Assembly (NCBI GenBank): GCA_902793405.1
Contig: CADBDH010000008.1
Location: 62,001 to 126,000 of the forward strand
Length of the DNA stretch: 64,000 bases
Direction of reading: 5' to 3'
From: an uncultured Bacteroidales bacterium
Lineage (GTDB): Bacteria; Bacteroidota; Bacteroidia; Bacteroidales; Muribaculaceae
Of this stretch, positions 1-64,000 are shown piece by piece. The notes under the pieces were generated by a model. That model had not been told where the DNA came from. It made no database searches and saw nothing but the letters and a program-made list of their open reading frames with translations. The first letter of the stretch is position 1. Each line of letters starts with the position of its first letter. The position numbers were made by a program, and so were the translations under genes.

Positions 1-338
1 AGGGCGAGTTCACACAGCCTTCGACGGGCCGCAAGTGGGGCGACATCGAGTTGGCCCTGCGCTACGACTATCTGGACCTGAACAATCGCGACATCTACGG
101 CGGTTCGGGCGAGAACTACACCGCCGGTCTGAACTTCTACCTGGGCAACTCGGTAAAGATTGTCCTCAACTACCAGTACAGCAACAATGACCGCTATGCC
201 AACGGCAAGGGCAAACTCTTCATCGGCCACGATGCCACCGGCGCCCCCACCACCGACTACACCAAGGCTGTAGAGGGCAAGGGCAAAGGCGGTGTGAGCT
301 ACCACATGCTGGGCCTGCGTTTCGAGATTGACTTCTAA
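1..338 (+). CDS. OprO/OprP-like porin, C-terminal fragment (5' end outside window)
   Basis: The reading frame is open from base 3 and ends with TAA at 336-338; the start lies upstream of the window. The visible 111 residues contain alternating amphipathic strands (ALRYDYLDLNN, YTAGLNFYLGN, KIVLNYQYS) and finish with LRFEIDF, a terminal aromatic residue typical of outer-membrane beta-barrels. The pattern of a YDYLDLN strand followed by a GLNFYL strand is that of the phosphate-selective porin O/P family, which forms anion channels in the outer membrane. Substrate is not readable from this fragment. It is followed 29 bases later by a lipoprotein gene on the same strand and then by CYTH and SLC13 genes, which fits anion uptake (inference). 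Confidence 0.72.
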   Translation, partial: GEFTQPSTGRKWGDIELALRYDYLDLNNRDIYGGSGENYTAGLNFYLGNSVKIVLNYQYSNNDRYANGKGKLFIGHDATGAPTTDYTKAVEGKGKGGVSYHMLGLRFEIDF

Positions 339-367
339 TGGACAACCACTTTAAAGACATTACAACA

Positions 368-1207
368 ATGAAAAAGATACAATTAGCATTCATGCTGCTG
401 GCAGTGGTATTGCTGGCCTCGTGTGTAAAAGATAACGTGTATGAAGGCCCGTCCAAAATCGATGCCGTCTCCATGTCGCCCGAGGCTCCGACCTCGTTCG
501 ACGACGTTGTGGTTACTGTAACCGTTTCGGGCCTTCAGGCAGTGAAAACCGCTACGCTGAATTATAAAGCAGGTACAACGTCAGGTAGCCTGCCCATGGC
601 CGGCAGTGGCAATACCTATACGGCCGCGATTCCCGCCCAGCCCGATGGCACCAAGGTGACTTATACCGTTACAGTAGTCAATGAGGCCGGTTACACCACC
701 GTTTCGCCCGAGAAGGAGTTTACCGTGGGCGACAAACCCTCGGACTTCACCAAGCTGGTACTCAACGAACTCTATGGCGCTGCCGACGCTGATGCCGATA
801 AGTTCATCGAACTCTACAACAACGGCGACGATCCCATCAAGCTGAAGGGTGTTGTCATCAAGAAGGATGAGGAAGAGACCTGGAGGGGCCTGGAAGGCGA
901 AGTCATCATGGGTCACAGCTTCTTCACCATCGTGGGTGCCAAGGGTACCACCCCGCGCGGTTTCTCCAGCGGTTTCTCCAGCAAGAAGAGCGTGCTTGTC
1001 GAGATTTATGATCCCAACAACAATCTGGTGGATAAATTCCAGCGCGGCGAGAAGGAAGACGCTTGGGGCAACCAGTCGCTGGCCAAGGTGTCCGGTTCAT
1101 GGAGCCGCTGTCCCAACGGCACCGGCAAGTTCATGATTACCGACACGCCCACCCTGGGTGCAAAGAATCCCGACACCGGTACCGAGGATCCCACTGTAGT
1201 ACAGTAA
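368..1207 (+). CDS. Lipoprotein with lamin-tail domain
   Basis: The 279-residue product starts MKKIQLAFMLLAVVLLASC, a signal peptide with lipobox LASC and Cys19, so it should be lipid-anchored. An in-frame ATG at 338 would add ten residues before the signal sequence and overlap the porin stop; the ATG at 368 is preferred because it begins the signal peptide directly. Residues about 35-120 look like an Ig/FN3-type beta-sandwich. Residues about 130-270 (LVLNELYG, KFIELYNNGDDPI, LKGVVIKKD, GSWSRCPNGTG) match the lamin tail domain fold seen in many secreted Bacteroidota proteins. Its role is unknown. It lies directly downstream of the porin fragment and is probably co-transcribed with it. Confidence 0.75.
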   Translation: MKKIQLAFMLLAVVLLASCVKDNVYEGPSKIDAVSMSPEAPTSFDDVVVTVTVSGLQAVKTATLNYKAGTTSGSLPMAGSGNTYTAAIPAQPDGTKVTYTVTVVNEAGYTTVSPEKEFTVGDKPSDFTKLVLNELYGAADADADKFIELYNNGDDPIKLKGVVIKKDEEETWRGLEGEVIMGHSFFTIVGAKGTTPRGFSSGFSSKKSVLVEIYDPNNNLVDKFQRGEKEDAWGNQSLAKVSGSWSRCPNGTGKFMITDTPTLGAKNPDTGTEDPTVVQ

Positions 1208-1209
1208 TT

Positions 1210-1233
1210 CAAGTTTCACCCATGTGAAACTTG
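1210..1233 (+). terminator. Hairpin after the lipoprotein gene
   Basis: CAAGTTTCAC and GTGAAACTTG form a perfect 10-bp stem around a four-base loop, three bases after the lipoprotein stop codon. No clear U-tract follows, so intrinsic termination is only possible; it could instead stabilise the transcript end. Confidence 0.35.
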
Positions 1234-1236
1234 AAG

Positions 1237-1271
1237 TCTAGGGTCTAGGGTCTAGAGTCTAGAGTTTAGAG
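1237..1271. repeat. 7-base-periodic intergenic repeat (CTAGGGT type)
   Basis: GTCTAGG GTCTAGG GTCTAGA GTCTAGA GTTTAGA are consecutive heptamers with TAG in each unit. This is one of at least eight such arrays in the window, each with its own variant heptamer. It fills much of the 155-base gap before the next gene. Confidence 0.8.
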
Positions 1272-1362
1272 ACTCTCTCCACCTTTGGCATCTATTCGCC
1301 CTAAACAACGAGAAGTAATTATTTAATAACCATAAATCACTTAATCAAACCAAGAAAACAAA

Positions 1363-2007
1363 ATGGCAAAAGAAGAATTGAAGATTGGTGAAATCTCAAA
1401 GCCCCGCTTTGAGTTCCGCAGTTTCGGACGTTGTTTCTGCGAGGCCGGCAAGCGTATGGCCCGCCTGAGTGTTCCCGTGCCCGAGAAGGTGTGGGAGCGC
1501 CACAGCACCGAGACCTATATCGTGAGCCGCACCAATGACGTGAACAACACCAAAATCCGCAACGGCAAGATGGACATCAAGACCTATGTCCAGACCGTCG
1601 ACGGGCTGGAGCAGTGGAATCCCCTGATGAAGGGCGAGTTCCCCATTGCTGCCCAGGTGCTGCGCGACGAGGTGTTCCCCGCCTTTAAGGTGGACGGCAT
1701 GCCCGAATTGACCAAGGACACCTACACTCTGGAGGAATTCCTGGAGATGATCGATGCACATCCCGACCTGCAGGCCGTGAGCGTGGAGAAAATCCGCTAT
1801 GGCTACATGGTTAACGACACCATCTGCGAGACGGGCGACGTCTATATCAACGGTGCCCTGGTCAGGACCATCAACTCTGAATCGACCGAGGTCGAGGACA
1901 TCAAGAAGACCCTGGCCGACCTGGGTCTGGAGGGCGTTGAGAACATCAACTACCTGCAGGCCATCAAGCGTGTGATTGGCATGATTAACAAACCCTTAGC
2001 AAACTAA
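1363..2007 (+). CDS. Divergent CYTH-like protein
   Basis: A 214-residue protein with no signal peptide, so cytoplasmic. Residues 15-21 (RFEFRSF) and the following stretch, including KIRNGKMDIKTYVQ around residue 66 and GLEQWNP, resemble the alternating charged strands of CYTH/triphosphate tunnel proteins, but the canonical ExExK signature is not intact. It ends six bases before a clear CYTH protein, and both start MAKE. A duplicated and diverged tunnel domain is the simplest reading; the family assignment is inferred and enzymatic activity is doubtful. The start is the first ATG after a 155-base gap; no other in-frame start gives a better fit. Confidence 0.5.
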   Translation: MAKEELKIGEISKPRFEFRSFGRCFCEAGKRMARLSVPVPEKVWERHSTETYIVSRTNDVNNTKIRNGKMDIKTYVQTVDGLEQWNPLMKGEFPIAAQVLRDEVFPAFKVDGMPELTKDTYTLEEFLEMIDAHPDLQAVSVEKIRYGYMVNDTICETGDVYINGALVRTINSESTEVEDIKKTLADLGLEGVENINYLQAIKRVIGMINKPLAN

Positions 2008-2013
2008 ACGGAT

Positions 2014-2484
2014 ATGGCAAAAGAGATTGAAAGAAAATTTCTGGTGAAGGGTGATTTCAAGAACGAGGCCTTCAAGGCAACCCGCATCACCCAGGGTTAC
2101 CTGAGCTCGGTTCCCGAGCGCACGGTGCGTGTCCGCATCAAGGGCGACAAGGGTTTCATCACCATCAAGGGCATCGGCAACGCCAGTGGCGCCAGCCGCT
2201 ACGAGTGGGAGAAGGAGATTCCCGTCGAGGAGGTGAAGGAGCTGCTGCTCATCTGCGAGCCCGGCGTGATCGACAAGACCCGCTATCTGGTCAAGGCCGG
2301 TGAATTCACCTTCGAGGTAGACGAGTTCTACGGCGACAACGAGGGCCTCACGATGGCCGAGGTCGAGCTGCCCGACGAGAACGCCGCCTTTGAGCGTCCC
2401 GACTGGTTGGGCGAGGAGGTCACTGGTGACCCGCGCTATTACAATTCCATGCTCATGAAGAATCCCTTCAAGAACTGGAAATAA
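2014..2484 (+). CDS. CYTH domain protein (triphosphate tunnel metalloenzyme)
   Basis: A 156-residue protein beginning MAKEIERKFLV, the ExExK signature (E4, E6, K8) that binds metal and triphosphate in CYTH enzymes. Other hallmarks are the RVRIKGDKGFITIKG strands (about residues 38-54), KTRYLV (about 88), FEVDEFYG (about 98) and AEVELP (about 114). The whole protein is one CYTH domain, the size of bacterial NE0496/ClTTM-like proteins, many of which hydrolyse inorganic tripolyphosphate. It lies six bases after the divergent CYTH-like gene and just before an intrinsic terminator, with an SLC13 transporter next. Exact substrate is not predictable from sequence. Confidence 0.88.
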   Translation: MAKEIERKFLVKGDFKNEAFKATRITQGYLSSVPERTVRVRIKGDKGFITIKGIGNASGASRYEWEKEIPVEEVKELLLICEPGVIDKTRYLVKAGEFTFEVDEFYGDNEGLTMAEVELPDENAAFERPDWLGEEVTGDPRYYNSMLMKNPFKNWK

Positions 2485-2513
2485 CCGCTGACTATTTTAT
2501 TGTAATTCATTCT

Positions 2514-2550
2514 GGTGGCGTGCGACGGCACGTCGTGCGCCACCTTTTTT
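2514..2550 (+). terminator. Intrinsic terminator after the CYTH genes
   Basis: GGTGGCGTGCGACG pairs with CGTCGTGCGCCACC (two G-U pairs) around a three-base loop, followed by six T at 2545-2550. It should end the porin-lipoprotein-CYTH transcripts and separate them from the transporter gene. Confidence 0.85.
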
Positions 2551-2571
2551 CTTTAAGACAGAATAACCAAA

Positions 2572-4290
2572 ATGGCTGAGGAGCGAATAGACCAGCAACC
2601 GGCTTTTGACCCGCTGGACATGAACAACTACCGGATTGAGAAACTGCCCAAGATGCAGAAGTCCGGTTTTGAAAAGATATTACAACGCATTGGTGCGCCG
2701 CTGGCTATACTGGCGTTTATCGCCATCTATTGGCTGGCCGACATCCCGTTCATCAACCGCATCGACACCAATAGCGAAACCACCACGCTCACCGAGTCGG
2801 CCATGAAACGTTATGACCAGATAGCTGAGACGCAACTCAAGCAATTGAAGACCCCTGACGGCGAGCAGGTCAAAGCCGATGAACTCACCGAGCAGCAACA
2901 GGCTCAAATCACCGATGCGGCGCATGACAAGTTCATCCGCATCAACTATGCCATGCTGGCCATCTTTGTGGCGGCTATTATCCTGTGGATCAGCGAGGCG
3001 ATCCCCAACTACCTCACGTCGCTGCTTGTGATACTGTCGATTGTGCTTACGGGCGTCACCACCGACAAGACCGCCTATGCCCAGCTGGGCCATCCGGTGA
3101 TGTGGCTCAACATTCTGTCATTTATTCTGGCGAGTATGCTGGTCAAGACACAGGTGGCCAAGCGGTTTGCCCTCTGGTTTGTGCTCAAGTTCGGCAAGAA
3201 TGCGAGCGGCATCATGATCAGCTTCATCGTCATCAACCTGGTGCTCTCGGCCTTCATCTCGGCTACGACGGCCAAGGCGGCCATCTTGCTGCCCATCTTC
3301 ATGGTCATCGCAGCCATCTATGGCGCAACGGGCGGTAAGAACCGCAACAACTTCGGCCGCAACCTGATTTTGCAGAACCTGTTTCAAATCAACTTGGGCG
3401 CCAACTCGTTCCTGACCGGTTCGGGTGCTACGCTGCTGGCAGGCTCAATCATCGCCGGAGCAATGGGATGGGGCGCTTTCAGTTATCAGGACTGGTTCAA
3501 GGTCGCCTTTCCGATGAACGTGCTGCTGATTTTCATCGGCTGGTTTGTTGGTTCCAAGATTTACTTCCCGCTCAAGAAGGAAGAGCGTGTGCCGCAGATT
3601 GCCGGCGGTATGGACCGCCTGCGTGACGAGCTCAAGAAACTGGGCAAGATGAGGATCGATGAGTACAAGGCCATCGCCATCTTTGTCGTTGTGCTGTTGC
3701 TGTGGGCGACCGATAAACAACACGGCATCAACCAGACTGCTGTGGCATTCATGGGTGCTGTGGTGGCCCTGTTGCCGGGCATCGGCATCGTCAAGTGGAA
3801 CGATGTGGATATCCCCTGGCACCTGTTGCTGTTCTCGGCTGGCGCCTATACGTTGGGTGCGGGCCTTGACGCGACAGGCTTGTCGGGCACGATGGTCGAG
3901 GCGTTGTTTGCCGGTCTGGGCATCACCCAGTCCACCCCGTTCTGGACGATATACCTGATACTGACGGCGGGCATCCTGTTGTTCTCGCTCGTCTTCGAGT
4001 CCAAGACGATGCTCACGCTCATCTTCATCCCCATCGCCATTGGTGTGGCGCAAAAGAACGGTTATCCCATCATGAGCTTGGCCTTCCCTGTTGCGCTGCT
4101 TGTGGGACACGTCTATGTGCTGCCCTTCAACAGCAAGCCGGCGGCTCTGCTCTACACCACCAACCAGTACAGCTGGAGCGATACCTTCAAGTTCGGTATC
4201 ACGATGATGTTCATCAGCTGGCTCATGATTATCCTGTGGGGAGAGACCGTGCTGCGGTGGTTCGGTTACACCAGCGGTGTGTTCTTCTAG
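2572..4290 (+). CDS. SLC13/DASS-family anion:sodium symporter
   Basis: A 572-residue polytopic inner-membrane protein. WISEAIPNYLTSLLVI (about 139-154) matches the W-x-TEAIP-x-x-x-TALL signature of the divalent anion:Na+ symporter family. SAFISATTAKAAILLP (about 226-241) sits where the first Ser-Asn-Thr anion motif lies, and LPFNSKPAALLYTT near residue 515 is in the place of the second; neither is a textbook SNT. LFSAGAYTLGAGLDATGLSG (about 421-440) is another family block. An unusual charged hydrophilic segment (about 65-120) is inserted after the first membrane helix. Family substrates include dicarboxylates, sulfate and phosphate; the nearby porin and CYTH genes lean towards a phosphate-type anion (inference). 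Confidence 0.85.
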   Translation: MAEERIDQQPAFDPLDMNNYRIEKLPKMQKSGFEKILQRIGAPLAILAFIAIYWLADIPFINRIDTNSETTTLTESAMKRYDQIAETQLKQLKTPDGEQVKADELTEQQQAQITDAAHDKFIRINYAMLAIFVAAIILWISEAIPNYLTSLLVILSIVLTGVTTDKTAYAQLGHPVMWLNILSFILASMLVKTQVAKRFALWFVLKFGKNASGIMISFIVINLVLSAFISATTAKAAILLPIFMVIAAIYGATGGKNRNNFGRNLILQNLFQINLGANSFLTGSGATLLAGSIIAGAMGWGAFSYQDWFKVAFPMNVLLIFIGWFVGSKIYFPLKKEERVPQIAGGMDRLRDELKKLGKMRIDEYKAIAIFVVVLLLWATDKQHGINQTAVAFMGAVVALLPGIGIVKWNDVDIPWHLLLFSAGAYTLGAGLDATGLSGTMVEALFAGLGITQSTPFWTIYLILTAGILLFSLVFESKTMLTLIFIPIAIGVAQKNGYPIMSLAFPVALLVGHVYVLPFNSKPAALLYTTNQYSWSDTFKFGITMMFISWLMIILWGETVLRWFGYTSGVFF

Positions 4291-4315
4291 AGGCCCGTTG
4301 CAGAGCCATTCAACG

Positions 4316-4354
4316 AAAAAGCGGCCCAGCCAGACAAACGTCTGATTGGGCCGC
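4316..4354. terminator. Bidirectional terminator between convergent genes
   Basis: GCGGCCCAGCCAGAC pairs with GTCTGATTGGGCCGC around a short loop. Five A at 4316-4320 give a U-tract for minus-strand transcription, so it best serves the DUF2795 gene, but its position between converging genes suits both. Confidence 0.75.
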
Positions 4355-4382
4355 CGTTATCTTCTCAATAAAAAGTAACCGG

Positions 4383-4607
4383 CTAATATTCGTCAGGGTT
4401 GAAGAAGAAGTCGTCGTCGTTGGTCGGATAGTCGGGCCAGATGTCCTCGATAGATTCGTAGGTATCGCCCTCATCTTCAATCTCCTGCAGGTTTTCGATC
4501 ACTTCGAGAGGTGCGCCACTGCGCACGGCATAGTCGATGAGCTCGGCCTTGGTTGCGGGCCAGGGAGCATCTTCGAGTTTGGTAGCCAATTCAAGTGTCC
4601 AATACAT
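4383..4607 (-). CDS. DUF2795-type small acidic protein
   Basis: A 74-residue, very acidic cytoplasmic protein starting MYWTLELATKLEDAPWPATK. The layout, with an N-terminal aromatic stretch, a central PATKAELIDYAVRSGAP motif reminiscent of DUF2795 and a tail rich in D, E and F (DDDFFFNPDEY), is widespread as a single-copy hypothetical gene in Bacteroidota. Function is unknown. It lies between a bidirectional terminator and the cobalamin adenosyltransferase gene, with its own -7 box upstream, so it is probably a monocistronic unit. Confidence 0.8.
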   Translation of the reverse strand: MYWTLELATKLEDAPWPATKAELIDYAVRSGAPLEVIENLQEIEDEGDTYESIEDIWPDYPTNDDDFFFNPDEY

Positions 4608-4662
4608 AGTTCTTTCTTGTTCGCTTTTTTATGAAAATATCCTGTGTTTTAAAAATTGTGTG

Positions 4663-4670
4663 CAAAAGTA
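4663..4670 (-). promoter_or_regulatory. -7 box for the DUF2795 gene
   Basis: On the minus strand the sequence reads TACTTTTG, matching the Bacteroidota TAnnTTTG -7 element, 56 bases before the start codon. No clear -33 TTG was found at the usual spacing. Confidence 0.5.
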
Positions 4671-4686
4671 ATACTATTTTTCAATT

Positions 4687-5241
4687 CTAGGCATTCTTAT
4701 CCCAATAAATTTCCTCTACTTGGTTGTGAATGTTGTTATATCTGGCGAAAACGAAGAAGAAATCGCTTAATCGGTTCAGATATTCCAGCACCAGAGCATC
4801 GACTGTAGCGGTGCGGGCCAGCGTGACAACGCGGCGCTCGGCACGGCGCGTGATGGTGCGGCAGCGGTCGGCCTGGGCCGACAGGCGTGTTCCGCCAGGC
4901 AGGATAAAGCCCTGCATGGGCGGCAGCTCCTCGCTCATCCGGTCCATCATCTGCTCCAGAGCGGTGACATCGTCCTGAGTGAGGCCATAGAGCGTAGCAT
5001 CCTTGGCATCGTTGGCCAGATAGGCGCCGATGTTGAACAGCTTGTTCTGCGCCTTGCGCAGCAGGGCGATAATCTCCTGGTCATCGAGTTTGGTACTGTG
5101 CATCAGCACGCCGATGTTGCTGTTCAGCTCATCGACGGTGCCGTAGGCCTCGACGCGCACGTCGTCCTTGCTCACGCGGTTGCCGCTCACCAGCGACGTC
5201 TGTCCGGCATCGCCGGTACGGGTATAAACTTTACCTTTCAT
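4687..5241 (-). CDS. PduO-type ATP:cob(I)alamin adenosyltransferase
   Basis: A 184-residue soluble protein that transfers the adenosyl group of ATP to cob(I)alamin, making the coenzyme B12 used by methylmalonyl-CoA mutase and similar enzymes. The N-terminal KVYTRTGDAGQTSLVSG (residues 4-20) is the ATP-binding signature, RVEAYGTVDELNS (about 29-41) follows, and RRAERRVVTL (about 132) and YLNRLSDFFFVFARY (about 159-173) are the conserved helices at the active site of PduO enzymes. Length is normal for the family. No cobalamin biosynthesis genes are nearby, so it appears as a stand-alone salvage gene. Confidence 0.93.
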   Translation of the reverse strand: MKGKVYTRTGDAGQTSLVSGNRVSKDDVRVEAYGTVDELNSNIGVLMHSTKLDDQEIIALLRKAQNKLFNIGAYLANDAKDATLYGLTQDDVTALEQMMDRMSEELPPMQGFILPGGTRLSAQADRCRTITRRAERRVVTLARTATVDALVLEYLNRLSDFFFVFARYNNIHNQVEEIYWDKNA

Positions 5242-5396
5242 TGTGATGTATTCGGTTATTGTTGTTAATGTCGTTTTATTCTTAACGGATAAATCCCGCC
5301 AATGTTATATCACCAGCAAGAAACGTGCCATTCCGCCGACAACTGACGTAATGACATGGAAATTAATGCCCACTCAACCCCGTCGCTTAAATTAAA

Positions 5397-5730
5397 ACAC
5401 GAATGCCCGTAAATGTCCACGAATTATCATAAATAATATTCATGGCCATTCATGCTAAGATAAAAGACACGAATGCCCAGAAATGTCCACGAATCATCAT
5501 AAATAAAATATTCATGCCCATTCATGGTAATTGATGGTCATTCATGTTAAAATAAAAGACACGAATGCCCGTAAATGTCCACGAATCACCATAAATAAAA
5601 TATTTAATGATCATTCGTGGTAATTCATGGCCATTCATGCTAAGATAAAAGACACGAATGCCCAGAAATGTCCACGAATTATCATAAAATATTTATGACC
5701 ATTCGTGAGTATTCTTGGTCATTCGTGTTA
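5397..5730. repeat. Four tandem copies of the CACGAATG palindromic repeat
   Basis: Four units of about 70-93 bp begin at 5397, 5467, 5559 and 5652, each starting ACACGAATGCCC(G/A) and continuing AAATGTCCACGAAT. The second half of each unit (TCATTCGTGGTAATTCATGG) is roughly the reverse complement of the first, so each unit could fold as an imperfect hairpin. Single copies recur at 6622, 7733 and 8714. Nothing coding is evident in 5242-5755. The units are adjacent without unique spacers, so this is not a CRISPR array. Confidence 0.85.
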
Positions 5731-5755
5731 GATGTTTTTTCTGTCGATTCGTGCC

Positions 5756-6541
5756 CTAGAACTCGATGCCGAGTTTGATGGACAGGCAGTGGTAGGGGTT
5801 GTTCTGCTCGTTACTGCCTTTGTGGTGCCAGATGGCGGTTTGCTTTTGAGTTACAACAGCGAGATCAGTACTCTGCATGCTGTAGCCCAGCGAGGCATTG
5901 ATGGCCAGTTTGTCTGTCAGCCCCATTCGGCAGCCCAGCGAGGGGTTGAACATCAGTCCATAGGCTTTATTGCCCAGAGTGTAACCTAAGCGGCAATCCA
6001 GAAAAGGCGAAAATTTGCTCTTCAACAGGTCGAAGCGAACGTCGCCAAACACGGGAAACATGTAAAAATCAGTCTTTTTGGCGAAATCAGGTTTACTATG
6101 CTTGTTGTGGCTGATTTTCATGCCAGCACCAGCACCGATAAACAACCATGGCTTCAATTGGTAGCCATGGACCGTGCTGAAGCCGAAGTGGTCCTGTGAA
6201 ATGGCGTCGATGGATTTATAGTACTCCAGGTCAACAAAGCCGCGGTAACCCTTCTGCGGCCCTCTGCCAGGCGTGAAGTTGCTGCCCATCGACTGCTGCG
6301 GCTGCCAGTCCTCCTTGGTGATCTGCTTGATGCTATCCCAGTAGATGGTCTTCAGCGTGCCGTCATCTTCCTGGATGACCAGCGAGTCCAGCGGAGCATA
6401 GGTTACAATCTTGCCCCTCACTCGGTGGCCATTTTTCAACTTCACCACCTCTTGTTTCTCTTTCTTGTTCTGAGTCTGAGCTTGTACAAAAGCTGTACCG
6501 CCCAGCAGGCACAAAGCCAGCATGACAATGATTCGTTTCAT
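5756..6541 (-). CDS. Small outer-membrane beta-barrel-like protein
   Basis: A 261-residue product. The frame is open further upstream, but the ATG at 6541 starts a clear signal peptide (MKRIIVMLALCLLGGTAFVQAQ) and lies 32 bases below a -7 box, so the longer version is rejected. After a short N-terminal segment (VVKLKNGHRVRGKIV, a strand pair seen in many Bacteroidota exported proteins, about residues 33-47), the rest is a series of amphipathic strands (FIGAGAGMKIS, FSPFLDCRLGY, GLMFNPSLGCRMG) ending SIKLGIEF, with the terminal Phe typical of outer-membrane barrels. Specific function is unknown. Neighbouring genes on both sides are flanked by palindromic repeats. Confidence 0.7.
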   Translation of the reverse strand: MKRIIVMLALCLLGGTAFVQAQTQNKKEKQEVVKLKNGHRVRGKIVTYAPLDSLVIQEDDGTLKTIYWDSIKQITKEDWQPQQSMGSNFTPGRGPQKGYRGFVDLEYYKSIDAISQDHFGFSTVHGYQLKPWLFIGAGAGMKISHNKHSKPDFAKKTDFYMFPVFGDVRFDLLKSKFSPFLDCRLGYTLGNKAYGLMFNPSLGCRMGLTDKLAINASLGYSMQSTDLAVVTQKQTAIWHHKGSNEQNNPYHCLSIKLGIEF

Positions 6542-6572
6542 ATCTTCACAGTATTTGATAGTGTATTCTTTG

Positions 6573-6580
6573 CAAAGATA
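6573..6580 (-). promoter_or_regulatory. -7 box for the beta-barrel gene
   Basis: The minus strand reads TATCTTTG, a TAnnTTTG match, 32 bases before the chosen ATG. It supports the start at 6541 over longer alternatives. Confidence 0.55.
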
Positions 6581-6621
6581 GAACAAATCAGACAATCCAA
6601 CCATAAATCCACCATGTTTAT

Positions 6622-6702
6622 CACACGAATGCCCATAAATGCCCACGAATCCTCAAAAAAAACATTCATGTCCATTCGTGATCATTCATGGCCATTCGTG
6701 TT
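6622..6702. repeat. CACGAATG palindromic repeat, single copy
   Basis: Begins CACACGAATGCCC and ends CATTCATGGCCATTCGTG, the reverse-complementary arm. It lies just downstream of the 6722-7663 gene and 81 bases upstream of the chosen start of the beta-barrel gene. Confidence 0.8.
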
Positions 6703-6721
6703 CGATAATGAAGTACTGTCC

Positions 6722-7663
6722 TTATTCTCCATTCAGGATGAAATTGATGATGTAGTTGATGTCGCCAATGTTGATTTCGCCGTCATCGTTCGCGTCGGCG
6801 GCGGGTGCTCGAGTGTGGCCCGCGTTGCCGCCCATGACGACAATGTCAATCACGCTGTTAGCATCGGCGATATTAATCTCCCCATCGCCATTCACGTCAC
6901 CAGGAATATCAAACAAGGCCGGGTTGTAGCGCATGCCCTTATAGATGATTTTGCCGTCCTTGATGACGTGACTCAAACCGCAATACTCCTGGTAGTCGGC
7001 ATCGGGGTCAGGCTCGCGGGTAAACGGCGTCAACAGGTCACCCATGTTGCGGCTGTCAAAGCCGATGCCCTCGACCACATAGCACATCGTGTCCCCATTC
7101 TCCTTCACATAGGCATAACGGTTACAATTGTACCCATCAATTACAATTGGTTCAGTCATTATGAAGTTCTCATCGTTTAAAATCGTATCAACCTGATAGT
7201 CAGTATAGTAACCTCCTAGAATAATAGACTCTGGAAAATCATGGTAAAAGAAATATAAAGCTTCTCCATCTTCAATGCCAACATAGAACATGTGAGGTCT
7301 GATGTTTCGTCCTTCCTGAACGACCTTATCTAAAGCCCAATTGTTGTAACAGTCTATCTTCAGACCTGGATCCTCTTCAAGCGAACTGATAATACTGTCA
7401 TTGCTAAAATCAATATGGTTCCCTGTGTAGTAATGGCATAGTTTTGCATTTCCTCCTGAATACCAATGCCATTCCGTATCGGTGCCTTGAATTTCATAGG
7501 TGTAATAATAGCTGGTAGTGTCACCATGATTGATAATGACCTTTTCGTTGACCCACTTCATGCCTTCTTGAACAAGAGGCATGGGAGGGTTATTTTGTGC
7601 CACTGCCTGGATCATGCCCAGTAGGGCGAAAAGTGATATAAGTAATGTCTTTTTCATAAGCAT
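6722..7663 (-). CDS. Secreted protein with two dockerin-like repeats (paralogue 1)
   Basis: A 313-residue exported protein; MLMKKTLLISLFALLGMIQAVAQ is a signal peptide (the second Met, at 7657, is an equally plausible start). A central unassigned domain of about 220 residues (EGMKWVNEKV, GIEDGEALYFF, CYVVEGIGFDSR, KIIYKGMRYNPALF) is shared with two neighbouring genes. The C-terminus holds two calcium-loop dockerin-type repeats: GDVNGDGEINIADANSVI and ADANDDGEINIGDINYII. Such tails are common on Bacteroidales secreted proteins; their binding partner is not known here, and no cohesin domain was recognised in the window. This copy keeps both repeats, while the two paralogues have lost the first. 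Confidence 0.75.
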   Translation of the reverse strand: MLMKKTLLISLFALLGMIQAVAQNNPPMPLVQEGMKWVNEKVIINHGDTTSYYYTYEIQGTDTEWHWYSGGNAKLCHYYTGNHIDFSNDSIISSLEEDPGLKIDCYNNWALDKVVQEGRNIRPHMFYVGIEDGEALYFFYHDFPESIILGGYYTDYQVDTILNDENFIMTEPIVIDGYNCNRYAYVKENGDTMCYVVEGIGFDSRNMGDLLTPFTREPDPDADYQEYCGLSHVIKDGKIIYKGMRYNPALFDIPGDVNGDGEINIADANSVIDIVVMGGNAGHTRAPAADANDDGEINIGDINYIINFILNGE

Positions 7664-7732
7664 GATTTTATTTCTCGTTAAACAAAATGATTTGCTGCAA
7701 AGTGAGCTAAAATTTGTTGAATTTTGTGAGTC

Positions 7733-7807
7733 GCACGAAAGTTCATGAGGCCCACGATATTTTCAAATAATTAATGGTCATTCGTGGTCATTTATGGCCA
7801 TTCGTGT
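7733..7807. repeat. CACGAATG palindromic repeat, degenerate copy
   Basis: A weak left arm (CGCACGAAAGTTCATGAGGCC) is followed by a well-conserved right arm (GGTCATTCGTGGTCATTTAT, GGCCATTCGTG). It sits between paralogues 1 and 2 of the dockerin-like family, at the same position relative to the gene 3' end as the copies at 6622 and 8714. Confidence 0.7.
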
Positions 7808-7825
7808 TCGATAATGAAGTGATGT

Positions 7826-8650
7826 CTCTATTCTCCATTCAGGATGAAATTGATGATGTAGTTGATGTCGCCAATGTTGATTTCGCCGTCATCGTTTGCG
7901 TCGGCGGCGGGTGCACGAGTATGTCGGGTTGTAGTAGATGCCTTTATAGATGATTTGGCCGTTTTCTATGGCATGGCTAAAATGGAAACTGGTATCGTAA
8001 TAACCTGTGGAACCTGGACGACAAGGGAATAACGTATAGCTATCACCAGGAGCGTCAATGCCGATCCCTTCTATGATATAGAACGGCTCGGGACCTCCAA
8101 GAGTATTGGTATACTGTTTCACATGATGATTACCTATTGCAATGGTATCAATTGATAATAATTGGTAATACGGACTGATATTGTAGTGAGAGTCCCAATA
8201 GGCGACAGGATCTTGGAAATCATAAAGAACAAACTCATTGCCATCGCGAATGTCTTCAAATATAACACCTCCTTCACAAATGTTTCCAATCGGACAGTCG
8301 GCATAAGTTTTTCCATCGGGAACAATGCCATAAACCACTTTGTTCTCTTCGCGAAGATAGATTGGAATTGTATCATTCACCTCATTGATGGCATTCCTGT
8401 AATACTTATGCAGAGCCTTGTAGTCTTTGCCGTTAATTACGGTGTCACCTTTAAATTCCAGATTCAAATAAACCGTTCCAGTCTGCAAATCAGGATCAGG
8501 AGGATAATATTGATTACCCCTATTATTATAAAAATAGACCCACTTTACGCCCTCTCGCACGAAAGGGACGTACTCGTATTCCTGTGCCACAGCTTGGGTC
8601 ATGCCCAGCAGGGCGAGAAGTGATATTAGTAATGTCTTTTTCATAAGCAT
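7826..8650 (-). pseudogene. Frameshifted dockerin-like secreted protein (paralogue 2)
   Basis: The open frame runs from the signal peptide (MLMKKTLLISLLALLGMTQA, start at 8650; a longer upstream ATG is rejected) to a stop at 7889. Compared with paralogue 3, 11 bases are missing near 7924: paralogue 3 reads GTATGTCCAAACAAGTCAGG where this copy reads GTATGTCGGG. The shift replaces the dockerin repeat with YSCTRRRRKR. The intact dockerin coding sequence is still present out of frame at 7826-7888. The N-terminal 250 residues remain open and resemble paralogue 3 (EYEYVPFVREGVKWVYFY, ENGQIIYKGIYYNP). A truncated protein without its dockerin tail may still be made. Confidence 0.8.
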
Positions 8651-8679
8651 GATTTTTGATTGAATGTGATGAAATGTTG

Positions 8680-8687
8680 CAAAGTTA
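8680..8687 (-). promoter_or_regulatory. -7 box for paralogue 2
   Basis: The minus strand reads TAACTTTG 30 bases before the signal-peptide ATG. It supports the start at 8650 and suggests the frameshifted gene may still be transcribed. Confidence 0.5.
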
Positions 8688-8713
8688 ACTGGAAGTTGTT
8701 GTTTTTTTGAATT

Positions 8714-8795
8714 ACACGAATGCCCAGAAATGTCCACGAATCATCATGAATAAAATATTTAATGGTCATTCATGGCTATTTATGGCCATTCGTGT
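8714..8795. repeat. CACGAATG palindromic repeat, single copy
   Basis: Starts ACACGAATGCCCAGAAATG and ends TTTATGGCCATTCGTG. It separates paralogues 2 and 3 of the dockerin-like family. Confidence 0.8.
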
Positions 8796-8815
8796 TCAAT
8801 AATGAAGTACCGTTT

Positions 8816-9667
8816 CTATTCTCCATTCAGGATGAAATTGATGATGTAGTTGATGTCGCCAATGTTGATTTCGCCGTCATCGTTTGCGTCGGCGGCGGGT
8901 GCACGAGTATGTCCAAACAAGTCAGGGTTGTAGTAGATGCCTTTATAGATGATTTGGCCGTTTTCTATGGCATGGCTAAAATAATACATTACCTGAGTTA
9001 TCCCTGTAGTTATACCATAAAAGTAATTCAGTGGCATACCTGGAGAATCCCCCACAAACCCCAATCCTTCAATGATGTACTCATAGCTATCATAGGAATT
9101 AACGTGGTTAAAGACATATTTCTTTCTCAGTTGATTACCAATGAGGATGGTTTCTGAACCCATAAAGTGCAGTTGGTACATCGTGATGTTTGAAACATAG
9201 TCGGTATAAAAACTCTCCGGATCATTGAAGTCGTAAAGAACAAATTCAACCCCAGTACTGATATTTGAGAATAATTTAGCATCATAGATCATGGTCCCAA
9301 TACCTATCGGGCATTCCCAATATCTTGTTTCATTAGGAATTATGCCATACACCACTTTGTTTTCTTCGCGCAGATAGACAGGAACTGTGTCATTCTCATT
9401 GTTAATGGACGTGCCACTGTAAAGATGAACTGGTTTGTAATCTTTTCCATAAATGACAGTGTCACCTTTCATTTCTAATGAATAATAATGACGTCCTTCT
9501 GGAATGAAGCCATCCTCATAGCTCATGCCTGCTATAGGATTGTCATAAAAGTACACCCACTTGACGCCCTCGCGCACGAAGGGGACGTACTCGTATTCCT
9601 GAGCCACAGCTTGGATCATGCCCAGTAGGGCGAAAAGTGATATAAGTAATGTCTTTTTCATAAGCAT
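8816..9667 (-). CDS. Secreted dockerin-like protein (paralogue 3)
   Basis: A 283-residue exported protein with signal peptide MLMKKTLLISLFALLGMIQA, nearly identical to paralogue 1 at that point. The central domain (EYEYVPFVREGVKWVYFYDN, GDTVIYGKDYKPVHLY, EYIIEGLGFVGD, ENGQIIYKGIYYNP) is the same family as its neighbours. Only one dockerin-like repeat remains (ADANDDGEINIGDINYII). Compared with paralogue 1 the first repeat and linker, about 30 residues, are cleanly absent at the junction PDLFGHTRAP, an in-frame loss. Function is unknown; surface or secreted location is inferred from the signal peptide. The three genes look more AT-rich than flanking genes. Confidence 0.72.
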   Translation of the reverse strand: MLMKKTLLISLFALLGMIQAVAQEYEYVPFVREGVKWVYFYDNPIAGMSYEDGFIPEGRHYYSLEMKGDTVIYGKDYKPVHLYSGTSINNENDTVPVYLREENKVVYGIIPNETRYWECPIGIGTMIYDAKLFSNISTGVEFVLYDFNDPESFYTDYVSNITMYQLHFMGSETILIGNQLRKKYVFNHVNSYDSYEYIIEGLGFVGDSPGMPLNYFYGITTGITQVMYYFSHAIENGQIIYKGIYYNPDLFGHTRAPAADANDDGEINIGDINYIINFILNGE

Positions 9668-9701
9668 GATTTTATTTCTCGTTAAACAAAATGATTTGTT
9701 G

Positions 9702-9709
9702 CAAAATTA
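9702..9709 (-). promoter_or_regulatory. -7 box for paralogue 3
   Basis: The minus strand reads TAATTTTG 35 bases before the start codon. The first bases after the gene start (GATTTTATTTCTCGTTAAAC) are shared with paralogue 1, so the promoter region was duplicated with the gene. Confidence 0.5.
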
Positions 9710-9850
9710 CTAATAACTATCGAAAAAGGCACCACATTCGCACCTCATTTAGAAAATTGCAAATTGCTGAAAGTCTTGCATCTAAAAAAATAAAATCTCA
9801 TTTGGGCATAATCTGGCTTTCGCAGACGTGTTTCATTGCGTCAAAAAGAG

Positions 9851-9858
9851 TAATTTTG
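9851..9858 (+). promoter_or_regulatory. -7 box for the TPR regulator gene
   Basis: TAATTTTG matches TAnnTTTG and lies 20 bases before the ATG at 9878, predicting a very short leader. No exact -33 TTTG is present. Confidence 0.55.
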
Positions 9859-9877
9859 CACAAAAATCGATTACCTC

Positions 9878-11569
9878 ATGTCAACCACCAAGAGCATCTT
9901 CTTTCCACTCATGGCCGTCTTGGCTCTCATGCTGGCAGGGTGCCGTCACGATAGTGCTGCCATGCAGGAACTGTCACGCATCGACTCGATGGTCTATCAT
10001 CAAGGCGAAAGGGAAGCATTGCCCTTGCTGCAGCAGATGAATACTGCACAATTCAGCAAAGGGGAGCGAGCCTATTATGACGTGTTGCTTTCAATGGCGA
10101 TGTACAAGAACTATGTGCCGTGTACCAGCGATTCGGCCATCAACAAGGCCGTTGACTACTATAAGCGTTCAGGAGATGACTTGCAGTATCTAAAAGCCCT
10201 CATCGCCCAGGGATGCGTCAACGAGGATTTGGGTAACCTTGAAAAGGCGGTTGACAGCTACCATCATGCCGAAGCGCTCCCGTTAGCCACCGATAGCTCG
10301 ATGATCGCCTACGCAAAACTGAGATTGGGCTCACTATACCAATCGCAGGTGATAGGGACCAACACAATCGCATTGGAGAAATACAAGGATGCATTGCCTA
10401 TTTACAAAGCCCTAGGAGACAAGCATTACGAACTGGTGTGCCTGTCAAGTATTGGTGGTATTTATCGGAATATTGATGAAAAACATGATTCGGCAGTTAT
10501 CTATTTGAATGATGCCATAGACTTGGCCCAAGAAATGGATGATCAATATAGTCTCTTCGCTAACAGTTATATCCTGTCAGAGTATTATCTCGTCAGGGAA
10601 AAAGATTATCAGCGAGCCAAGGAGTTGGCACGGCAAGCCATCTCGGTTAATCCGGCTATCATCGACCACCCACGTGCACATTATCGACTTGCCTCATCTT
10701 ATATGTTCCTTGGACAACCCGATTCGGCGATTTATTGTTTGAAACAGGCTCCGCGTGCCAGTAATGCTAGGGATAGCATCGTTTATTTCGAACTTATGTC
10801 CGAACTGGAGCATCGGTATTGGAAAGATGAGGAAAAATCCAAAAACTATATCCAATCGGCTCATGCTATAGCAGATTCATTGACCATCAATGGACTGAAT
10901 GACCGCCTGCGTGGCGTCGAGAAGAAATATGATGTGCAGTTGGCGGAGTTGAACCAGGTGAAGAACGAATCCCGATTGAGAGGGGCTATGTTGCTGGCGG
11001 CCTTGCTGGCTTTGGCTCTGCTGGCGGCTACTTTCTTGGTGTGGCGGTACAGGAACCAGCTGAAAATGAGACAAAACGAGGTCGATATGCTCAAGGCCGA
11101 CCTGGACGGCTCGCTGGCGAGCCTGGAGCAGATGCAGACGCGCTTGAACAAGGTGGAGACAAGTCCGCGCAACGACGAACTGAAAGCCGCCATTGCCAAC
11201 CAGATTCAGACCGTGCACCAGTTGTTGGAGTGGTCTTACCAGCATGACGAAAAGACATTTACCCGCAAATTTAACGAGATGATGACCCTGCGGGGTGCCG
11301 AAGACAAAAGCTACTGGAAGAACCTGCAACTGCTGGTCAACGACCTGTATGACAACGTGCTGGTGGCTGCCCAAGAGGCAGCGGGAGGTAAACTCAGGGA
11401 TGACGAGCTGAACTATCTGGCGCTGTATTGCTGCGGCTTCTCGCGCACGGTCATCATGGTGACGATGGATTACGGTAACATCGGTACTGTCTATAACAAG
11501 AGAATCCAAATCGCCAAGAAACTTGGCGTCAACAACCTCGACGACTTCGTGAAACCGTATATAAAGTAA
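9878..11569 (+). CDS. TPR membrane protein with cytoplasmic C-terminal domain (putative regulator)
   Basis: A 563-residue protein. The N-terminus (MSTTKSIFFPLMAVLALMLAGC) has a lipobox-like AGC. Residues about 60-340 form tetratricopeptide repeats (DDLQYLKALIAQGCVNEDLG, KHYELVCLSSIGGIYRNI, DQYSLFANSYILSEYYL), expected to face the periplasm. A single membrane helix follows (about 368-388), then a coiled coil and a C-terminal domain ending DYGNIGTVYNKRIQIAKKLG (about 533-552), which looks like a winged-helix or LuxR-type segment. This architecture is common in Bacteroides/Prevotella and is usually annotated as a TPR-containing transcriptional regulator; DNA binding by the C-terminus is inferred. 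It stands alone on the plus strand. Confidence 0.7.
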   Translation: MSTTKSIFFPLMAVLALMLAGCRHDSAAMQELSRIDSMVYHQGEREALPLLQQMNTAQFSKGERAYYDVLLSMAMYKNYVPCTSDSAINKAVDYYKRSGDDLQYLKALIAQGCVNEDLGNLEKAVDSYHHAEALPLATDSSMIAYAKLRLGSLYQSQVIGTNTIALEKYKDALPIYKALGDKHYELVCLSSIGGIYRNIDEKHDSAVIYLNDAIDLAQEMDDQYSLFANSYILSEYYLVREKDYQRAKELARQAISVNPAIIDHPRAHYRLASSYMFLGQPDSAIYCLKQAPRASNARDSIVYFELMSELEHRYWKDEEKSKNYIQSAHAIADSLTINGLNDRLRGVEKKYDVQLAELNQVKNESRLRGAMLLAALLALALLAATFLVWRYRNQLKMRQNEVDMLKADLDGSLASLEQMQTRLNKVETSPRNDELKAAIANQIQTVHQLLEWSYQHDEKTFTRKFNEMMTLRGAEDKSYWKNLQLLVNDLYDNVLVAAQEAAGGKLRDDELNYLALYCCGFSRTVIMVTMDYGNIGTVYNKRIQIAKKLGVNNLDDFVKPYIK

Positions 11570-11610
11570 AATCGACGAAATAAACCATTCGAGTTCTCAG
11601 TGTGTTGGCC

Positions 11611-11692
11611 AGTAGAGACGCAAAATCTTGCGTCTCCATTCGTCAAATCTTACCGAGAGCTGCCCCAGAGACGCAAGATTTTGCGTCTCTAC
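11611..11692. repeat. GACGCAAAATCTTGCGTC palindromic element, copy 1
   Basis: AGTAGAGACGCAAAATCTTG at the left and CAAGATTTTGCGTCTCTAC at the right are inverted repeats about 82 bp end to end, and each arm is itself palindromic (GACGCAAAATCTTGCGTC). A near-identical copy with a different centre lies at 60096-60178 and a decayed copy at 52568-52659. No coding capacity; the ends suggest a miniature mobile or structural repeat. Confidence 0.8.
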
Positions 11693-11695
11693 ATT

Positions 11696-11773
11696 GCGTC
11701 TGAGCATGAGGCAAAAGGACGCGGATGCCCATAGTTTAATTCGTTAAATTCGCAGACCATTAAAATCTTAGCG
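11696..11773. repeat. GCGGATGCC dispersed repeat, copy 1
   Basis: A 78-bp direct repeat beginning GCGTCTGAGCATGAGGCAAA, containing GACGCGGATGCCC and ending ATTAAAATCTTAGCG. The same sequence recurs at 11861-11939. The 87 bases between the two copies hold no recognisable gene. Confidence 0.85.
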
Positions 11774-11860
11774 TCTGAGGGTGGCCCAGGGTGCGGATGT
11801 CTAATACAAAAAGTTGTAACGGTTGTTTAATTAGTTAGTTGTCTAAGTTGTTTGAAAAGC

Positions 11861-11939
11861 GCGTCTGAGCATGAGGCAAAAGAACGCGGATGCCCTTAGT
11901 TTAATTCGTTAAATTCGCAGACCATTAAAATCTTAGCGT
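11861..11939. repeat. GCGGATGCC dispersed repeat, copy 2
   Basis: A near-identical direct repeat of 11696-11773. Its final CTTAGCG overlaps the stop codon of the LOG gene (TTA at 11933-11935), so the repeat supplies that gene's last codons. Confidence 0.85.
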
Positions 11940-12475
11940 GGGGCCAGGGTGTTGAGGGTTGCAATGAGGTCGCTGGCGGTGGGGGCGACGAGGGTGCGGG
12001 CCAGGTTCTTGCCGCGGGCGAAGGGGGTACGGGTCATGTCGTCGAGCTGTTGGACGGTGGCGTCGTACAGGCCGTCGATGTTGGCGACGATGACGGGGCG
12101 CGGGTCGTCATTGCCGATGGTCATGACGGCGAGGGTGGACATCCACTCGTCGAGGGTGCCGATGCCGCCGGGCATCACGACGAACACGTCGCCATGCTCA
12201 ATCATGTACTGCTTGCGGTCGCCCAGGTTGGCGGTATAGACCACCTCGTCGCACAAGGGGTCGATGCGGTGCCTGAACATCTCGGGGATTACACCGATAA
12301 CGTGCCCGCCGGCCTCGTGGGCTGCGGCTGCGGTGATGTGCATCAGCCCCGCGTTGGAGCCTCCGTAGAGCAAGGTGTACCCATTCTGGCCAATCCAAGT
12401 GCCCAGGTCATGGGCCAACTGCTGGTATTTCTCCTCCAGCCCCGCTTGCGAGCTGCAATAGACAACAATGGTCAT
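11933..12475 (-). CDS. LOG-family nucleoside 5'-monophosphate phosphoribohydrolase
   Basis: A 180-residue cytoplasmic protein of the LOG (Lonely Guy, TIGR00730) family, which cleaves the base from nucleoside monophosphates (cytokinin-type in characterised members). The signature PGGIGTLDE is at residues 102-110, preceded by DRKQYMIEHGDVFVVM, with the nucleotide-binding GGSNAGLM at 38-45. Length and order are normal for the family. The stop codon and the last codon or so lie inside a dispersed intergenic repeat, so the extreme C-terminus may differ from relatives. No operon partner: repeats lie on both sides. Confidence 0.9.
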   Translation of the reverse strand: MTIVVYCSSQAGLEEKYQQLAHDLGTWIGQNGYTLLYGGSNAGLMHITAAAAHEAGGHVIGVIPEMFRHRIDPLCDEVVYTANLGDRKQYMIEHGDVFVVMPGGIGTLDEWMSTLAVMTIGNDDPRPVIVANIDGLYDATVQQLDDMTRTPFARGKNLARTLVAPTASDLIATLNTLAPR

Positions 12476-12477
12476 TG

Positions 12478-12517
12478 TTTAGTTTTTAGTTGTTAGTTTT
12501 TAGTTGTTAGTAGGGAT
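12478..12517. repeat. 7-base-periodic intergenic repeat (TAGTTTT/TAGTTGT)
   Basis: TAGTTTT TAGTTGT TAGTTTT TAGTTGT TAG starts just upstream of the LOG start codon. It belongs to the same heptamer class as the arrays at 1237, 13918, 19432, 20313, 34053, 39420 and 52872. Confidence 0.8.
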
Positions 12518-12604
12518 ACTATCGCCTGAAAGTCACTCCACACTCCTCACTCAGAGGACATTGTCGTATTTTAACTATGAATTGCACAAATTTCACGAAA
12601 CCAT

Positions 12605-12683
12605 GTCGCGGATGTCAATTAGTGAAATTTGAAATAATCACGAGTGCGGATGCCAATTAGTTTATTCCGCGTAATTCGTAGTT
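12605..12683. repeat. GCGGATGCC dispersed repeat, degenerate copy
   Basis: Contains GTCGCGGATGTCAATTAGTG and AGTGCGGATGCCAATTAG followed by TTTATTCCGCGTAATTCGTAG, related to the copies at 11696 and 20200. It lies just downstream of birA. Confidence 0.6.
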
Positions 12684-12688
12684 TGTTT

Positions 12689-13441
12689 TTAGAGGACGGT
12701 GTCGTTGATGATGTGCTTGACTTCCTTGAACAGGTAGCTATGGGTGGTGCCGTCCTCGTGGCGTAGGGTGAGGGTGCCGTCGGGGGCGATACCGGCAACG
12801 CTCGCCATGAATCGGTGGCCTGCTGCGCCCTCATAGGGGTGCTGCTGCCCGTCGTTGCGGTACAGGGCCTCCATGTAGCGCTGATGCAGGTCGTCGCGCG
12901 CTTTGTCATCGTTCAGCGAGTCCACCAGTTCCTCGATGCGGGAGCACACGCGCTTGAGCAGTGCCATCAGGTCGTGCTCATGGCCCGTGATGTTCACGAG
13001 TGAGACGGGATTGGGCGCATCGCTCACGAAATGCTCCTGGTTGACGTTGATGCCGATGCCCACGATGCACGTGGCGATGTCGCTGCCGTCGAGCGAGTTC
13101 TCCAATAGCATGCCGCACACCTTCTTGTCCTGCCAATAGACGTCGTTGGGCCACTTGACGGCAAAACCGTCGCCAGCTTCGGCCGTCAGCGCCTCGACAA
13201 CCGCCAGGGCAGCTGCCTCGCTCAAGTAGAACTGGTCGCGCGCCTTGACAGGCGGACGCTTGAGCAGCTGCGAGAAGGTAAGGTTCTTGCCGTCCTCGCT
13301 CTCCCAGGAGTTGCCCTTCTGGCCTCGGCCCGCCGTTTGGCTGGGGGTATAAATGACCGTACCGCCCGGCAGCGTTGCTGCCAAGCGGGACAGGTAAGTG
13401 TTGGTGCTCGCCGTCTGGCTGACCTTGATGTAATGTGGCAT
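12689..13441 (-). CDS. birA: Biotin--[acetyl-CoA-carboxylase] ligase
   Basis: A 250-residue enzyme that activates biotin as biotinyl-AMP and attaches it to biotin carboxyl carrier proteins. Conserved elements in order are SQTASTNTYL (8-17), the biotinyl-AMP loop TAGRGQKGNSW (36-46), KWPND (96-100), KKVCGMLLEN (106-115) and GIGINVNQE (about 127-135). There is no N-terminal helix-turn-helix, so this is a class I ligase without repressor function. It starts two bases after the tsaE stop codon and is probably translated from the same transcript. Confidence 0.96.
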   Translation of the reverse strand: MPHYIKVSQTASTNTYLSRLAATLPGGTVIYTPSQTAGRGQKGNSWESEDGKNLTFSQLLKRPPVKARDQFYLSEAAALAVVEALTAEAGDGFAVKWPNDVYWQDKKVCGMLLENSLDGSDIATCIVGIGINVNQEHFVSDAPNPVSLVNITGHEHDLMALLKRVCSRIEELVDSLNDDKARDDLHQRYMEALYRNDGQQHPYEGAAGHRFMASVAGIAPDGTLTLRHEDGTTHSYLFKEVKHIINDTVL

Positions 13442-13443
13442 GG

Positions 13444-13893
13444 TCAGACGGTGGGGAAGGTCATCTTGAGGGTGCGGCTCTCGTCGTCATTGACGGTGAT
13501 ATCGACACGCACGGTATCGTCGGGCAACAGGCCGTCGATGCGCTCGGGCCACTCGATAAAGCACAGCGCGCCGCTGTCGAAGTAGTCCTCGGCGCCCAGG
13601 TCAACGGCTTCTTCCTCCTTCTCCAGGCGATAGCAGTCGAAGTGGTAGATCAGCTCGGCCGTGGTATCGCTGCGGTACTCGTTGATGATTGCAAACGAGG
13701 GCGAGTTGGTCACGTCGCTCTCGACGCCCAGCTGCTTGCACAGCGCATTGATGAATGTGGTCTTGCCGGCACCCATCTCGCCGTAGAAGGCATAGACGGT
13801 CAGGTCGCCCATCTCGGTCATGAACTTGTAGGCAGCCTCCTCGAGGGCCTCCAGATTAGGAATTGCTATTTCAATTACTTTCTTATCTTCCAT
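13444..13893 (-). CDS. tsaE: tRNA threonylcarbamoyladenosine biosynthesis ATPase TsaE
   Basis: A 149-residue P-loop ATPase that works with TsaB and TsaD to make the t6A modification at position 37 of ANN-decoding tRNAs. The Walker A motif GEMGAGKTT is at residues 38-46. [12 protein letters not shown] (about 78-89), HFDCYRLE (about 101) and CFIEWPERI (about 123) are family motifs. Length is normal. It precedes birA with a two-base gap, and a 64-base heptamer-repeat spacer separates it from porX upstream. Confidence 0.95.
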
Positions 13894-13917
13894 ATATCAG
13901 CTACATTTTATGTCTAA

Positions 13918-13961
13918 ATAAACTAAAAACTAGGGACTAAAAACTAGGGACTAGAAACTAC
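13918..13961. repeat. 7-base-periodic intergenic repeat (ACTAGGG/ACTAAAA)
   Basis: ACTAAAA ACTAGGG ACTAAAA ACTAGGG ACTAGAA ACTA fills the gap between porX and tsaE and runs to the porX stop codon. Confidence 0.8.
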
Positions 13962-15502
13962 TTCGGTGCCAGCGTCACGATGGGCACGAGCATCTCTTCC
14001 ATCGAGATGCCGCCGTGCTGGAACGTGTCGTTGTAATACGAGACGTAGTAGTTGTAGTTGTTGGGATAGGCAAAGAAGTCGCGGTTCATCGCAAAGATGT
14101 AGGTGCTCGAGATGTTGGGAGCGGGCAGACCCACACGCTTGGGCTGCTTGATTTCATAGACTTGCTTGCCGTTGTAGGTCAGGCTCTTGCCCACCTTGTA
14201 ACGCAGGTTGGTGTTGATGTTCTTGTCGCCAATGACGTTGATGGGACGGTCCACCTTGATGGTGCCATGGTCGGTGGTGAGCACGACCTTGTAACCGTTC
14301 TCGGCCATGAGTTTGAAGATCTCGAGCACATTGGAGTTGTTGAACCACGACTCGGTGAGCGAGCGGTAGGCTTTGTCGGAGTTGGCCAGCTCGCGAATCA
14401 TCTTGGACTCGGTGCGTGCGTGCGAGAGCATATCCACAAAGTTGAAGACCAGCACGTTGAGCTCATAGTTCTTGAATTTGCCAAAGTTTTGCATCACGCG
14501 CTCGCCGGCGGCGCTGTCGTTCATCTTGCTGTAAGAGAAGTGTATCTTGCGGCGGTAGCGGTCGAGCAGCGTCTGGATGAGCGGTGCCTCGTTCAGGTTC
14601 TTGCCTTCCTCGCTCTCCTCATCCACCCACAGGTCGGGGAACATCTTCTCGATGTCAACGGGCATCAGTCCCGAGAAGATGGCATTGCGGGCATACTGTG
14701 TTGCCGTGGGCAGGATGGTCGTGTAGAGCTCCTCGTTCTCGATGTTGAAATAATCGGCCAGCAGGGGTCTAACGGTGCGCCATTGGTCGAGCCTGAAGTT
14801 GTCGATGACGACGAAGCACACTTTCTCGCCCTTGTCCAGCAGGGGCAGCACCTTGGTCTTGAACAGCTCGTTGCTGCGCAGGGGGTGCTCGGCCTGTGTC
14901 ATCCAGTCCTCATAGTTGCGCTTGACAAACTTGGCAAAGGCGTTGTTAGCCTCCACCTTCTGCATGTGCAGCATCTCGTCCATCTTGGTGTCGGTGTTGG
15001 ACAGGGTGAGTTCCCAGTGCACGAGCGTGTTGTACAGCTCATACCAGTCCTCGATGCTTTGCGCAGCATTGATCATCTGGCTGATGCGCATGAATTCTTG
15101 CTGGTAGTCACCGGTGACTTTCTCGGTGATGAGCGCGTCGCTGTGCAGATTCTTCTTGATCGACAGCAGAATCTGGTTGGGGTTGACGGGCTTGATCAGG
15201 TAGTCGGCGATCTCGCTGCCGATGGCCTGGTTCATGATGTCCTCTTCCTCGCTCTTGGTAATCATGATGACGGGGACGTTGGGCTGCAGCATCTTGATGC
15301 GCTGCAGGGCCTCGAGTCCGCTGATGCCCGGCATGTTCTCGTCGAGGATGATTAGGTTGAAGATCTGGTTGCTGAGGCAGTCGATGGCGTCACGGCCGTT
15401 GGTGACGGTCTCGACCTCGTAGCCTTTGTTCTGCAGGAACAGGATGTGCGGCTTCAACAGGTCGATTTCATCGTCGGCCCAAAGGATTCTTTCTTTACTC
15501 AT
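13958..15502 (-). CDS. porX: T9SS response regulator PorX (receiver plus PglZ phosphatase-like domain)
   Basis: A 514-residue cytoplasmic protein. Residues 1-120 are a response-regulator receiver (ILWADDEIDLLKPH with the acidic pair D10/D11, and phosphoacceptor D54 in LIILDENMPGI). A linker follows, then a PglZ/alkaline-phosphatase-like domain (about 200-514) containing VCFVVIDNFRLDQW, ARNAIFSGLMP, VVLTTDHGTIKVDRPI and DTFQHGGISMEEMLVP. This pairing is diagnostic of PorX, the regulator that controls expression and function of type IX secretion in Bacteroidota. It begins 39 bases after the end of porW, a T9SS lipoprotein gene, and both are transcribed together towards tsaE. Confidence 0.95.
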   Translation of the reverse strand: MSKERILWADDEIDLLKPHILFLQNKGYEVETVTNGRDAIDCLSNQIFNLIILDENMPGISGLEALQRIKMLQPNVPVIMITKSEEEDIMNQAIGSEIADYLIKPVNPNQILLSIKKNLHSDALITEKVTGDYQQEFMRISQMINAAQSIEDWYELYNTLVHWELTLSNTDTKMDEMLHMQKVEANNAFAKFVKRNYEDWMTQAEHPLRSNELFKTKVLPLLDKGEKVCFVVIDNFRLDQWRTVRPLLADYFNIENEELYTTILPTATQYARNAIFSGLMPVDIEKMFPDLWVDEESEEGKNLNEAPLIQTLLDRYRRKIHFSYSKMNDSAAGERVMQNFGKFKNYELNVLVFNFVDMLSHARTESKMIRELANSDKAYRSLTESWFNNSNVLEIFKLMAENGYKVVLTTDHGTIKVDRPINVIGDKNINTNLRYKVGKSLTYNGKQVYEIKQPKRVGLPAPNISSTYIFAMNRDFFAYPNNYNYYVSYYNDTFQHGGISMEEMLVPIVTLAPK

Positions 15503-15541
15503 GTGTTATGTTTCAACGTTATGTCGTGATTGTTAGTTGTC

Positions 15542-18500
15542 TTAATCGGGCTTCTTGGGCTGGTTGGGCTGGCTGGGCTCATTCGGCTTGTTAGGTTTGC
15601 CAGGCTGAGTAGGCTGGGTGCCTTTAGGGCCCTCGTTGCCCTTATTGCCCTTGTTCTCGTTAGCCTTGTTCTTGGCGTCCTCCTTGGCTTGCTGCTGAGC
15701 GGCTTTGCGCTCTTCGGCCTTATCCTTACGCTCCTGTTCGCGTTCCTTGGCCTGTTGCTTACGCTCTTCGGCCTTTTCCTTGCGTTCTTGCTCACGCTCT
15801 TTGGCCCGCTCTTTGCGTTCCTGTTCGCGAGCCTTGGCTTGCTCTTTACGCTCCTTGGCCTTTTCCTTGCGCTGGCGCTCACGTTCTTTGGCTTTTTCTT
15901 TGCGCTCACGCTCACGCTCCTTGGCCTGTTGCTTGCGCTCCTTGACCTTGTCTTTGCGTGCCTGCTCCTTGGCCTTCTTGGCGTCTTTCTTAGCCTGTTC
16001 GGCGGCTTTATAGGCAGCCCTGGCCGAGTCTTCACGCCACTTGTAGCGGAAGTCACGTTCTTTCTCTTTCTCCTTCTCGGCTTGTTCGATGGAGTCTTGT
16101 TCGGCAATCTCCTCGAGGCGAGCCAGCTTGCGTTGGAGTTTCTGCTCCTTCTTGATGCTGTCGTCGATTTCCTTCTGGCGCTTGCGTGCGGCCTTTTCGC
16201 GGGCCTTGGCTTCGCGTTCGAGCTGCTTCAGGTGCTCTTCCTCGGCGCGCTCCTGTGCCTTGAGTTCCTTCTCGCTCAGTGGCGCTTGTGTGGTTGTCTC
16301 GACCGCGCGGTTGCGGTAGTTGTCTGCCTTGATTTCTTTGCGCTCGGCTTCCTTGCGTGCCTTCTCCTCGGCTTCGAGGCGTGCCTTTTCTTCGGCTTCG
16401 GCCTCAAGACGGGCCTTTTCTTCGGCTTCTTCCAGGGCTTTGGCCTCGGCATCCAGGCGTGCCTGTTCGGCTGCTTCGCGTTCGAGCTGTTCGGCCTCGA
16501 TGCGATCCTTCTCCCTCTGGATGGCGGCTTCGCGTTCGGCCTCTTCCATGGCCTTCTTTTCGGCCTCGTCGAGTTCTTGCTTCTCGAGGTCGCTGTGTTC
16601 CTTGTCGTTCTTCTCCTCCAGGTAGTTGAAGTAGTCCTCAAAGGTGCGTCCCTCGTTCAGCAGCAGGTTGAAGTTGTCCACACTGATGATGACATAGTGC
16701 ACTTGTCGGGGTATGGTGATGGACTGGTCCTGCTCAAACACGCTGCGGTAGTTGACGGCCTCCTTGAAGTTGTCCATCGTCTTGACCACGAGCAGTCCCA
16801 GCGAGCCGAAACTCATCTGCTCGATGTCATAATCCTTGACACGGAACGAATTGAAGTTGTGGCGCGCTACCTCATAGAGCAGCATGTTGCCGTTGATGCT
16901 GTCCTGGGGATAGAGCAGGATGAATACCTGCGGTTTATCGTTGTCCTCGGCAAAAGGTGTAAATGTGCGTTCCAGTGCCTGAGGAGTGGTGTCGTTGCTC
17001 AATCGGGTCGACCACAACATGCCGCGCATGTTGCTGCCGCCGCCCTCCAGGCGCCTGCCCTGGTTCAGATGCTTGACGATTTCGCTGGCCACAGGTGTGA
17101 TGTCGGTCTGCGGGTATCGTTGCAGCATGTCCTTGAGCGTCTCCTTGAACTTGTCATGGTCCTTCTCGGTGAGGTAGCTCAACGCGTCGATGAACATGAA
17201 CTTGGGCATGATCTTGGACAAGGGGTACTTGCGCATCATCTCGGCATAGGCTTCATGCACGGCGCTATGGTTGTTGGCCAGATAGTTGGCATAGGCTGCC
17301 TCATACATGTGCTCCTGGTCCTTGTTCATGTTCTTGAGGTTCTCCAGGTAGTTGGGATCCTGCATCGCCATGCCGTATTTCGAGTCGGCAAACTCGGTGA
17401 GGATGCTGTCTCGATAGGGCTGCGCGTCGGCATCCTGCCCGTTGCGCATGAACATCATGTACATATTATAGAAGACGTCCAGTCGATAGGTGTTGTCGGG
17501 GTAGCGTTCCAGCAGCTGCTTGAATTCATAGGCTGCGGCGTTATAGTCTTCCATCTTGTCCTTGAGGATGATACCCATGTTGTACAGGCCCTCTTGGATA
17601 ATCTCGTGAGCTGTCTGGATGTCTTCCTCGGTCTTGGGAATCTGCTTGAGGTAATATTCCTCGAAGTGCGGGTCTTCGGCCCGCTTCAAGGCTTCGAGAT
17701 CCACCTTGACGGTGTCGCCGTTCTCGTTGACCGTCATGCTGTCGGCCAAGGCCAATAATGCACTGTCGGTTTCCTCGTCGTCAAACGAGAACGTGGTCTT
17801 GTTGTAGCGGCGCCAGTTGTCTTCGAGTTTACGGCTACCCCACGTTTTCTGGAACTGGGTCTTACCGGCATTCTTGGTGGCCGTATTGTAGAAGTACCAT
17901 GAATTGTCGGTATTCATGGTGTATTGTGTGGGACTGTTGCCTTGGTCCCTGAGTTGGCTGCCCTTGGCGTTCTGCTGTGCGAGATAGGCTTCGCGCTCGG
18001 CATTCTCCTTCTCCTCTTTCTCTTTCTTCTTTAATTCCTCGATGATCTTGGCGATGACGGCCTTCTGTTCCTCGGGCGTCATCTTGGCCAGTGTGAGCAA
18101 CGAGTCCTGCAGGGCGACGTTCTGGGAATAGACCGCGAGTTCGTCGAGCACGTCGCTGCGCTTCTTGAGCAGCTTGTAGTTGGGATAGTCCTCATTGACC
18201 AGCGGGATAGCCTCGGCATAGCACGGCTGTGCAAAGTCATACTGCCTGCGGTTGAAGTAAATGCCGCCCAGGGTGAGCTGGCTGATGGCCTTGTCCACAC
18301 CATTGCGGGTGCTCTTCTCGGCGGCCAGCCTGTAGTTCTCGATGGCGGTGAGGGTATCGCCGTGCGACAGGTACAGGTTACCGATGGCATAGTAGATCTG
18401 GTCCAGGTATTCCTTGTTGCGGTCGTAGCGGGCCATGCGCTTGAGTGCCTTGACCTCGCTGGCGATGTTAGCACCCTCATACACGGCGCTCTGCTTGATG

Positions 18501-19366
18501 CGGGCGTTGAACTTGGTGCGGTAGGTCGAGCCGCTGCTGCTGCCGGCCTGCTTGTAGGCCAGATAGGCGCTGTGCTTGTCACCGATGTCCTCATATAGCT
18601 GTCCCAACAGGAAACTCATTCGCACCTTGTCACTGCCCTTGAAGCCCTTGACGGCCTTGGCCAGATAGGGGATGGCCTGTTCGGGTTCCTGAGCCTTGAT
18701 GTAGTAGTCGGCAAATGCGGCGTTGGCCAGTGCCCTGACCTTTTTGTTGGTGATTTCGTCCATGTGCACGCGGCTCAGCACGTTATCGGCCTCGGCCGTC
18801 CAGCCCAGGGCGCAATAGCACAATGCCTCACGAATCTGGCACTCCTGCACCAGGTCCTTTTTCCAGGAGAAATGACGTGTGATGTAGCGGAATGTGGCAG
18901 CGGCATCCAGGAAGTCGCCTTTCATGTATTGCGCTTTGGCCAGCAGGTGCCATGCGTTGTGCAGATAGGGGTTATACTCATCGCGTGCGAGCCATTCCTG
19001 ATACTTGGGGTCGCGGTTCTTGCCGCTCTTGCGTTTGGGTTTCTTCTTGATGGAGTGCAGGGTGATGGCCTTCTCCATTTTCTCGATCGTGCGCTCAAAG
19101 CTGCCGCTGGGCTGCGGTGCTTTGGGGTTGGAACGCGCTTCGGCAGGATGCATGTACAGGTGCTGTGAATAGTCGTCCTCGTAGGCATCCATCATGGCCT
19201 TCATCTGCTCGTCGTAATTGGTCTTGCCGTGAAAATAGACGTTGTATTTGGTGGTGAAGGATTGCCAAAAACGTGACCTCGCGGTGTTGGTCTTGTTGCT
19301 GCAAGCAGCAAGCGTGACCAGCATCGCAATCATCATCAATGGTATGAAGCGTCGTGTCCTGTTCAA
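15542..19366 (-). CDS. porW: T9SS lipoprotein PorW/SprE with extended charged tail
   Basis: A 1274-residue lipoprotein: the signal peptide ends at lipobox LAAC (Cys22). Residues just after (SFTTKYNVYFHGKTNYDEQM) are the hallmark start of SprE/PorW. Residues about 100-720 are TPR repeats (NAWHLLAKAQYMKGDFLDAA, AIGNLYLSHGDTLTAIENY, AAYEFKQLLERYPD). PorW/SprE is an outer-membrane-associated lipoprotein needed for type IX secretion and gliding. The last roughly 330 residues are a highly charged helix rich in K, E, R, A and Q, made of degenerate AKEREQERKEK-like units and ending in a P/N/Q-rich tail (QPGKPNKPNEPSQP). That tail makes the protein much longer than I recall for characterised relatives. 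Confidence 0.88.
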   Translation of the reverse strand: MNRTRRFIPLMMIAMLVTLAACSNKTNTARSRFWQSFTTKYNVYFHGKTNYDEQMKAMMDAYEDDYSQHLYMHPAEARSNPKAPQPSGSFERTIEKMEKAITLHSIKKKPKRKSGKNRDPKYQEWLARDEYNPYLHNAWHLLAKAQYMKGDFLDAAATFRYITRHFSWKKDLVQECQIREALCYCALGWTAEADNVLSRVHMDEITNKKVRALANAAFADYYIKAQEPEQAIPYLAKAVKGFKGSDKVRMSFLLGQLYEDIGDKHSAYLAYKQAGSSSGSTYRTKFNARIKQSAVYEGANIASEVKALKRMARYDRNKEYLDQIYYAIGNLYLSHGDTLTAIENYRLAAEKSTRNGVDKAISQLTLGGIYFNRRQYDFAQPCYAEAIPLVNEDYPNYKLLKKRSDVLDELAVYSQNVALQDSLLTLAKMTPEEQKAVIAKIIEELKKKEKEEKENAEREAYLAQQNAKGSQLRDQGNSPTQYTMNTDNSWYFYNTATKNAGKTQFQKTWGSRKLEDNWRRYNKTTFSFDDEETDSALLALADSMTVNENGDTVKVDLEALKRAEDPHFEEYYLKQIPKTEEDIQTAHEIIQEGLYNMGIILKDKMEDYNAAAYEFKQLLERYPDNTYRLDVFYNMYMMFMRNGQDADAQPYRDSILTEFADSKYGMAMQDPNYLENLKNMNKDQEHMYEAAYANYLANNHSAVHEAYAEMMRKYPLSKIMPKFMFIDALSYLTEKDHDKFKETLKDMLQRYPQTDITPVASEIVKHLNQGRRLEGGGSNMRGMLWSTRLSNDTTPQALERTFTPFAEDNDKPQVFILLYPQDSINGNMLLYEVARHNFNSFRVKDYDIEQMSFGSLGLLVVKTMDNFKEAVNYRSVFEQDQSITIPRQVHYVIISVDNFNLLLNEGRTFEDYFNYLEEKNDKEHSDLEKQELDEAEKKAMEEAEREAAIQREKDRIEAEQLEREAAEQARLDAEAKALEEAEEKARLEAEAEEKARLEAEEKARKEAERKEIKADNYRNRAVETTTQAPLSEKELKAQERAEEEHLKQLEREAKAREKAARKRQKEIDDSIKKEQKLQRKLARLEEIAEQDSIEQAEKEKEKERDFRYKWREDSARAAYKAAEQAKKDAKKAKEQARKDKVKERKQQAKERERERKEKAKERERQRKEKAKERKEQAKAREQERKERAKEREQERKEKAEERKQQAKEREQERKDKAEERKAAQQQAKEDAKNKANENKGNKGNEGPKGTQPTQPGKPNKPNEPSQPNQPKKPD

Positions 19367-19431
19367 ATCTCAGTTGAGTTGTTGTATGTATCTAATAAAC
19401 GCACGATGTGCCGTTTTATTGTTTTCTCTCT

Positions 19432-19503
19432 AGCTTTTAGGCTTTAGGCTCTAGGCATTAGGCTTTAGGGTAGCCCAACTCCTAACTCCTAACTCCTAAC
19501 TAA
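19432..19503. repeat. 7-base-periodic intergenic repeats (TAGGCTT and ACTCCTA)
   Basis: TAGCTTT TAGGCTT TAGGCTC TAGGCAT TAGGCTT is followed by three ACTCCTA units. Two different heptamers sit side by side between the small membrane protein gene and porW, touching the stop codon of the former. Confidence 0.8.
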
Positions 19504-19931
19504 CGCCTGACCTCCGCTGCCAGTTGCAGGAATTCCTCGTGTATGGCCGCAGGCATGACCAGGCCCCGGTGCTTGATGCTCTGTCCCCAGCCCAGCAAGT
19601 CGGCGGGCTGCAAGGTGTAGAGCACATCGCGCCACTGTTCCACTTCCTCGTCGGTGTAACTGTCCGCATCACACCCCACAAAGGCGTCCAGCTCCTCGTC
19701 GTCATAGTAGGTGACTACCTGTTTGCATTCGCCCATGAGGAGCTGTTCGCTGGGGCAGATGGGTCGGATGCCGCAGGATTCGTCGGTACAGCCCTGGGCC
19801 GTCGTTGTAGTGGCATTTTCTTCGGTTTCATCGGCGTTTTCGGCTGTTTTGCCGTAAAACAGCTTGTCGATGAGCCACACAATAGCGCCGCCCACCACCA
19901 GTATCGCCAACAGTATCATCGCCGGTTTCAT
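19500..19931 (-). CDS. Conserved small membrane-anchored protein, unknown function
   Basis: A 143-residue protein with one N-terminal membrane helix (MKPAMILLAILVVGGAIVWLI, residues about 3-21), then a Thr/Glu-rich linker and a soluble domain containing four Cys (CTDESC, PICPSEQLLMGEC and GCDAD, the last with an acidic run). The C-terminal part (WRDVLYTLQPADLLGWGQSI, GLVMPAAIHEEFLQLA) looks like a conserved helical domain. I do not recognise the family with certainty. It lies upstream of porW on the same strand with a 133-base repeat-filled gap, so a functional link to type IX secretion is possible but not shown. Confidence 0.6.
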   Translation of the reverse strand: MKPAMILLAILVVGGAIVWLIDKLFYGKTAENADETEENATTTTAQGCTDESCGIRPICPSEQLLMGECKQVVTYYDDEELDAFVGCDADSYTDEEVEQWRDVLYTLQPADLLGWGQSIKHRGLVMPAAIHEEFLQLAAEVRR

Positions 19932-19955
19932 CGTCGTTTCTCCTTATTTTTGTCG

Positions 19956-19963
19956 CAAAGATA
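19956..19963 (-). promoter_or_regulatory. -7 box for the small membrane protein gene
   Basis: The minus strand reads TATCTTTG 25 bases before the start codon, a TAnnTTTG match. No -33 TTG at normal spacing was found. Confidence 0.5.
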
Positions 19964-20008
19964 CTACAATTAGTTTGATGCTCACCGCGCAAGCCCATGT
20001 TTTTAATC

Positions 20009-20071
20009 AAACGCTGATTAAGCCGATGAAACGGATTAGCGCTATCTTGCAATCCGCAAAAATCAGCGTAA
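20009..20071. repeat. Nested palindrome with AATCAGCG arms
   Basis: AAACGCTGATT at the left pairs with AATCAGCGT at the right, and inside this CGGATTAGC pairs with GCAATCCG. The 60-base element is an imperfect double palindrome, probably a repeat of the miniature type. Confidence 0.6.
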
Positions 20072-20106
20072 AAACAAAAATGCATCAATGCAGATGCTTG
20101 TCATGA

Positions 20107-20188
20107 GAAGACAAAAAAGACAAGAAGGACAAAAATATTGATTTTCAACAAACAGAAATCAATTGTCTTTCTTGTCCTTCTTGTCTTC
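20107..20188. repeat. 82-bp inverted repeat of GACAAGAAGGAC type
   Basis: AGACAAGAAGGACAA at the left is mirrored by TTGTCCTTCTTGTCT at the right, and ATTGATTT by AAATCAAT nearer the centre. The element can fold as one long hairpin. No gene overlaps it. Confidence 0.75.
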
Positions 20189-20199
20189 AAATCTGAAAA

Positions 20200-20312
20200 G
20201 TCTTAGCGCTTTATCGCGGCTTCAGGAGCGCGGATGCCAATTAGCTTAATTCGATTAATTCGTAGACCTTTAAAACTTAGCGGTTTAGAATGAGGCCAAG
20301 AGCGCGGATGCC
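20200..20312. repeat. GCGGATGCC dispersed repeat, two partial units
   Basis: AGGAGCGCGGATGCCAATTA, then GCTTAATTCGATTAATTCG, TAGACC and TTAAAACTTAGCG, followed by a second GAGCGCGGATGCCCC. It is related to the copies at 11696 and 11861. Confidence 0.7.
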
Positions 20313-20343
20313 CCTCTAGACCCTAAACCCTAGACCCTAGACT
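20313..20343. repeat. 7-base-periodic repeat resembling CCCTAAA
   Basis: TAGACCC TAAACCC TAGACCC TAGACTG form four heptamers, followed by a short palindrome GCGAGCGCAGCTCGC. It abuts the 3' end of the BspA-like gene. Confidence 0.75.
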
Positions 20344-20359
20344 GCGAGCGCAGCTCGCA

Positions 20360-21841
20360 TTACCACACTCCGTTGAGCAGGTAGTCGATCAGCGCAGTGG
20401 CATCGTTGATGTTCACGGTGCCGTCCTGGTTGCAGTCGGTGGCAGGATTGCTGCTGGCGTTGCCGTTGAGCAGGTAGTCAATCAGGATTGTCACGTCGCT
20501 GATGTTAACGGCGCCGTCATTGTTCAGGTCGCCACGGATGAAGGCGGGTTTCTCGCTGAAGTAGCCCGGGTTGTTGGGGCCGCCGTCGATGTGGGCATAC
20601 TCTTTGTCAACGTGGTTGGCGTCGTAGGTCGTGCCCTGGCCACCCACCAGGCTGGTACAACCCTTGAACATGTCCCAAGTGTAGCGCATGTGAGCCGTCG
20701 TCCAGCCATCACCCACATAGATGGTGCGCAGATTATTGCAATTGACGAACATCTGTCGTATCTCGTAGACCTGAGACGTGTTGAAACTGCTCAAATCAAG
20801 GCTCGTCAATTTATAACAGCTATCGAACATGAAAGCCATAACTTCCACCTCACTGGTGTTCAAATACTTGAGGCCCTCGATGATTTCAAGATTCCACATT
20901 CTGTAAAACCAACCCCAGGTTGTCGTCGGGCGGGCATCAGCAAACGAGGGGTCAAAGACCACCTTGGTCACCTCGTGGTTGGTATTATCAATGTCCCAAC
21001 CGGTATCGTATTCTCCCTCGTTCATGTCATAGGTCCTGCCTGGGCGGCCAATGCGCAGGCCGTCGTAGTAGAACGTCAGCGTCGTGTTTTCGGGTGTGTA
21101 GCAGGCATAGGCCTCTTTCAGTTCGGTGAAATAGCCCGGGTTGCTCGTGCCACCGTCGATGTGGGCGTAGCCGGCATCCACATGGCCTGAATCGAAGGTC
21201 GTGCCTTGTCCTCCCACCAGGCTGGTACAGTTATAGAACATATTTAAGGACCCGGTCACAGCCGCTGTGCTCCATCCGATGCTGACATAGATGGTTCTCA
21301 GATTCGTACAGGCATTGAACATATACTCCATGTTGTCTACCGTGGCTGTGTTGAAATGCCTCAAGTCAAGGGTCGTCAAACCAGAGCAGCGAGAGAACAT
21401 GGCAGACATGCGTTCTACCTTGGCTGTGTTGAAATGACTCAAGTCGAGGTTTGTCAATCTGTAGCAGTCATAGAACATATAATCCATACGGGTCACCTTA
21501 CTGGTGTTCAGATGCTCGAAGCCCTCGACGGATTGAAGATTCGTCATGCCATAAAACCAGCCGTAGGTGGTCGTCGGGCGGGCATCAGCGAAAGACGGGT
21601 CAAACACCACTCGAGTCACATTGGCTTTGGTGCCATCGGTGTCCCAACCGGCATCGTTGTTATCGGTATTCAGAAAGTAGGTTGTGCCCGGGCGGACATT
21701 GCGATCGTCGTCGTAGTAGAACGTCAGCGTAGTGTTATCCGATGTGAAACAGGCATAGGCCTCTTGGGCGCTGGCGCCGAGGGCGCATGTCATGGCCGCT
21801 ACCATGACAATCAATCTAGAAAGTAAATAATTAAGTTTCAT
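20360..21841 (-). CDS. BspA-like (DUF285) surface protein, two modules plus dockerin-like tail
   Basis: A 493-residue exported protein; the signal peptide ends around ALGASAQ (residue 26). Two modules of about 210 residues follow. Each opens with a strand block (EAYACFTSDNTTLTFYYD), continues with VVFDPSFADARPTTTYGWFY, then DUF285/BspA leucine-rich-like repeats (MDYMFYDCYRLTNLDLSHFN, MEYMFNACTNLRTIYV), and closes with HIDGGTSNPGYF. The C-terminus has two dockerin-like calcium loops (GDLNNDGAVNISDVTILIDY and DCNQDGTVNINDATALIDY). BspA-like repeats bind host proteins in some oral species; adhesion here is inferred. No T9SS domain is visible. The next gene upstream is a longer paralogue. Confidence 0.82.
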   Translation of the reverse strand: MKLNYLLSRLIVMVAAMTCALGASAQEAYACFTSDNTTLTFYYDDDRNVRPGTTYFLNTDNNDAGWDTDGTKANVTRVVFDPSFADARPTTTYGWFYGMTNLQSVEGFEHLNTSKVTRMDYMFYDCYRLTNLDLSHFNTAKVERMSAMFSRCSGLTTLDLRHFNTATVDNMEYMFNACTNLRTIYVSIGWSTAAVTGSLNMFYNCTSLVGGQGTTFDSGHVDAGYAHIDGGTSNPGYFTELKEAYACYTPENTTLTFYYDGLRIGRPGRTYDMNEGEYDTGWDIDNTNHEVTKVVFDPSFADARPTTTWGWFYRMWNLEIIEGLKYLNTSEVEVMAFMFDSCYKLTSLDLSSFNTSQVYEIRQMFVNCNNLRTIYVGDGWTTAHMRYTWDMFKGCTSLVGGQGTTYDANHVDKEYAHIDGGPNNPGYFSEKPAFIRGDLNNDGAVNISDVTILIDYLLNGNASSNPATDCNQDGTVNINDATALIDYLLNGVW

Positions 21842-21872
21842 AACAATACAGGTTTTTAGTTGAAATTTGCCG

Positions 21873-21904
21873 CAAATTTACCAAAAATCCATCAAAAAAT
21901 GCAA
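21873..21904 (-). promoter_or_regulatory. Promoter of the two-module BspA-like gene
   Basis: The minus strand has TTG at 21904-21902, a 21-base spacer and TAAATTTG at 21880-21873. The -33 element directly touches the 21905-21952 palindrome. Confidence 0.6.
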
Positions 21905-21952
21905 TGAACTGCACCCCAAAAGTCTTGTGTCTGACTCTTGGGGTGCAGTTCA
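21905..21952. repeat. 48-bp palindrome resembling fused IS3-family ends
   Basis: TGAACTGCACCCCAAAAGTC and its near reverse complement GACTCTTGGGGTGCAGTTCA are separated by about eight bases. From memory, IS3/IS150-group elements in Bacteroidota end in TGAACTGC(A/C)CCCCAAAAGT, so this may be two IS ends left after internal deletion. It also lies just past the stop codon of the four-module gene and could act as its terminator. Confidence 0.6.
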
Positions 21953-21985
21953 GTAATGCGGATACTAACAATTATCCCATATCCA

Positions 21986-24784
21986 TTAATTCGACCACTG
22001 GCCTGAGAGCAGGTAGTCGATCAGCGCAGTGGTATCGTTGATGTTAACGGTGCCGTCCTGGTTGCAGTCGGCAACCGGACTGGTGATGGCGCCTCCACCA
22101 AGCAGCAGGTCAACCAGGGCCGTTACGTCGTTGATGTTCACGATGCCGTCACCGTTCACGTCGCCACGGGTGAAGACAGGTTTCTCGCTGAAGTAGCCCG
22201 GGTTGTTGGGGCCACCGTCGATGTGGGCATAGTCCGCATCCACGTGGTTAGCGTCGTAGGTCGTGCCCTGACCACCCACCAGGCTGGTGCAGTCATTGAA
22301 CAGATTTCTAGAGACTGTTAGGGCCATGTCACTCATCTGCCAGCCATCTCCCACGTAGATGGTCTGCAGAGCACTGCTGCCCCTGAACAACTCACTCATG
22401 TCCGTCACATTGGCGGTGTTGAAACTGCTCAAGTCAAGGCTCGTCAATTTATAGCAGCGGTAGAACATGGCATCCATACGTGTCACCTCGCTGGTGTTCA
22501 GGTAGTTCATTCCAGTGATGGATTCAAGTTTCTTCATCTCGTAGAACCAGTAGCAGGTGAACGTCGGGCGGACTTCGGCGAACGAGGGGTCGAAGGCCAC
22601 ATGGGTCACTTTGGCATTGGTGCCATCGGTTGTCCAACCGGGATTGACAGCGCTATTGTTCAAGTTGTAGGTCATGCCCGTTCGGCCATTGCGATAGTAG
22701 TCGTAGTAGAACGTCAGTGTCGTGTTCTCGGCCGTGTAGCAGGCATAGGCCTGGGGCGCGATATAGCTCAAGTAGCCCGGGTCGCTGGGACCGCCATCCA
22801 CGTGGGCGTATTCTTTATCCATGTGGTTGCGGTCGTAGCTCGTGCCTTTGTCGCCCGACAGGTCGATACAGTCATTGAACATTTTCCCGGATTCGGTCAC
22901 AGCCGCTGTGCTCCATCCGTCGCCCACATAGATAGTTTTCAGGCTGATACATGCATGGAACATGGAATCCATGGCCGCTACATTGGCAGTGTTGAAGGTG
23001 CTCAAGTCAAGGCTCGTCAAGTATACGCAGAGTGAGAACATGCCCGACATGTCTGTCACCTTGGCTGTGTTGAAACGGCTCAAGTCAAGGCTCCTCAATT
23101 CATTGCAGTTATAGAACATATGTTTCATGCTGGTCACCTCACAGGTGTTCAGATACTCTATGCCCTCGATGGGTCGAAGCAACGTCATATTGTCAAACCA
23201 ACCGCAGGTGGTCGTCGGGCGAGCCTCGGCGAACGACGGGTCAAACACCACCTTGGACACATTGGCGCTGATGCCATCGGCGCGCCAAGCGGTCTCGTTG
23301 TTTTCCGTGTTCAGGTCGTAGGTCTTGCCCGGGCGGGGACCGCGCACGTTATCGTAGTAGAATACCAGCGTCGCATCCTCGGCCGTATAGCAGGCATAGG
23401 GCGCAGGAGTGATATCGCTCAAGTAACCCGGATTGCTCTCACCGCCGTCGATGTGGGCGTATTCTGATCCAATGTGGTCCCTGGTATAGGCCGTGCCTTT
23501 GCCACCCACCAGGTCCACACAGCCATAGAACATATCATAGGAATCGTCTACAGACCCGGTGCTCCATCCGTTGCCGACATAGATGGTTTGCAGATTTACA
23601 CACATCGAGAACATATAATCCACGGCTTCCACATTGGCGGTGTTGAAGGTGCTCAGGTCAAGGCTCTTAAGTTTCTGGCAGTAGGAGAACAAGCCAGGCA
23701 TGTGTGTCACCTTGTCTGTGTTGAAATGACTCAAGTCAATACTCGTCAAGTCACTGCAGTCATAGAACATATAATTCATAAGAATCACCTCACTGGTGTT
23801 CAGATACTCGAGGCCCTCGATGGATTTCATCCACTGCATGCCGTAAAACCATCCATAGGTGGTCGTCGGGCGGGCCTCGGCGAACGACGGGTCAAACACC
23901 ACCTTGCTCACTTTGTCGTTGGTGCCATCGTCTCTCCAACCAGAATTGTTTCTCCCCTCGTTCAGGTCATAGGTCTTGCCCGGGCGCGTATTGCGCTGGT
24001 TGTCGAAGTAGAACGTCAGCGTCTTGTCAGCCGTCGTGTAGCAGGCATAGGGCCCGGGAACGATATCGCTCAAGTAGCCCGGTAAGCCATCTTTACCGTC
24101 AAGGCGGGCATAGGTCTTATCCACATGGTCGGCATCGTAGGGGGTGCCCTTGCCGCCCAACAGGCTGGTGCAGTTATAGAACATGTCTGTAGATCTGGTC
24201 ACAGCCGCTGTGCTCCACTCGGTACCGATATAAATGGTTGTCAGATTGGTACAAGCATTGAACATGTACTCCATGCTGGTCACATTGGCCGTGTTGAAAC
24301 TGCTCAAGTCAAGTACCGTCATACCGGAGCAACGCGAGAACATGCCCGACATGCTGGTCACATTGGTAGTGTTGAAATAACTCAAGTCAATGCTCGTCAA
24401 TTTATAGCAGGCATGAAACATGTTATCCATGCGCGTCACCTCGCTGGTGTTCAGGTACCTCATCCCAGTGATGGATTCAAGGTTACGCATTTCGTAGAAC
24501 CAGTGGTAGGTCGACGTCGGGTGGAAATCGGCGAACGAGTGGTGAAAGGAGACATACTTCACATAGGTGCTGTTGCCATCAGTTATCCAACCTGGCTCGG
24601 TGGTGCCATCGTTCAAGTCATAGGTCGTACCTACACAGATACTGCGCTCATTGTCGTAGCAGAACGTCAGCGAATTGGAACCCGGCGAGTACCAGGCATA
24701 GGCCTCCTGGGCTCTGGCACCGAGGGTACACATCACGGCCGCTATCAGGACGGCAATCCGAATGAGTAAAGACTGATTATTCAT
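21986..24784 (-). CDS. BspA-like (DUF285) surface protein, four modules plus dockerin-like tail
   Basis: A 932-residue exported protein with signal peptide MNNQSLLIRIAVLIAAVMC... ending near GARAQ. It has four modules of about 210-220 residues of the same design as its neighbour: YACYTAEDATLVFYYDN, VVFDPSFAEARPTTT, repeats such as MNYMFYDCSDLTSIDLSHFN, and DGGESNPGYL linkers. The first module is the most divergent (AWYSPGSNSLTFCYDNERS). The C-terminus carries two dockerin-like loops (GDVNGDGIVNINDVTALVD and DCNQDGTVNINDTTALIDY). Module number differs from the neighbour (four versus two), which points to duplication by recombination within or between the genes. Function is probably surface binding, inferred from the family. 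Confidence 0.82.
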   Translation of the reverse strand: MNNQSLLIRIAVLIAAVMCTLGARAQEAYAWYSPGSNSLTFCYDNERSICVGTTYDLNDGTTEPGWITDGNSTYVKYVSFHHSFADFHPTSTYHWFYEMRNLESITGMRYLNTSEVTRMDNMFHACYKLTSIDLSYFNTTNVTSMSGMFSRCSGMTVLDLSSFNTANVTSMEYMFNACTNLTTIYIGTEWSTAAVTRSTDMFYNCTSLLGGKGTPYDADHVDKTYARLDGKDGLPGYLSDIVPGPYACYTTADKTLTFYFDNQRNTRPGKTYDLNEGRNNSGWRDDGTNDKVSKVVFDPSFAEARPTTTYGWFYGMQWMKSIEGLEYLNTSEVILMNYMFYDCSDLTSIDLSHFNTDKVTHMPGLFSYCQKLKSLDLSTFNTANVEAVDYMFSMCVNLQTIYVGNGWSTGSVDDSYDMFYGCVDLVGGKGTAYTRDHIGSEYAHIDGGESNPGYLSDITPAPYACYTAEDATLVFYYDNVRGPRPGKTYDLNTENNETAWRADGISANVSKVVFDPSFAEARPTTTCGWFDNMTLLRPIEGIEYLNTCEVTSMKHMFYNCNELRSLDLSRFNTAKVTDMSGMFSLCVYLTSLDLSTFNTANVAAMDSMFHACISLKTIYVGDGWSTAAVTESGKMFNDCIDLSGDKGTSYDRNHMDKEYAHVDGGPSDPGYLSYIAPQAYACYTAENTTLTFYYDYYRNGRTGMTYNLNNSAVNPGWTTDGTNAKVTHVAFDPSFAEVRPTFTCYWFYEMKKLESITGMNYLNTSEVTRMDAMFYRCYKLTSLDLSSFNTANVTDMSELFRGSSALQTIYVGDGWQMSDMALTVSRNLFNDCTSLVGGQGTTYDANHVDADYAHIDGGPNNPGYFSEKPVFTRGDVNGDGIVNINDVTALVDLLLGGGAITSPVADCNQDGTVNINDTTALIDYLLSGQWSN

Positions 24785-24815
24785 AAGAGTATATGATTAT
24801 TGGATTTATTGGCTG

Positions 24816-24847
24816 CAAATTTAGCAAAAAATTATAATTATAATCAA
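24816..24847 (-). promoter_or_regulatory. Promoter of the four-module BspA-like gene
   Basis: The minus strand has TTG at 24847-24845, a 21-base spacer and TAAATTTG at 24823-24816, 32 bases before the start codon. The -7 box is identical to that of the neighbouring paralogue. Confidence 0.6.
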
Positions 24848-24866
24848 GTGTTTTGCCGCAAGTTGG

Positions 24867-25469
24867 CTAATTTTTCTTGACGTGGGTGGCCTGGTCGGCA
24901 AAGGCGAGGAGTTCAAGGTCGCCGCGACTGTCGCCGTAGGCGTGCAGCACGTAGGTATCCCTCTCGGGTTCAACCTTCAGGAGGCGGTCCACCTTCTCCT
25001 GGCCAAAACAGTTTTTTGTCTTGAAACGGCCCGTGATGCGTCCCTGGTCATTGACCTCGATTTCGGTGACCAGCACGGCGTTGACACCCAGTTGCCGGCA
25101 CCAGGGCTCCACCCACTCGGGCAGGCTGGCCGAGATCACATAGACGGTGTCGCCATGGTCGATGTGTTCTTTCAGCCGACCGATGACGGGCTCGTTGCGC
25201 ATCGTGTCGAGCTCGGTCGCAAATTCCTCTCCCAGGGCCTGGAACCAACTGTATTGCCATCCCTTGAAGAAATGGGCAAAGATGCGCTCCTTGGCCTTCC
25301 AGTTGGGGTACAGGTGCATGAACATCAGCAGCAGCTGCGGGGCGAACCTAAGGAAACCGGCATAGTAGCTCACCGGACCACAGGCCCACTTGATGAATGC
25401 GAGAAACGAGTCGCGGGTGGTCAATGTCCCGTCAAAATCAAAAACGGCGATATTCCTTTTCATGCTCAT
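24867..25469 (-). CDS. HAD-IB family phosphatase
   Basis: A 200-residue HAD hydrolase of subfamily IB (phosphoserine-phosphatase-like). Motif I is VFDFDGTLT with nucleophile D11 and D13; motif II is VISASLPEWV (about 110); motif III is YGDSRGDLELLA (about 178-189). In some bacteria an HAD-IB phosphatase next to a UbiA-type phosphoribosyltransferase dephosphorylates decaprenyl-phosphoryl-5-phosphoribose. The UbiA gene two positions upstream in the same operon has that signature, so this role is likely but inferred. It is the last gene of a four-gene operon, 11 bases after the acyltransferase. A second ATG at 25463 is an alternative start. Confidence 0.83.
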   Translation of the reverse strand: MSMKRNIAVFDFDGTLTTRDSFLAFIKWACGPVSYYAGFLRFAPQLLLMFMHLYPNWKAKERIFAHFFKGWQYSWFQALGEEFATELDTMRNEPVIGRLKEHIDHGDTVYVISASLPEWVEPWCRQLGVNAVLVTEIEVNDQGRITGRFKTKNCFGQEKVDRLLKVEPERDTYVLHAYGDSRGDLELLAFADQATHVKKN

Positions 25470-25480
25470 TGGCTTTTAAC

Positions 25481-26512
25481 TTAGAATCTTAGCTTTTTCA
25501 TGACGAACCGTTCTATAGGATAGGTCAGATAAGACAGCCCTGTTGACAATATCAGTACCATGCCGGCATCAAGCAGCGTCCTGACGGGTACCGACAGGTC
25601 GCAATAGGTCTTTTGCCTCAACACGTGCACGATGGCAAACACGACACTCTGGTACAGGTAGATATTGTAACCCCGCTCGCTCCAAATCCTGAAAAACCGA
25701 TTGTTGCTGATGGTGAAATGGCTGACAACCAGCGCAATCAGGCATAGCACAAACAGGTTGTACATGACAAACATCCAGTCGGGCGGGAACTTGTGGCCCT
25801 GCATGGGGCAGAAGTCCAAGCCTAGTCCCCAAACACCCACGAGCACGAGGGCCAATGCCACTGCTCCCGCCAGCGCTATCGTGGTGTTGTTCAGCTTCCT
25901 GTAAAAGAGGTAGCCGCTCACCATAAAGATGTTGTAGCACAGCACTTGCCGCAGCAGCGAATTGCTGGTCAATGCCTGCGCGATAAGGAACAGCGCGAGA
26001 CAGATGGCCAGATACAGCCAGGCGTTCGTTTTCTGCATCAGCTTGGTCTGCAGGGGGAAGGTGCAGCTCAGTATCAGGTAGGGCGGTATGAACCACAGGT
26101 GCCAGATGAAAGGGAATTGCGGGATGTTGTGGCACAACAGGACGGCTGCGACGTCTTTCCAGCCATAACGGGTGATGTCTATCGGCCAGGATGTGAACCG
26201 GCCTGCCTTTGCACACAACAGCGTGACGACCAGGCCGATGGCCAGCAGCACGGCGGCATAGATGTAGTAGGGGAGGACCACACGTTTCACCCTGTTGAGG
26301 AATGTGGGCCACAGGCCTCGCCTCGACCTGCTGACCGAGAAAGCGGCCCCCGACAGGAAAAAGACGAGCGGCATCTCCACCAGCAGGAGCGACAGGTAAG
26401 GCTCGCTCCCGTTGCCCAGCCAGTACATGACATGGATGACGCAGGGGATATACATCATCAGGAGTGCTCGGTAGATGTCCAGCTGGGTGTCTCTCATCGC
26501 GTTGAACAGCAA
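25481..26512 (-). CDS. Acyltransferase 3 family membrane protein
   Basis: A 343-residue inner-membrane protein with about ten hydrophobic helices. The N-terminus RDTQLDIYRALLMMYIPCVI contains the D-x-x-R-x-L opening of acyltransferase 3 (OafA/YrhL-like) enzymes, followed by an H in the next helix (CVIHVMYW), VFFSGAAF-like FFLSGAAFS (about 52-60), and RRVLPYY-like VKRVVLPYYIYA (about 75-86). The family O-acylates extracellular polysaccharides and lipids from the membrane. It lies between the UbiA and HAD genes, so an acylated prenyl-linked sugar or its product is a reasonable guess. ATGs at 26512 and 26497 are both possible starts. Confidence 0.82.
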   Translation of the reverse strand: MLFNAMRDTQLDIYRALLMMYIPCVIHVMYWLGNGSEPYLSLLLVEMPLVFFLSGAAFSVSRSRRGLWPTFLNRVKRVVLPYYIYAAVLLAIGLVVTLLCAKAGRFTSWPIDITRYGWKDVAAVLLCHNIPQFPFIWHLWFIPPYLILSCTFPLQTKLMQKTNAWLYLAICLALFLIAQALTSNSLLRQVLCYNIFMVSGYLFYRKLNNTTIALAGAVALALVLVGVWGLGLDFCPMQGHKFPPDWMFVMYNLFVLCLIALVVSHFTISNNRFFRIWSERGYNIYLYQSVVFAIVHVLRQKTYCDLSVPVRTLLDAGMVLILSTGLSYLTYPIERFVMKKLRF

Positions 26513-26516
26513 GTTC

Positions 26517-27401
26517 TTACAGGTACAGGATAAGGGCGAACGTCACGAGCCAGCAGATGACGCAGCCCTGGATGAAACGGTCCTTGAGCAGCACCTTGGT
26601 GGGACTGCCGCTCTGCATGTCGACGACGGTAATCTGCAGGTAGCGGATGATGCCAGCCAGCACAAACAGCGACGTGAGATAAACGTATGGGCTGTTGAAG
26701 CGCTCCACGACCCTGGGCGAGACGCTGTACATGATGTAGCACACCATCGTGATGCTGGCGATGATGCTGATGGCCAGGTTCATGAAGGGCAGATTGTAAC
26801 GGTTCACGCTCTGGCGCATGGCAACGCCGCTCTTCTCGAGGGCGACCACATCGTCACGACGCTTGGCAAAGGCTAGGAACAGCGTCAGCAGGAAGGTCAA
26901 GAGCACAATCCAGTGGCTCAGGAAAATGCCTGTCGCCATACCGCCAGCTAGCACGCGCAGCACAAAACCGATGGCGATGATGAACACGTCGATGATGGCC
27001 AGCTGCTTGAGTTTCAGGGAGTAGGCGATGTTCATGACCACATAGCCGCCGACGACAAGGTACAGCAGTCCGTTGCGCCCGTCGGGGCGATGGATGAACA
27101 CCAGCAAGGCCAGCGAGATGATGAAGCAGACGGCCATGATGATGTAACCCGCCCGCTTGCTCACGGCGCCGCTGGCGATGGGACGCTTGCACTTCTCGGG
27201 ATGTTTCCTGTCGGCCTCCACGTCGATGATGTCGTTGAGGCAGTAGATGCCGCTGGCCGCAAAGCAGAAGGCAAAAAACACCAGCACGCAGGGCAACAGG
27301 TACTCGACGTCAAACAGGTGACGGTCAAAGAACAAGGGCAGGAACACGAACAGATTCTTCACCCATTGCTGGGGGCGCAGTAGTTTGAGTATGGAGGTCA
27401 T
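26517..27401 (-). CDS. UbiA-family decaprenyl-phosphate phosphoribosyltransferase-like enzyme
   Basis: A 294-residue polytopic membrane prenyltransferase. The N-terminal LLRPQQWVKNLFVFLPL (8-24) is the signature of the DPPR-synthase branch of UbiA, which attaches 5-phosphoribose to polyprenyl phosphate. The first metal motif is NDIIDVEADRKHPEK (about 56-70), followed by RPIASGAVS, and the second lies in AFAKRRDDVVALEKSG (about 187-202). Overlap of four bases (ATGA, 27398-27401) with the upstream membrane protein shows tight coupling. The expected product is a polyprenyl-phosphoryl ribose or arabinose donor; sugar identity cannot be read from sequence. Confidence 0.85.
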   Translation of the reverse strand: MTSILKLLRPQQWVKNLFVFLPLFFDRHLFDVEYLLPCVLVFFAFCFAASGIYCLNDIIDVEADRKHPEKCKRPIASGAVSKRAGYIIMAVCFIISLALLVFIHRPDGRNGLLYLVVGGYVVMNIAYSLKLKQLAIIDVFIIAIGFVLRVLAGGMATGIFLSHWIVLLTFLLTLFLAFAKRRDDVVALEKSGVAMRQSVNRYNLPFMNLAISIIASITMVCYIMYSVSPRVVERFNSPYVYLTSLFVLAGIIRYLQITVVDMQSGSPTKVLLKDRFIQGCVICWLVTFALILYL

Positions 27402-28717
27402 GAGAAGAGGGATGCGAGTTGGTTGAACATATCGAGAATTATCGTGAAGAACCGCTGCTGGAAGGTATTGACGTGGTCGAGCGGCGCATTATAGGTGGGC
27501 ACCGGGGCCAGCAGCACCAGCAGGATGTAGGTGTAGTGGGAACTCAGCACTTTGCTCTTGGAAATCTTTTCCTGAATCCGGCTTGACATGCTTGTCAGTG
27601 GCGACGCAAACGTTGTGGGCTCTTGCTTGAAGACATAGTAGAACATCAACGACGAAATCACCCAATAGGGTATCGTCCGGCCCCAGTCGCATGACAGGAC
27701 GGTGAACATGGGCAGCATGGCGACAAACTGTATCAGTGCCACGTTGCTCATCATGACATGGTTCATGGGCTTGGGACGATACAGCCCCATATCGACGGCA
27801 TTCAGGCGGGTAACCAGATAATAGCCGGCCAGCAGGTTGAGCAGGACGAGCGGAATCCTCCAGACGGCGGGCGAGGCGTCACCCATGAGCGATGTGGAGA
27901 AGTGGCTGGGGAAAATCATCTCGGGCGACCAGGTCAAGGCAAACACGCCCCAACCCATCTTCGACACGTCGGCCTGATATCGGCCCACGACAGGCACCCA
28001 TGAATCCCAGATGGCCTGTGCCACGTTTTCATTGCCCTTGAAGATGCATGCGGCGCCCATCACCAGTACCACGGGCAGGAACTGCAAGGCGCTGGTGCAT
28101 AGGCTCCTCACTATCGACAGGCGTTGGCTGCGATGATGATGGAAACCGTAGAGCATCAGGATGGGGAAGGTGTAGAAGAAGGAGGCCTCGTGCATCAGCA
28201 GCTGCAGTGCCGACAGGATGTAGAAGGCCACCCATGCCAGCCATTGCCGAGGGTGACGAAGCACATGCCTGAAGAGCAGGAACAGCGAGAACGTCAACAT
28301 GAGTGAGATGTAGTCGCGTCGCCCCCACAGGTTGAACAGCGTGAATCCCAGGCAAAATCCCGTGGGAATGATGAGCAGCGACCAGCCTTCTTTCTTGAAA
28401 ACCCGCAGGATGAGACAGAGGAAGATGGCCGAGGCGATGATGCAGATTCCCATCAGCGCCACCCTGATATCGTAGGGGAACCACTGCTCCAGCGACCACA
28501 GCAGCTGGCCCGTGAGCCCTCGCCTGACGAAGCCGCCCTCGTAGTTGATGAGCCACTCGCTGATCTCCCACGACTGATAGCTGGCATGCAGGAATTCGCG
28601 ATGAAGGATTTTACCGAAACTGTTCAGGCAGGTGGCGGCAAGAAACAACAGGAAAACCAACCATGAAAAAGCCTTCTCATAGTTGGAACCGTTCTTGAGT
28701 TGACGCGTTCTCTTCAT
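27398..28717 (-). CDS. Polytopic membrane protein, possible GT-C glycosyltransferase
   Basis: A 439-residue protein with about ten predicted membrane helices. The first external loop (SEWLINYEGGFVRRGLTGQL, about 52-71) carries acidic and arginine residues; an EGGFVRRGL block is recurrent in uncharacterised membrane proteins of polysaccharide loci. LWGRRDYISLML (about 130) and HEASFF (about 173) are other conserved-looking spots. GT-C enzymes share this layout (many helices, catalytic acidic residue in the first loop) and use polyprenyl-linked sugars, which suits the DPPR-type neighbours; assignment is inference. It is the first gene of the operon and overlaps the next by four bases. Confidence 0.6.
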   Translation of the reverse strand: MKRTRQLKNGSNYEKAFSWLVFLLFLAATCLNSFGKILHREFLHASYQSWEISEWLINYEGGFVRRGLTGQLLWSLEQWFPYDIRVALMGICIIASAIFLCLILRVFKKEGWSLLIIPTGFCLGFTLFNLWGRRDYISLMLTFSLFLLFRHVLRHPRQWLAWVAFYILSALQLLMHEASFFYTFPILMLYGFHHHRSQRLSIVRSLCTSALQFLPVVLVMGAACIFKGNENVAQAIWDSWVPVVGRYQADVSKMGWGVFALTWSPEMIFPSHFSTSLMGDASPAVWRIPLVLLNLLAGYYLVTRLNAVDMGLYRPKPMNHVMMSNVALIQFVAMLPMFTVLSCDWGRTIPYWVISSLMFYYVFKQEPTTFASPLTSMSSRIQEKISKSKVLSSHYTYILLVLLAPVPTYNAPLDHVNTFQQRFFTIILDMFNQLASLFS

Positions 28718-28736
28718 CGGTGCACTGTTCTTGTTA

Positions 28737-28744
28737 CAAAGTTA
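28737..28744 (-). promoter_or_regulatory. -7 box of the four-gene membrane operon
   Basis: The minus strand reads TAACTTTG 20 bases before the start codon at 28717. No clear -33 element was seen. Confidence 0.5.
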
Positions 28745-28879
28745 CTGATATTCGTTGATAGAGCCGTTTTTCATGCTGTTTTTAACATATTTTCAGAGTG
28801 CAAACGGTGTGATGCTGTTAAATAATATTAAATATTGTGAATACATCGACTGTTTTATGGCGTCATTTCACCTTAAATA

Positions 28880-28910
28880 TTGCGTGAATGCGGGAAAATG
28901 ACTACTTTTG
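28880..28910 (+). promoter_or_regulatory. Promoter of rimP-nusA-infB
   Basis: TTG at 28880-28882, a 20-base spacer, then TACTTTTG at 28903-28910. It lies 62 bases before the rimP ATG and fits the Bacteroidota consensus. The remaining 28745-28879 is AT-rich with no recognised feature. Confidence 0.7.
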
Positions 28911-28972
28911 CGCCAGCATTCGTGAGAGGGGGCACTCGGGCTTCCTCGTTTTTATTATAATAAACTGAACTG

Positions 28973-29437
28973 ATGATAGACAAGACGGCACTGGAACAAG
29001 TGATTAACGAGGCCCTGGAGGGCACCAAGATGTATCTGGTCACCATCAAGGTGAGCAAGGACAACGTCATCGATGTGGCTCTCGACAGCGACGAGGACAT
29101 CACCATTGATGACTGTGTGGCGGTAAACGACGCCGTGCTCGCCGCGTTTGACCGCGACGATGAGGACTACGAGCTCACCGTGGGCTCCTATGGCATTACT
29201 TCGCCCTTGCTGCTGCCGCGCCAGTATCGCAAGAATGTGGGCTACGAGGTCGAGGTGCTTACCGCCGACGGCCGCAAGCTCAAGGGCATTATTGCCGATG
29301 CCGACGATGAAGGCTTCACCCTGACCACTACCGTGAAGAAGAAACTCGAGGGCAAGAAGCGCCCCGAGCTGGTCGAGGAACAGGAGCGGTTCAGCTACAG
29401 CGACATTAAACAAACAAAAAATATCATAAAAGTCTGA
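28973..29437 (+). CDS. rimP: Ribosome maturation factor RimP
   Basis: A 154-residue cytoplasmic protein that assists 30S subunit assembly. The N-terminal domain has the alpha/beta layout with VTIKVSKDNVIDVALDSDE (about 24-42) and the DDCVAVNDAVLAAFD helix. YELTVGSYGITSPLL (about 65-79) is the linker motif (usual form LEVSSPG), and the C-terminal SH3-like domain follows (NVGYEVEVLTADGRKLKGII). It is the first gene of the conserved rimP-nusA-infB operon, with nusA starting 11 bases after its stop. Confidence 0.93.
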   Translation: MIDKTALEQVINEALEGTKMYLVTIKVSKDNVIDVALDSDEDITIDDCVAVNDAVLAAFDRDDEDYELTVGSYGITSPLLLPRQYRKNVGYEVEVLTADGRKLKGIIADADDEGFTLTTTVKKKLEGKKRPELVEEQERFSYSDIKQTKNIIKV

Positions 29438-29448
29438 CAATTCAAATT

Positions 29449-30705
29449 ATGGCTAAAAGAGAAGAAGCGGTTAACATGACCGCACAGTTTGCCGAGTTCA
29501 AGGAACTCAAGGACATCGACAAGACCACACTCATCAGCGTGCTGGAGGAGTCGTTCCGCAGTGTGTTGTCCAAGATGTTCGGCAACGACGACAACTTTGA
29601 CGTGATTGTCAACCCCGACAAGGGTGACTGTGAGATTTACCAGAACCTGGAAGTGGTCGAGGACGGTGAGGTGGAGAACCCCAACAAGCAAATCTCGTTG
29701 AGTGATGCCCAGGCCGACGATGACCCCGACTGTGAGGTGGGCGAGGAGCACACCCGCAAGATTGACTTCGCCAAGTTTGGTCGCCGTGCCATCCTGAACC
29801 TGCGCCAGACCTTAGCCAGCAAGATTCTCGACCTGCAGAAGGACGCCATCTACAACAAGTTCAAGGCTCTTGAGGGCCAGCTTGTGGCAGGTGAGGTCTA
29901 TCAGGTGTGGAAGCGCGAGGTGCTGTTGCTCGACGACGACAAGAACGAGCTGCTGCTCCCCAAGGAGGAGCAGATTCCCACCGACATCTACCGCAAGGGT
30001 GATGTCGTGCGTGCCGTCATCGAGAAGGTGGACAACACCAACAACAATCCCAAGATTATCGTTTCGCGCACCAGCCAGAACTTCCTGCGCCGCCTGTTTG
30101 AGCAGGAGGTGCCCGAGATTCATGACGGCCTGATCGTTATCCGCGCCGTTGCCCGCATCCCGGGCGAGCGTGCCAAGATTGCCGTCGAGAGCTATGACGA
30201 CCGCATCGACCCCGTTGGCGCCTGTGTGGGCGTGAAGGGTGCCCGCATCCACGGCATCGTGCGCGAGTTGCGCAACGAGAACATCGACGTCATCAACTAC
30301 ACCAGCAATCCTCAGCTGCTCATCCAGCGTGCCTTGAGTCCTGCCAAGATCTCGTCCATCCGTTTGGACAACGAGAATAAGCACGCCGAGGTGTTCCTCC
30401 GTCCCGAGGAGGTTTCGCTGGCCATTGGTAAGGGCGGCTTGAACATCAAGCTGGCCAGCATCCTGACGGGTTACAGCATCGACGTTTACCGTGACGTGGA
30501 GACCGAGGCCGAGGAGGATATCTACCTGGACGAGTTCAAGGACGAGGTAGATGCTTGGGTAATCGAGGCACTCAAGAATGTGGGTCTCGCCACTGCCAAG
30601 TCGGTATTGCGCACCCCGCGCGAGGAACTGATCGACAAGGCCGACCTCGAGGAGAACACGGTAGACTACGTGCTCGGCGTGCTCCGTGCCGAGTTTGAGG
30701 ACTAA
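29449..30705 (+). CDS. nusA: Transcription termination/antitermination protein NusA
   Basis: A 418-residue RNA polymerase-binding factor that modulates pausing, termination and antitermination. An N-terminal polymerase-binding domain (1-130) is followed by an S1 domain (about 140-205: LVAGEVYQVWKREVLLLDDD), KH1 (about 210-280: VSRTSQNFLRRLFEQEVPEI) and KH2 (about 285-355: GACVGVKGARIHGIVRELRN, SLAIGKGGLNIKLASILTGY). The acidic C-terminal repeats of gamma-proteobacterial NusA are largely absent, replaced by one short helical domain, as is normal outside that group. Operon position between rimP and infB is canonical. Confidence 0.96.
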   Translation: MAKREEAVNMTAQFAEFKELKDIDKTTLISVLEESFRSVLSKMFGNDDNFDVIVNPDKGDCEIYQNLEVVEDGEVENPNKQISLSDAQADDDPDCEVGEEHTRKIDFAKFGRRAILNLRQTLASKILDLQKDAIYNKFKALEGQLVAGEVYQVWKREVLLLDDDKNELLLPKEEQIPTDIYRKGDVVRAVIEKVDNTNNNPKIIVSRTSQNFLRRLFEQEVPEIHDGLIVIRAVARIPGERAKIAVESYDDRIDPVGACVGVKGARIHGIVRELRNENIDVINYTSNPQLLIQRALSPAKISSIRLDNENKHAEVFLRPEEVSLAIGKGGLNIKLASILTGYSIDVYRDVETEAEEDIYLDEFKDEVDAWVIEALKNVGLATAKSVLRTPREELIDKADLEENTVDYVLGVLRAEFED

Positions 30706-30816
30706 GCCCCCTGGCAAGAGTAAACTGTTTTACATTAATCATCACTTCTCACTAAACAACAAATATTTTTTAGCCGAAGCATATTGCTGAAAGCCAACAG
30801 AGATAAATGACATTAT

Positions 30817-33597
30817 ATGGCGATAAAGATAAGTAAAGTCATTAAAGATTTAAACGTGGGTAGGCAGACCATCGAGGAATTCCTGCACAAGAAGGGCATC
30901 GAAATCGACGCCAGCATCAATGCGCGCATCCAGGACGATGTCTATGAAATGCTTGTCAAGGAATTCAAGCCCGACATGGACCTGAAATCCAAGTCGGACA
31001 AGATGGCCAACGAGCGCCAGAAGGAGAAGGCCAAGCAGAACGCTGCCAAGGCAGAATCACACGAGATCAAGACCGAGATTCCGGGCCAGAAGCCCAAAAT
31101 CCTGGGCAAGATTGACCTGGAAGCTGCCGGCAAGCCTAAGCCCAAGCCCAAGCCTGCATCCGCTCCTGCACCTGCTCCTGTCGAGGAAACCGTTAAGGAG
31201 ACTCCCGCTCCCGTCGAGGAGAAGGAGCCTGCACCTGTTGCTCCCGTTCAGGAACCCGTTGCCGAACCTGCCAAGCCTGCTGAGTCCGTCGAGCCCGCAC
31301 ACCAGGAACCCGAAGTAGCACCCGAGGCTCCCGCCGAGGAGCCCGTCCAGGAGGAACCCGCTCAGGACGATGAGCCCGAGGTGTTCAAGCCCGTGTCCCA
31401 GACGGTGGGCGGCCCGCAGCTCAAGGTGGTGGGCAAGGTGGACCTGACCTCGCTCAACCAGCAGACCCGTCCCCGCAAGAAAACCAAGGAGGAGAAGCGC
31501 AACGAACGCATCGCCAAGGCTCAGGCCGAAGGCGCCGGCAAGAAGAAGCGCAAACGCATCGGCAAGGAGAAAATCGACATCGAGACCGCCGGCAACCAGC
31601 CTGCCCAGCCGGGCAAGAACCGTGGTGGCGGCAAGGACGATGCCGGCAAGCGCGGCAAGGACAAGAAGGGCAACCGCAAGCCCTTGCGTCCCGAAGTCAG
31701 CGAGGAGGATGTTCAGCGTCAGATGAAGGAGACGCTCGCACGCCTCACCGCCAAGACCAGCAAGAAGGCTGCCGCACGTCGCCGTGAGCGCCGTGAGGAG
31801 CATCGCGAGGAAGTGCGTGAAGAAGCCGCTCTGGCAGCAGCACAGAGCAAGATCTTGAAGCTCACCGAGTTTGTGACGGCCAATGACCTGGCCATCATGA
31901 TGAACGTGCCCATCAACAAGGTTATCGCCACTTGTATGAACCTGGGTGTGATGGTGAGCATCAACCAGCGCCTCGACGCCGAGACCATCAACATCGTGGC
32001 CGATGAGTTCGGCTTCAAGACCGAATACACCAGTGCCGAGGTTGCCGAGGCCATCAGCGAGGAAGCCGATGATCCCGCCGACCTGGTACAGCGTCCTCCT
32101 GTGGTTACCGTCATGGGCCATGTGGACCACGGTAAGACCTCGTTGCTGGACTACATCCGCAACTCTAACGTGATTGCCGGTGAGGCTGGTGGTATCACCC
32201 AGCACATCGGTGCCTACAACGTGAAGCTGCCCAACGGCCGCCGCATCACCTTCCTGGATACCCCTGGCCACGAGGCGTTCACCGCTATGCGTGCCCGTGG
32301 TGCCAAGGTCACCGACATCGTTATCGTTATCGTCGCTGCCGACGACAGCGTCATGCCGCAGACCGTCGAGGCGTTGAACCACGCTTCGGCTGCCGGCGTG
32401 CCCATCATCTTCGCCATCAACAAGATTGATAAGCCGGGTGCCAACCCCGAGAAGATCAAAGAGGAGCTGGCCAACATGAACTACCTGGTCGAGGACTGGG
32501 GAGGCAAGTACCAGAGCCAGGATATCTCGGCCAAGAAGGGCATCGGCGTGGAAGAACTGATGGAGAAGGTGCTGCTCGAGGCCGATATGCTCGACCTGAA
32601 GGCCAACCCCAACCGCAAGGCTACGGGTTCCATCATCGAGTCGTCGCTCGACAAGGGCCGTGGCTACATCGCCACCGTCCTCGTCGATAACGGCACCCTG
32701 CACGTGGGCGACATCGTGCTGGCCGGTACCCATTACGGTAAAGTCAAGGCGATGTTCAACGAGCGCAACGTGCGCATCACCGAGAGCGGCCCCTCGACCC
32801 CGGCTCTGATTCTGGGTCTGGACGGCGCTCCCACCGCTGGTGACAAGTTCAACGTCATGGACACCGACCAGGAGGCCCGCCAGATTGCCAACAAGCGCGA
32901 GCAGCTGCAGCGTGAGCTCAGCCGCCGCACCCAGACGCGTGTCAGCCTCGAGGACATCGGCCGTCGCCGTGCCTTGGGTGAGTTCCATGAGCTCAACATC
33001 ATCGTCAAGGGTGATGTGGACGGTTCGATCGAGGCCTTGAGCGACTCGCTCATCAAGCTTTCTACCCCCGAGGTACAGGTCAACGTCATCCACAAGGCCG
33101 TGGGTGCCATCACCGAGAGCGATGTTACCCTGGCTGCTGCCAGCGATGCCTACATCGTCGGCTTCCAGGTGCGTCCCGCAGCAGCCGCCAAGCGTGCTGC
33201 CGAGCAGGAGGGTGTGGACATCCGTCTGTACTCCATCATTTATGACGCCATCGAGGAGGTCAAGAGCGCTATGGAAGGTATGCTCCAGCCCGACATCAAG
33301 GAAGAGGTTACCGGTAGCGCCGAGGTGCGCCAGGTTTACCACATCAGCAAGGTGGGTACCATCGCCGGTGCCATGGTCATCGAGGGCAAGATCAAGCGTG
33401 GCAGCAAGGTGCGCGTGATTCGCGACGGTATCGTTATCCACACGGGCGAGTTGGCTTCGCTCAAGCGCTTCAAGGATGATGCCAAGGAGGTCACCAGCGG
33501 CTATGACTGCGGTTTGAGCCTCAAGTCCTACAACGACCTGCAGGAGATGGACATCATCGAGGCCTTTGAGGAAATCGAGGTCCACAAGTCCTTGTAA
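30817..33597 (+). CDS. infB: Translation initiation factor IF-2
   Basis: A 926-residue GTPase that delivers initiator tRNA to the 30S subunit. Residues 1-55 are an N-terminal IF2N helical domain ([20 protein letters not shown]). Residues about 90-190 form a low-complexity Pro/Glu/Ala linker, and 210-340 a basic Lys/Arg-rich region. The GTPase domain starts near 430: G1 [13 protein letters not shown]3 DTPGHEAF, G4 NKID. Domains II to IV follow ([20 protein letters not shown]). The long acidic/proline linker is usual for Bacteroidota. It is 111 bases downstream of nusA and one base before folK. Confidence 0.97.
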
Positions 33598-33598
33598 C

Positions 33599-34072
33599 AT
33601 GAACTATTACCTGAATATAGGTAGCAATATGGGCGACCGGCGCGATAATCTTTATCGCGCCGTCGTTGCTTTGGCGGCCCTGGCTGATGACGGCTTTGCC
33701 GTCTCGTCAATCGTCGAGAGCGAGCCTTGGGGATTTGAGAGTGAGCATGGTTTCTTGAATATCGGTATGCATCTGCGCAGCAAGCTGGCCCCGCACAAGA
33801 TGCTTGACCGCATCCACAAGATAGAGCGCCGCCTGGGCAGTGCATCACACCGCGACAGCAAGGACAATTACATCGACCGTCTGGTGGATATAGATATTGT
33901 GGCTGTGGATGATATGGTTATCGACACGCCCGACTTGCAGGTGCCGCATGCACACCTGGCCGAGCGCGAATTTTTCCTGCGCCCCATGATGGAGCTGGCT
34001 CCCGAATGGGTCCATCCCCTCACAGGCCTCACTGCCGCCCAAATGCTAGAGTCCTTAGTTTCTAGTCCCTAG
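33599..34072 (+). CDS. folK: 2-amino-4-hydroxy-6-hydroxymethyldihydropteridine diphosphokinase
   Basis: A 157-residue folate-pathway enzyme that transfers pyrophosphate from ATP to 6-hydroxymethyl-7,8-dihydropterin. LNIGSNMGDRRDNLYRAV (4-21), ESEPWGFES (about 41), the HPPK signature DRLVDIDIVAVDD (about 96-108) and PHAHLAEREFFLRPMMEL (about 118-135) are all present. The ATG at 33599 lies one base past the infB stop; a longer frame starting at 33566 lies inside infB and is rejected. It appears to be the last gene of the rimP operon. The C-terminus runs into a heptamer-repeat array, so its last residues (VSSP) are repeat-encoded. Confidence 0.95.
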   Translation: MNYYLNIGSNMGDRRDNLYRAVVALAALADDGFAVSSIVESEPWGFESEHGFLNIGMHLRSKLAPHKMLDRIHKIERRLGSASHRDSKDNYIDRLVDIDIVAVDDMVIDTPDLQVPHAHLAEREFFLRPMMELAPEWVHPLTGLTAAQMLESLVSSP

Positions 34073-34197
34073 TTTCTAGTCCTTAGTTTCTAGTCCTTAG
34101 TTTCTAGTCCCTAGTTTTTAGTCCCTAGTCCCTAGTTCCTAGTTGTCTTTAAACTTTAAACTTTAAACTTTAAACTGTAAACTATTAACTGTTAACT
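34053..34197. repeat. Longest 7-base-periodic array (TAGTTTC/TAGTCCC, then CTTTAAA)
   Basis: About thirteen heptamers of TAGTTTC, TAGTCCC, TAGTCCT and TAGTTCC are followed by CTTTAAA x4 and then CTGTAAA, CTATTAA, CTGTTAA. The array fills the whole gap between convergent folK and the AraC gene and encodes the last folK codons. Confidence 0.9.
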
Positions 34198-34200
34198 GCC

Positions 34201-35097
34201 TCACTTTCCGTAGCCGTTGGCTTTGCGGTAGTGGTTGGGGGAGAGGCCGAGGTGTTTCCGTACGTATTTGCCGAAGAAGGAGAGGTTATCGAATCCCATC
34301 TCGCTGGCCACTTCCTTGATGCTCAGGTCGCTATAGAGCAGCAACTGCTTGATGCGGCTGATGATGGCCGTGGCGATGAGTTCGCTGGCGGTGTAGTCGC
34401 TGTGTTTGCGGCACACGCTGGTCAGGTACTTGGGTGAGACGCACAGTTCGTCGGCATAGGATTTGACGCTGCGGTTCACGTTGGTGTTGTCGGCCAGCAG
34501 CAGCATGAAACGGCGGTAAATGCGGTCGCTCTGGCGCAGCATGTCGTCATCGTTGCCCTGGTTGAGGTGGCGGTTGATATTGGACAGCAGGTCGTAGGCA
34601 AAGCAGCGGATGATGTCTCTCACCGTCTCACGCCCGAAGTTCATGTCGGGGTGCTCCATTTTGAAGACGAGCAGTTCGTAGTATTTCATCATCAAGTCAG
34701 CTTCGGCCTGTTCCAGTTTAATGACGGGGTTGGCCATGATGTGCATGATGGATTGCAGCAGACTCTTGTTGAAGAATCCGAATCCGACGTCGGTGCTCAT
34801 GGCGCAGATGACGCAGTTGAAGTTCTCTGTGTGTTTCACGTTGTCAATCACCACCTTGCGGTCAACAAACAGGGAACAGTTCTTGTCCAGCTGGTAAGTC
34901 ACATTGTTCATGTCAACGGTGAGGCGTCCCTCGGTCACCATGACATAGGCGATGAAATTGACCTTGAACTGTTTCATCAGTCCGGGAATGGACGTGATGT
35001 TGTCGGCAAAATAGATTTCGCCGTCATTGTACTTGAGGTTATGGTATACCTGTGGCACGTCATCCAGGTCCAGTTCGGTGATTTTGTGCTGTTGCAT
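34201..35097 (-). CDS. AraC-family transcriptional regulator
   Basis: A 298-residue protein with an N-terminal cupin-like sensing domain (about 20-110: YVMVTEGRLTVDMNNVTYQL) and a C-terminal double helix-turn-helix (about 195-295): KSYADELCVSPKYLTSVCRK, then LSIKEVASEMGFDNLSFFGK followed by GLSPNHYRK. This is the classic AraC/XylS signature. The target is unknown; no divergent operon is adjacent, the nearest neighbours being convergent folK and tRNA-Pro. The start is supported by the beginning of the sensor fold; a weak TAACTTCG box lies about 25 bases upstream. Confidence 0.9.
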   Translation of the reverse strand: MQQHKITELDLDDVPQVYHNLKYNDGEIYFADNITSIPGLMKQFKVNFIAYVMVTEGRLTVDMNNVTYQLDKNCSLFVDRKVVIDNVKHTENFNCVICAMSTDVGFGFFNKSLLQSIMHIMANPVIKLEQAEADLMMKYYELLVFKMEHPDMNFGRETVRDIIRCFAYDLLSNINRHLNQGNDDDMLRQSDRIYRRFMLLLADNTNVNRSVKSYADELCVSPKYLTSVCRKHSDYTASELIATAIISRIKQLLLYSDLSIKEVASEMGFDNLSFFGKYVRKHLGLSPNHYRKANGYGK

Positions 35098-35172
35098 TGT
35101 TTTTCGCTTTTCTATTTGCCTGCGAAGTTATCAACTTTTTTTCATAATCGCAAGTATGTGACCATGATAAAC

Positions 35173-35207
35173 AAAAAAAGGCTAACGCAGTCAAGACTGC
35201 ATTAACC
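35173..35207 (-). terminator. Terminator after tRNA-Pro
   Basis: On the minus strand GGTTAATGCAGTC pairs with GACTGCGTTAGCC (two G-U pairs), followed by seven T. It lies 12 bases past the tRNA 3' end. Confidence 0.8.
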
Positions 35208-35218
35208 TTGTGCTTGAG

Positions 35219-35292
35219 TCGGGGTGAGAAGACTCGAACTTCCGGCCTCCACGTCCCGAACGTGGCGCGCTAACCAACTGTGCTACACCCCG
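35219..35292 (-). tRNA. tRNA-Pro (CGG)
   Basis: Read on the minus strand, CGGGGTG pairs with CACCCCG as a seven-base acceptor stem, with A as discriminator. The anticodon arm is CCACG-TTCGGGA-CGTGG, giving anticodon CGG (codon CCG). The D-arm (GCACAGTTGGTTAGCGC) and T-arm (CCGGAAGTTCGAGTCTTC) are regular. No CCA is encoded. It has its own promoter and terminator. Confidence 0.95.
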
Positions 35293-35310
35293 AATCTCAT
35301 TTGAGCGGTG

Positions 35311-35342
35311 CAAAAGTACTGCTATTTTTTCAAACAGCGCAA
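35311..35342 (-). promoter_or_regulatory. Promoter of tRNA-Pro
   Basis: The minus strand has TTG at 35342-35340, a 21-base spacer and TACTTTTG at 35318-35311, 19 bases before the tRNA 5' end. Confidence 0.65.
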
Positions 35343-35422
35343 GATTTTAGCGAAAATATTTCACTTAGTCATTAAAGACCATGCTCGATTACCCTGCTCC
35401 GGATAGGATAACCGCCTGTCCA

Positions 35423-38269
35423 TCAATGGGCGTCGAGCCAGTTGGTGGCTGCGCCATGGGTGGCCGTGAGTTGCACCTGGCCCTTATAGACACCCTCCAT
35501 TTCCTCGATGACAATGCGTTGCACTGCCTCCAGCTCGCTGGGTATGACGTCGAAGTTGAGTTCGTCATGCACTTGCAGAATCATCTTGGACTGGATGCCT
35601 TCCTGCTCAAAACGACGGTAGATGCGCACCATGGCCAGCTTGATGACGTCGGCAGCGGTGCCCTGGATGGGAGCGTTGATGGCGTTGCGCTCGCTGAAGG
35701 CCCTCACCACGGCATTCCTCGAATTGATGTCAGGTAACATGCGGCGACGGCCGTAAACGGTTGTCACATAGCCTTTCTCGCGCGCCTGGGCAATGCTGCG
35801 GTCGATGTACTCCCTCACCTGTGGGAATGTCGTGTAGTAGCCGTCGATGAGCATCTTGGCCTCGTCACGCGGGATATTCAGGCGTTGGGCCAGACCAAAG
35901 GCGCTGATGCCGTACAGGATGCCGAAGTTGGCCGTCTTGGCCTTGCGTCGCTCGTCACTGGTGACCTCTTCCAGCGGTTTATGGTAGATGCGTGCGGCGG
36001 TGATGGCGTGGATGTCGTGATCATGGGCAAAGGCATCGAGCATCGTCTTGTCATGACTCAAATCGGCGACCAGGCGCAACTCAATCTGCGAATAGTCGGC
36101 GCTGAAGAACACGTTGCCCTCGGCGGGGATGAATGCGCGGCGAATTTCCTTGCCGTCGTCAGAGCGCACGGGAATATTCTGCAGGTTGGGATTGGTCGAG
36201 GACAGGCGGCCCGTGGCGGTCACGGTCTGGTTGTAGGTCGTGTGGATGCGGCCTGTCTGCGGGTTGATAAGGGCAGGTAAGGCGTTGACATAGGTGGACA
36301 ACAGCTTGCGTATGCCTCTCAGTTCCAATATTTTGTCAATCAGCGGATGGCGGTTGCGCAGTTTCAGCAGGATATCCTCGGTGGTGCTGTATTGGCCCGT
36401 TTTGGTCTTCTTGGCCTTGGGGTCGATTTTCAAGTGATCGAACAGCACCTCGCCCACCTGGGCGGGCGACGCGGTATTGAAGGGCACGCCGGCCAACTCA
36501 TGGCATTCGGCTTCCAGACGGTTCATCTGCTCGGTCAGGGTAACGGAGTAGTCATTGAGTGCCTTCACGTCGATACGCGCACCGGCCAGTTCCATGCTTG
36601 CCAGCACCTTGATGAGCGGCAACTCGATGTCGGTCAGCAAGGTGTACAATCCCTGCTCCTTGAGCGCCTTGTCGAGTTCATCAGGCAGTTGCAGGGTTAC
36701 GTCGGCTGCCTCACAGGCCCATCGTGTGATGGCTTCGGGCGACAGCTGGCTGGGCTTGAGCTGATTGCGTCCCTTGGGGCCCAGCAGGCTCTCGGGAGAG
36801 ATGACGGTGTAATGCAGCAGCTCATAGGCTACTTCGGCCGTGGAGTGGCCTCGCTCGGGCTGTAGCAGGTAATGGGCGACGGCCGTATCGTAGTAGGGTG
36901 CCGTGAACGCGATGCCGTGGCGGTCCAGAGCGACCATCGTGCGCTTGACATCGCTGCTCACGATGCAAGATTGCCCTGCAAACAATGGCGCCAGTGCCCG
37001 CAGCATGTCCTGCTTGCCGTCACACTTAACAAAGGCGGCCTCGTGCTGCTGTGCACAGATGGCGATGCCCATTATCTTGAGCTGCATGGCGTTGTCACCG
37101 CTTCCCAGCAGACTGATGGCCACACGTGGCTGATCTTGTACGGCGCTCACCAGCGTGGCTGCCTCGATGGGCGTGGTGATGAGCCGGTAGTTGTGAGGTA
37201 TATCGGCCAGCGACTGATAGGCTGGTGCGGGTTCTTGTGCTGGTGCGGGTTCTTCCAGGTCAAAGAGTGACATCTGCTGGCCGCTGGCGGGTTTGGCTGC
37301 CTGGCTGGGCTGTACGGGCTGAGCCGGCTGTACTGATGGGGCGGACGGAACGGGCTCGATAGGCTGTGCGGCAGGGTTTTCTAATCCTGCGTTGGCCTCG
37401 CCGCCGTCAATCAGGCGCTGGGTGAGGGTGCGGAATTCCAACTCGTTGAATACCTCACGCAGGGCAGCCATGTCGACGGGCTTGCGGCTCAACTTGTCGG
37501 CATCGAGTGTGATGGGAACATCGGTGATGATGGTCGCCAACCACTTTGACATGCGTATCTGGTCGGCGTTCTCGACGACTTTTTTCTGTTGTGCGCCCTT
37601 GAGTTCATCGGTGTGCGCGAGCAGGTTCTCGATGGAGCCGAACTGCTGGATGAGTTTCTCGGCGTTCTTGGGGCCCACGCCCGGGCAGCCGGGGATGTTG
37701 TCGGCGGTGTCGCCCATCAGTCCAAGGATGTCGATGAGTTGTGTGGGGGTCTGGATGCCGTATTTGGCCTTGACTTCCTCCACTCCCAGAATTTCCTTCT
37801 TGAGCGGGTCAAGAACTTTGATATTGGGGGTGACCAGCTGGCCGAAGTCCTTGTCGCCAGTGACCATATAAGTGAAAAATCCCTGTTGCTCGGCCTGGTG
37901 CGATAGGGTACCGATGACATCATCGGCCTCATAGCCCTCGACCTCAAAGATGGGAATGCCGTAGGCCTGCAGGATGCGCTTGATGTAGGGGACGGCTATA
38001 AGGATGCCCTCGGGCGTTTTCTCGCGGTTGGCCTTGTAGGGCTCGTAGTTCTCGTGCCTGAAGGTCTTGCCGCCCGGCGGGTCAAAGCACACGGCGATGT
38101 GCGACGGCTGTTCCCGTTTGAGTAGGTCTTGCAGGGTGTTGACAAAGCCGAATACAGCCGATGTGTCGATACCCGTCGAGGTGACGCGGGGATTGCGTAT
38201 CATTGCATAGAATGCCCTGAAGATCAATGCATAGGCATCCAGTAACAACAGTTTCTTGTTTGGTTCCAT
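35423..38269 (-). CDS. polA: DNA polymerase I
   Basis: A 948-residue repair and Okazaki-fragment polymerase. The ATG at 38269 (MEPNKKLLLLDAYALIFRAF) starts the 5' nuclease domain; a longer frame to 38335 is rejected. The 5' nuclease occupies about 1-290 (VTGDKDFGQLV, GLMGDTADNIPGCPGVG). The polymerase domain (about 560-948) has motif A VFFSADYSQIELRLVADL, motif B RRKAKTANFGILYGISAFG and motif C QVHDELNFDV. The middle 3'-5' exonuclease-like domain has AISLLGSGDN where active enzymes have a D-x-E motif, so proofreading is probably lost. A Pro/Gln-rich linker (about 310-350) joins the first two domains. Confidence 0.96.
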   Translation of the reverse strand: MEPNKKLLLLDAYALIFRAFYAMIRNPRVTSTGIDTSAVFGFVNTLQDLLKREQPSHIAVCFDPPGGKTFRHENYEPYKANREKTPEGILIAVPYIKRILQAYGIPIFEVEGYEADDVIGTLSHQAEQQGFFTYMVTGDKDFGQLVTPNIKVLDPLKKEILGVEEVKAKYGIQTPTQLIDILGLMGDTADNIPGCPGVGPKNAEKLIQQFGSIENLLAHTDELKGAQQKKVVENADQIRMSKWLATIITDVPITLDADKLSRKPVDMAALREVFNELEFRTLTQRLIDGGEANAGLENPAAQPIEPVPSAPSVQPAQPVQPSQAAKPASGQQMSLFDLEEPAPAQEPAPAYQSLADIPHNYRLITTPIEAATLVSAVQDQPRVAISLLGSGDNAMQLKIMGIAICAQQHEAAFVKCDGKQDMLRALAPLFAGQSCIVSSDVKRTMVALDRHGIAFTAPYYDTAVAHYLLQPERGHSTAEVAYELLHYTVISPESLLGPKGRNQLKPSQLSPEAITRWACEAADVTLQLPDELDKALKEQGLYTLLTDIELPLIKVLASMELAGARIDVKALNDYSVTLTEQMNRLEAECHELAGVPFNTASPAQVGEVLFDHLKIDPKAKKTKTGQYSTTEDILLKLRNRHPLIDKILELRGIRKLLSTYVNALPALINPQTGRIHTTYNQTVTATGRLSSTNPNLQNIPVRSDDGKEIRRAFIPAEGNVFFSADYSQIELRLVADLSHDKTMLDAFAHDHDIHAITAARIYHKPLEEVTSDERRKAKTANFGILYGISAFGLAQRLNIPRDEAKMLIDGYYTTFPQVREYIDRSIAQAREKGYVTTVYGRRRMLPDINSRNAVVRAFSERNAINAPIQGTAADVIKLAMVRIYRRFEQEGIQSKMILQVHDELNFDVIPSELEAVQRIVIEEMEGVYKGQVQLTATHGAATNWLDAH

Positions 38270-38428
38270 AATGTAGCGTTTGTTTTGCAGGGCATAAAGA
38301 TAATCATTTTTTTTCAGTTGCGGGTTTCCAGTCACAGGTTTTCAGTGCCAAACTGCCCGAATCGTCAATCCTTGTTTCAATTTCTCAAAATTACTCTTAA
38401 AAATGGTGGCATACACAGGAATTATTGC

Positions 38429-38436
38429 TACCTTTG
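38429..38436 (+). promoter_or_regulatory. -7 box of the polyprenyl synthase gene
   Basis: TACCTTTG matches TAnnTTTG and lies only seven bases before the ATG at 38444, predicting an almost leaderless mRNA. The rest of 38270-38428 separates divergent polA and this gene. Confidence 0.6.
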
Positions 38437-38443
38437 CACTCTA

Positions 38444-39421
38444 ATGGCAATCACGCTGACATATCTGCAAGAACAACTGAGACCGCAACTCGATGCGCTC
38501 AACGAGATTATCGTTACCACTCTGACCAGTGGCAGCGAGCTAACTAACAGCATTGTATCAACTTATCTCAAGAACAAAGGCAAGCTGCTGAGGCCCATCG
38601 TGACACTGCTCAGTGCCCAATTCTTTGGTGGCATCAACAACAAGGCCCTCTTGGGCGCTGCTGCCCTCGAGATGCTGCACAATGCATCGCTCATCCACGA
38701 CGATGTCATCGACGAGGCGACCGAGCGGCGCGGCAAGCCCACCATCAACAGTGTGTGGAGCAATCATGTGGCCGTGCTTGTGGGCGACTTCTTTGTCACG
38801 GGCGCCCTGCGCTGCGGTGTCGAGGCCGGTGACGGCCGCATCCTGAGTGCGTTGGCCGATATGGGCCGTGACCTGTCGCTAGGTGAGATTGACCAGGTGG
38901 ATTTTGCACGCAACCACAACATCGACGAGGCCACCTATATGGAGATTATCCGTGCCAAGACCGCCTCGTTGTTTGAGTGCTGCGCTGCCGTGGGCGGCTA
39001 TGCCAACGATGCGCCCCAGACGGCCATCGACGAGTTGCGCCGTTACGCACGCCTGCTAGGCATCTGCTTCCAGATCAAGGACGACACGTTCGACTACTAC
39101 AACGACCCCATCATCGGCAAGCCCACGGGCAACGACCTGCGCGAGGGCAAGGTGACATTACCGCTGATTTATGCCCTGCGTCGCGACGACATGCCCGAGC
39201 GTGACGAGATGCTTGCGCTCATCAACAAGGAGACGCTCACCTGCGAGGACATCGACCGCCTGGTGGACTATGCCAAGCGTGCCGGCGGCATCGAGTATGC
39301 CTACGAGACCATGGAACGCCTGCGCGACGAAGCCAGTGCGATCCTCTCGCCCTATCAGCCCGATGAAACGGTGGACCGTTTCCGCGAAATCTTTGACTAC
39401 GTCATCGAGCGCAAACTCTAG
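38444..39421 (+). CDS. Polyprenyl (octaprenyl-type) diphosphate synthase
   Basis: A 325-residue trans-isoprenyl diphosphate synthase that extends farnesyl diphosphate with IPP for quinone side chains. The first aspartate-rich motif is LIHDDVIDEATERRGKP (about 84-100), and the second is QIKDDTFDYYND (about 213-224), with GKPTGNDLREGKVTLPLIYA after it. The ATG at 38444 follows a -7 box; the frame is open to 38285 but those 53 residues look untranslated. Chain length cannot be fixed from sequence; the size and motifs suit a long-chain (C40-like) enzyme of menaquinone synthesis. Confidence 0.9.
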   Translation: MAITLTYLQEQLRPQLDALNEIIVTTLTSGSELTNSIVSTYLKNKGKLLRPIVTLLSAQFFGGINNKALLGAAALEMLHNASLIHDDVIDEATERRGKPTINSVWSNHVAVLVGDFFVTGALRCGVEAGDGRILSALADMGRDLSLGEIDQVDFARNHNIDEATYMEIIRAKTASLFECCAAVGGYANDAPQTAIDELRRYARLLGICFQIKDDTFDYYNDPIIGKPTGNDLREGKVTLPLIYALRRDDMPERDEMLALINKETLTCEDIDRLVDYAKRAGGIEYAYETMERLRDEASAILSPYQPDETVDRFREIFDYVIERKL

Positions 39422-39521
39422 GTTTTAGGCTTTAGGTGTTAGGTGTTAGGTTTTAGGTGCGGATGCCAACTAGGGACTAGGGACTAGAAACTAGAAACTA
39501 ACAACTAACAACTAACAACTA
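39420..39521. repeat. 7-base-periodic arrays (TAGGTGT, then ACTAGGG/ACTAACA)
   Basis: TAGGTTT TAGGCTT TAGGTGT TAGGTGT TAGGTTT TAGGTGC, then GCGGATGCC, then ACTAGGG x2, ACTAGAA x2, ACTAACA x3, ending at the rnhB ATG. The array fills the entire gap between the polyprenyl synthase and rnhB genes. Confidence 0.9.
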
Positions 39522-40120
39522 TGTTGCAACAGTATCTGATAGCTGGACGTGTCGAGGCAGGCTGTGACGAGGCAGGCCGCGGTTGCCTTGCCGGGCCCGT
39601 GACAGCAGCTGCAGTCATTCTGCCTCCCGATTTTCACAACGACTTAATCAACGACAGCAAGCAGCTGACCGAGCGCCAGCGCGAGTTGTTGCGCCCCATC
39701 ATCGAGCATGAGGCGGTGGCTTGGGCCGTGGCAATGGTCTCGCCCGAGGAGATTGACCGCATCAACATCCTGCGGGCATCCATTACAGCCATGCACCGTG
39801 CCCTGGATCAGCTCCAGGTGCGTCCCGAGGGCATTCTCGTCGACGGCAACCGCTTTTTCCCTTATCATGACATCCCTCACACGACCATCATCAAGGGCGA
39901 CGGCAAGATGTTGAGCATTGCTGCGGCATCTATCCTTGCCAAAACGCACCGTGACGAACTCATGCGCCAGCTGGACAAGGAATACCCGCAATATGGCTGG
40001 GCCAAGAACAAGGGTTACCCCACGCCCGACCATCGCGCCGCCATAGCACAATACGGCGCCACCCCCCATCACCGCCACACCTTCCAACTCCTCCCGCAGC
40101 CCACCCTCTTCGATTTATAG
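39521..40120 (+). CDS. rnhB: Ribonuclease HII
   Basis: A 199-residue endonuclease that cuts RNA in RNA-DNA hybrids and at single ribonucleotides in [19 protein letters not shown] (9-24) holds the catalytic D-E pair, [14 protein letters not shown] follows (about 44-57), then LVDGNRFF (about 106) with the third Asp, [20 protein letters not shown] (about 126-145) and [18 protein letters not shown]. It is full length for the family. The start codon immediately follows a heptamer-repeat array, which must therefore supply its ribosome-binding region. Confidence 0.96.
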
Positions 40121-40160
40121 AGGAAGGCTTGAGTAGGATAAGCCAATTATTAGCTACACG

Positions 40161-40199
40161 ACAAAAAAACAGGACCCTTTAAAAGGATCCTGTTTTTTT
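40161..40199. terminator. Bidirectional terminator between rnhB and the 40220 gene
   Basis: ACAGGACCCTTT and AAAAGGATCCTGT form a hairpin with seven A on the left and seven T on the right, giving U-tracts for both strands of this convergent gap. Confidence 0.88.
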
Positions 40200-40219
40200 A
40201 ATGTTATCACTGATGTCGA

Positions 40220-42757
40220 TTACTTGGCGGGCCAAGCGTTGGTCAGCAGGTAGTCAACCAGAATAGCTACATCGCTGATGTTGATGTCGGTGCTCAGGTC
40301 AACGTCTGCATTGTCCAGGTTGATGCTGGAAGCATCATGGGTCAGCAGGTAGTCGATCAGGTCAGCAACGTCGCTGATGTTCACGGCCTCGTCATTGTTC
40401 ACGTCACCACGCAAGCCAGCGGCAACAGACTCGGTCATCTCGGTGATGTAAACCTGTGCAGCGCCGAAGTAGATGGTCACGATACCGGTAACGTCATAGG
40501 TCTTGCCTTCCTCAACCGTGGGAATCTCAACATTGAAGCTGTTGAAGATAACCAGGCTGTCGGTAGCGTTGTAGAAGCGCTTTGCGTTCGTTGTATCGGG
40601 AAGCAGGGTGAGACCCTTCATGATGATGTACTCGTTTACGTTGTCGTTGGTGATGGCAGTGCGCTCATAGGGAGCAGCCTCGCGGGTGTTGGTGCCGTCG
40701 GGCTCAACGCCTTCAGGATTGGTGAACTCGGGAACGTCATTGTAGATAGCGTAGGTTGCGCTCCAACCGTCGGTCAGAACCTGGCCGTTCTCCAGAGCGT
40801 TTTCCAGACCCAGGTCACCATAGATCATACCGCTGGTGCCCTCGGTGTCGCGGATCCACAGGCGGTTACCCTTCTGATAGGTAACAACCATCTCGTCAAA
40901 CATAGTGAAGGTAGCATTCTCGGGCAGAGCATAAGCCTCGGCAATGCTGTTCACGTTGTGCTCCTCAGGAACATAACCCTCGATGCTGAGGATGTAGAGC
41001 TGCAGGTTCTCGTTGTACTTGCCAACAGCACCCTCGACGGTATAGTTACCCTCGGTGGTGGGAACCTCAACGTTGAACTGGTTGTACATTACCATGGTGG
41101 TGCCATCCTCAAAGTTAGCGGTAACGTTCTTGCCGCTAACGGTGAAGCTGGTCACGTTCTTAACCAATACATAGGCGTTGATCATATCCTCGCTCAGAGC
41201 GGTGATCTCCTGTGCAGCAGCGAGAGCAGTGTTGGTAACACCGCTGGCGCTCAGGTTAGCAGCATTGGTGTACTCGGTCAGGCCCCTGAAGGTGGTTTTC
41301 TTAGCAGTCCAGTTCTGGCTCAGAACCTGACCGTTGGTGAACTCACCGTCGATGGTGCCGTAGATCAAGCCGTAGCCAGTTGCGTCGCGCAGCCACAGGT
41401 ACTGACCCTCTTGTGCGGTAACAACGGCATCGCCCTTGAACTCGAATTCGGTGTTGTCGTCCAAAGCGTTAACCTGTGCCAGGGTGGTGATGTCCTCGGC
41501 GGGCTCATTCTTGGTGTAGGTAGCTACAACAACAGAGCTCTCGTTCTCGCCCTTAACGGCCTTGGCCTGGAGGGTAGTGGTCTCAGTGAAGGTCAGAGGC
41601 TCGGTGTAAGCCGTCCAGGTCTCACCATCGGTGTTGTACATCACGGTAGCGCCCTCGGCGTTGTTGGTGATCTCGACGGTGATGCTCTCGTCAAAGTTCT
41701 GTGAAGCGGGAATGCTGGGAGCAGCAACGAAGTCGCTGGGCAGCTCGCCATCAACATAAACACGGATCTCGGTGCAACGAACCTGGTTGGAGCTAGCTGT
41801 GAAGGTCACGTTAGTGGCGCTACCGGTCCATGTACCCTTATTGCCTTCATAAGAATAGTCACCATTGTTGTCATTAACGGTAAAGCAGCCAGGACCATAC
41901 TGTGCTGTGCCGTTTGCAGTGCAGTCAAACTCGATGCGGATGATGTTACCAGCGGTCGAAGTGAAGGCAATGGTCTGGCTCTTGTAGATGCGGTAGTGAC
42001 CATTGATCATACCATTGGAAACGGTGAAAGAAGCACCAACACGGCTGACTGTGTACTCCTGAGCAGTGGTGATGGGCTCATCGTCTTCATAGTTGAAGAC
42101 GATGCAAGTACCGGTAACGGGAGTGTTCTTGGTGTACTTGGCACTAACGACTTCGCTCTCGATTTCACCCTTGACAGCCTTGGCATAAACCGTGGTGGTC
42201 TCGGTGATGGTGAAGGGAGCGGTGTAGGTCTGCCAAGCCAGTCCGTCGGTGCTGTACATAGCGGTTGCACCCTCGGCAATGTCGGTGATCTCTACCACGA
42301 AGCTGTCGTCAAAGTTCTGAGCGGCAGGCAGAGTGGGAGCGGCTACGGTCTCAACGACCTCGCCACCAATGGTCACGTCAATTTGAGTGGCACGAACCTG
42401 CTTGTTAGCGGTGAAGGTTACGGATTCAGCATTGCCATTCCAAACACCGGTCGAGGTGTTGAAACCATCGAGAGCATAGAAGTTGCTGGCGGGGTTACCG
42501 CTAGTGCAAGTGAATGCAATCTCGGTGATGTTGCCAACAGTCGATGAGATGGTCAGCGTAGAACCAGCATAGACACGATAGGCAGCATTAATAGTACCAT
42601 TGCTGAAAGACAGCGTAACACCATCCTTGGTGACGGTGAATTCGCCAGCAGCAGTCCAATCTCCCGTGTCTTCATTGTAATCAAAGGTCACGGTCGTCTG
42701 AGCCCAAGCCGACATGGTCAGCAGGGCAAGCGTGAGGAGAGAAAATAATTTCTTCAT
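40220..42757 (-). CDS. Secreted modular protein: chitobiase-C-like repeats, OB-like repeats and dockerin-like tail
   Basis: An 845-residue exported protein (signal peptide MKKLFSLLTLALLTMSAWA). Two repeats of about 190 residues combine a beta-sandwich (GTINAAYRVYAGSTLTISS, GMINGHYRIYKSQTIAFTS) with a chitobiase/hexosaminidase C-terminal-like domain (GATAMYSTDGLAWQTYTAPF, GATVMYNTDGETWTAYTEPL). Two OB-fold-like domains follow (FKGDAVVTAQEGQYLWLRD, FDEMVVTYQKGNRLWIRD). The C-terminus has a dockerin-like pair (GDVNNDEAVNISDVADLIDY and DVDLSTDINISDVAILVDY). No enzyme domain and no T9SS signal are visible. Binding or structural function on the cell surface is inferred. Confidence 0.75.
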   Translation of the reverse strand: MKKLFSLLTLALLTMSAWAQTTVTFDYNEDTGDWTAAGEFTVTKDGVTLSFSNGTINAAYRVYAGSTLTISSTVGNITEIAFTCTSGNPASNFYALDGFNTSTGVWNGNAESVTFTANKQVRATQIDVTIGGEVVETVAAPTLPAAQNFDDSFVVEITDIAEGATAMYSTDGLAWQTYTAPFTITETTTVYAKAVKGEIESEVVSAKYTKNTPVTGTCIVFNYEDDEPITTAQEYTVSRVGASFTVSNGMINGHYRIYKSQTIAFTSTAGNIIRIEFDCTANGTAQYGPGCFTVNDNNGDYSYEGNKGTWTGSATNVTFTASSNQVRCTEIRVYVDGELPSDFVAAPSIPASQNFDESITVEITNNAEGATVMYNTDGETWTAYTEPLTFTETTTLQAKAVKGENESSVVVATYTKNEPAEDITTLAQVNALDDNTEFEFKGDAVVTAQEGQYLWLRDATGYGLIYGTIDGEFTNGQVLSQNWTAKKTTFRGLTEYTNAANLSASGVTNTALAAAQEITALSEDMINAYVLVKNVTSFTVSGKNVTANFEDGTTMVMYNQFNVEVPTTEGNYTVEGAVGKYNENLQLYILSIEGYVPEEHNVNSIAEAYALPENATFTMFDEMVVTYQKGNRLWIRDTEGTSGMIYGDLGLENALENGQVLTDGWSATYAIYNDVPEFTNPEGVEPDGTNTREAAPYERTAITNDNVNEYIIMKGLTLLPDTTNAKRFYNATDSLVIFNSFNVEIPTVEEGKTYDVTGIVTIYFGAAQVYITEMTESVAAGLRGDVNNDEAVNISDVADLIDYLLTHDASSINLDNADVDLSTDINISDVAILVDYLLTNAWPAK

Positions 42758-42853
42758 AAATGATTGAATGAATTTAGAAGTTAATGAAATATGTGAATAA
42801 ACAAAAAGTGTTCATTTTTAGCGCTTTAGCAAAGCGAGGTCCATTTCATGCCG

Positions 42854-42884
42854 CAAAGGTAGTGACATTTTCATTAATGTGCAA
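42854..42884 (-). promoter_or_regulatory. Promoter of the 40220-42757 gene
   Basis: The minus strand has TTG at 42884-42882, a 20-base spacer and TACCTTTG at 42861-42854, about 97 bases before the start codon. Confidence 0.6.
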
Positions 42885-42969
42885 CTCTTTCACGGGATTT
42901 TCAAGATGGCCCCGATGAAATTCATCAATCCTTAGGTTTGCCACATTTTATAATATAAGGGGAGACGCA

Positions 42970-43005
42970 AAAATGGGGAGGCTGCCCTTGACTGGGCGCC
43001 TCCCC
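42970..43005 (-). terminator. Terminator of the 43050-45938 gene
   Basis: GGGGAGGC pairs with GCCTCCCC with an inner GCCC/GGGC stem; A-run at 42970-42973 gives the U-tract on the minus strand. Confidence 0.85.
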
Positions 43006-43049
43006 TGTGAGTGAATTGTTTCAGCTAGCAGCTGATTCAGCTTAATCGC

Positions 43050-45938
43050 TTAGCGAACAATCTTGGTGGTCTTGGTGCTGCCATCGCTGTAGCGGGTAAC
43101 AACGATGTTCACGCCGTCGAAGGGCTTGTCGCTCTTCAGACCCTGAGCGTTGTAATAGGTGTTCACACCCTCGCCAGCAATACTGATCTCGGCTACGCCA
43201 GTCTCGATGTTGTCCCAAGGAATGAACTTCTCAACAACGTAGTACTTGAACTCGCCATCAGCCTTGGCTGCATCGGGCACCTTGTAGTAGAAGCGTACCA
43301 GGAAGCCGATGGTGGCGTTGTAGGTAGCACCGAAGGCGAGCGTGTTGGCCTCGGCATCACCAAAGGTGAACTGGGTACCGTCAACAAACTCATCAACGAT
43401 GAGCAGGTCGGCGGGACGGGGCGACCACCAGTCGTTAGCCCTCTGGCCATTTTCTACAATGATCGAGTTACGGATCTGGTTGCACTGTCTCCAAACGCGA
43501 ACCATGAAGGGCTCATACTCTACGCTGGCGTCTTCGGGCATCTGAGCGGTTACGGTGATTACAGGATTGAAGATGCTGCAAAGTTCGTCATTCTCGTCCT
43601 TCCAGTTGGTGTACTTACCCTCGCTGCGGGTACCTTTAACCGTAGCATTCAGGCCAGCAACGCCGGTCTTCATGATCTCGCTACCATAGCTGTTCAAGTT
43701 GTCAATGTGTTCGGGAGGATCGTTTTTCACACGGTCATCACCGAAGGTCCAGATCAGAGTCTGATAGGTCATGTAGTTACCAAAATCACCAGTAACGGTC
43801 AGAGGATCCTTGAAGTTGTTGGGACCAGCATTGATAATCATGCCTTCCATGCCCAGGGCATCCGACATCTCCATGAAGGTACCGTCGGTACGCAGCTGCA
43901 TCTTGGAGAACTCGGTTACGGGCAGAGCGTTGTCACCACGACCTACAGTGTAGTAGTAAATCGAGGGATTGGGCTGCAGGTTAACATCTACCGAACCGTT
44001 CTTCACACCAGCGAGGAGCTCGTGCTCGTCAGCCAGAACCTCTTCCTCGGTGTAGTAGCCACCGAGCTTGGCATTTGTCTTGAAGACGGGAACCTCTACG
44101 GTGTTGGTGCCCTTGTCTCCATTGGTGAGCATCAGCACGTATGCGTAACGTACGGGATGATCATTGAGAGCAGTGCTTGCAGCGAACTGGTCAACGAACA
44201 GGATATTGCTCATGTCGATGACACCACCAGCGCCAACGCTCAGGTTGCCGCTCGTGGTCACGTTCACATTGTAGCTGGCCAGGGGCTCCTGGTTCTGATA
44301 AGTAATGTTGTAACGGGTGTTGTTGCCTGCAGTGATGGCCATCGTGGCAACGGGAACCATGGCGTCGGGAGCAGCAACGTCATAGCGATAGAGCGTGAAG
44401 TTGTTCTCACCGGCGTTAACGCGGGCGGTGGTCAGGCCGTTAGCGGCATCGTCGTTCATCACGTTCAGGAAGTTGCGGTAGTAGTTCTTCTCGGTCTCGA
44501 TCTTGTAGTCGCTCTCATAGTGGTTGAGCTTCAAGGTCAGGAAGTCGTTCCAGCCGGGGATAACAACGTCAACCTGGTTAGACCATGCAACGAACATGTC
44601 ATGCTCGCCATCGTTGGGCTGACCAAAGACGATGTAGCTCAAGGTGTAGCTGTGCTCATCCTGAGGCACGGGATAGGTGTAAGTGGTCTCGGTCGTCGTG
44701 ATGATCTCCTCACGGGTCTCATTGCCATACTCGTCGGTAAGAACGAGGTAGAGAATGTAGTCCTGGCCTACAGTACCATGGGCCATGTCGTCGAGCGACG
44801 AGGTCCAGTCGAGAGTCACATTGTAGGTCTTCTCCTCGGCAGCGGGTTCAGCCTTGCCTTCTAGCTTGATGGTATAGATACCAACCTCGGGAGCATAATC
44901 GGGGTTGTACTGTGCATAGTCAACCTCGAAGTAGCTGTGTCTGCTACGGATCTGGTTGCCATTCAGGTCATAATAGGGATTCATCATACGACCGGCAACG
45001 TGATTGATAGCGGTCACCCATCCCCAATCATTTTTAATGGTATCATATCTCTCCCAGTACAACAGACGATAGTCGGGGATGAAGATGTTAAGGCCAGTCA
45101 GCGACCTGCTCTCGTGTCTGTTTTTACCAGCCATCGAGAAGTAGTGCTCGTTTTGGAGAACTGAAGCACAGTCGTGAACAACGGGATAAGCAGCGCCTGC
45201 TACCATCTGGAAATAGAAGTCGGTAATTTCGCTGTTCACTGAGCCGTCGGTGGGGCTGAACTCTTCAAACATGGACTTGAAGGGTACGCGCTCGCCGTAG
45301 GTTCGATTATCGTCTTCCTCTTCATCAGTCACCCACTTGGTCTTTTGGCGAGCCTGGCCCTTGCCGAGCATGAAGAAGCGGTTAAATTCACCGCTGATGT
45401 TGAAAGTGGTACCTGCACGCATTCCTTCACCGATACGCAGACCATCGGTAAGCAACTGCACCGCGTCAATGTTGTTGCCAATGTAGGTAACCAGTGCTTC
45501 GGCATTGGGGAACTCGTAGCTACCGTAATCGTCATTGGTACGCAGCGTAAGGTTTTCTTTAACAGAAACCATCAGCAGGGTGTAACCATCCTCGTAGGGC
45601 TTGATCACGTCATCAGCGCTGATGTTCCAGCCGCCGCCCACGGCGCCGTAGTCAACTTCGCGCTCACGGGTGATGCCGTCTTCTTTATAGGCGCTGTAAT
45701 GGGGACCCGGGATGTTGGGGTCGCAGTACACCTTCTTCAACAGGGCAACGATCTGATAAGGATTGGTTGCCACATCGGTGATAGCATTTTCATGCGTAGC
45801 ACCGCTAGCGTCGGTCCACTGATAGGTGATGGCATCGTAATATGCCTTGGGGTGAACCGCAGGCTGAGCTTGGGCGCTCAAGACTCCAAGCGTCATCAAC
45901 ATGGCTGCAAAAAGCCTCAAAAAGTTTTTAGTCATCAT
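43050..45938 (-). CDS. Large T9SS cargo protein of a modular family (fused form)
   Basis: A 962-residue exported protein; signal peptide about 1-24 (ending LSAQAQ). The N-terminal half (about 25-560) has landmarks shared with the 56947-59718 protein: PGPHYSAYKED, REREVDYG, QLLTDGLRIGEG, LGKGQARQK, PVVHDCASV, FFIPDRRL-like NIFIPDYRLLYWE, and NYYRNFLN. The C-terminal half resembles the end of the 52960-56943 protein: ILFVDQFA, NDHPVRYAYVL, YEPFMVRVWRQC. The last 35 residues (YYNAQGLKSDKPFDGVNIVV then TRYSDGSTKTTKIVR) form a type A T9SS C-terminal domain, which directs export and surface attachment. No enzymatic motif was recognised. Confidence 0.78.
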   Translation of the reverse strand: MMTKNFLRLFAAMLMTLGVLSAQAQPAVHPKAYYDAITYQWTDASGATHENAITDVATNPYQIVALLKKVYCDPNIPGPHYSAYKEDGITREREVDYGAVGGGWNISADDVIKPYEDGYTLLMVSVKENLTLRTNDDYGSYEFPNAEALVTYIGNNIDAVQLLTDGLRIGEGMRAGTTFNISGEFNRFFMLGKGQARQKTKWVTDEEEDDNRTYGERVPFKSMFEEFSPTDGSVNSEITDFYFQMVAGAAYPVVHDCASVLQNEHYFSMAGKNRHESRSLTGLNIFIPDYRLLYWERYDTIKNDWGWVTAINHVAGRMMNPYYDLNGNQIRSRHSYFEVDYAQYNPDYAPEVGIYTIKLEGKAEPAAEEKTYNVTLDWTSSLDDMAHGTVGQDYILYLVLTDEYGNETREEIITTTETTYTYPVPQDEHSYTLSYIVFGQPNDGEHDMFVAWSNQVDVVIPGWNDFLTLKLNHYESDYKIETEKNYYRNFLNVMNDDAANGLTTARVNAGENNFTLYRYDVAAPDAMVPVATMAITAGNNTRYNITYQNQEPLASYNVNVTTSGNLSVGAGGVIDMSNILFVDQFAASTALNDHPVRYAYVLMLTNGDKGTNTVEVPVFKTNAKLGGYYTEEEVLADEHELLAGVKNGSVDVNLQPNPSIYYYTVGRGDNALPVTEFSKMQLRTDGTFMEMSDALGMEGMIINAGPNNFKDPLTVTGDFGNYMTYQTLIWTFGDDRVKNDPPEHIDNLNSYGSEIMKTGVAGLNATVKGTRSEGKYTNWKDENDELCSIFNPVITVTAQMPEDASVEYEPFMVRVWRQCNQIRNSIIVENGQRANDWWSPRPADLLIVDEFVDGTQFTFGDAEANTLAFGATYNATIGFLVRFYYKVPDAAKADGEFKYYVVEKFIPWDNIETGVAEISIAGEGVNTYYNAQGLKSDKPFDGVNIVVTRYSDGSTKTTKIVR

Positions 45939-46160
45939 GTTTTCCTAAATATTAAAAGTTAATAATAAAAAGATTGAATTCTATAGGATTATTAAATCAA
46001 TCAATTGTATTGATGCATTACGTATATCGAAGAACATTACCTTTCGTAGAACCACGTCTTGGTATTGGATTCTTATTCAGATACCTTTACTTATCGCTTC
46101 TTTGTCGAGCGTAACGTGCTTGAATGGAAATAAAAGTCAATATTTGTAATTTATCGTTTG

Positions 46161-46192
46161 CAAAGTTAGGAATTATTAATGACATAACCAAA
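46161..46192 (-). promoter_or_regulatory. Promoter of the 43050-45938 gene
   Basis: The minus strand has TTTG at 46192-46189, a 20-base spacer and TAACTTTG at 46168-46161, the best promoter match in the window. It implies a leader of about 215 bases before the start at 45938; that leader is AT-rich with no recognised riboswitch. Confidence 0.75.
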
Positions 46193-46297
46193 GGTTTTCA
46201 GTAAAAAAAGTAAAAATTTATTAGCAAAAAATACTTGCTGGCGGAAACCTGCATACAATCGTTTTTTTTATTCGTTTTTTTGGCATCCTCGGGACCT

Positions 46298-46332
46298 AAA
46301 AAGGGGGACGCACCGTTGATGGCACGTCCCCC
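46298..46332 (-). terminator. Terminator of the subtilase operon
   Basis: GGGGGACG and CGTCCCCC form the stem, with an A-run at 46298-46302 giving the minus-strand U-tract, 72 bases past the protease stop codon. Confidence 0.82.
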
Positions 46333-46403
46333 GACATTTTTATTGGGATTCTAGTCAAAAATTGCTGGTAAACAGGCGTTAAAGCCCGTTCGTTCAACAA
46401 CTG

Positions 46404-49400
46404 TTACCTGATGACCTTGCTGGTCATGATGGAACCGTCGTTGTAGCGGGTGACAACGATGTTCACGCCATCGAACGGCTGGCTCGACTGCATGCCCAGG
46501 GTGTTGACATAGGTCACGCTCACCACCTGCCTGTCGCCAATGAGGTCGATGATGCCTGTGGGCAGGTCAAAGTAGCCCTCGGTGCCCTCTTGTGAGAATC
46601 TGAACATGGGCGTTTCATCGTTGGCGTCGCGCAGCATGTTGGCATTACTGTTCACCAGGTGATAGTAGGCGCGGACAACAATTTCGATTCTGGCGTTGCT
46701 GACGGGAGCGCCAAAAGCGTTCTGCAACCTCACGGGCGAGGTCTCGGGATCCCAATTCTCGCCGATGACCACTTGCTGAACCGACGGAACGTCTGTCAGC
46801 ACTTGTTCACCCAGCAGATAGGGGCTCTCGAGCGGCGTGGTGCCCACGATGCCGGTCGTTTCGGGATCACGGTCAAAGTTGTAGGCCCCCTCGCTGATGA
46901 GCCATACACGGAACATGTAAGGCACGCGTGTCTCACCGTCCAGGTCACTGGTGGTAATGGTGATCACTGGCGTATAGACGCAGTAGTCGGCCGTTGTGCC
47001 GTCGGGTAAGGCCTGATTCCAGTGGCCGCCCCAGCGTTTGTCACTCTTTGAACCGCCCACGTGAATGGTCATCGCGATGTCGTCGGTAGCCCTGGTGCGG
47101 CGAGCCGCGCCATAGGTGTTGTCCTGGGTGATCTTGCCATGGGCTACGGTGACGGGCACATACATGGTCACGGTCTTGGCGTTGGGGACATTGTCCTGCA
47201 CGGGCAGCCACATCTCGGTCGCGCCGCCGTCAAATGTCACGGCATCGCCTTGGGCCGTCATGTCGTTGTTGCGGGGCATGAACGTGTTGCCCTCCTCGTG
47301 GGTGGCCATGGCTACCACGGTCCACTCGTCTTCGTTATTGGCCTTGCGCTCAACATTATAGCGGGTAACGGCTTCCTCGTCTTTGACAATTACTTTCACA
47401 TAGTCGCCGCAGTTGGCTTTGAGCGCCATGTGCTCGTCATTGGCGATGTCGTTGGCCGAGTAGATGTTGTGGGCCGCCGACTCCAGGTCGCTCTTGTAAA
47501 CGGGCACCATAATCTCGTTGCTGACCAGGATGGTGTTAACGACAATGCCGTTACCGGTCACAGTCACGGTGTAGGTCTGGTCGCCGATGGTCACGGTGAA
47601 CGAGCCGTTGTGCGGTCCCTCATCGGTGGGTGAGTAGGTAACCGTCAGGTTGATACTGCCGTTGGGCAATACCTCGCCGTTGCCCGTCACGGTGAATTGG
47701 CTGGGCAGACCCGTCGTGTCGATAACAGGGGTGAAGTTCTGGTTGCCCGTGTTGGTCACGGTCACCGTCTGCGTCCTGCTCTTGCCGATGATGACATCGC
47801 TATAAGCCAACGTGTTGGGGCTAACAGTGCCGGCAGTAACAGGATCCACTTCGACCTCCCACTCAAAGGTCACCTTGGGCAGGAACTGGCGACGAGAACC
47901 ACTGCCATACCTGCCATTGTTGTTGATGCTTGTACCATAAGAGTTGAATGATGTATAACCTCCAGGATTGATGCCGTAGAAATACGTTGTGCTACTGGTT
48001 CCCGTTGATGTCACTTCAAATTCAATCACCAGGTTTCCACCATTGTACTCATATGGTTCATCGAATGTGATGACCAGTTCCGTCCCGCCACTCACGGCAA
48101 CTTGCCCGGTCTTAACCGTTGTGAGGCCAGTGATGCGGGAGTAATTGGTTTGAGGGAATGTTGTCAATGTTGTCGTGCCCATTGACACATTGAATGCTCC
48201 GCCCGAGAAGTTGATACCCGTAGAGTAGAACTTCATGGATTTCAGCTTTTTGCCCTCAATCTCTGCCAACATGGTGGCAGGATAAATCATTTGGTTGATC
48301 TGCTTATTTCTATACTGATTTCCATAGATAGGCAAATAATAATTGGTTGCGGTTCCATCGGCTATGGTCGCGTCGGTCTTGATGGCGCATGTGCCGTTGA
48401 TGGTGATGGTCACAGGGGTGGCGCCTGGGCTGGTCAGCGTGATAGTGGCATTGTGGGTGCCCTCATTATCAGGCGAGTAGGTAATCACCAGGTTGCCACC
48501 GGTGCCCAGGCTGGTCGTGTTGATGCTGTATGTGCCGGTGTTGTCGTTGAGCGTGGCGGTGATATTGCCCGTGAGCATCAAGCCGCTAACGGCCACCGTC
48601 TGCGTGTTGGTCGTGCCAGGTTCTACCTCAAAGGTCACGCTGGCAGGATTGGCATAGATGGTGGGCACGGCATAATGGTTTAAAATGTATTCGACGCCTG
48701 CCAGCGCGTTAATCTTGCCGTTGCCAAAATGGCTGGCGTTGGGTCCGTTATCGGTCCAGTAGTCATGGATGGCAGTCTCGGCCATGATTTGCTTGATCTC
48801 GCTATGGGTGAGCTGGTGGCCACATTGTGCCGCAGCCTGCATCCACAGTGCCACGATACCGGCTGCCGCGGGTGTCGCCATCGACGTTCCCTGGGCTGCG
48901 CCGTAGGGATAGTTGGCATTGTTGATCAGCGGGGTAGAGGAGCGCCCGGTGTTCAAGTGGTTGAATGCCGAAACGATGAGCTGTCCAGGGGCCGAAATCC
49001 AGGGGATATCAATACCACCAGGACTCACACTGGCGATAGCGTAGCCCGAGAACGGGCTGATGTCGCCCACTTCGTTGCCGCTTGAGCCTCCCTCGCGGGT
49101 AATATATGAACCTATCGAGATGACCTCGGGCCACATGGAGTTATCACTCGCACTGCAGTCATCAGTGCCCTGCAGCCAGTTGTGACCGCTGGTGGTCAAA
49201 GAGTTATTGAAATAGGCAATGGTACCGCCCCACATGTCCACGATGCAGCTGCCGCTCGTGGGGTACACCTCAACGGCGAGCGTGTAATTACTGTGATAAT
49301 AATTATCTTCGTAGTCATAGCTTTTCGATTTAAGGGCGTTTGCGTTTAAGCGTATTTGCCTTTTGCCGGTTACGGAGTTTGAACCAACATAAATCGTTAA

Positions 49401-50753
49401 TGTGCCTTCATAATAATCGCTCAAGCCAGATACTGTGGTTGTGACTGAGGGCGTGTAGCTCACGCTCTTGAGCACTTCGCCTGTATAGCAGTCGAGCACA
49501 TAGATGGTAATACCCAGCTGGGTCGTCGAGCGTCCCCACGCATCAAGCACATAACCGTTATAACAATATCCGCCGTCGGCATTGCTGTATCGTTCATATC
49601 GCAGAATGGAACCGACAGGGTTGTTCATGCTCGAGGTGCCGCTTACAAAGAGTCCGCCGCCCTCGCCGGGGATGGCATTGCCGGCCCTGTTCGAGGCCGC
49701 AAAGAGGCAGACCCTGTTGGGGTGGCTGTCACCAAAATTATTGTGGATGAAGGTTTCCATGGTGCTACCCAAGTGGCCGTCGCGGGGACCGGTGGTAGTA
49801 CTCCAGCTGTTGCTTACCACAAGGGGTTTCCCCTGAGCGTTGGCATAATCAATCGCCTGCTGATAGGCCGTGGCCATGTGCACGTTGTTTAGCCCATAGA
49901 AGCCTCCCAGGTACAGGTCGGCGCCAGGAGCCATACCGCCATAGGTGGCATTGGCGTGGTCGTCGGTAACAGTGATGTTAGTGCCGTTGACAATGACGCT
50001 CGAGCCGCCGGCAATCGAGCTGGTGTGCGTGCCGTGGTCCGAGTCCGAAGAGTCGGTAGTGGGCAACGAGCCGCTGCCGGTCCAGTTGGCGGTGACCGAT
50101 GAGCCGTTGTAGCAATAAGCACCCTTGATGCGGGAGTTGCCGTTCTTGTCCTTGAAGGCGATGTGCTGGAAGTCGATGCCGCTGTCCATGATGGCGAGAA
50201 TCACATCTTTACCGTCATATATCTGCTGCAAACCAGCCAGTTGCGCGTCTTGTGACAGCGTCAGCAAGTCGTCCACATTGCTGGCCTGGCGGGACAGGTT
50301 GGTTTCCTCTTGCATGAGTTCGCCCACCTCGACGAGGATTACACCCTCGATAGCGGCAACCTCTTCAATCATGTCGATGGGGATGTAGGTGGTCAACAAT
50401 CCGTCGCCCAGGTTGGCCAGGATGTCAACCCCCAAGTTCTCAAGGTCGGCGATGAATTCATCACCGGTCACTTGGATGAAGGACGTGATATATACCTTGC
50501 CGTTGATGGTGTCGGGCTTGGCGATGGGGCGCTTGTTGCGTGCCTCGGGCAAGGGAATCAAGTCAGGCTGTCCTGCCTTGATGGTGGGCGTGGGCTCGTC
50601 AAAGCTGATGCGGCCTGCCATCTCGTCCAGGAACATCAGGGTCGAGATAGACATTTTCTCGGCATTAGGAATGCTTTGCGCCAGCGCTGTCAGGCCGATG
50701 GCCATAAAGCCGAGCAACAGCGCGAAACGTATTTTGTTCACTATCGTTTTCAT
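46404..50753 (-). CDS. Subtilisin-like (S8) protease with T9SS C-terminal domain
   Basis: A 1449-residue exported serine protease. Signal peptide 1-26 (ending LTALAQ); a propeptide-like region about 60-150 (KVYITSFIQVTGDEFIADL). The catalytic Asp is D190 (VILAIMDSGIDFQH), His is H240 (SDSDHGTHTSS) and Ser is about S624 (GTSMATPAAAG), with N355 (FAASNRAGN) at the oxyanion position. A beta-rich insert of about 200 residues lies between N355 and S624. Two ASH/HYDIN-like beta domains follow (VTFEVEPGTTNTQTVAVSG, YSPTDEGPHNGSFTVTIG). The last 300 residues match the family module of the neighbouring cargo, ending QPFDGVNIVVTRYNDG and TSKVIR. It starts 14 bases after a signal-less partner gene. Confidence 0.92.
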   Translation of the reverse strand: MKTIVNKIRFALLLGFMAIGLTALAQSIPNAEKMSISTLMFLDEMAGRISFDEPTPTIKAGQPDLIPLPEARNKRPIAKPDTINGKVYITSFIQVTGDEFIADLENLGVDILANLGDGLLTTYIPIDMIEEVAAIEGVILVEVGELMQEETNLSRQASNVDDLLTLSQDAQLAGLQQIYDGKDVILAIMDSGIDFQHIAFKDKNGNSRIKGAYCYNGSSVTANWTGSGSLPTTDSSDSDHGTHTSSIAGGSSVIVNGTNITVTDDHANATYGGMAPGADLYLGGFYGLNNVHMATAYQQAIDYANAQGKPLVVSNSWSTTTGPRDGHLGSTMETFIHNNFGDSHPNRVCLFAASNRAGNAIPGEGGGLFVSGTSSMNNPVGSILRYERYSNADGGYCYNGYVLDAWGRSTTQLGITIYVLDCYTGEVLKSVSYTPSVTTTVSGLSDYYEGTLTIYVGSNSVTGKRQIRLNANALKSKSYDYEDNYYHSNYTLAVEVYPTSGSCIVDMWGGTIAYFNNSLTTSGHNWLQGTDDCSASDNSMWPEVISIGSYITREGGSSGNEVGDISPFSGYAIASVSPGGIDIPWISAPGQLIVSAFNHLNTGRSSTPLINNANYPYGAAQGTSMATPAAAGIVALWMQAAAQCGHQLTHSEIKQIMAETAIHDYWTDNGPNASHFGNGKINALAGVEYILNHYAVPTIYANPASVTFEVEPGTTNTQTVAVSGLMLTGNITATLNDNTGTYSINTTSLGTGGNLVITYSPDNEGTHNATITLTSPGATPVTITINGTCAIKTDATIADGTATNYYLPIYGNQYRNKQINQMIYPATMLAEIEGKKLKSMKFYSTGINFSGGAFNVSMGTTTLTTFPQTNYSRITGLTTVKTGQVAVSGGTELVITFDEPYEYNGGNLVIEFEVTSTGTSSTTYFYGINPGGYTSFNSYGTSINNNGRYGSGSRRQFLPKVTFEWEVEVDPVTAGTVSPNTLAYSDVIIGKSRTQTVTVTNTGNQNFTPVIDTTGLPSQFTVTGNGEVLPNGSINLTVTYSPTDEGPHNGSFTVTIGDQTYTVTVTGNGIVVNTILVSNEIMVPVYKSDLESAAHNIYSANDIANDEHMALKANCGDYVKVIVKDEEAVTRYNVERKANNEDEWTVVAMATHEEGNTFMPRNNDMTAQGDAVTFDGGATEMWLPVQDNVPNAKTVTMYVPVTVAHGKITQDNTYGAARRTRATDDIAMTIHVGGSKSDKRWGGHWNQALPDGTTADYCVYTPVITITTSDLDGETRVPYMFRVWLISEGAYNFDRDPETTGIVGTTPLESPYLLGEQVLTDVPSVQQVVIGENWDPETSPVRLQNAFGAPVSNARIEIVVRAYYHLVNSNANMLRDANDETPMFRFSQEGTEGYFDLPTGIIDLIGDRQVVSVTYVNTLGMQSSQPFDGVNIVVTRYNDGSIMTSKVIR

Positions 50754-50767
50754 ATCTTGATGGTGTT

Positions 50768-52309
50768 TTAGTCGTTAATTCTGATCATGCTGTTTGACTC
50801 GGTTTTGCTCTCCCCAACGGGTTCCATCATAGTCTTGCCGTCGATGCCCTTGAACTGGTCACTTTGGGACTCGGTGATATCGTGGTGGGGGGCTCCCGTG
50901 GGGGCGCCGTTGCCGCTGCTGATGACAATCTTGGTGAAGTCGATCGAGAAGGTGGTAGCGATGCCCCTGAACTCGATGGCGCCGCCAGCGGTAACGGGAA
51001 TCGTCCACGTGTAGGTTTCTCCGGCACTGAAATTGTGCAACACGCCATTGACGTACATCTCGCCGGCACCGTCGCTACCCGTGCTCGAGGTCATGGTCAC
51101 ATTCACGCTCTTGCCCATAAAGTAGGCAGGCATCATGTAAACGATCCTGCCGTAGGCGGTCATGTAGGCACACTGGCCGGCCGAGGGCGAATAGACGTTG
51201 GTATTGTAGAAATTCCAGTTGTTTTCGCCGACAAAGGCTGCAGCGCTCGGGGTGGCCGAGGTGGCGGCGGCAAAATCGGCGCTGGCATAGTAGTCCGTGC
51301 CCGCCGCGCTGCCGGCAGGAATCTCGATATTGGCATTGAAGTCGGCCTTGTAATTATAGTAACCCGGGTGGTCGTTGTTGGCCGTGCTCTCGGCGAAGGT
51401 GTCACTCACCTGCAACTCGTCCAGGTCAATCAGGTCATTGACCGTGTAGGTGCGGGGCTGCACGTCGAGCGGGCTCTCGTCACTCCATCCATCGTCACCC
51501 ATCTGGCTGGCGGTGGGTGTCACCGTCATCAGGGGAATGTAGGAATCAGGCATAAGGCGGAAGCCGATTTGAGTGATATCGGGCGACTGATTAAGATAGT
51601 AGGAGCCATTCTGTTGGATGCCACCATAGATCGAGATGGTCTGACCGCTGCTCACATTGTAGAAAGTCTTGACAATGTATGAACCACCCGCGCTTACTTC
51701 TGAGCTGACATACCATCCCTCACCATTGAGGTTGGTGCCGAAGTAACCGCCTCGCACATTCGTGCCCACATAGACGATGAGCTGCACCGTGGCATTACTG
51801 TAGCCCTCGGGGATGGTGTAGGTGAGGCCTCCTTGAGCGGCGATATAGGCCGACCCGTTGGTCTGCCAGATCAGGCCATTGGACGTGGTTCCCCAGTTGG
51901 CGGGCAACATGCTGGCGGTGATAGTCGTCTCGCTCGAGGGAGCGTTTGTGAAACTCAGCGCACTGATGTACTTAGGCTCGGGAATGCTGTCTTTGGCCGA
52001 GAGGTTCAGGCGGACGGCAGGGCTGAATTCGCTGTCGTTCTCGCTCTGGCGGTAGATGGTGACAAGGTTGTCACCCTGGTTGAGCATGCCGGCGGTAATA
52101 GGGTAGTCCTTGTTGAGCTGATAGAAGCCCAGGACGTTCTCATACTCATTGCGCTCGGCATCGCTGACAAAGGTGCTCTTGTTGTCAACCAGCCTGAGCC
52201 CGATGCGTTGAGCCGCTGGCGAGGTTCCGGCAGGCGCTTGAGCCCACGCGCCATTCCAGCCCACTGCCAGCAGCAGGCTGCACACGATGGTAGTCATTAA
52301 TTGTTTCAT
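50768..52309 (-). CDS. Secreted partner protein without T9SS signal, upstream of the subtilase
   Basis: A 513-residue exported protein (signal peptide ending GAWAQ, about residue 24). It contains beta-sandwich modules: around ALSFTNAPSSETTITASMLP (about 115-240) with GGLTYTIPEGYSNATV, and around GRIVYMMPAYFMGKSVNVTM with MYVNGVLHNF (about 375-450). A middle segment (LDELQVSDTFAESTANNDHP, about 297-316) matches the ILFVDQF...NDHP motif of the large T9SS proteins. The C-terminus is charged and polar (GESKTESNSMIRIND) with no T9SS domain. It lies 14 bases upstream of the protease gene, so the two are co-translated. It may bind or shield the protease (inference). Confidence 0.72.
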   Translation of the reverse strand: MKQLMTTIVCSLLLAVGWNGAWAQAPAGTSPAAQRIGLRLVDNKSTFVSDAERNEYENVLGFYQLNKDYPITAGMLNQGDNLVTIYRQSENDSEFSPAVRLNLSAKDSIPEPKYISALSFTNAPSSETTITASMLPANWGTTSNGLIWQTNGSAYIAAQGGLTYTIPEGYSNATVQLIVYVGTNVRGGYFGTNLNGEGWYVSSEVSAGGSYIVKTFYNVSSGQTISIYGGIQQNGSYYLNQSPDITQIGFRLMPDSYIPLMTVTPTASQMGDDGWSDESPLDVQPRTYTVNDLIDLDELQVSDTFAESTANNDHPGYYNYKADFNANIEIPAGSAAGTDYYASADFAAATSATPSAAAFVGENNWNFYNTNVYSPSAGQCAYMTAYGRIVYMMPAYFMGKSVNVTMTSSTGSDGAGEMYVNGVLHNFSAGETYTWTIPVTAGGAIEFRGIATTFSIDFTKIVISSGNGAPTGAPHHDITESQSDQFKGIDGKTMMEPVGESKTESNSMIRIND

Positions 52310-52506
52310 TTCAATTGAGAATTATATGAATAATGTACAGAATTCAATTTGAAGCTCTGTCGGATTTTGGTTATGTCGAGCACCTCTTTACTTGGCATCA
52401 CAGTTTTGGGGGTCCATGAGGCATCGTTTTGGTCTCCTGCCACATTTTAGTATTCAAACGGGCGGGATATGAGCATTCACTTGTCAAGAGGTTGCTGCTC
52501 AGGCTG

Positions 52507-52538
52507 CAAAGATAACTAAATCTTTCGAAACTACACAA
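52507..52538 (-). promoter_or_regulatory. Promoter of the subtilase operon
   Basis: The minus strand has TTG at 52538-52536, a 21-base spacer and TATCTTTG at 52514-52507, implying a leader of about 190 bases to the start at 52309. Confidence 0.6.
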
Positions 52539-52567
52539 TTAATCTCAGAGAGTTGGCCCCCGATAGC

Positions 52568-52659
52568 CAGTAAAACGCAAAATCTGTACAAACCGAACAC
52601 CATAATGCCTCCATCGATGGTTGAGATGCCGCCAAATTTATCTAAGATTTTGCGTCTCA
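52568..52659. repeat. GACGCAAAATCTTGCGTC palindromic element, decayed copy
   Basis: CCAGTAAAACGCAAAATCTG on the left and TAAGATTTTGCGTCTCAT on the right repeat the arms of the elements at 11611 and 60096, with the centre diverged. Confidence 0.65.
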
Positions 52660-52681
52660 TGCCCAGCAATAGAAAAACAAA

Positions 52682-52740
52682 TCCAGTCCGTCCAGCAAAG
52701 CCGCTTCAGCGGCGGTCCAGCAGGTCCAGTCCATCCAGCA
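52682..52740. repeat. GTCCAG-rich low-complexity stretch
   Basis: TCCAGTCCGTCCAGCA, GGTCCAGCAGGTCCAGTCC and ATCCAGCAGG surround a small hairpin CCGCTTCAGCGG. No coding function is seen, although a 70-codon frame happens to be open here. Confidence 0.6.
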
Positions 52741-52745
52741 GGAGT

Positions 52746-52784
52746 AAAAAAAACAGGGGACACGCTGTCGACAGCGACCCCCTG
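52746..52784 (-). terminator. Terminator-like hairpin in a duplicated 3' flank (copy 1)
   Basis: CAGGGG...CCCCTG encloses CGCTGTCGACAGCG, with eight A at 52746-52753 giving a U-tract on the minus strand. The hairpin and about 65 bases to its right match 60261-60362. It lies 170 bases past the 52960 gene. Confidence 0.8.
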
Positions 52785-52871
52785 GATCAAAATCCTCATT
52801 TTTTAACTGTGGTATAAATAATTACTATGAAACAATTACTAATTTAAGTATTTTGGGATTTTATTTCGTTT

Positions 52872-52906
52872 TTAGGCCTCTAGCCCTCCGCCTTTAGTCT
52901 TTAGCT
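52872..52906. repeat. Degenerate 7-base-periodic repeat
   Basis: TTAGGCC TCTAGCC CTCCGCC TTTAGTC TTTAGCT: five imperfect heptamers between the terminator and the 52960 gene. Confidence 0.5.
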
Positions 52907-52959
52907 AACTGGGCGAAAGCCCGCTAAAGACCAAAGACGTCGAGACTAAAGATAGGGCG

Positions 52960-55900
52960 TTACTTGGTGATAACCTTGGTCACCGAAATGGCACCGTCGC
53001 TGTAGCGGTTAACAACGATGTTAATGCCATCGAACGGCTTGTTGCTGGTCATACCCTGCATGTTGTAGTACATGGTCTCTACAATCTCGCCATGGTTGGC
53101 AATCTCAATCACGCCGGTAGCGGGATCCGGAGCCTTACCAGGCGACTGGGTACCATAACCTGCAGGATCACCTTCGGCATTGGCCCTGGTGGGAATCCAC
53201 GGGGTGTGGCCTTCGCCAGTGCCCTTCACGATGTAGTAGAAGCGAACGAACACTTCCAGGTCAGCGAGGCTGATGCTGGACATGTAGGCCAACTCATCCA
53301 GAGCACCGAACATGGCATTCACGTCGTCCTGATCCCACGGGCCAAGAGGCTTGCCATTTTCATCATAGCCGGCAGGTCTGTCAACCTTCATCTTCTTGAA
53401 GGTGTAGGTAACAGCACCACCATCACCAGTTCCTTCGGTGATCTCAACGCCGTTGTAATCAGGATTGTCAATCTCGCCATCCTCGGTGGTCAACTTCTTC
53501 GGTTGATTGTTCTTCGGGTCGTTGATATAGCCGCTCCAAACGCAGATCGGGCCCTTGGTCGTACCCTCACCGGCATCCAGGTGCTCGCCATCATAGGGGC
53601 CATCACCTGCAGGAACAACGGTGTAGGGACGCAGCTTGTTGTTATCACTCTTGACGAAGATGCGGAACATGTAAGGCTCATAATCCAGCGTGTTCACCGT
53701 GGGCATGGTAGCGGTAGCCACAACGTTGTCCAGGATGTAGAGGCTGGCGGGACCACCCTCGGCTGTCCAGTTTACAGAGTTCCAACTGTTCGTCTGGCGC
53801 TCAGCCTTCGGGGCTTCGCTAGAAGACATAGCTACGTCGGCAACACCAGTTGTCCAAACCGAAGCACCATAGCTGTTGTGGGTAGGATTGTTCTCGTCGT
53901 AGTTCACGCGGTCAAATCCCATGGTCCAGACAACGGGCACATAAGCCTTGTAGTCGTTATAGTCACCAGTGATGGTGTCAAGGTCAAGCTGCACGTGCGG
54001 GCCGGGAGCAACCGAGTCATTGTAGTTGTAAACCAGATTACCCTTGGCGTCGTATTTCAGCGTCTGGCGGTAGTTACCGATAGACGTGCGCTGCAAGATG
54101 GCATTCCAGCCCCAGTAACGTTCACCATCAGCTTCTTCCTCACGCTCAACAGTGTAGAAGAAGGGTGATGACAGCTCTGACAGGTTGAAGTCCATAGCGG
54201 CATTCTCAACGTCCATTGTGAGCTTGGCATCCTTGTCGTCGTCAATCTGCTTCAAGGTGTAGAAGCCCTGGCCCTTCGAGCCGGTCTTCTCTACATATAC
54301 CTCGACATCGTTCGACGAGCGTTGACGCACCTGGGTCTCCTTCAGTGTATACTTGTACATGAAGGGGTGGCTGTTGTCCTCGGGGATGTCCACCGAGAAG
54401 CGGTCAACAAACATCAGCTTGCTCATGTCGATAGGAGTAGAAGCATTCTCGGGCTGAGGATCCAGCAGAGTGTAGCCGCTCATGTTCATGGCGGGAATGG
54501 TATAAGTCTCCTCGGCCGTGCGGCTGACGGCCAGGTCACCCTCTTGGTTGGTGGCCTGGACGGTGATGGTCATCTCGCGAGAGTGCTCCTCAACAGTGAA
54601 CGAAACACTGCCATTACCGGTGGCAATCGGGTCGCCGGCGGTACCGCCGTGTTCAGCATCATCGATATATACCGATACCTCACCAGTACCGGTTACAGTG
54701 ATGGTGTAAGTACCGTCACCGTTGTTGGTCATGGTGATGTTAGGCATCGGGCTGCGGCCAAACTCGGGAATATTAATGGTCTCGGTGGCCGTTGCACTGC
54801 GCTGATGGTTGGGCTCAATGGCGGTAGCCGTAGCGGTCACGGTGCGCTCGTCATTGCCGAGCGGGATGATGATCTGTGCCGAGCCGTCACCACTGGCGCT
54901 CTGGCCATCGGCTTCAAGGGTCACCGTGCCGTTACCGGTAGCGGTAATCACCATATTGTTACCAACAACCTCATAGGTGATAACGGGCGTAGCTGTGATG
55001 GGCAGCGCGGGAACATATACCGGTGCGGTTGCCTCATCGCTGACGCGTTTGCCGTCTTCCTGTGCGGTAGCGGTAGCGGTCAGGTTCTGATCAGCGGTGC
55101 CACGGTCAATAGTGATGCTGACACTTCCAATACCCGTTTCGGTGCGGTCACCAATCGTCAAAGTTACCTCAGCAGTGGGATCGGTAGCCGTGGCGGTTAC
55201 GGTAACATCAGTAGCAGTGGGATCACCAACGGTAATCGTCGGCTTCTCTGTCTTGGGAATCTGGCTCTTGAAGATCAGCTGCACGGTCAGGTCGCCACGT
55301 TCACTATAGTCAGCAGTGTACCATTGCTGAACGTAAGTGGTGGTTGTTACTTGGCCAACGATACTTATGGACATAATGCTCACATAAGAGTCTCCCAAGG
55401 ATATGGTGATACCATTGGTCGCATCAACATTATTCCATGTGAAATCACTGAAGGTCGTTGAAGAAAGAGTCTGGCTAGCACCATTCACGCTCAAAGTACG
55501 GTTACTGCCTGAATATTTCGCGGCGTTAATGATGACTTGAACAGTACTATTGCCATTCAACATGCTGGCAGGAATGGTGATGGTACCGCCACCACTTAGC
55601 CACATACTGCCATCATCGTTATCAGAAAATGAGGTTACGGTTCCACTGCCGTTGCGTGCTGACCATCCATTAGGTACAGCATAGCTGCCCGAAGATGCAT
55701 ACCACCCCGTCAATTCTCCAGTACTTGTTGATGTTTCAGGTCCATACCTGAAAACGTAGTGGTTGTGACCGGTGCTTTGGTCATTCAAGCCAATCGGGAA
55801 ACGGTAATAGGTCTCTTCGTTGGTGGGATACTGCAGAACGGTGTAACCCATCCTCAGGGCCTCGACATCGCTAGCCACATTGAACACAATCGGCTCGGGC

Positions 55901-56943
55901 AGGTAGAACTCATGCCAATTGCCTCCATCTCCAGTGTAACCACCATTCAGCTCAACATAATTGGGAGTCGTCGAGCCGGTAGGAGGTATGGTCCATGTGA
56001 AATCTTGGAACGAAGGATTCTCGTTTGTAACGGTTTTCTCTGTTCCATTTACAGTGATTCCTAAGTTTTGAGTGCCGTATCCAGCATCAACGCCAGCATT
56101 GATGACAACTGTGAGATCGCCACTATAGCCTCTATCATTGAACAAGCTTGAGGGAATGGTAATAATACCACCACCACTAGAGCTGCCATAGGTCATGAAA
56201 TAACTGCCATCGTTGTTGCTTGCAAAGTGGCTAGTACTTGTCCATACCCAACTAGAGGGAGTTGTGGTCTCATCGGTGGCTCCTACCCATTGTGTAACCA
56301 CAGTAGAGCCGCTATATACAATAATTGACTTGAAACCGACATAACCATTATTGGCTTCAATGACGATGTCACCGTAAGAGTCAACTGAAGCTGCACCGGC
56401 TATGTTGGGCAGGTTCCAGGTATGAATATTGTCCATATCGAAACTTGATGCAGTGCGGGGATAGGCAATGAAGTCACTCACCTTATGGATGCGTGAAGTG
56501 TTGCCACCCAGTGCAAGGCGGAAGCCGACAATCTCATCACCCACATAGTTGATGAACTCGTCTCGTGTCAATTCGGTTGTAACAGTAATCCATTGGGGAT
56601 CGGGATAAGCTGAATGGTAACCCATGGCTGTGCTACCCACGTTGTCTCCCTCAAAGGGACCAACGGTATATTCATCGGCGTTGATCTTGAGCGGGGCGCG
56701 CCATGCACCGGCTGCCGATGAGGCAGCATCGGTGTTGCTTGCTGCCTGCAGGATGCTCGACATGCCATTGATGCCCGAGAGCAACTCGTTCATCGTCGGA
56801 ATCTGGGCCTTGGTCTTTGCGACTGTTGTCGTTTGGGTCGGGTGCACACCACTCTTGTTAAAAGCCTTGGATTCCACAACTTGCGCATTAAGCGACAGTG
56901 AGAGCAGCGAGATGGCTGCCAGAATCATATATATCTTTTTCAT
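52960..56943 (-). CDS. Very large T9SS cargo protein with Ig-like repeats
   Basis: A 1327-residue exported protein; signal peptide 1-21 (ending LSLNAQ). The N-terminal half has two copies of a beta-sandwich module (GGIITIPSSLF with ITVNGTEKTV; GGTITIPASML with LSVNGASQTL). Residues about 560-830 are Ig-like beta-repeats rich in Thr/Ala (TDVTVTATATDPTAEVTLTI, NMVITATGNGTVTLEADGQS, TYTITVTGTGEVSVYIDD). The C-terminal half carries the family module (LMFVDRFSV, NSHPFMYKYTL, YEPYMFRIFVKSDNNKLRPY, GPICVWSGYI). It ends with the T9SS domain (MTSNKPFDGINIVVNRYSDG then VTKVITK). It starts three bases after the 56947-59718 gene. Confidence 0.8.
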   Translation of the reverse strand: MKKIYMILAAISLLSLSLNAQVVESKAFNKSGVHPTQTTTVAKTKAQIPTMNELLSGINGMSSILQAASNTDAASSAAGAWRAPLKINADEYTVGPFEGDNVGSTAMGYHSAYPDPQWITVTTELTRDEFINYVGDEIVGFRLALGGNTSRIHKVSDFIAYPRTASSFDMDNIHTWNLPNIAGAASVDSYGDIVIEANNGYVGFKSIIVYSGSTVVTQWVGATDETTTPSSWVWTSTSHFASNNDGSYFMTYGSSSGGGIITIPSSLFNDRGYSGDLTVVINAGVDAGYGTQNLGITVNGTEKTVTNENPSFQDFTWTIPPTGSTTPNYVELNGGYTGDGGNWHEFYLPEPIVFNVASDVEALRMGYTVLQYPTNEETYYRFPIGLNDQSTGHNHYVFRYGPETSTSTGELTGWYASSGSYAVPNGWSARNGSGTVTSFSDNDDGSMWLSGGGTITIPASMLNGNSTVQVIINAAKYSGSNRTLSVNGASQTLSSTTFSDFTWNNVDATNGITISLGDSYVSIMSISIVGQVTTTTYVQQWYTADYSERGDLTVQLIFKSQIPKTEKPTITVGDPTATDVTVTATATDPTAEVTLTIGDRTETGIGSVSITIDRGTADQNLTATATAQEDGKRVSDEATAPVYVPALPITATPVITYEVVGNNMVITATGNGTVTLEADGQSASGDGSAQIIIPLGNDERTVTATATAIEPNHQRSATATETINIPEFGRSPMPNITMTNNGDGTYTITVTGTGEVSVYIDDAEHGGTAGDPIATGNGSVSFTVEEHSREMTITVQATNQEGDLAVSRTAEETYTIPAMNMSGYTLLDPQPENASTPIDMSKLMFVDRFSVDIPEDNSHPFMYKYTLKETQVRQRSSNDVEVYVEKTGSKGQGFYTLKQIDDDKDAKLTMDVENAAMDFNLSELSSPFFYTVEREEEADGERYWGWNAILQRTSIGNYRQTLKYDAKGNLVYNYNDSVAPGPHVQLDLDTITGDYNDYKAYVPVVWTMGFDRVNYDENNPTHNSYGASVWTTGVADVAMSSSEAPKAERQTNSWNSVNWTAEGGPASLYILDNVVATATMPTVNTLDYEPYMFRIFVKSDNNKLRPYTVVPAGDGPYDGEHLDAGEGTTKGPICVWSGYINDPKNNQPKKLTTEDGEIDNPDYNGVEITEGTGDGGAVTYTFKKMKVDRPAGYDENGKPLGPWDQDDVNAMFGALDELAYMSSISLADLEVFVRFYYIVKGTGEGHTPWIPTRANAEGDPAGYGTQSPGKAPDPATGVIEIANHGEIVETMYYNMQGMTSNKPFDGINIVVNRYSDGAISVTKVITK

Positions 56944-56946
56944 CGC

Positions 56947-59718
56947 TTACTGGTTGTTTAAGAGTTGATTAATAATGTTTACAAGCTCCGTGTTGTCGAA
57001 GTTGGGAGCATGATAATTCTCATGGTCGTCGACATAGGAAATCTTGTAACGAACCTTACCCTGCTCGTCCACAGCAAACTTGAGCTTAGCGACAGCTTCA
57101 TTAACCTGTACGCCATCTACAGTGTAAGAGCGGTAGAGCATGAACGAGTCATAACCGCCCAGGATGCTCTCTGCCGAGATACCGTTAACGATGTCATTCT
57201 CGGGCTGCAGGTAGTTGCGGTAGTAGTTCTTCTCGTCATAAGTTCCATTTTCGGCGTTGTAGTCTTCATCGCCTACTTCCCTGATCTCGAAGTCGCTCTC
57301 GTAGTGGTGCAACTTGAGAATCATAAAGTCGTCATAGCCCGGGATAATCAACTTGACCTCGTTACTCCAAGCGATAAACTCGGGATGGTCGCTATCGACG
57401 GGAGATCCCTCGATGATGTAGGTCAGGGTGTAGCTGTGGGCCTGCTGCTGATAGAGCGTGTCAAGCTGCAGATGGGGACGGAAGTCGGTGCAGTTCTTGA
57501 CGGTGTCGATGGCAACTCTCCTGCGGATGCCAGTCTCTGGGTCGGTAACTACTTGATAGATGATATATGTCTGCTCAACGGCAGAGCCAGCCATCTCGTT
57601 GAGTGATGACCTCCAATAGAGATCCACATTATAATATCTGTTGTCAGGCTCACTGTAGTCGCTCACCTTGTTGGCCTCACCCTGCAATGTGAGCAGGTAG
57701 ATACCAGTCACGGGAGCATGGTGAGCTGTATCGTACTGTGCGTACCATACTGCAAGATTACTGGCTGACTTGTGGAAGGTGGAAGGATCATTTGATTTGT
57801 TGGCACTCGCTGGCTGATAGGGGTTCATATCGCGACCATCAACAGTGTAGACTACGGGTTGACCATTTTCTTTGATGGTGTCAGTCAGCTCCCAGTACTG
57901 AAGGCGACGGTCGGGGATAAAGAAGTTCATACCCGGCATTGCATAAGCAGTCGTACCATCGTGACCCGACATCGAGAACTCGTGCTGATTCTGGATAACC
58001 GAGAGGCAGTCATGAACTACAGGGAATACTTGACCCTTCATCATCTTGCTGTAGAAGTCCTTTACGTCGTCACCTTTCTTACCACCAGTGGGGCTGAACT
58101 GCTCAAACATCTGACGGAACGGAACGGACTCGCCTAGCAGATGCTCTTTATAAACTTGCATATTGTGGACTATGTCGGATTTTTGGCGAGCCTGTCCCTT
58201 ACCCAGGAAGAAGAAGCGGTTGTAATCGCTCTCACCAGGGCAGTTAAATACGGTACCTACGTTCTCACCTTCACCGATACGCAGACCGTCGGTCAACAGT
58301 TGGATGGACCTGACGTTCTTCGAGAAGTATTGGATAATCTCTTCCTTGGTGCTATAGAGGCTAGCATCAAATTCATCATCATCCTCCTCAAGTTGCAAGT
58401 TGTTTTTGAGCTTTACTACTAGTGCAGTATAGCCTTCCTCGTTTGGCTTGTAGGTGTCAGCTTCATACATCACAGGAGCAACACGACCCTTTGCGTCGAT
58501 GGTCCAAGTATAATTTACATTAGAGTTGGTTGTGAAAGTCTTTTCTTCACCATTGACAATCAATGAGGAATTGTCGCCGTTGGCTGCTCGTGCATTTATA
58601 GTTACGGTAACTGTGTTGTATCCATCAAATAGGTAGCCGTCTAATATAATGGGGTCATTTTCATGTAATGCGAGAGCAACATAATTTCCAGAGCTGCCCC
58701 AGTTGCCCCACTGCATATAATGCATGCCAACGGGCCAATGGCCAGTGCTGGTTTCAGCCGCCGTACCATCGTTGGCATAGCTCCAACTGAAGAGCGTCGT
58801 GCTGCCTGATGTTACGGTGATTGAGTAAATCATTGCATTTGTATTATTTCCGCCGACACTAATGTCACCTATGGCCAGGGTGCCGCCAGTGACGATGGTT
58901 CTGGTAACACGCTTGTACAGCTGAGGGTAGGCGACATTATAGGAGGTCGTTCCATAGTAGCGGAAGCGGTTGTCGCTAGTATTATAACGCAAGTAACGTG
59001 TAGTCGTACCCTTAATCGATACAGTACCATTGGTTATCTGGATGGTGTTATACAGATTAGTGCTTACCGTTGTGCTGGTTGAGATACCGTTCGAGTTGGT
59101 GCTACGGCCCATGTAGTAGCCGCTTGCACTTTGAATGGTGTAATTGTTATTACCAACAGACGTGATGGTGAATGTTGCAGCATCGATTGTCGCATTGGAA
59201 GCAATTGTGCCGTCGTTAATGGTGACATTGATGTAGTTGCTTGTAGCATCAAGATTTGTCAGACTACCGTTCATGATGCGATTGCCACCCTCATACACGA
59301 TGAGGTATTTTTCACCACTAGTCAGTTCGCTTATTGAGTTGATCTTAACATACTCCACAACGGTTGTTGTCGTCGTGGGTGGGGCAGGAAGAGCAGTGCC
59401 GGGGATTTCCCAGCCGCCGTCCATACCGCCGTAATAGACCTCACGCTCACGATTGCCGTTCTTGTCATAAGCACTGTAGTAGGGGCCAGGGAAGCGCTTG
59501 TCCATGTAGATCCAGCGCAACAACCCATACATCTGGTAGGGGTCAGTGACCTCGTCGATGTACTTACCCGTCTGAGTGTTGCCACCGGCATCCTCCCACG
59601 TGTAAGTCCAGTCTTTAATGTCTTCGGCCTTGTACGTTGCCGATTGGGCGAAGACATTACTGGTCCAGCCCACCGCTAGCAGCAGGCCGAACAACAAAGT
59701 TGTTAGTTTCATTTTCAT
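56947..59718 (-). CDS. Large secreted protein without T9SS signal (N-terminal half of the family)
   Basis: A 923-residue exported protein (signal peptide ending SNVFAQ, about residue 25). Residues 26-105 and 430-920 match the N-terminal half of the 43050-45938 protein: PGPYYSAYDKNG, REREVYYGGMDGGWEI, QLLTDGLRIGEG, LGKGQARQKS, PVVHDCLSV, NFFIPDRRLQYWE, KNYYRNYLQ. A block of about 300 residues is inserted after GGWEIPG: a trefoil-like part (SGEKYLIVYEGGNRIMNGS) and one beta-sandwich module with LIVNGEEKTF. The protein stops at INQLLNNQ with no T9SS domain; the next gene, three bases on, begins with its own signal peptide and carries the matching C-terminal half. Confidence 0.78.
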   Translation of the reverse strand: MKMKLTTLLFGLLLAVGWTSNVFAQSATYKAEDIKDWTYTWEDAGGNTQTGKYIDEVTDPYQMYGLLRWIYMDKRFPGPYYSAYDKNGNREREVYYGGMDGGWEIPGTALPAPPTTTTTVVEYVKINSISELTSGEKYLIVYEGGNRIMNGSLTNLDATSNYINVTINDGTIASNATIDAATFTITSVGNNNYTIQSASGYYMGRSTNSNGISTSTTVSTNLYNTIQITNGTVSIKGTTTRYLRYNTSDNRFRYYGTTSYNVAYPQLYKRVTRTIVTGGTLAIGDISVGGNNTNAMIYSITVTSGSTTLFSWSYANDGTAAETSTGHWPVGMHYMQWGNWGSSGNYVALALHENDPIILDGYLFDGYNTVTVTINARAANGDNSSLIVNGEEKTFTTNSNVNYTWTIDAKGRVAPVMYEADTYKPNEEGYTALVVKLKNNLQLEEDDDEFDASLYSTKEEIIQYFSKNVRSIQLLTDGLRIGEGENVGTVFNCPGESDYNRFFFLGKGQARQKSDIVHNMQVYKEHLLGESVPFRQMFEQFSPTGGKKGDDVKDFYSKMMKGQVFPVVHDCLSVIQNQHEFSMSGHDGTTAYAMPGMNFFIPDRRLQYWELTDTIKENGQPVVYTVDGRDMNPYQPASANKSNDPSTFHKSASNLAVWYAQYDTAHHAPVTGIYLLTLQGEANKVSDYSEPDNRYYNVDLYWRSSLNEMAGSAVEQTYIIYQVVTDPETGIRRRVAIDTVKNCTDFRPHLQLDTLYQQQAHSYTLTYIIEGSPVDSDHPEFIAWSNEVKLIIPGYDDFMILKLHHYESDFEIREVGDEDYNAENGTYDEKNYYRNYLQPENDIVNGISAESILGGYDSFMLYRSYTVDGVQVNEAVAKLKFAVDEQGKVRYKISYVDDHENYHAPNFDNTELVNIINQLLNNQ

Positions 59719-59920
59719 AATGTCAGAAATAAAAATTATAAAGTTAGAAATTGCAATTCTCGTTTTGGTTATGCAGGTATTCTGGTTGTAATTTGCACAG
59801 TGACACCACTTTGCATTGTTTCATAGTCCGCATTTACCTAGGTAATGTTTGGGCAATCGAAATCGTCAAACGGCCAGATACCTTTTCTCCAGCATTGTTA
59901 ATGCAATTGTTTCACGGCGG

Positions 59921-59951
59921 CAAAAATATACAAAGATTTTGTACTATACAA
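59921..59951 (-). promoter_or_regulatory. Promoter of the 59718-52960 operon
   Basis: The minus strand has TTG at 59951-59949, a 20-base spacer and TATTTTTG at 59928-59921. The implied leader to the start at 59718 is about 195 bases. Confidence 0.6.
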
Positions 59952-60095
59952 TAAAATGATAAAAAACTACTATTTTCGATATGTTTTTGCAAAACCTATA
60001 AATTTCGGTAAACAGGCCCCTCTTTTCCCTTGATTTCCAGCCACCTGCGCCCCCCACATTAATCATGAGAGGAGAGAAGCCACCCCCGTCAATCC

Positions 60096-60178
60096 AGTAG
60101 AGACGCAAAATCTTGCGTCTCCAATCGTTAAACATTACCAACTGCTGACCAAGAGACGCAAGATTTTGCGTCTCTACA
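60096..60178. repeat. GACGCAAAATCTTGCGTC palindromic element, copy 2
   Basis: The outer arms are the same as at 11611-11692 (AGTAGAGACGCAAAATCTTG and AAGATTTTGCGTCTCTACA), while the roughly 30-base centre differs. Confidence 0.85.
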
Positions 60179-60260
60179 TAGCGAACGAATTGAGTATCAG
60201 TAGTTTGTTTTCATCGAACTCACATCCCATCCATCCCGTCGAGCCATCTCGGGTGGGAAT

Positions 60261-60300
60261 AAAAAAACCAGGGGACGCGCTGTCAACAGCGACCCCCTGG
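60261..60300 (-). terminator. Terminator-like hairpin in a duplicated 3' flank (copy 2)
   Basis: CCAGGGG...CCCCTGG encloses CGCTGTCAACAGCG, with seven A at 60261-60267. It is the counterpart of 52746-52784; similarity continues to about 60362 (CTCAT, AACTGTGGT, ATTACTATGAAACAATTACT). Confidence 0.8.
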
Positions 60301-60465
60301 CTCATAATCCTCATTTTCTAACTGTGGTTATGAAAAATTACTATGAAACAATTACTATTTAACTTTTAAAAAATGAATAATCGTTTTGATGTCCAGTCTC
60401 TCGTTCCCAGTCCCCGGTTGGAGGTTGCCCGCGCAACCAGGGACCAAGAACCGATGACTGTTCGA

Positions 60466-63400
60466 TTAGCGGATGACCTTGCTGATCGAGGTAGCACCAT
60501 CGCTGTAGCGGGTAACAACGATGTTCACACCGTCGAACGGCTGGTCACTCTCCATACCCTGGATATTGTAGTAGGTCTGACCTACAACCTCACCATGGTA
60601 AGCAATCTCCTTCACGGCAGTAACGACACCACCTGCTGCACTACCGTCCGACTCAGCGCCGTTACCAGAGCGGCTGCCTTCGGAACGTGTCCAAATGGTG
60701 TGGTCAGCAGCCTCGCCCTTCACGCTGAAGTAGAAGCGAACGAAGATTCTCAGGTCTTCCTCGGGGATGTCCTTGTAGATGGGCTTGCCTTGAGCGTCAT
60801 AGCCGGTGATTTGGAGCAGATCATCGAGTGCACCAAAGATGGCATTGTTCTCATCCTTATCCCATTCACCAAGCGGATCGGCATCAGAACCACCAGTCCT
60901 ATCCACTTTATTCTTGGTATAGGTGTAGGGGCCATCGGCGCCGATACGGTCAACAGTAACACCGTTCTCGGGATCATTGATGATCTCACCGTCGCTGTTG
61001 CGCTTGATGTAGCCGCTCCATACGCAGATGGGACCGTTGGTTGAGCCTTCACCAGCAGTGATGACATCATTGCCATTGTCGTCTTTCACAAACGTGTAGG
61101 GACGCAACTTGCCGTTGTCACTTTCAACGAATACGCGGAACATGTAAGGTTCAAACTCAACCTTGGTCAAGTTCTTGGGAGGCAGATAACCGAGAGCATT
61201 GATGTTGTCAAGCATGTACAGGTTAGAGCCCACATTATTAGCATCCTTCCAGCTGGTGTTCCAACCCTCCTGGAACTCAACAATCGGTTTATACTCCTTA
61301 GCGTCGGGATCATCAGGATTAAGACCCATCTGAGCCTTACCGACGGCAGTCTTCCAGATGGGACCACCATAGGTGTTGTCCTTACCGTCAAGCTCGAAGT
61401 AGCGACGCTGGATACCCCATGTCGATACCGAGGGAGCGTAGCTTACATACTTCTTTTCATTACCATATTCACCGATAATAGGCTCATCGGTGCTGTTGAA
61501 GTAGTGATGCTCGCCACTGTTAACCACATGGTCAAACTCAGGTGAGCCCTCCAACATCTCACGATAGGTGAAGTCTTCCTGGCGGTGGAGCTGGCTCAGG
61601 TAATCCTCACCCAGTTCGGGAGCGCGGTCCTTTGCACCCTGCAGGTAGTAGTAGTTAAGCATGTCGTTGGTGCTCGTCAGGTTATATTCCACGTCTGCAG
61701 TGAGGACGTCCATAGCCAGGCCACGGTCGGTATCGCGGTCAATCTGGCCCAGGGTGTAATAACCCATTACCTCACAGTCGGTCTTCTGGATGTTAACCCT
61801 GACTTTACCACTCTCCTTGTTGTCGCCGCTTTCGGGCTCATACCTCAGGATATAGCCATAAGCATCGGGATGGCTATTGTCTTCCTTAATTTCCTCCTTG
61901 AGTTGGTCGGCGAACAGTACGTGCAGACGCAGCAGACCACCTTCTACACCAGGCGTGGGAGGCACGTCACCAGAAGGATCGCCATAGACCCTAATGGATT
62001 TAATGTTCTCCCAACCGCTATTGGGCTTAATTGTTATTCCATTGGTAGCATCCACATTTGACCATTCATAGGTGTTGAATTTAATGGCAGAATTGCTTCC
62101 ATCAACATTGTTGACAGATACATTCAACGAATTAGAACCAGTGTAAGAAATCTCAGTTCCGTACATGACAACTACCTTGATATTCTCATAGTTCTCAACA
62201 ACGTTTGCAGGAATTGTGATATAGCCTTCAGGATTAATATAGATGCTGTTACCGTTGTCACCCCAACCCAGAGGAGTAGCAGTAGTAGCGTCACCACCCG
62301 TTATTGTCCAACCCGTGGGCATGGTCGTTCCATCTACATTATAATCCCAATCGTCAATCAGATTGTCATACGCAGGAGTCTCTTCGGTTTCCCAAGTCAC
62401 CTCAATGGAATTGATGTAAACAGCACCACTATTTGAGCGAATACCAAAATACTGATAATCATCAGTAAAGGTAATAGTGCCGTCATTACTCAGCGAACCA
62501 ATTTTGGTGCCTCGAGTTGAATTTGAATAAAGATCAGCAGCGCTTGAATAAGCTGTGTTCTTGCCATACACATCAATGGTGTTGGTGCCACCAGCGACAT
62601 CAATCTTAATGCTCTTGATCTTTCCACCAGATGTGGTGGAAACAATTCCGCTGCTATTACTGTTCCTCATCTGAATACTGTTTCCATAAGTGGAATTGCT
62701 TCTTGCAGTATTTCCGGCAATGATAGCGCCACTATTAAGAGTTTTATTTGTGAAACCAGTATATTGAGTGGTCGTAGCTCCTAAGTAGGAGGATGTGAAA
62801 ATGTCCGTAATCTCAATCGGCAAGTTGATGCTGGTTGCGCGTCTGGGCGCTGCATTGGGCGACAGGGGATTGTCGCCGGTGGGCCAGGTGTAGGTGGTTC
62901 CGCCAGCAGTGGCGTTGATGTCCTTAGAGGCATCGTTGACACTGATGCGGTTCACGTTACCAGCCTCACCAAAGGCCTCAATCACTACCGTTGCGTTAGG
63001 ATAGGTCTTCAGCACACCGGGGATGTACAGGTAGCCACCGCCCTCCATGTAGCAAACCTTCTCGTTGCCCGTCGAAGTGGTGTAAGGCAAGAACTTCGAA
63101 CCGGGTGAAACATCCCACTTATAGGGAGTAGTGGGCAGGTTGGGATTCTGGGTGGCCACGTTGGCACTCGAGGCGTTCCAGCTGGTGATGGTGGTGTTAC
63201 CGTTCTTGACGGTGATGGACTTGAGGTTCACCGTGTAACGGTTCGGCCAGATGACGATGTCACCATTGCCCTTAACACGCACCCAACCACTGGTGGGAAT
63301 ATCCAGATTCTCGTGCGTGTAAGCATTGTTTACCGTATATGTCTGATTATTCTCCTTATACGTGAGGGTGTAGTTCTCAACCTCCTGGTTCTCATAGACA

Positions 63401-64000
63401 ACGTTGAAGTGTACCTGATCGGCAGTTGCCTGGTCGAAGGTGATGGTAGCCACCTTGGTCTCGGTAGTGGGGTTACCTTGAGCGTCAGGCAGGAAGCGGT
63501 ACAGGTTGAACTTGTCCATCTTCTCCAGCGGAGTGGAGGGATCAGCCTCATTATAGCCGGTGATCTTGGAAATGGTCAGACCGTTGTAGATGTCCTCGTT
63601 AACCATTGCCAGGAAGTTGCGGTAGAAGTTCACACGATTGCCCTCAAACTCGGGGTCAAAGTCACTCTCGTGGTGGTCGAGCTTCAGGCCGACAAAGTCG
63701 TTCCAACCGGGGATGACCACGCTGGCACGGTTACTCGTTGCATGGAATCCGGGGCCCTCTTGAGCCACGCCATCAACCTGATATTCGAGGGTGTAGCTGT
63801 GCTCGTTCTGAGGCACTTTATAAACCACCTGGGTAATAACGAAGGGGTTGTTGCTGTAGTCACCGGTCAGTTCGTTGCCGTCGATGTCATAGAATTTAAC
63901 GCTCTCGGGCTCAAGCAGGCTGCGGTTGCCGTTCTCGTCCACGAGATAGACGGTGTAAATCTGGGGCACGGTGTGGCCCGACATCTGGTCAAGTGAGGAA
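60466..64000 (-). CDS. Very large T9SS cargo protein (5' end outside window)
   Basis: At least 1177 residues; the frame is open through the right edge (SSLDQMSGHTV...), so an internal Met at 63984 is not the start. Early landmarks match the family N-terminal half: QNEHSYTLEYQVDG, VIPGWNDFVGLKLDHHESDF, NFYRNFLAMVNEDIYNGL. An insert of about 450 residues follows with two to three beta-sandwich modules (GGYLYIPGVLK with ISVNDASKDI; EGYITIPANVV with NIKSIRVYG). The C-terminal half (LHVLFADQL, DNSHPDAYGYIL, EPYMFRVFVESDNGKLRPY, GPICVWSGYI) ends in the T9SS domain (ESDQPFDGVNIVVTRYSDG then ISKVIR). It is thus a third arrangement, fused and insert-bearing. Confidence 0.8.
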   Translation of the reverse strand, partial: SSLDQMSGHTVPQIYTVYLVDENGNRSLLEPESVKFYDIDGNELTGDYSNNPFVITQVVYKVPQNEHSYTLEYQVDGVAQEGPGFHATSNRASVVIPGWNDFVGLKLDHHESDFDPEFEGNRVNFYRNFLAMVNEDIYNGLTISKITGYNEADPSTPLEKMDKFNLYRFLPDAQGNPTTETKVATITFDQATADQVHFNVVYENQEVENYTLTYKENNQTYTVNNAYTHENLDIPTSGWVRVKGNGDIVIWPNRYTVNLKSITVKNGNTTITSWNASSANVATQNPNLPTTPYKWDVSPGSKFLPYTTSTGNEKVCYMEGGGYLYIPGVLKTYPNATVVIEAFGEAGNVNRISVNDASKDINATAGGTTYTWPTGDNPLSPNAAPRRATSINLPIEITDIFTSSYLGATTTQYTGFTNKTLNSGAIIAGNTARSNSTYGNSIQMRNSNSSGIVSTTSGGKIKSIKIDVAGGTNTIDVYGKNTAYSSAADLYSNSTRGTKIGSLSNDGTITFTDDYQYFGIRSNSGAVYINSIEVTWETEETPAYDNLIDDWDYNVDGTTMPTGWTITGGDATTATPLGWGDNGNSIYINPEGYITIPANVVENYENIKVVVMYGTEISYTGSNSLNVSVNNVDGSNSAIKFNTYEWSNVDATNGITIKPNSGWENIKSIRVYGDPSGDVPPTPGVEGGLLRLHVLFADQLKEEIKEDNSHPDAYGYILRYEPESGDNKESGKVRVNIQKTDCEVMGYYTLGQIDRDTDRGLAMDVLTADVEYNLTSTNDMLNYYYLQGAKDRAPELGEDYLSQLHRQEDFTYREMLEGSPEFDHVVNSGEHHYFNSTDEPIIGEYGNEKKYVSYAPSVSTWGIQRRYFELDGKDNTYGGPIWKTAVGKAQMGLNPDDPDAKEYKPIVEFQEGWNTSWKDANNVGSNLYMLDNINALGYLPPKNLTKVEFEPYMFRVFVESDNGKLRPYTFVKDDNGNDVITAGEGSTNGPICVWSGYIKRNSDGEIINDPENGVTVDRIGADGPYTYTKNKVDRTGGSDADPLGEWDKDENNAIFGALDDLLQITGYDAQGKPIYKDIPEEDLRIFVRFYFSVKGEAADHTIWTRSEGSRSGNGAESDGSAAGGVVTAVKEIAYHGEVVGQTYYNIQGMESDQPFDGVNIVVTRYSDGATSISKVIR

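Follow-up and report, generated by a model that had tools for sequence, protein, structure and literature searches.

A lineage-restricted family of modular proteins with a probable T9SS sorting tail, encoded in a single gene or divided between two neighbors

The results presented here reveal a paralogous family of large proteins, found in gut and rumen bacteria and matching no named family, that occurs in fused and split forms. The family is lineage-restricted and modular, with a constant core of N0, N1, N2, N3 and C followed by a C-terminal tail, and its genes form a variable array between conserved flanking genes. In every split that was scored, the tail is absent from the upstream chain and present on the downstream chain. 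The reading favored here, which falls somewhat short of an even chance, is that these are modular T9SS surface proteins whose constant core may be made as a single chain or as a two-chain complex with the tail on one chain. The window is the whole stretch of DNA that was analyzed, 64,000 nucleotides in length. A sequence-only reading of the region from 43050 to 64000 was right about the split between the N- and C-halves, but it overlooked a second split (genes 50768 and 46404), the presence of the tail only on the downstream chain and the setting in a variable array; the family proved wider than first stated.

A core shared by fused and split genes

The region contains six genes (43050, 46404, 50768, 52960, 56947 and 60466), all on the minus strand, as are all features whose coordinates are given below. 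The compact fused member (43050..45938, 962 aa) has a signal-peptide-like start followed by N0, N1, N2, N3, C and the tail, without insertions of the J module, a unit of approximately 120 aa that is inserted in larger members. Domain borders on this protein were taken from profile HMMs built in this analysis: N1 spans residues 113-292 (45063..45602), N2 341-454 (FN3-like by eye), N3 458-549 and the C-half 578-962 (43053..44207), with a sorting-tail-like stretch at its end. The upstream chain of the split form (56947..59718, 923 aa) has a signal-peptide-like start, N0, an extra domain, a J module between N0 and N1 (residues 284-408; 58495..58869), N1, N2 and N3, and no tail. Its downstream neighbor (52960..56943, 1,327 aa) has its own signal-peptide-like start, a head made of two J modules (55987..56373 and 55426..55725) and Ig-like repeats, the C-half and a tail. 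The giant fused member lies partly inside the window (60466..63999), with two J modules in that part. Sequence past the window edge (G000:C8) reveals one open frame of 1,862 aa (1,846 aa from a later ATG) with three J modules and both halves, as had been supposed from the visible part.

The claim that three loci have two halves in common was confirmed by pairwise BLASTP. Alignment of the 43050 protein with the 56947 and 52960 proteins, as the sequence-only reading had suggested, matched both halves and established that 43050 carries the two in one gene. Residues 110-547 of 43050 match residues 421-895 of 56947 (43% identity, 1e-106), and residues 24-106 match residues 24-105 (46%). The C-half of 43050 matches 52960 (4e-25 and 2e-15) and 60466 (3e-15 and 4e-15), and 52960 matches 60466 with 40% identity over 513 columns (1e-85).

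When 247 genomes of the same GTDB family were searched with the N-half, 29 proved to carry such genes, and 22 of these genomes are among the 26 same-genus genomes listed. In a sample of 393 genomes from the order, N0-N1 was matched at E<=1e-5 in only two, the genome studied and one other. The relatives with names are records of metagenome-assembled Muribaculaceae, Bacteroidales, Prevotellaceae or Porphyromonadaceae, and for some of them the isolate name points to a ruminant source. After removal of duplicates, the loci examined contain 52 fused genes, 16 split N|C pairs, nine C-only genes and two N-only genes, which supports the earlier proposal of a paralogous family in fused and split forms. 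The 5' end of five of the nine C-only rows is cut by the end of a contig or stretch, and both N-only rows come from other genera, one being cut by a contig end. Loci L030, L034 and L037 were dropped before counting as lying on the same contigs as L073, L074 and L076, the window-edge part of 60466 was replaced by L009, and L141 and L163, on the same contigs as L027 and L031, respectively, were each counted once. Because the near-identical loci L079/L080 and L156/L157/L158 were retained, the locus counts represent non-independent events, and named and unnamed loci may overlap further.

The C-terminal tail was described with a 46-residue profile built from nine proteins of the genome studied, which has 34 matches at E<=0.01 in that genome. 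Of the complete fused genes, 50 of 51 finish with the tail, as do all 14 complete split C genes and seven of nine C-only genes (the C counts leave out two split C genes cut by contig ends), but it is found on none of the 16 split N genes. The genome studied also encodes the two T9SS components that were scored, SprA (2,616 bits) and GldL (206 bits). Among complete proteins with a tail match, 69 of 72 have a lysine within the last eight residues, in agreement with the lysine that PMC10994853, PMC11285876 and PMC10202324 describe as conserved at the C-terminal end of type A CTDs. The family proteins had been credited with a T9SS domain. As far as the Pfam and NCBIfam models are concerned this did not hold, with no match to PF18962 or TIGR04183 for whole proteins at E<=0.1 or for the nine tails at E<=10; what stands is a tail that recurs at 34 places in the genome. 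SprA occurs in 144 of 149 family genomes and the tail at E<=1e-6 in 59 of 149, too little contrast for a comparison, and one tail-positive genome (G063) has no SprA match. Judged from its sequence and recurrence, the tail is probably a T9SS sorting tail with a predicted function in export, and the family proteins are probably surface-exposed.

The variable parts of the proteins lie outside the core domains. The 50 J matches counted come from N- or C-bearing genes other than the 50768-type upstream ones; every one of them precedes N1, follows N3 or belongs to a C-gene head, and N1-N3 and C contain none. J and the other variable modules of the fused and N|C forms occupy the N0-N1 linker, the N3-C linker or the head of the C gene. 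In 50768-type proteins with a second J match, the second J follows C position 28. J has no convincing match in Pfam or PDB.

Three places at which the core is cut

The first cut lies between N3 and C. Genes 56947 and 52960 had been described as two genes three bases apart, each with its own signal peptide, and this description holds: the junction TAAGCGATGAAAAAG (56935..56949) consists of the TAA stop of the N gene, GCG and the ATG of the C gene, and both proteins have hydrophobic, signal-peptide-like starts by eye. The 16 N|C pairs occur in 14 loci, in all cases with N first, both genes on the same strand and a gap of 3, 6 or 14 bases. The junction reads TAAGCGATG in the window and in the eight other pairs listed, and all 16 downstream split proteins begin close to MKKIYMILAAxxLLTLSLNAQ. 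The pattern TAAGCGATGAARAAR has a single match in the genome studied, at 56935-56949. Across 41 genomes of the genus it has 23 matches in 17 genomes, of which 16 are at family junctions (overlapping the 16 counted N|C pairs) and seven elsewhere; the motif is thus only partly a family-specific mark.

The proposal that fused and split forms divide at the same boundary is correct at the level of domains, but not beyond it, given that 331-896 aa (signal peptide included) precede the C-half in the downstream genes and that some upstream genes have an extra module at their end, after N3. The repeats in the head of 52960 (beyond residue 600) were matched in all 13 other split C genes searched, and the single match from fused genes stops at residue 629; elsewhere in the head, above all in the J modules, matches to fused genes do occur. 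The split is therefore more than a bare stop codon, since the downstream genes have a head of their own with repeats mainly common to split C genes.

A stop followed by a start three bases later could also reflect gene decay or an error of assembly or sequencing, and one relative (L025) does have a truncated N-half beside transposase-like frames. However, the arrangement recurs in pair after pair with open frames and with a downstream gene that has its own start and long head. An assembly error at 56941-56949, which the sequence-only reading had named as a possible refutation, is excluded because the same junction recurs in other assemblies, and error or decay in general is hardly credible.

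The second cut lies after C position ~28. Gene 46404 (46404..50753, 1,449 aa) encodes a subtilase (S8; PF00082, E 6e-25) with a choice-of-anchor D (Ig-like) domain (Pfam/NCBIfam). Its sequence contains DSGID, HGTH and GTSMA, which are presumably the catalytic Asp, His and Ser motifs of an S8 subtilase, and it matches the Peptidase_S8 domain. By profile HMM, its residues 1061-1449 correspond to C-half positions 23-408 plus the tail. The gene upstream, 14 bases away, encodes a tail-less partner (50768..52309, 513 aa) composed of an N3-like domain, a J module, C-half positions 2-28 (residues 299-325; 51335..51415) and another J module. Relatives of 50768 occur in 22 of 101 genomes of the genus, the genome studied included. 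The window and fetched stretches contain 23 upstream genes of this type (L162, a partial match in another kind of protein, was excluded), and 22 of them adjoin a partner at gaps of -4 to 33 bases; the one that does not lies approximately 215 bases from a contig end. In all 22 partners the C-half starts at HMM position 22-33 and ends at 405-408 and a tail is present, and 16 of the 22 have a subtilase match. No tail match was obtained for any of the 23 upstream proteins.

The two pieces of the C-half in this second type are complementary in extent. The first C-half positions were found in 23 of 23 upstream proteins by alignment and in 13 of 23 by HMM. Nevertheless, the stretch that follows in these proteins is a conserved DANIxLP, at the place taken in fused proteins by SNxVxVPVxKT, the next strand, and in L145 the upstream C match extends to position 46 and overlaps the piece held by the partner. 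The 50768-type proteins may therefore complete a domain of their own, which counts against a two-chain core. Clean donor-strand exchange between 50768 and 46404 is not claimed, in view of the substitute stretch in the upstream proteins.

A third cut, near positions 337-376, was seen at one locus only (L163). The upstream gene encodes C positions 1-376 and the downstream gene, three bases away, positions 337-407 plus the tail, again with a MKKIYMILAA start. The two pieces overlap by 40 positions, which counts against the favored reading.

Possible partnership of the two chains in a variable array

The upstream and downstream chains appear to have diverged together. Distances among split N-halves correlate with those among their own C-halves (r 0.87, 14 pairs) nearly as in fused genes (r 0.89, 52 genes). 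For the nine pairs (eight loci) with a compact gene at the same locus, split N correlates with its own C at r 0.90, and in the same-locus control with the compact C at 0.67 and the compact N at 0.48. This co-divergence supports a lasting partnership of N and C, although linkage of adjacent genes alone could give much of it. The N and C trees agree incompletely: L079/L080 take different positions in the two, a departure from the pairing pattern.

It is possible that the split halves are instead two independent proteins that merely form a transcription unit, the tail-less chain being periplasmic or leaving by another route. The upstream chains do have a signal-peptide-like start and no tail, C-halves also follow other heads such as S8, one gene with a C-half ends in what looks by eye like a dockerin, and the partial disagreement of the trees is what independent proteins could produce. 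In PMC9936825, peptidases of F. columnare without identifiable CTDs are treated beside CTD-bearing ones; tail-less proteins may leave by other means, which counts against co-export. However, the examined loci of the genus include no solitary complete N-half, the two N-only rows being from other genera. Moreover, the C-half begins at position 22-33 in every one of the 22 second-type partners, and co-divergence exceeds the same-locus control. Independence of the two chains is accordingly considered unlikely, though it deserves weight.

The favored reading, of one core made in one or two chains, would operate as follows. Some genes encode the whole core, whereas others, lying side by side, divide it between two polypeptides. 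Of such a pair, the first polypeptide has a signal-peptide-like start and lacks a sorting tail; the second combines a start of its own with the tail and with a head of another kind, built of repeats or a subtilase. Most likely the two would associate in the periplasm to reconstitute the core. For 50768/46404 this would mean that the opening strands of the C-half, missing from the downstream protein, come from its upstream neighbor. The chain with the tail would bring the other along through the T9SS translocon and anchor it at the surface; there, a ligand may be bound by J modules and acted on by the head, such as a protease. According to PMC11285876, T9SS cargo must have a CTD. The proposal that T9SS exports a two-chain cargo, the tail-less chain being carried by its tail-bearing neighbor and both completing one beta-sandwich core that is cut at three places with the tail always on the second chain, is more tentative, and perhaps one chance in a few may be given to it. 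In a limited literature search, no report of a natural two-chain T9SS cargo with a single tail was found. The family offers a natural test of whether T9SS moves a two-part cargo with a tail only on the second of two chains. If the proposal is true, it supplies a natural fused and split series of one protein with which to test whether T9SS cargo crosses the outer membrane as a complex.

The history of the N|C split appears complex. On the N-half tree the split form requires three state changes (also on a quick 70-row tree), and a single split clade, that is, one inherited fission, was rejected (AU p 1.46e-5, 44 rows). On the C tree the split label requires seven changes, three of them forced by well-supported branches. 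Three fissions are possible, as is one fission with later re-fusion or recombination. Recombination or re-fusion is implied, since a single fission is rejected while the junction sequence is common, and the common junction would favor recombination of one original junction.

Family genes sit between an S41-peptidase gene and a relative of 40220 in the window, taken with the neighboring stretch L009, and in the eight other loci where both flanks were seen (L024, L026, L028, L036, L078, L079, L083 and L084). Gene 40220 (40220..42757) has CHB_HEX and dockerin matches in Pfam; its BLAST relatives adjoin a compact fused gene in 14 other loci, and shared repeats may explain part of these matches. 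Where fetched, a DUF3316 gene lies beyond the S41-peptidase gene, and RNase HII and polyprenyl synthetase genes, a DNA polymerase I gene, or all three lie beyond the 40220 relative. A compact fused gene is present in all nine flanked loci. It stands alone in L028, L036 and L078, is accompanied by a split pair in L024, L026, L079 and L083 and by two split pairs in L084, and in the window by a giant fused gene, a split pair and the 50768/46404 pair.

Varying family content between conserved flanks, the confinement of all 50 counted J modules to linkers or heads, and split N-halves that do not form one clade despite a common junction sequence would each be expected if the array were a recombination-driven diversity locus. 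Heads, modules and halves would then be shuffled among paralogues in the service of adhesion, or of immune or phage evasion, and the splits would be by-products. Split pairs nevertheless keep their adjacency, their order and the tail on the second chain beyond what free shuffling would lead one to expect, and this explanation seems rather doubtful as a whole. It can hold alongside the two-chain explanation.

The N1 domain and comparison with known systems

AlphaFold modeled residues 26-962 of 43050 as a single chain, from 73 aligned sequences, with a pLDDT of 92.1 and a pTM of 0.84, the latter suggesting a fairly rigid arrangement; the N0-N1 part alone reached 93.8 and 0.92. Eleven columns are invariant in all 69 rows of the N0-N1 alignment (which omits one near-identical row, the L080 split N), among them Lys193, Glu225, His255, Cys257, His265 and Arg291 of N1. 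The N0-N1 model has no Foldseek match at E<=0.001 in PDB (best 0.16) or in the viral library. Searched against Pfam at E<=1, the 69 N0-N1 rows gave a best single-row E of 0.0023, and no family matched more than six rows. On the basis of the model, N1 seems to have a fold not yet solved, in which several polar residues are invariant.

It has to be considered that N1 is an enzyme, acting through its invariant Cys, two His, Glu, Lys and Arg, and that the remainder is only a carrier. The six polar residues are kept in all 69 rows, whose identity to the first row is 27-78%, and one homologue from another GTDB family retains KG, E, HxC, H and R, all six residues by eye. However, no fold or family match connects N1 to any enzyme, and any such activity is regarded as improbable.

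The halves have no family match in Pfam, NCBIfam or PHROGs, and none at E<=0.1 among PDB sequences, where the C-half has only weak matches at E 0.18 and above. PADLOC returned only a generic subtilase match, to 46404. Seven window proteins were scanned, and the only dockerin match among them was in the flanking gene 40220; the family proteins had none. Separately, a C-only gene on contig 42 ends, by eye, in a dockerin-like stretch.

An attempt to name the whole 43050 model by its fold returned only generic Ig/FN3 strings (best Foldseek E 1.6e-9; TM-score relative to the query 0.08-0.14 among the 50 matches listed). Such strings, as in large adhesins and alpha-2-macroglobulin-like proteins, are locally similar to the Ig-like chain of the model, but this is generic beta-sandwich similarity and the architecture is not common to both. 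The family resembles T9SS type A cargo (PF18962/TIGR04183) in its signal-peptide-like start, its multi-domain chain, a short C-terminal tail that is common to many proteins of the genome with a lysine near its end, and the presence of SprA and GldL. It differs in that the tail matches neither curated model and in that the split forms include one chain without any tail, as opposed to the CTD requirement given in PMC11285876. Finally, 46404 resembles surface-anchored S8 subtilases with Ig-like repeats in having PF00082 and a choice-of-anchor D (Ig-like) domain. Unlike these, its C-terminal part is the family C-half minus the first positions, a piece of which lies in 50768.

The two split types

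In the window, the split forms of the family are a pair of N and C chains and a second split, in which the tail-less gene 50768 is partnered by the subtilase gene 46404 (46404-50753, - strand). At locus L154, the downstream partner of a 50768-type gene (8602-11895) gives no subtilase match, and its signal-peptide-like start closely resembles that of the split C genes. The L154 gene is a possible connection between the two kinds of split.

Within subtilase gene 46404, ARAGORN predicted an antisense tRNA-His (48423-48512, + strand). It was not recovered by an Rfam scan of the window, and the call is probably false.

Relatives outside the window

When N0-N1 was searched in 393 genomes drawn from the order Bacteroidales (E<=1e-5), the sole match besides the window's own genome was L136, from genome G583 of a different family of the same order; one in-frame TAG was counted within the match.

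At L025 (2-1877), a C-half gene is preceded by a truncated N-half of 149 aa consisting of N3 alone, and frames judged by eye to be IS3-type transposase-like adjoin these genes. On contig 42 of the window's own genome (L010, 6154-7803), N3 and C form one gene of 549 aa, and the tail of its product is replaced by an end that appears by eye to be dockerin-like.

Junction and extra domain of the split pair

The 15-base junction (56935-56949) is also found in two genomes (L120 and L123) upstream of an unrelated gene whose product starts MKKLTTLFITMLMG. The extra domain of the split N chain 56947 (58909-59403, - strand) resembles a stretch on contig 29 of the window's own genome and has a weak fascin-like match, under the curated cut-off.
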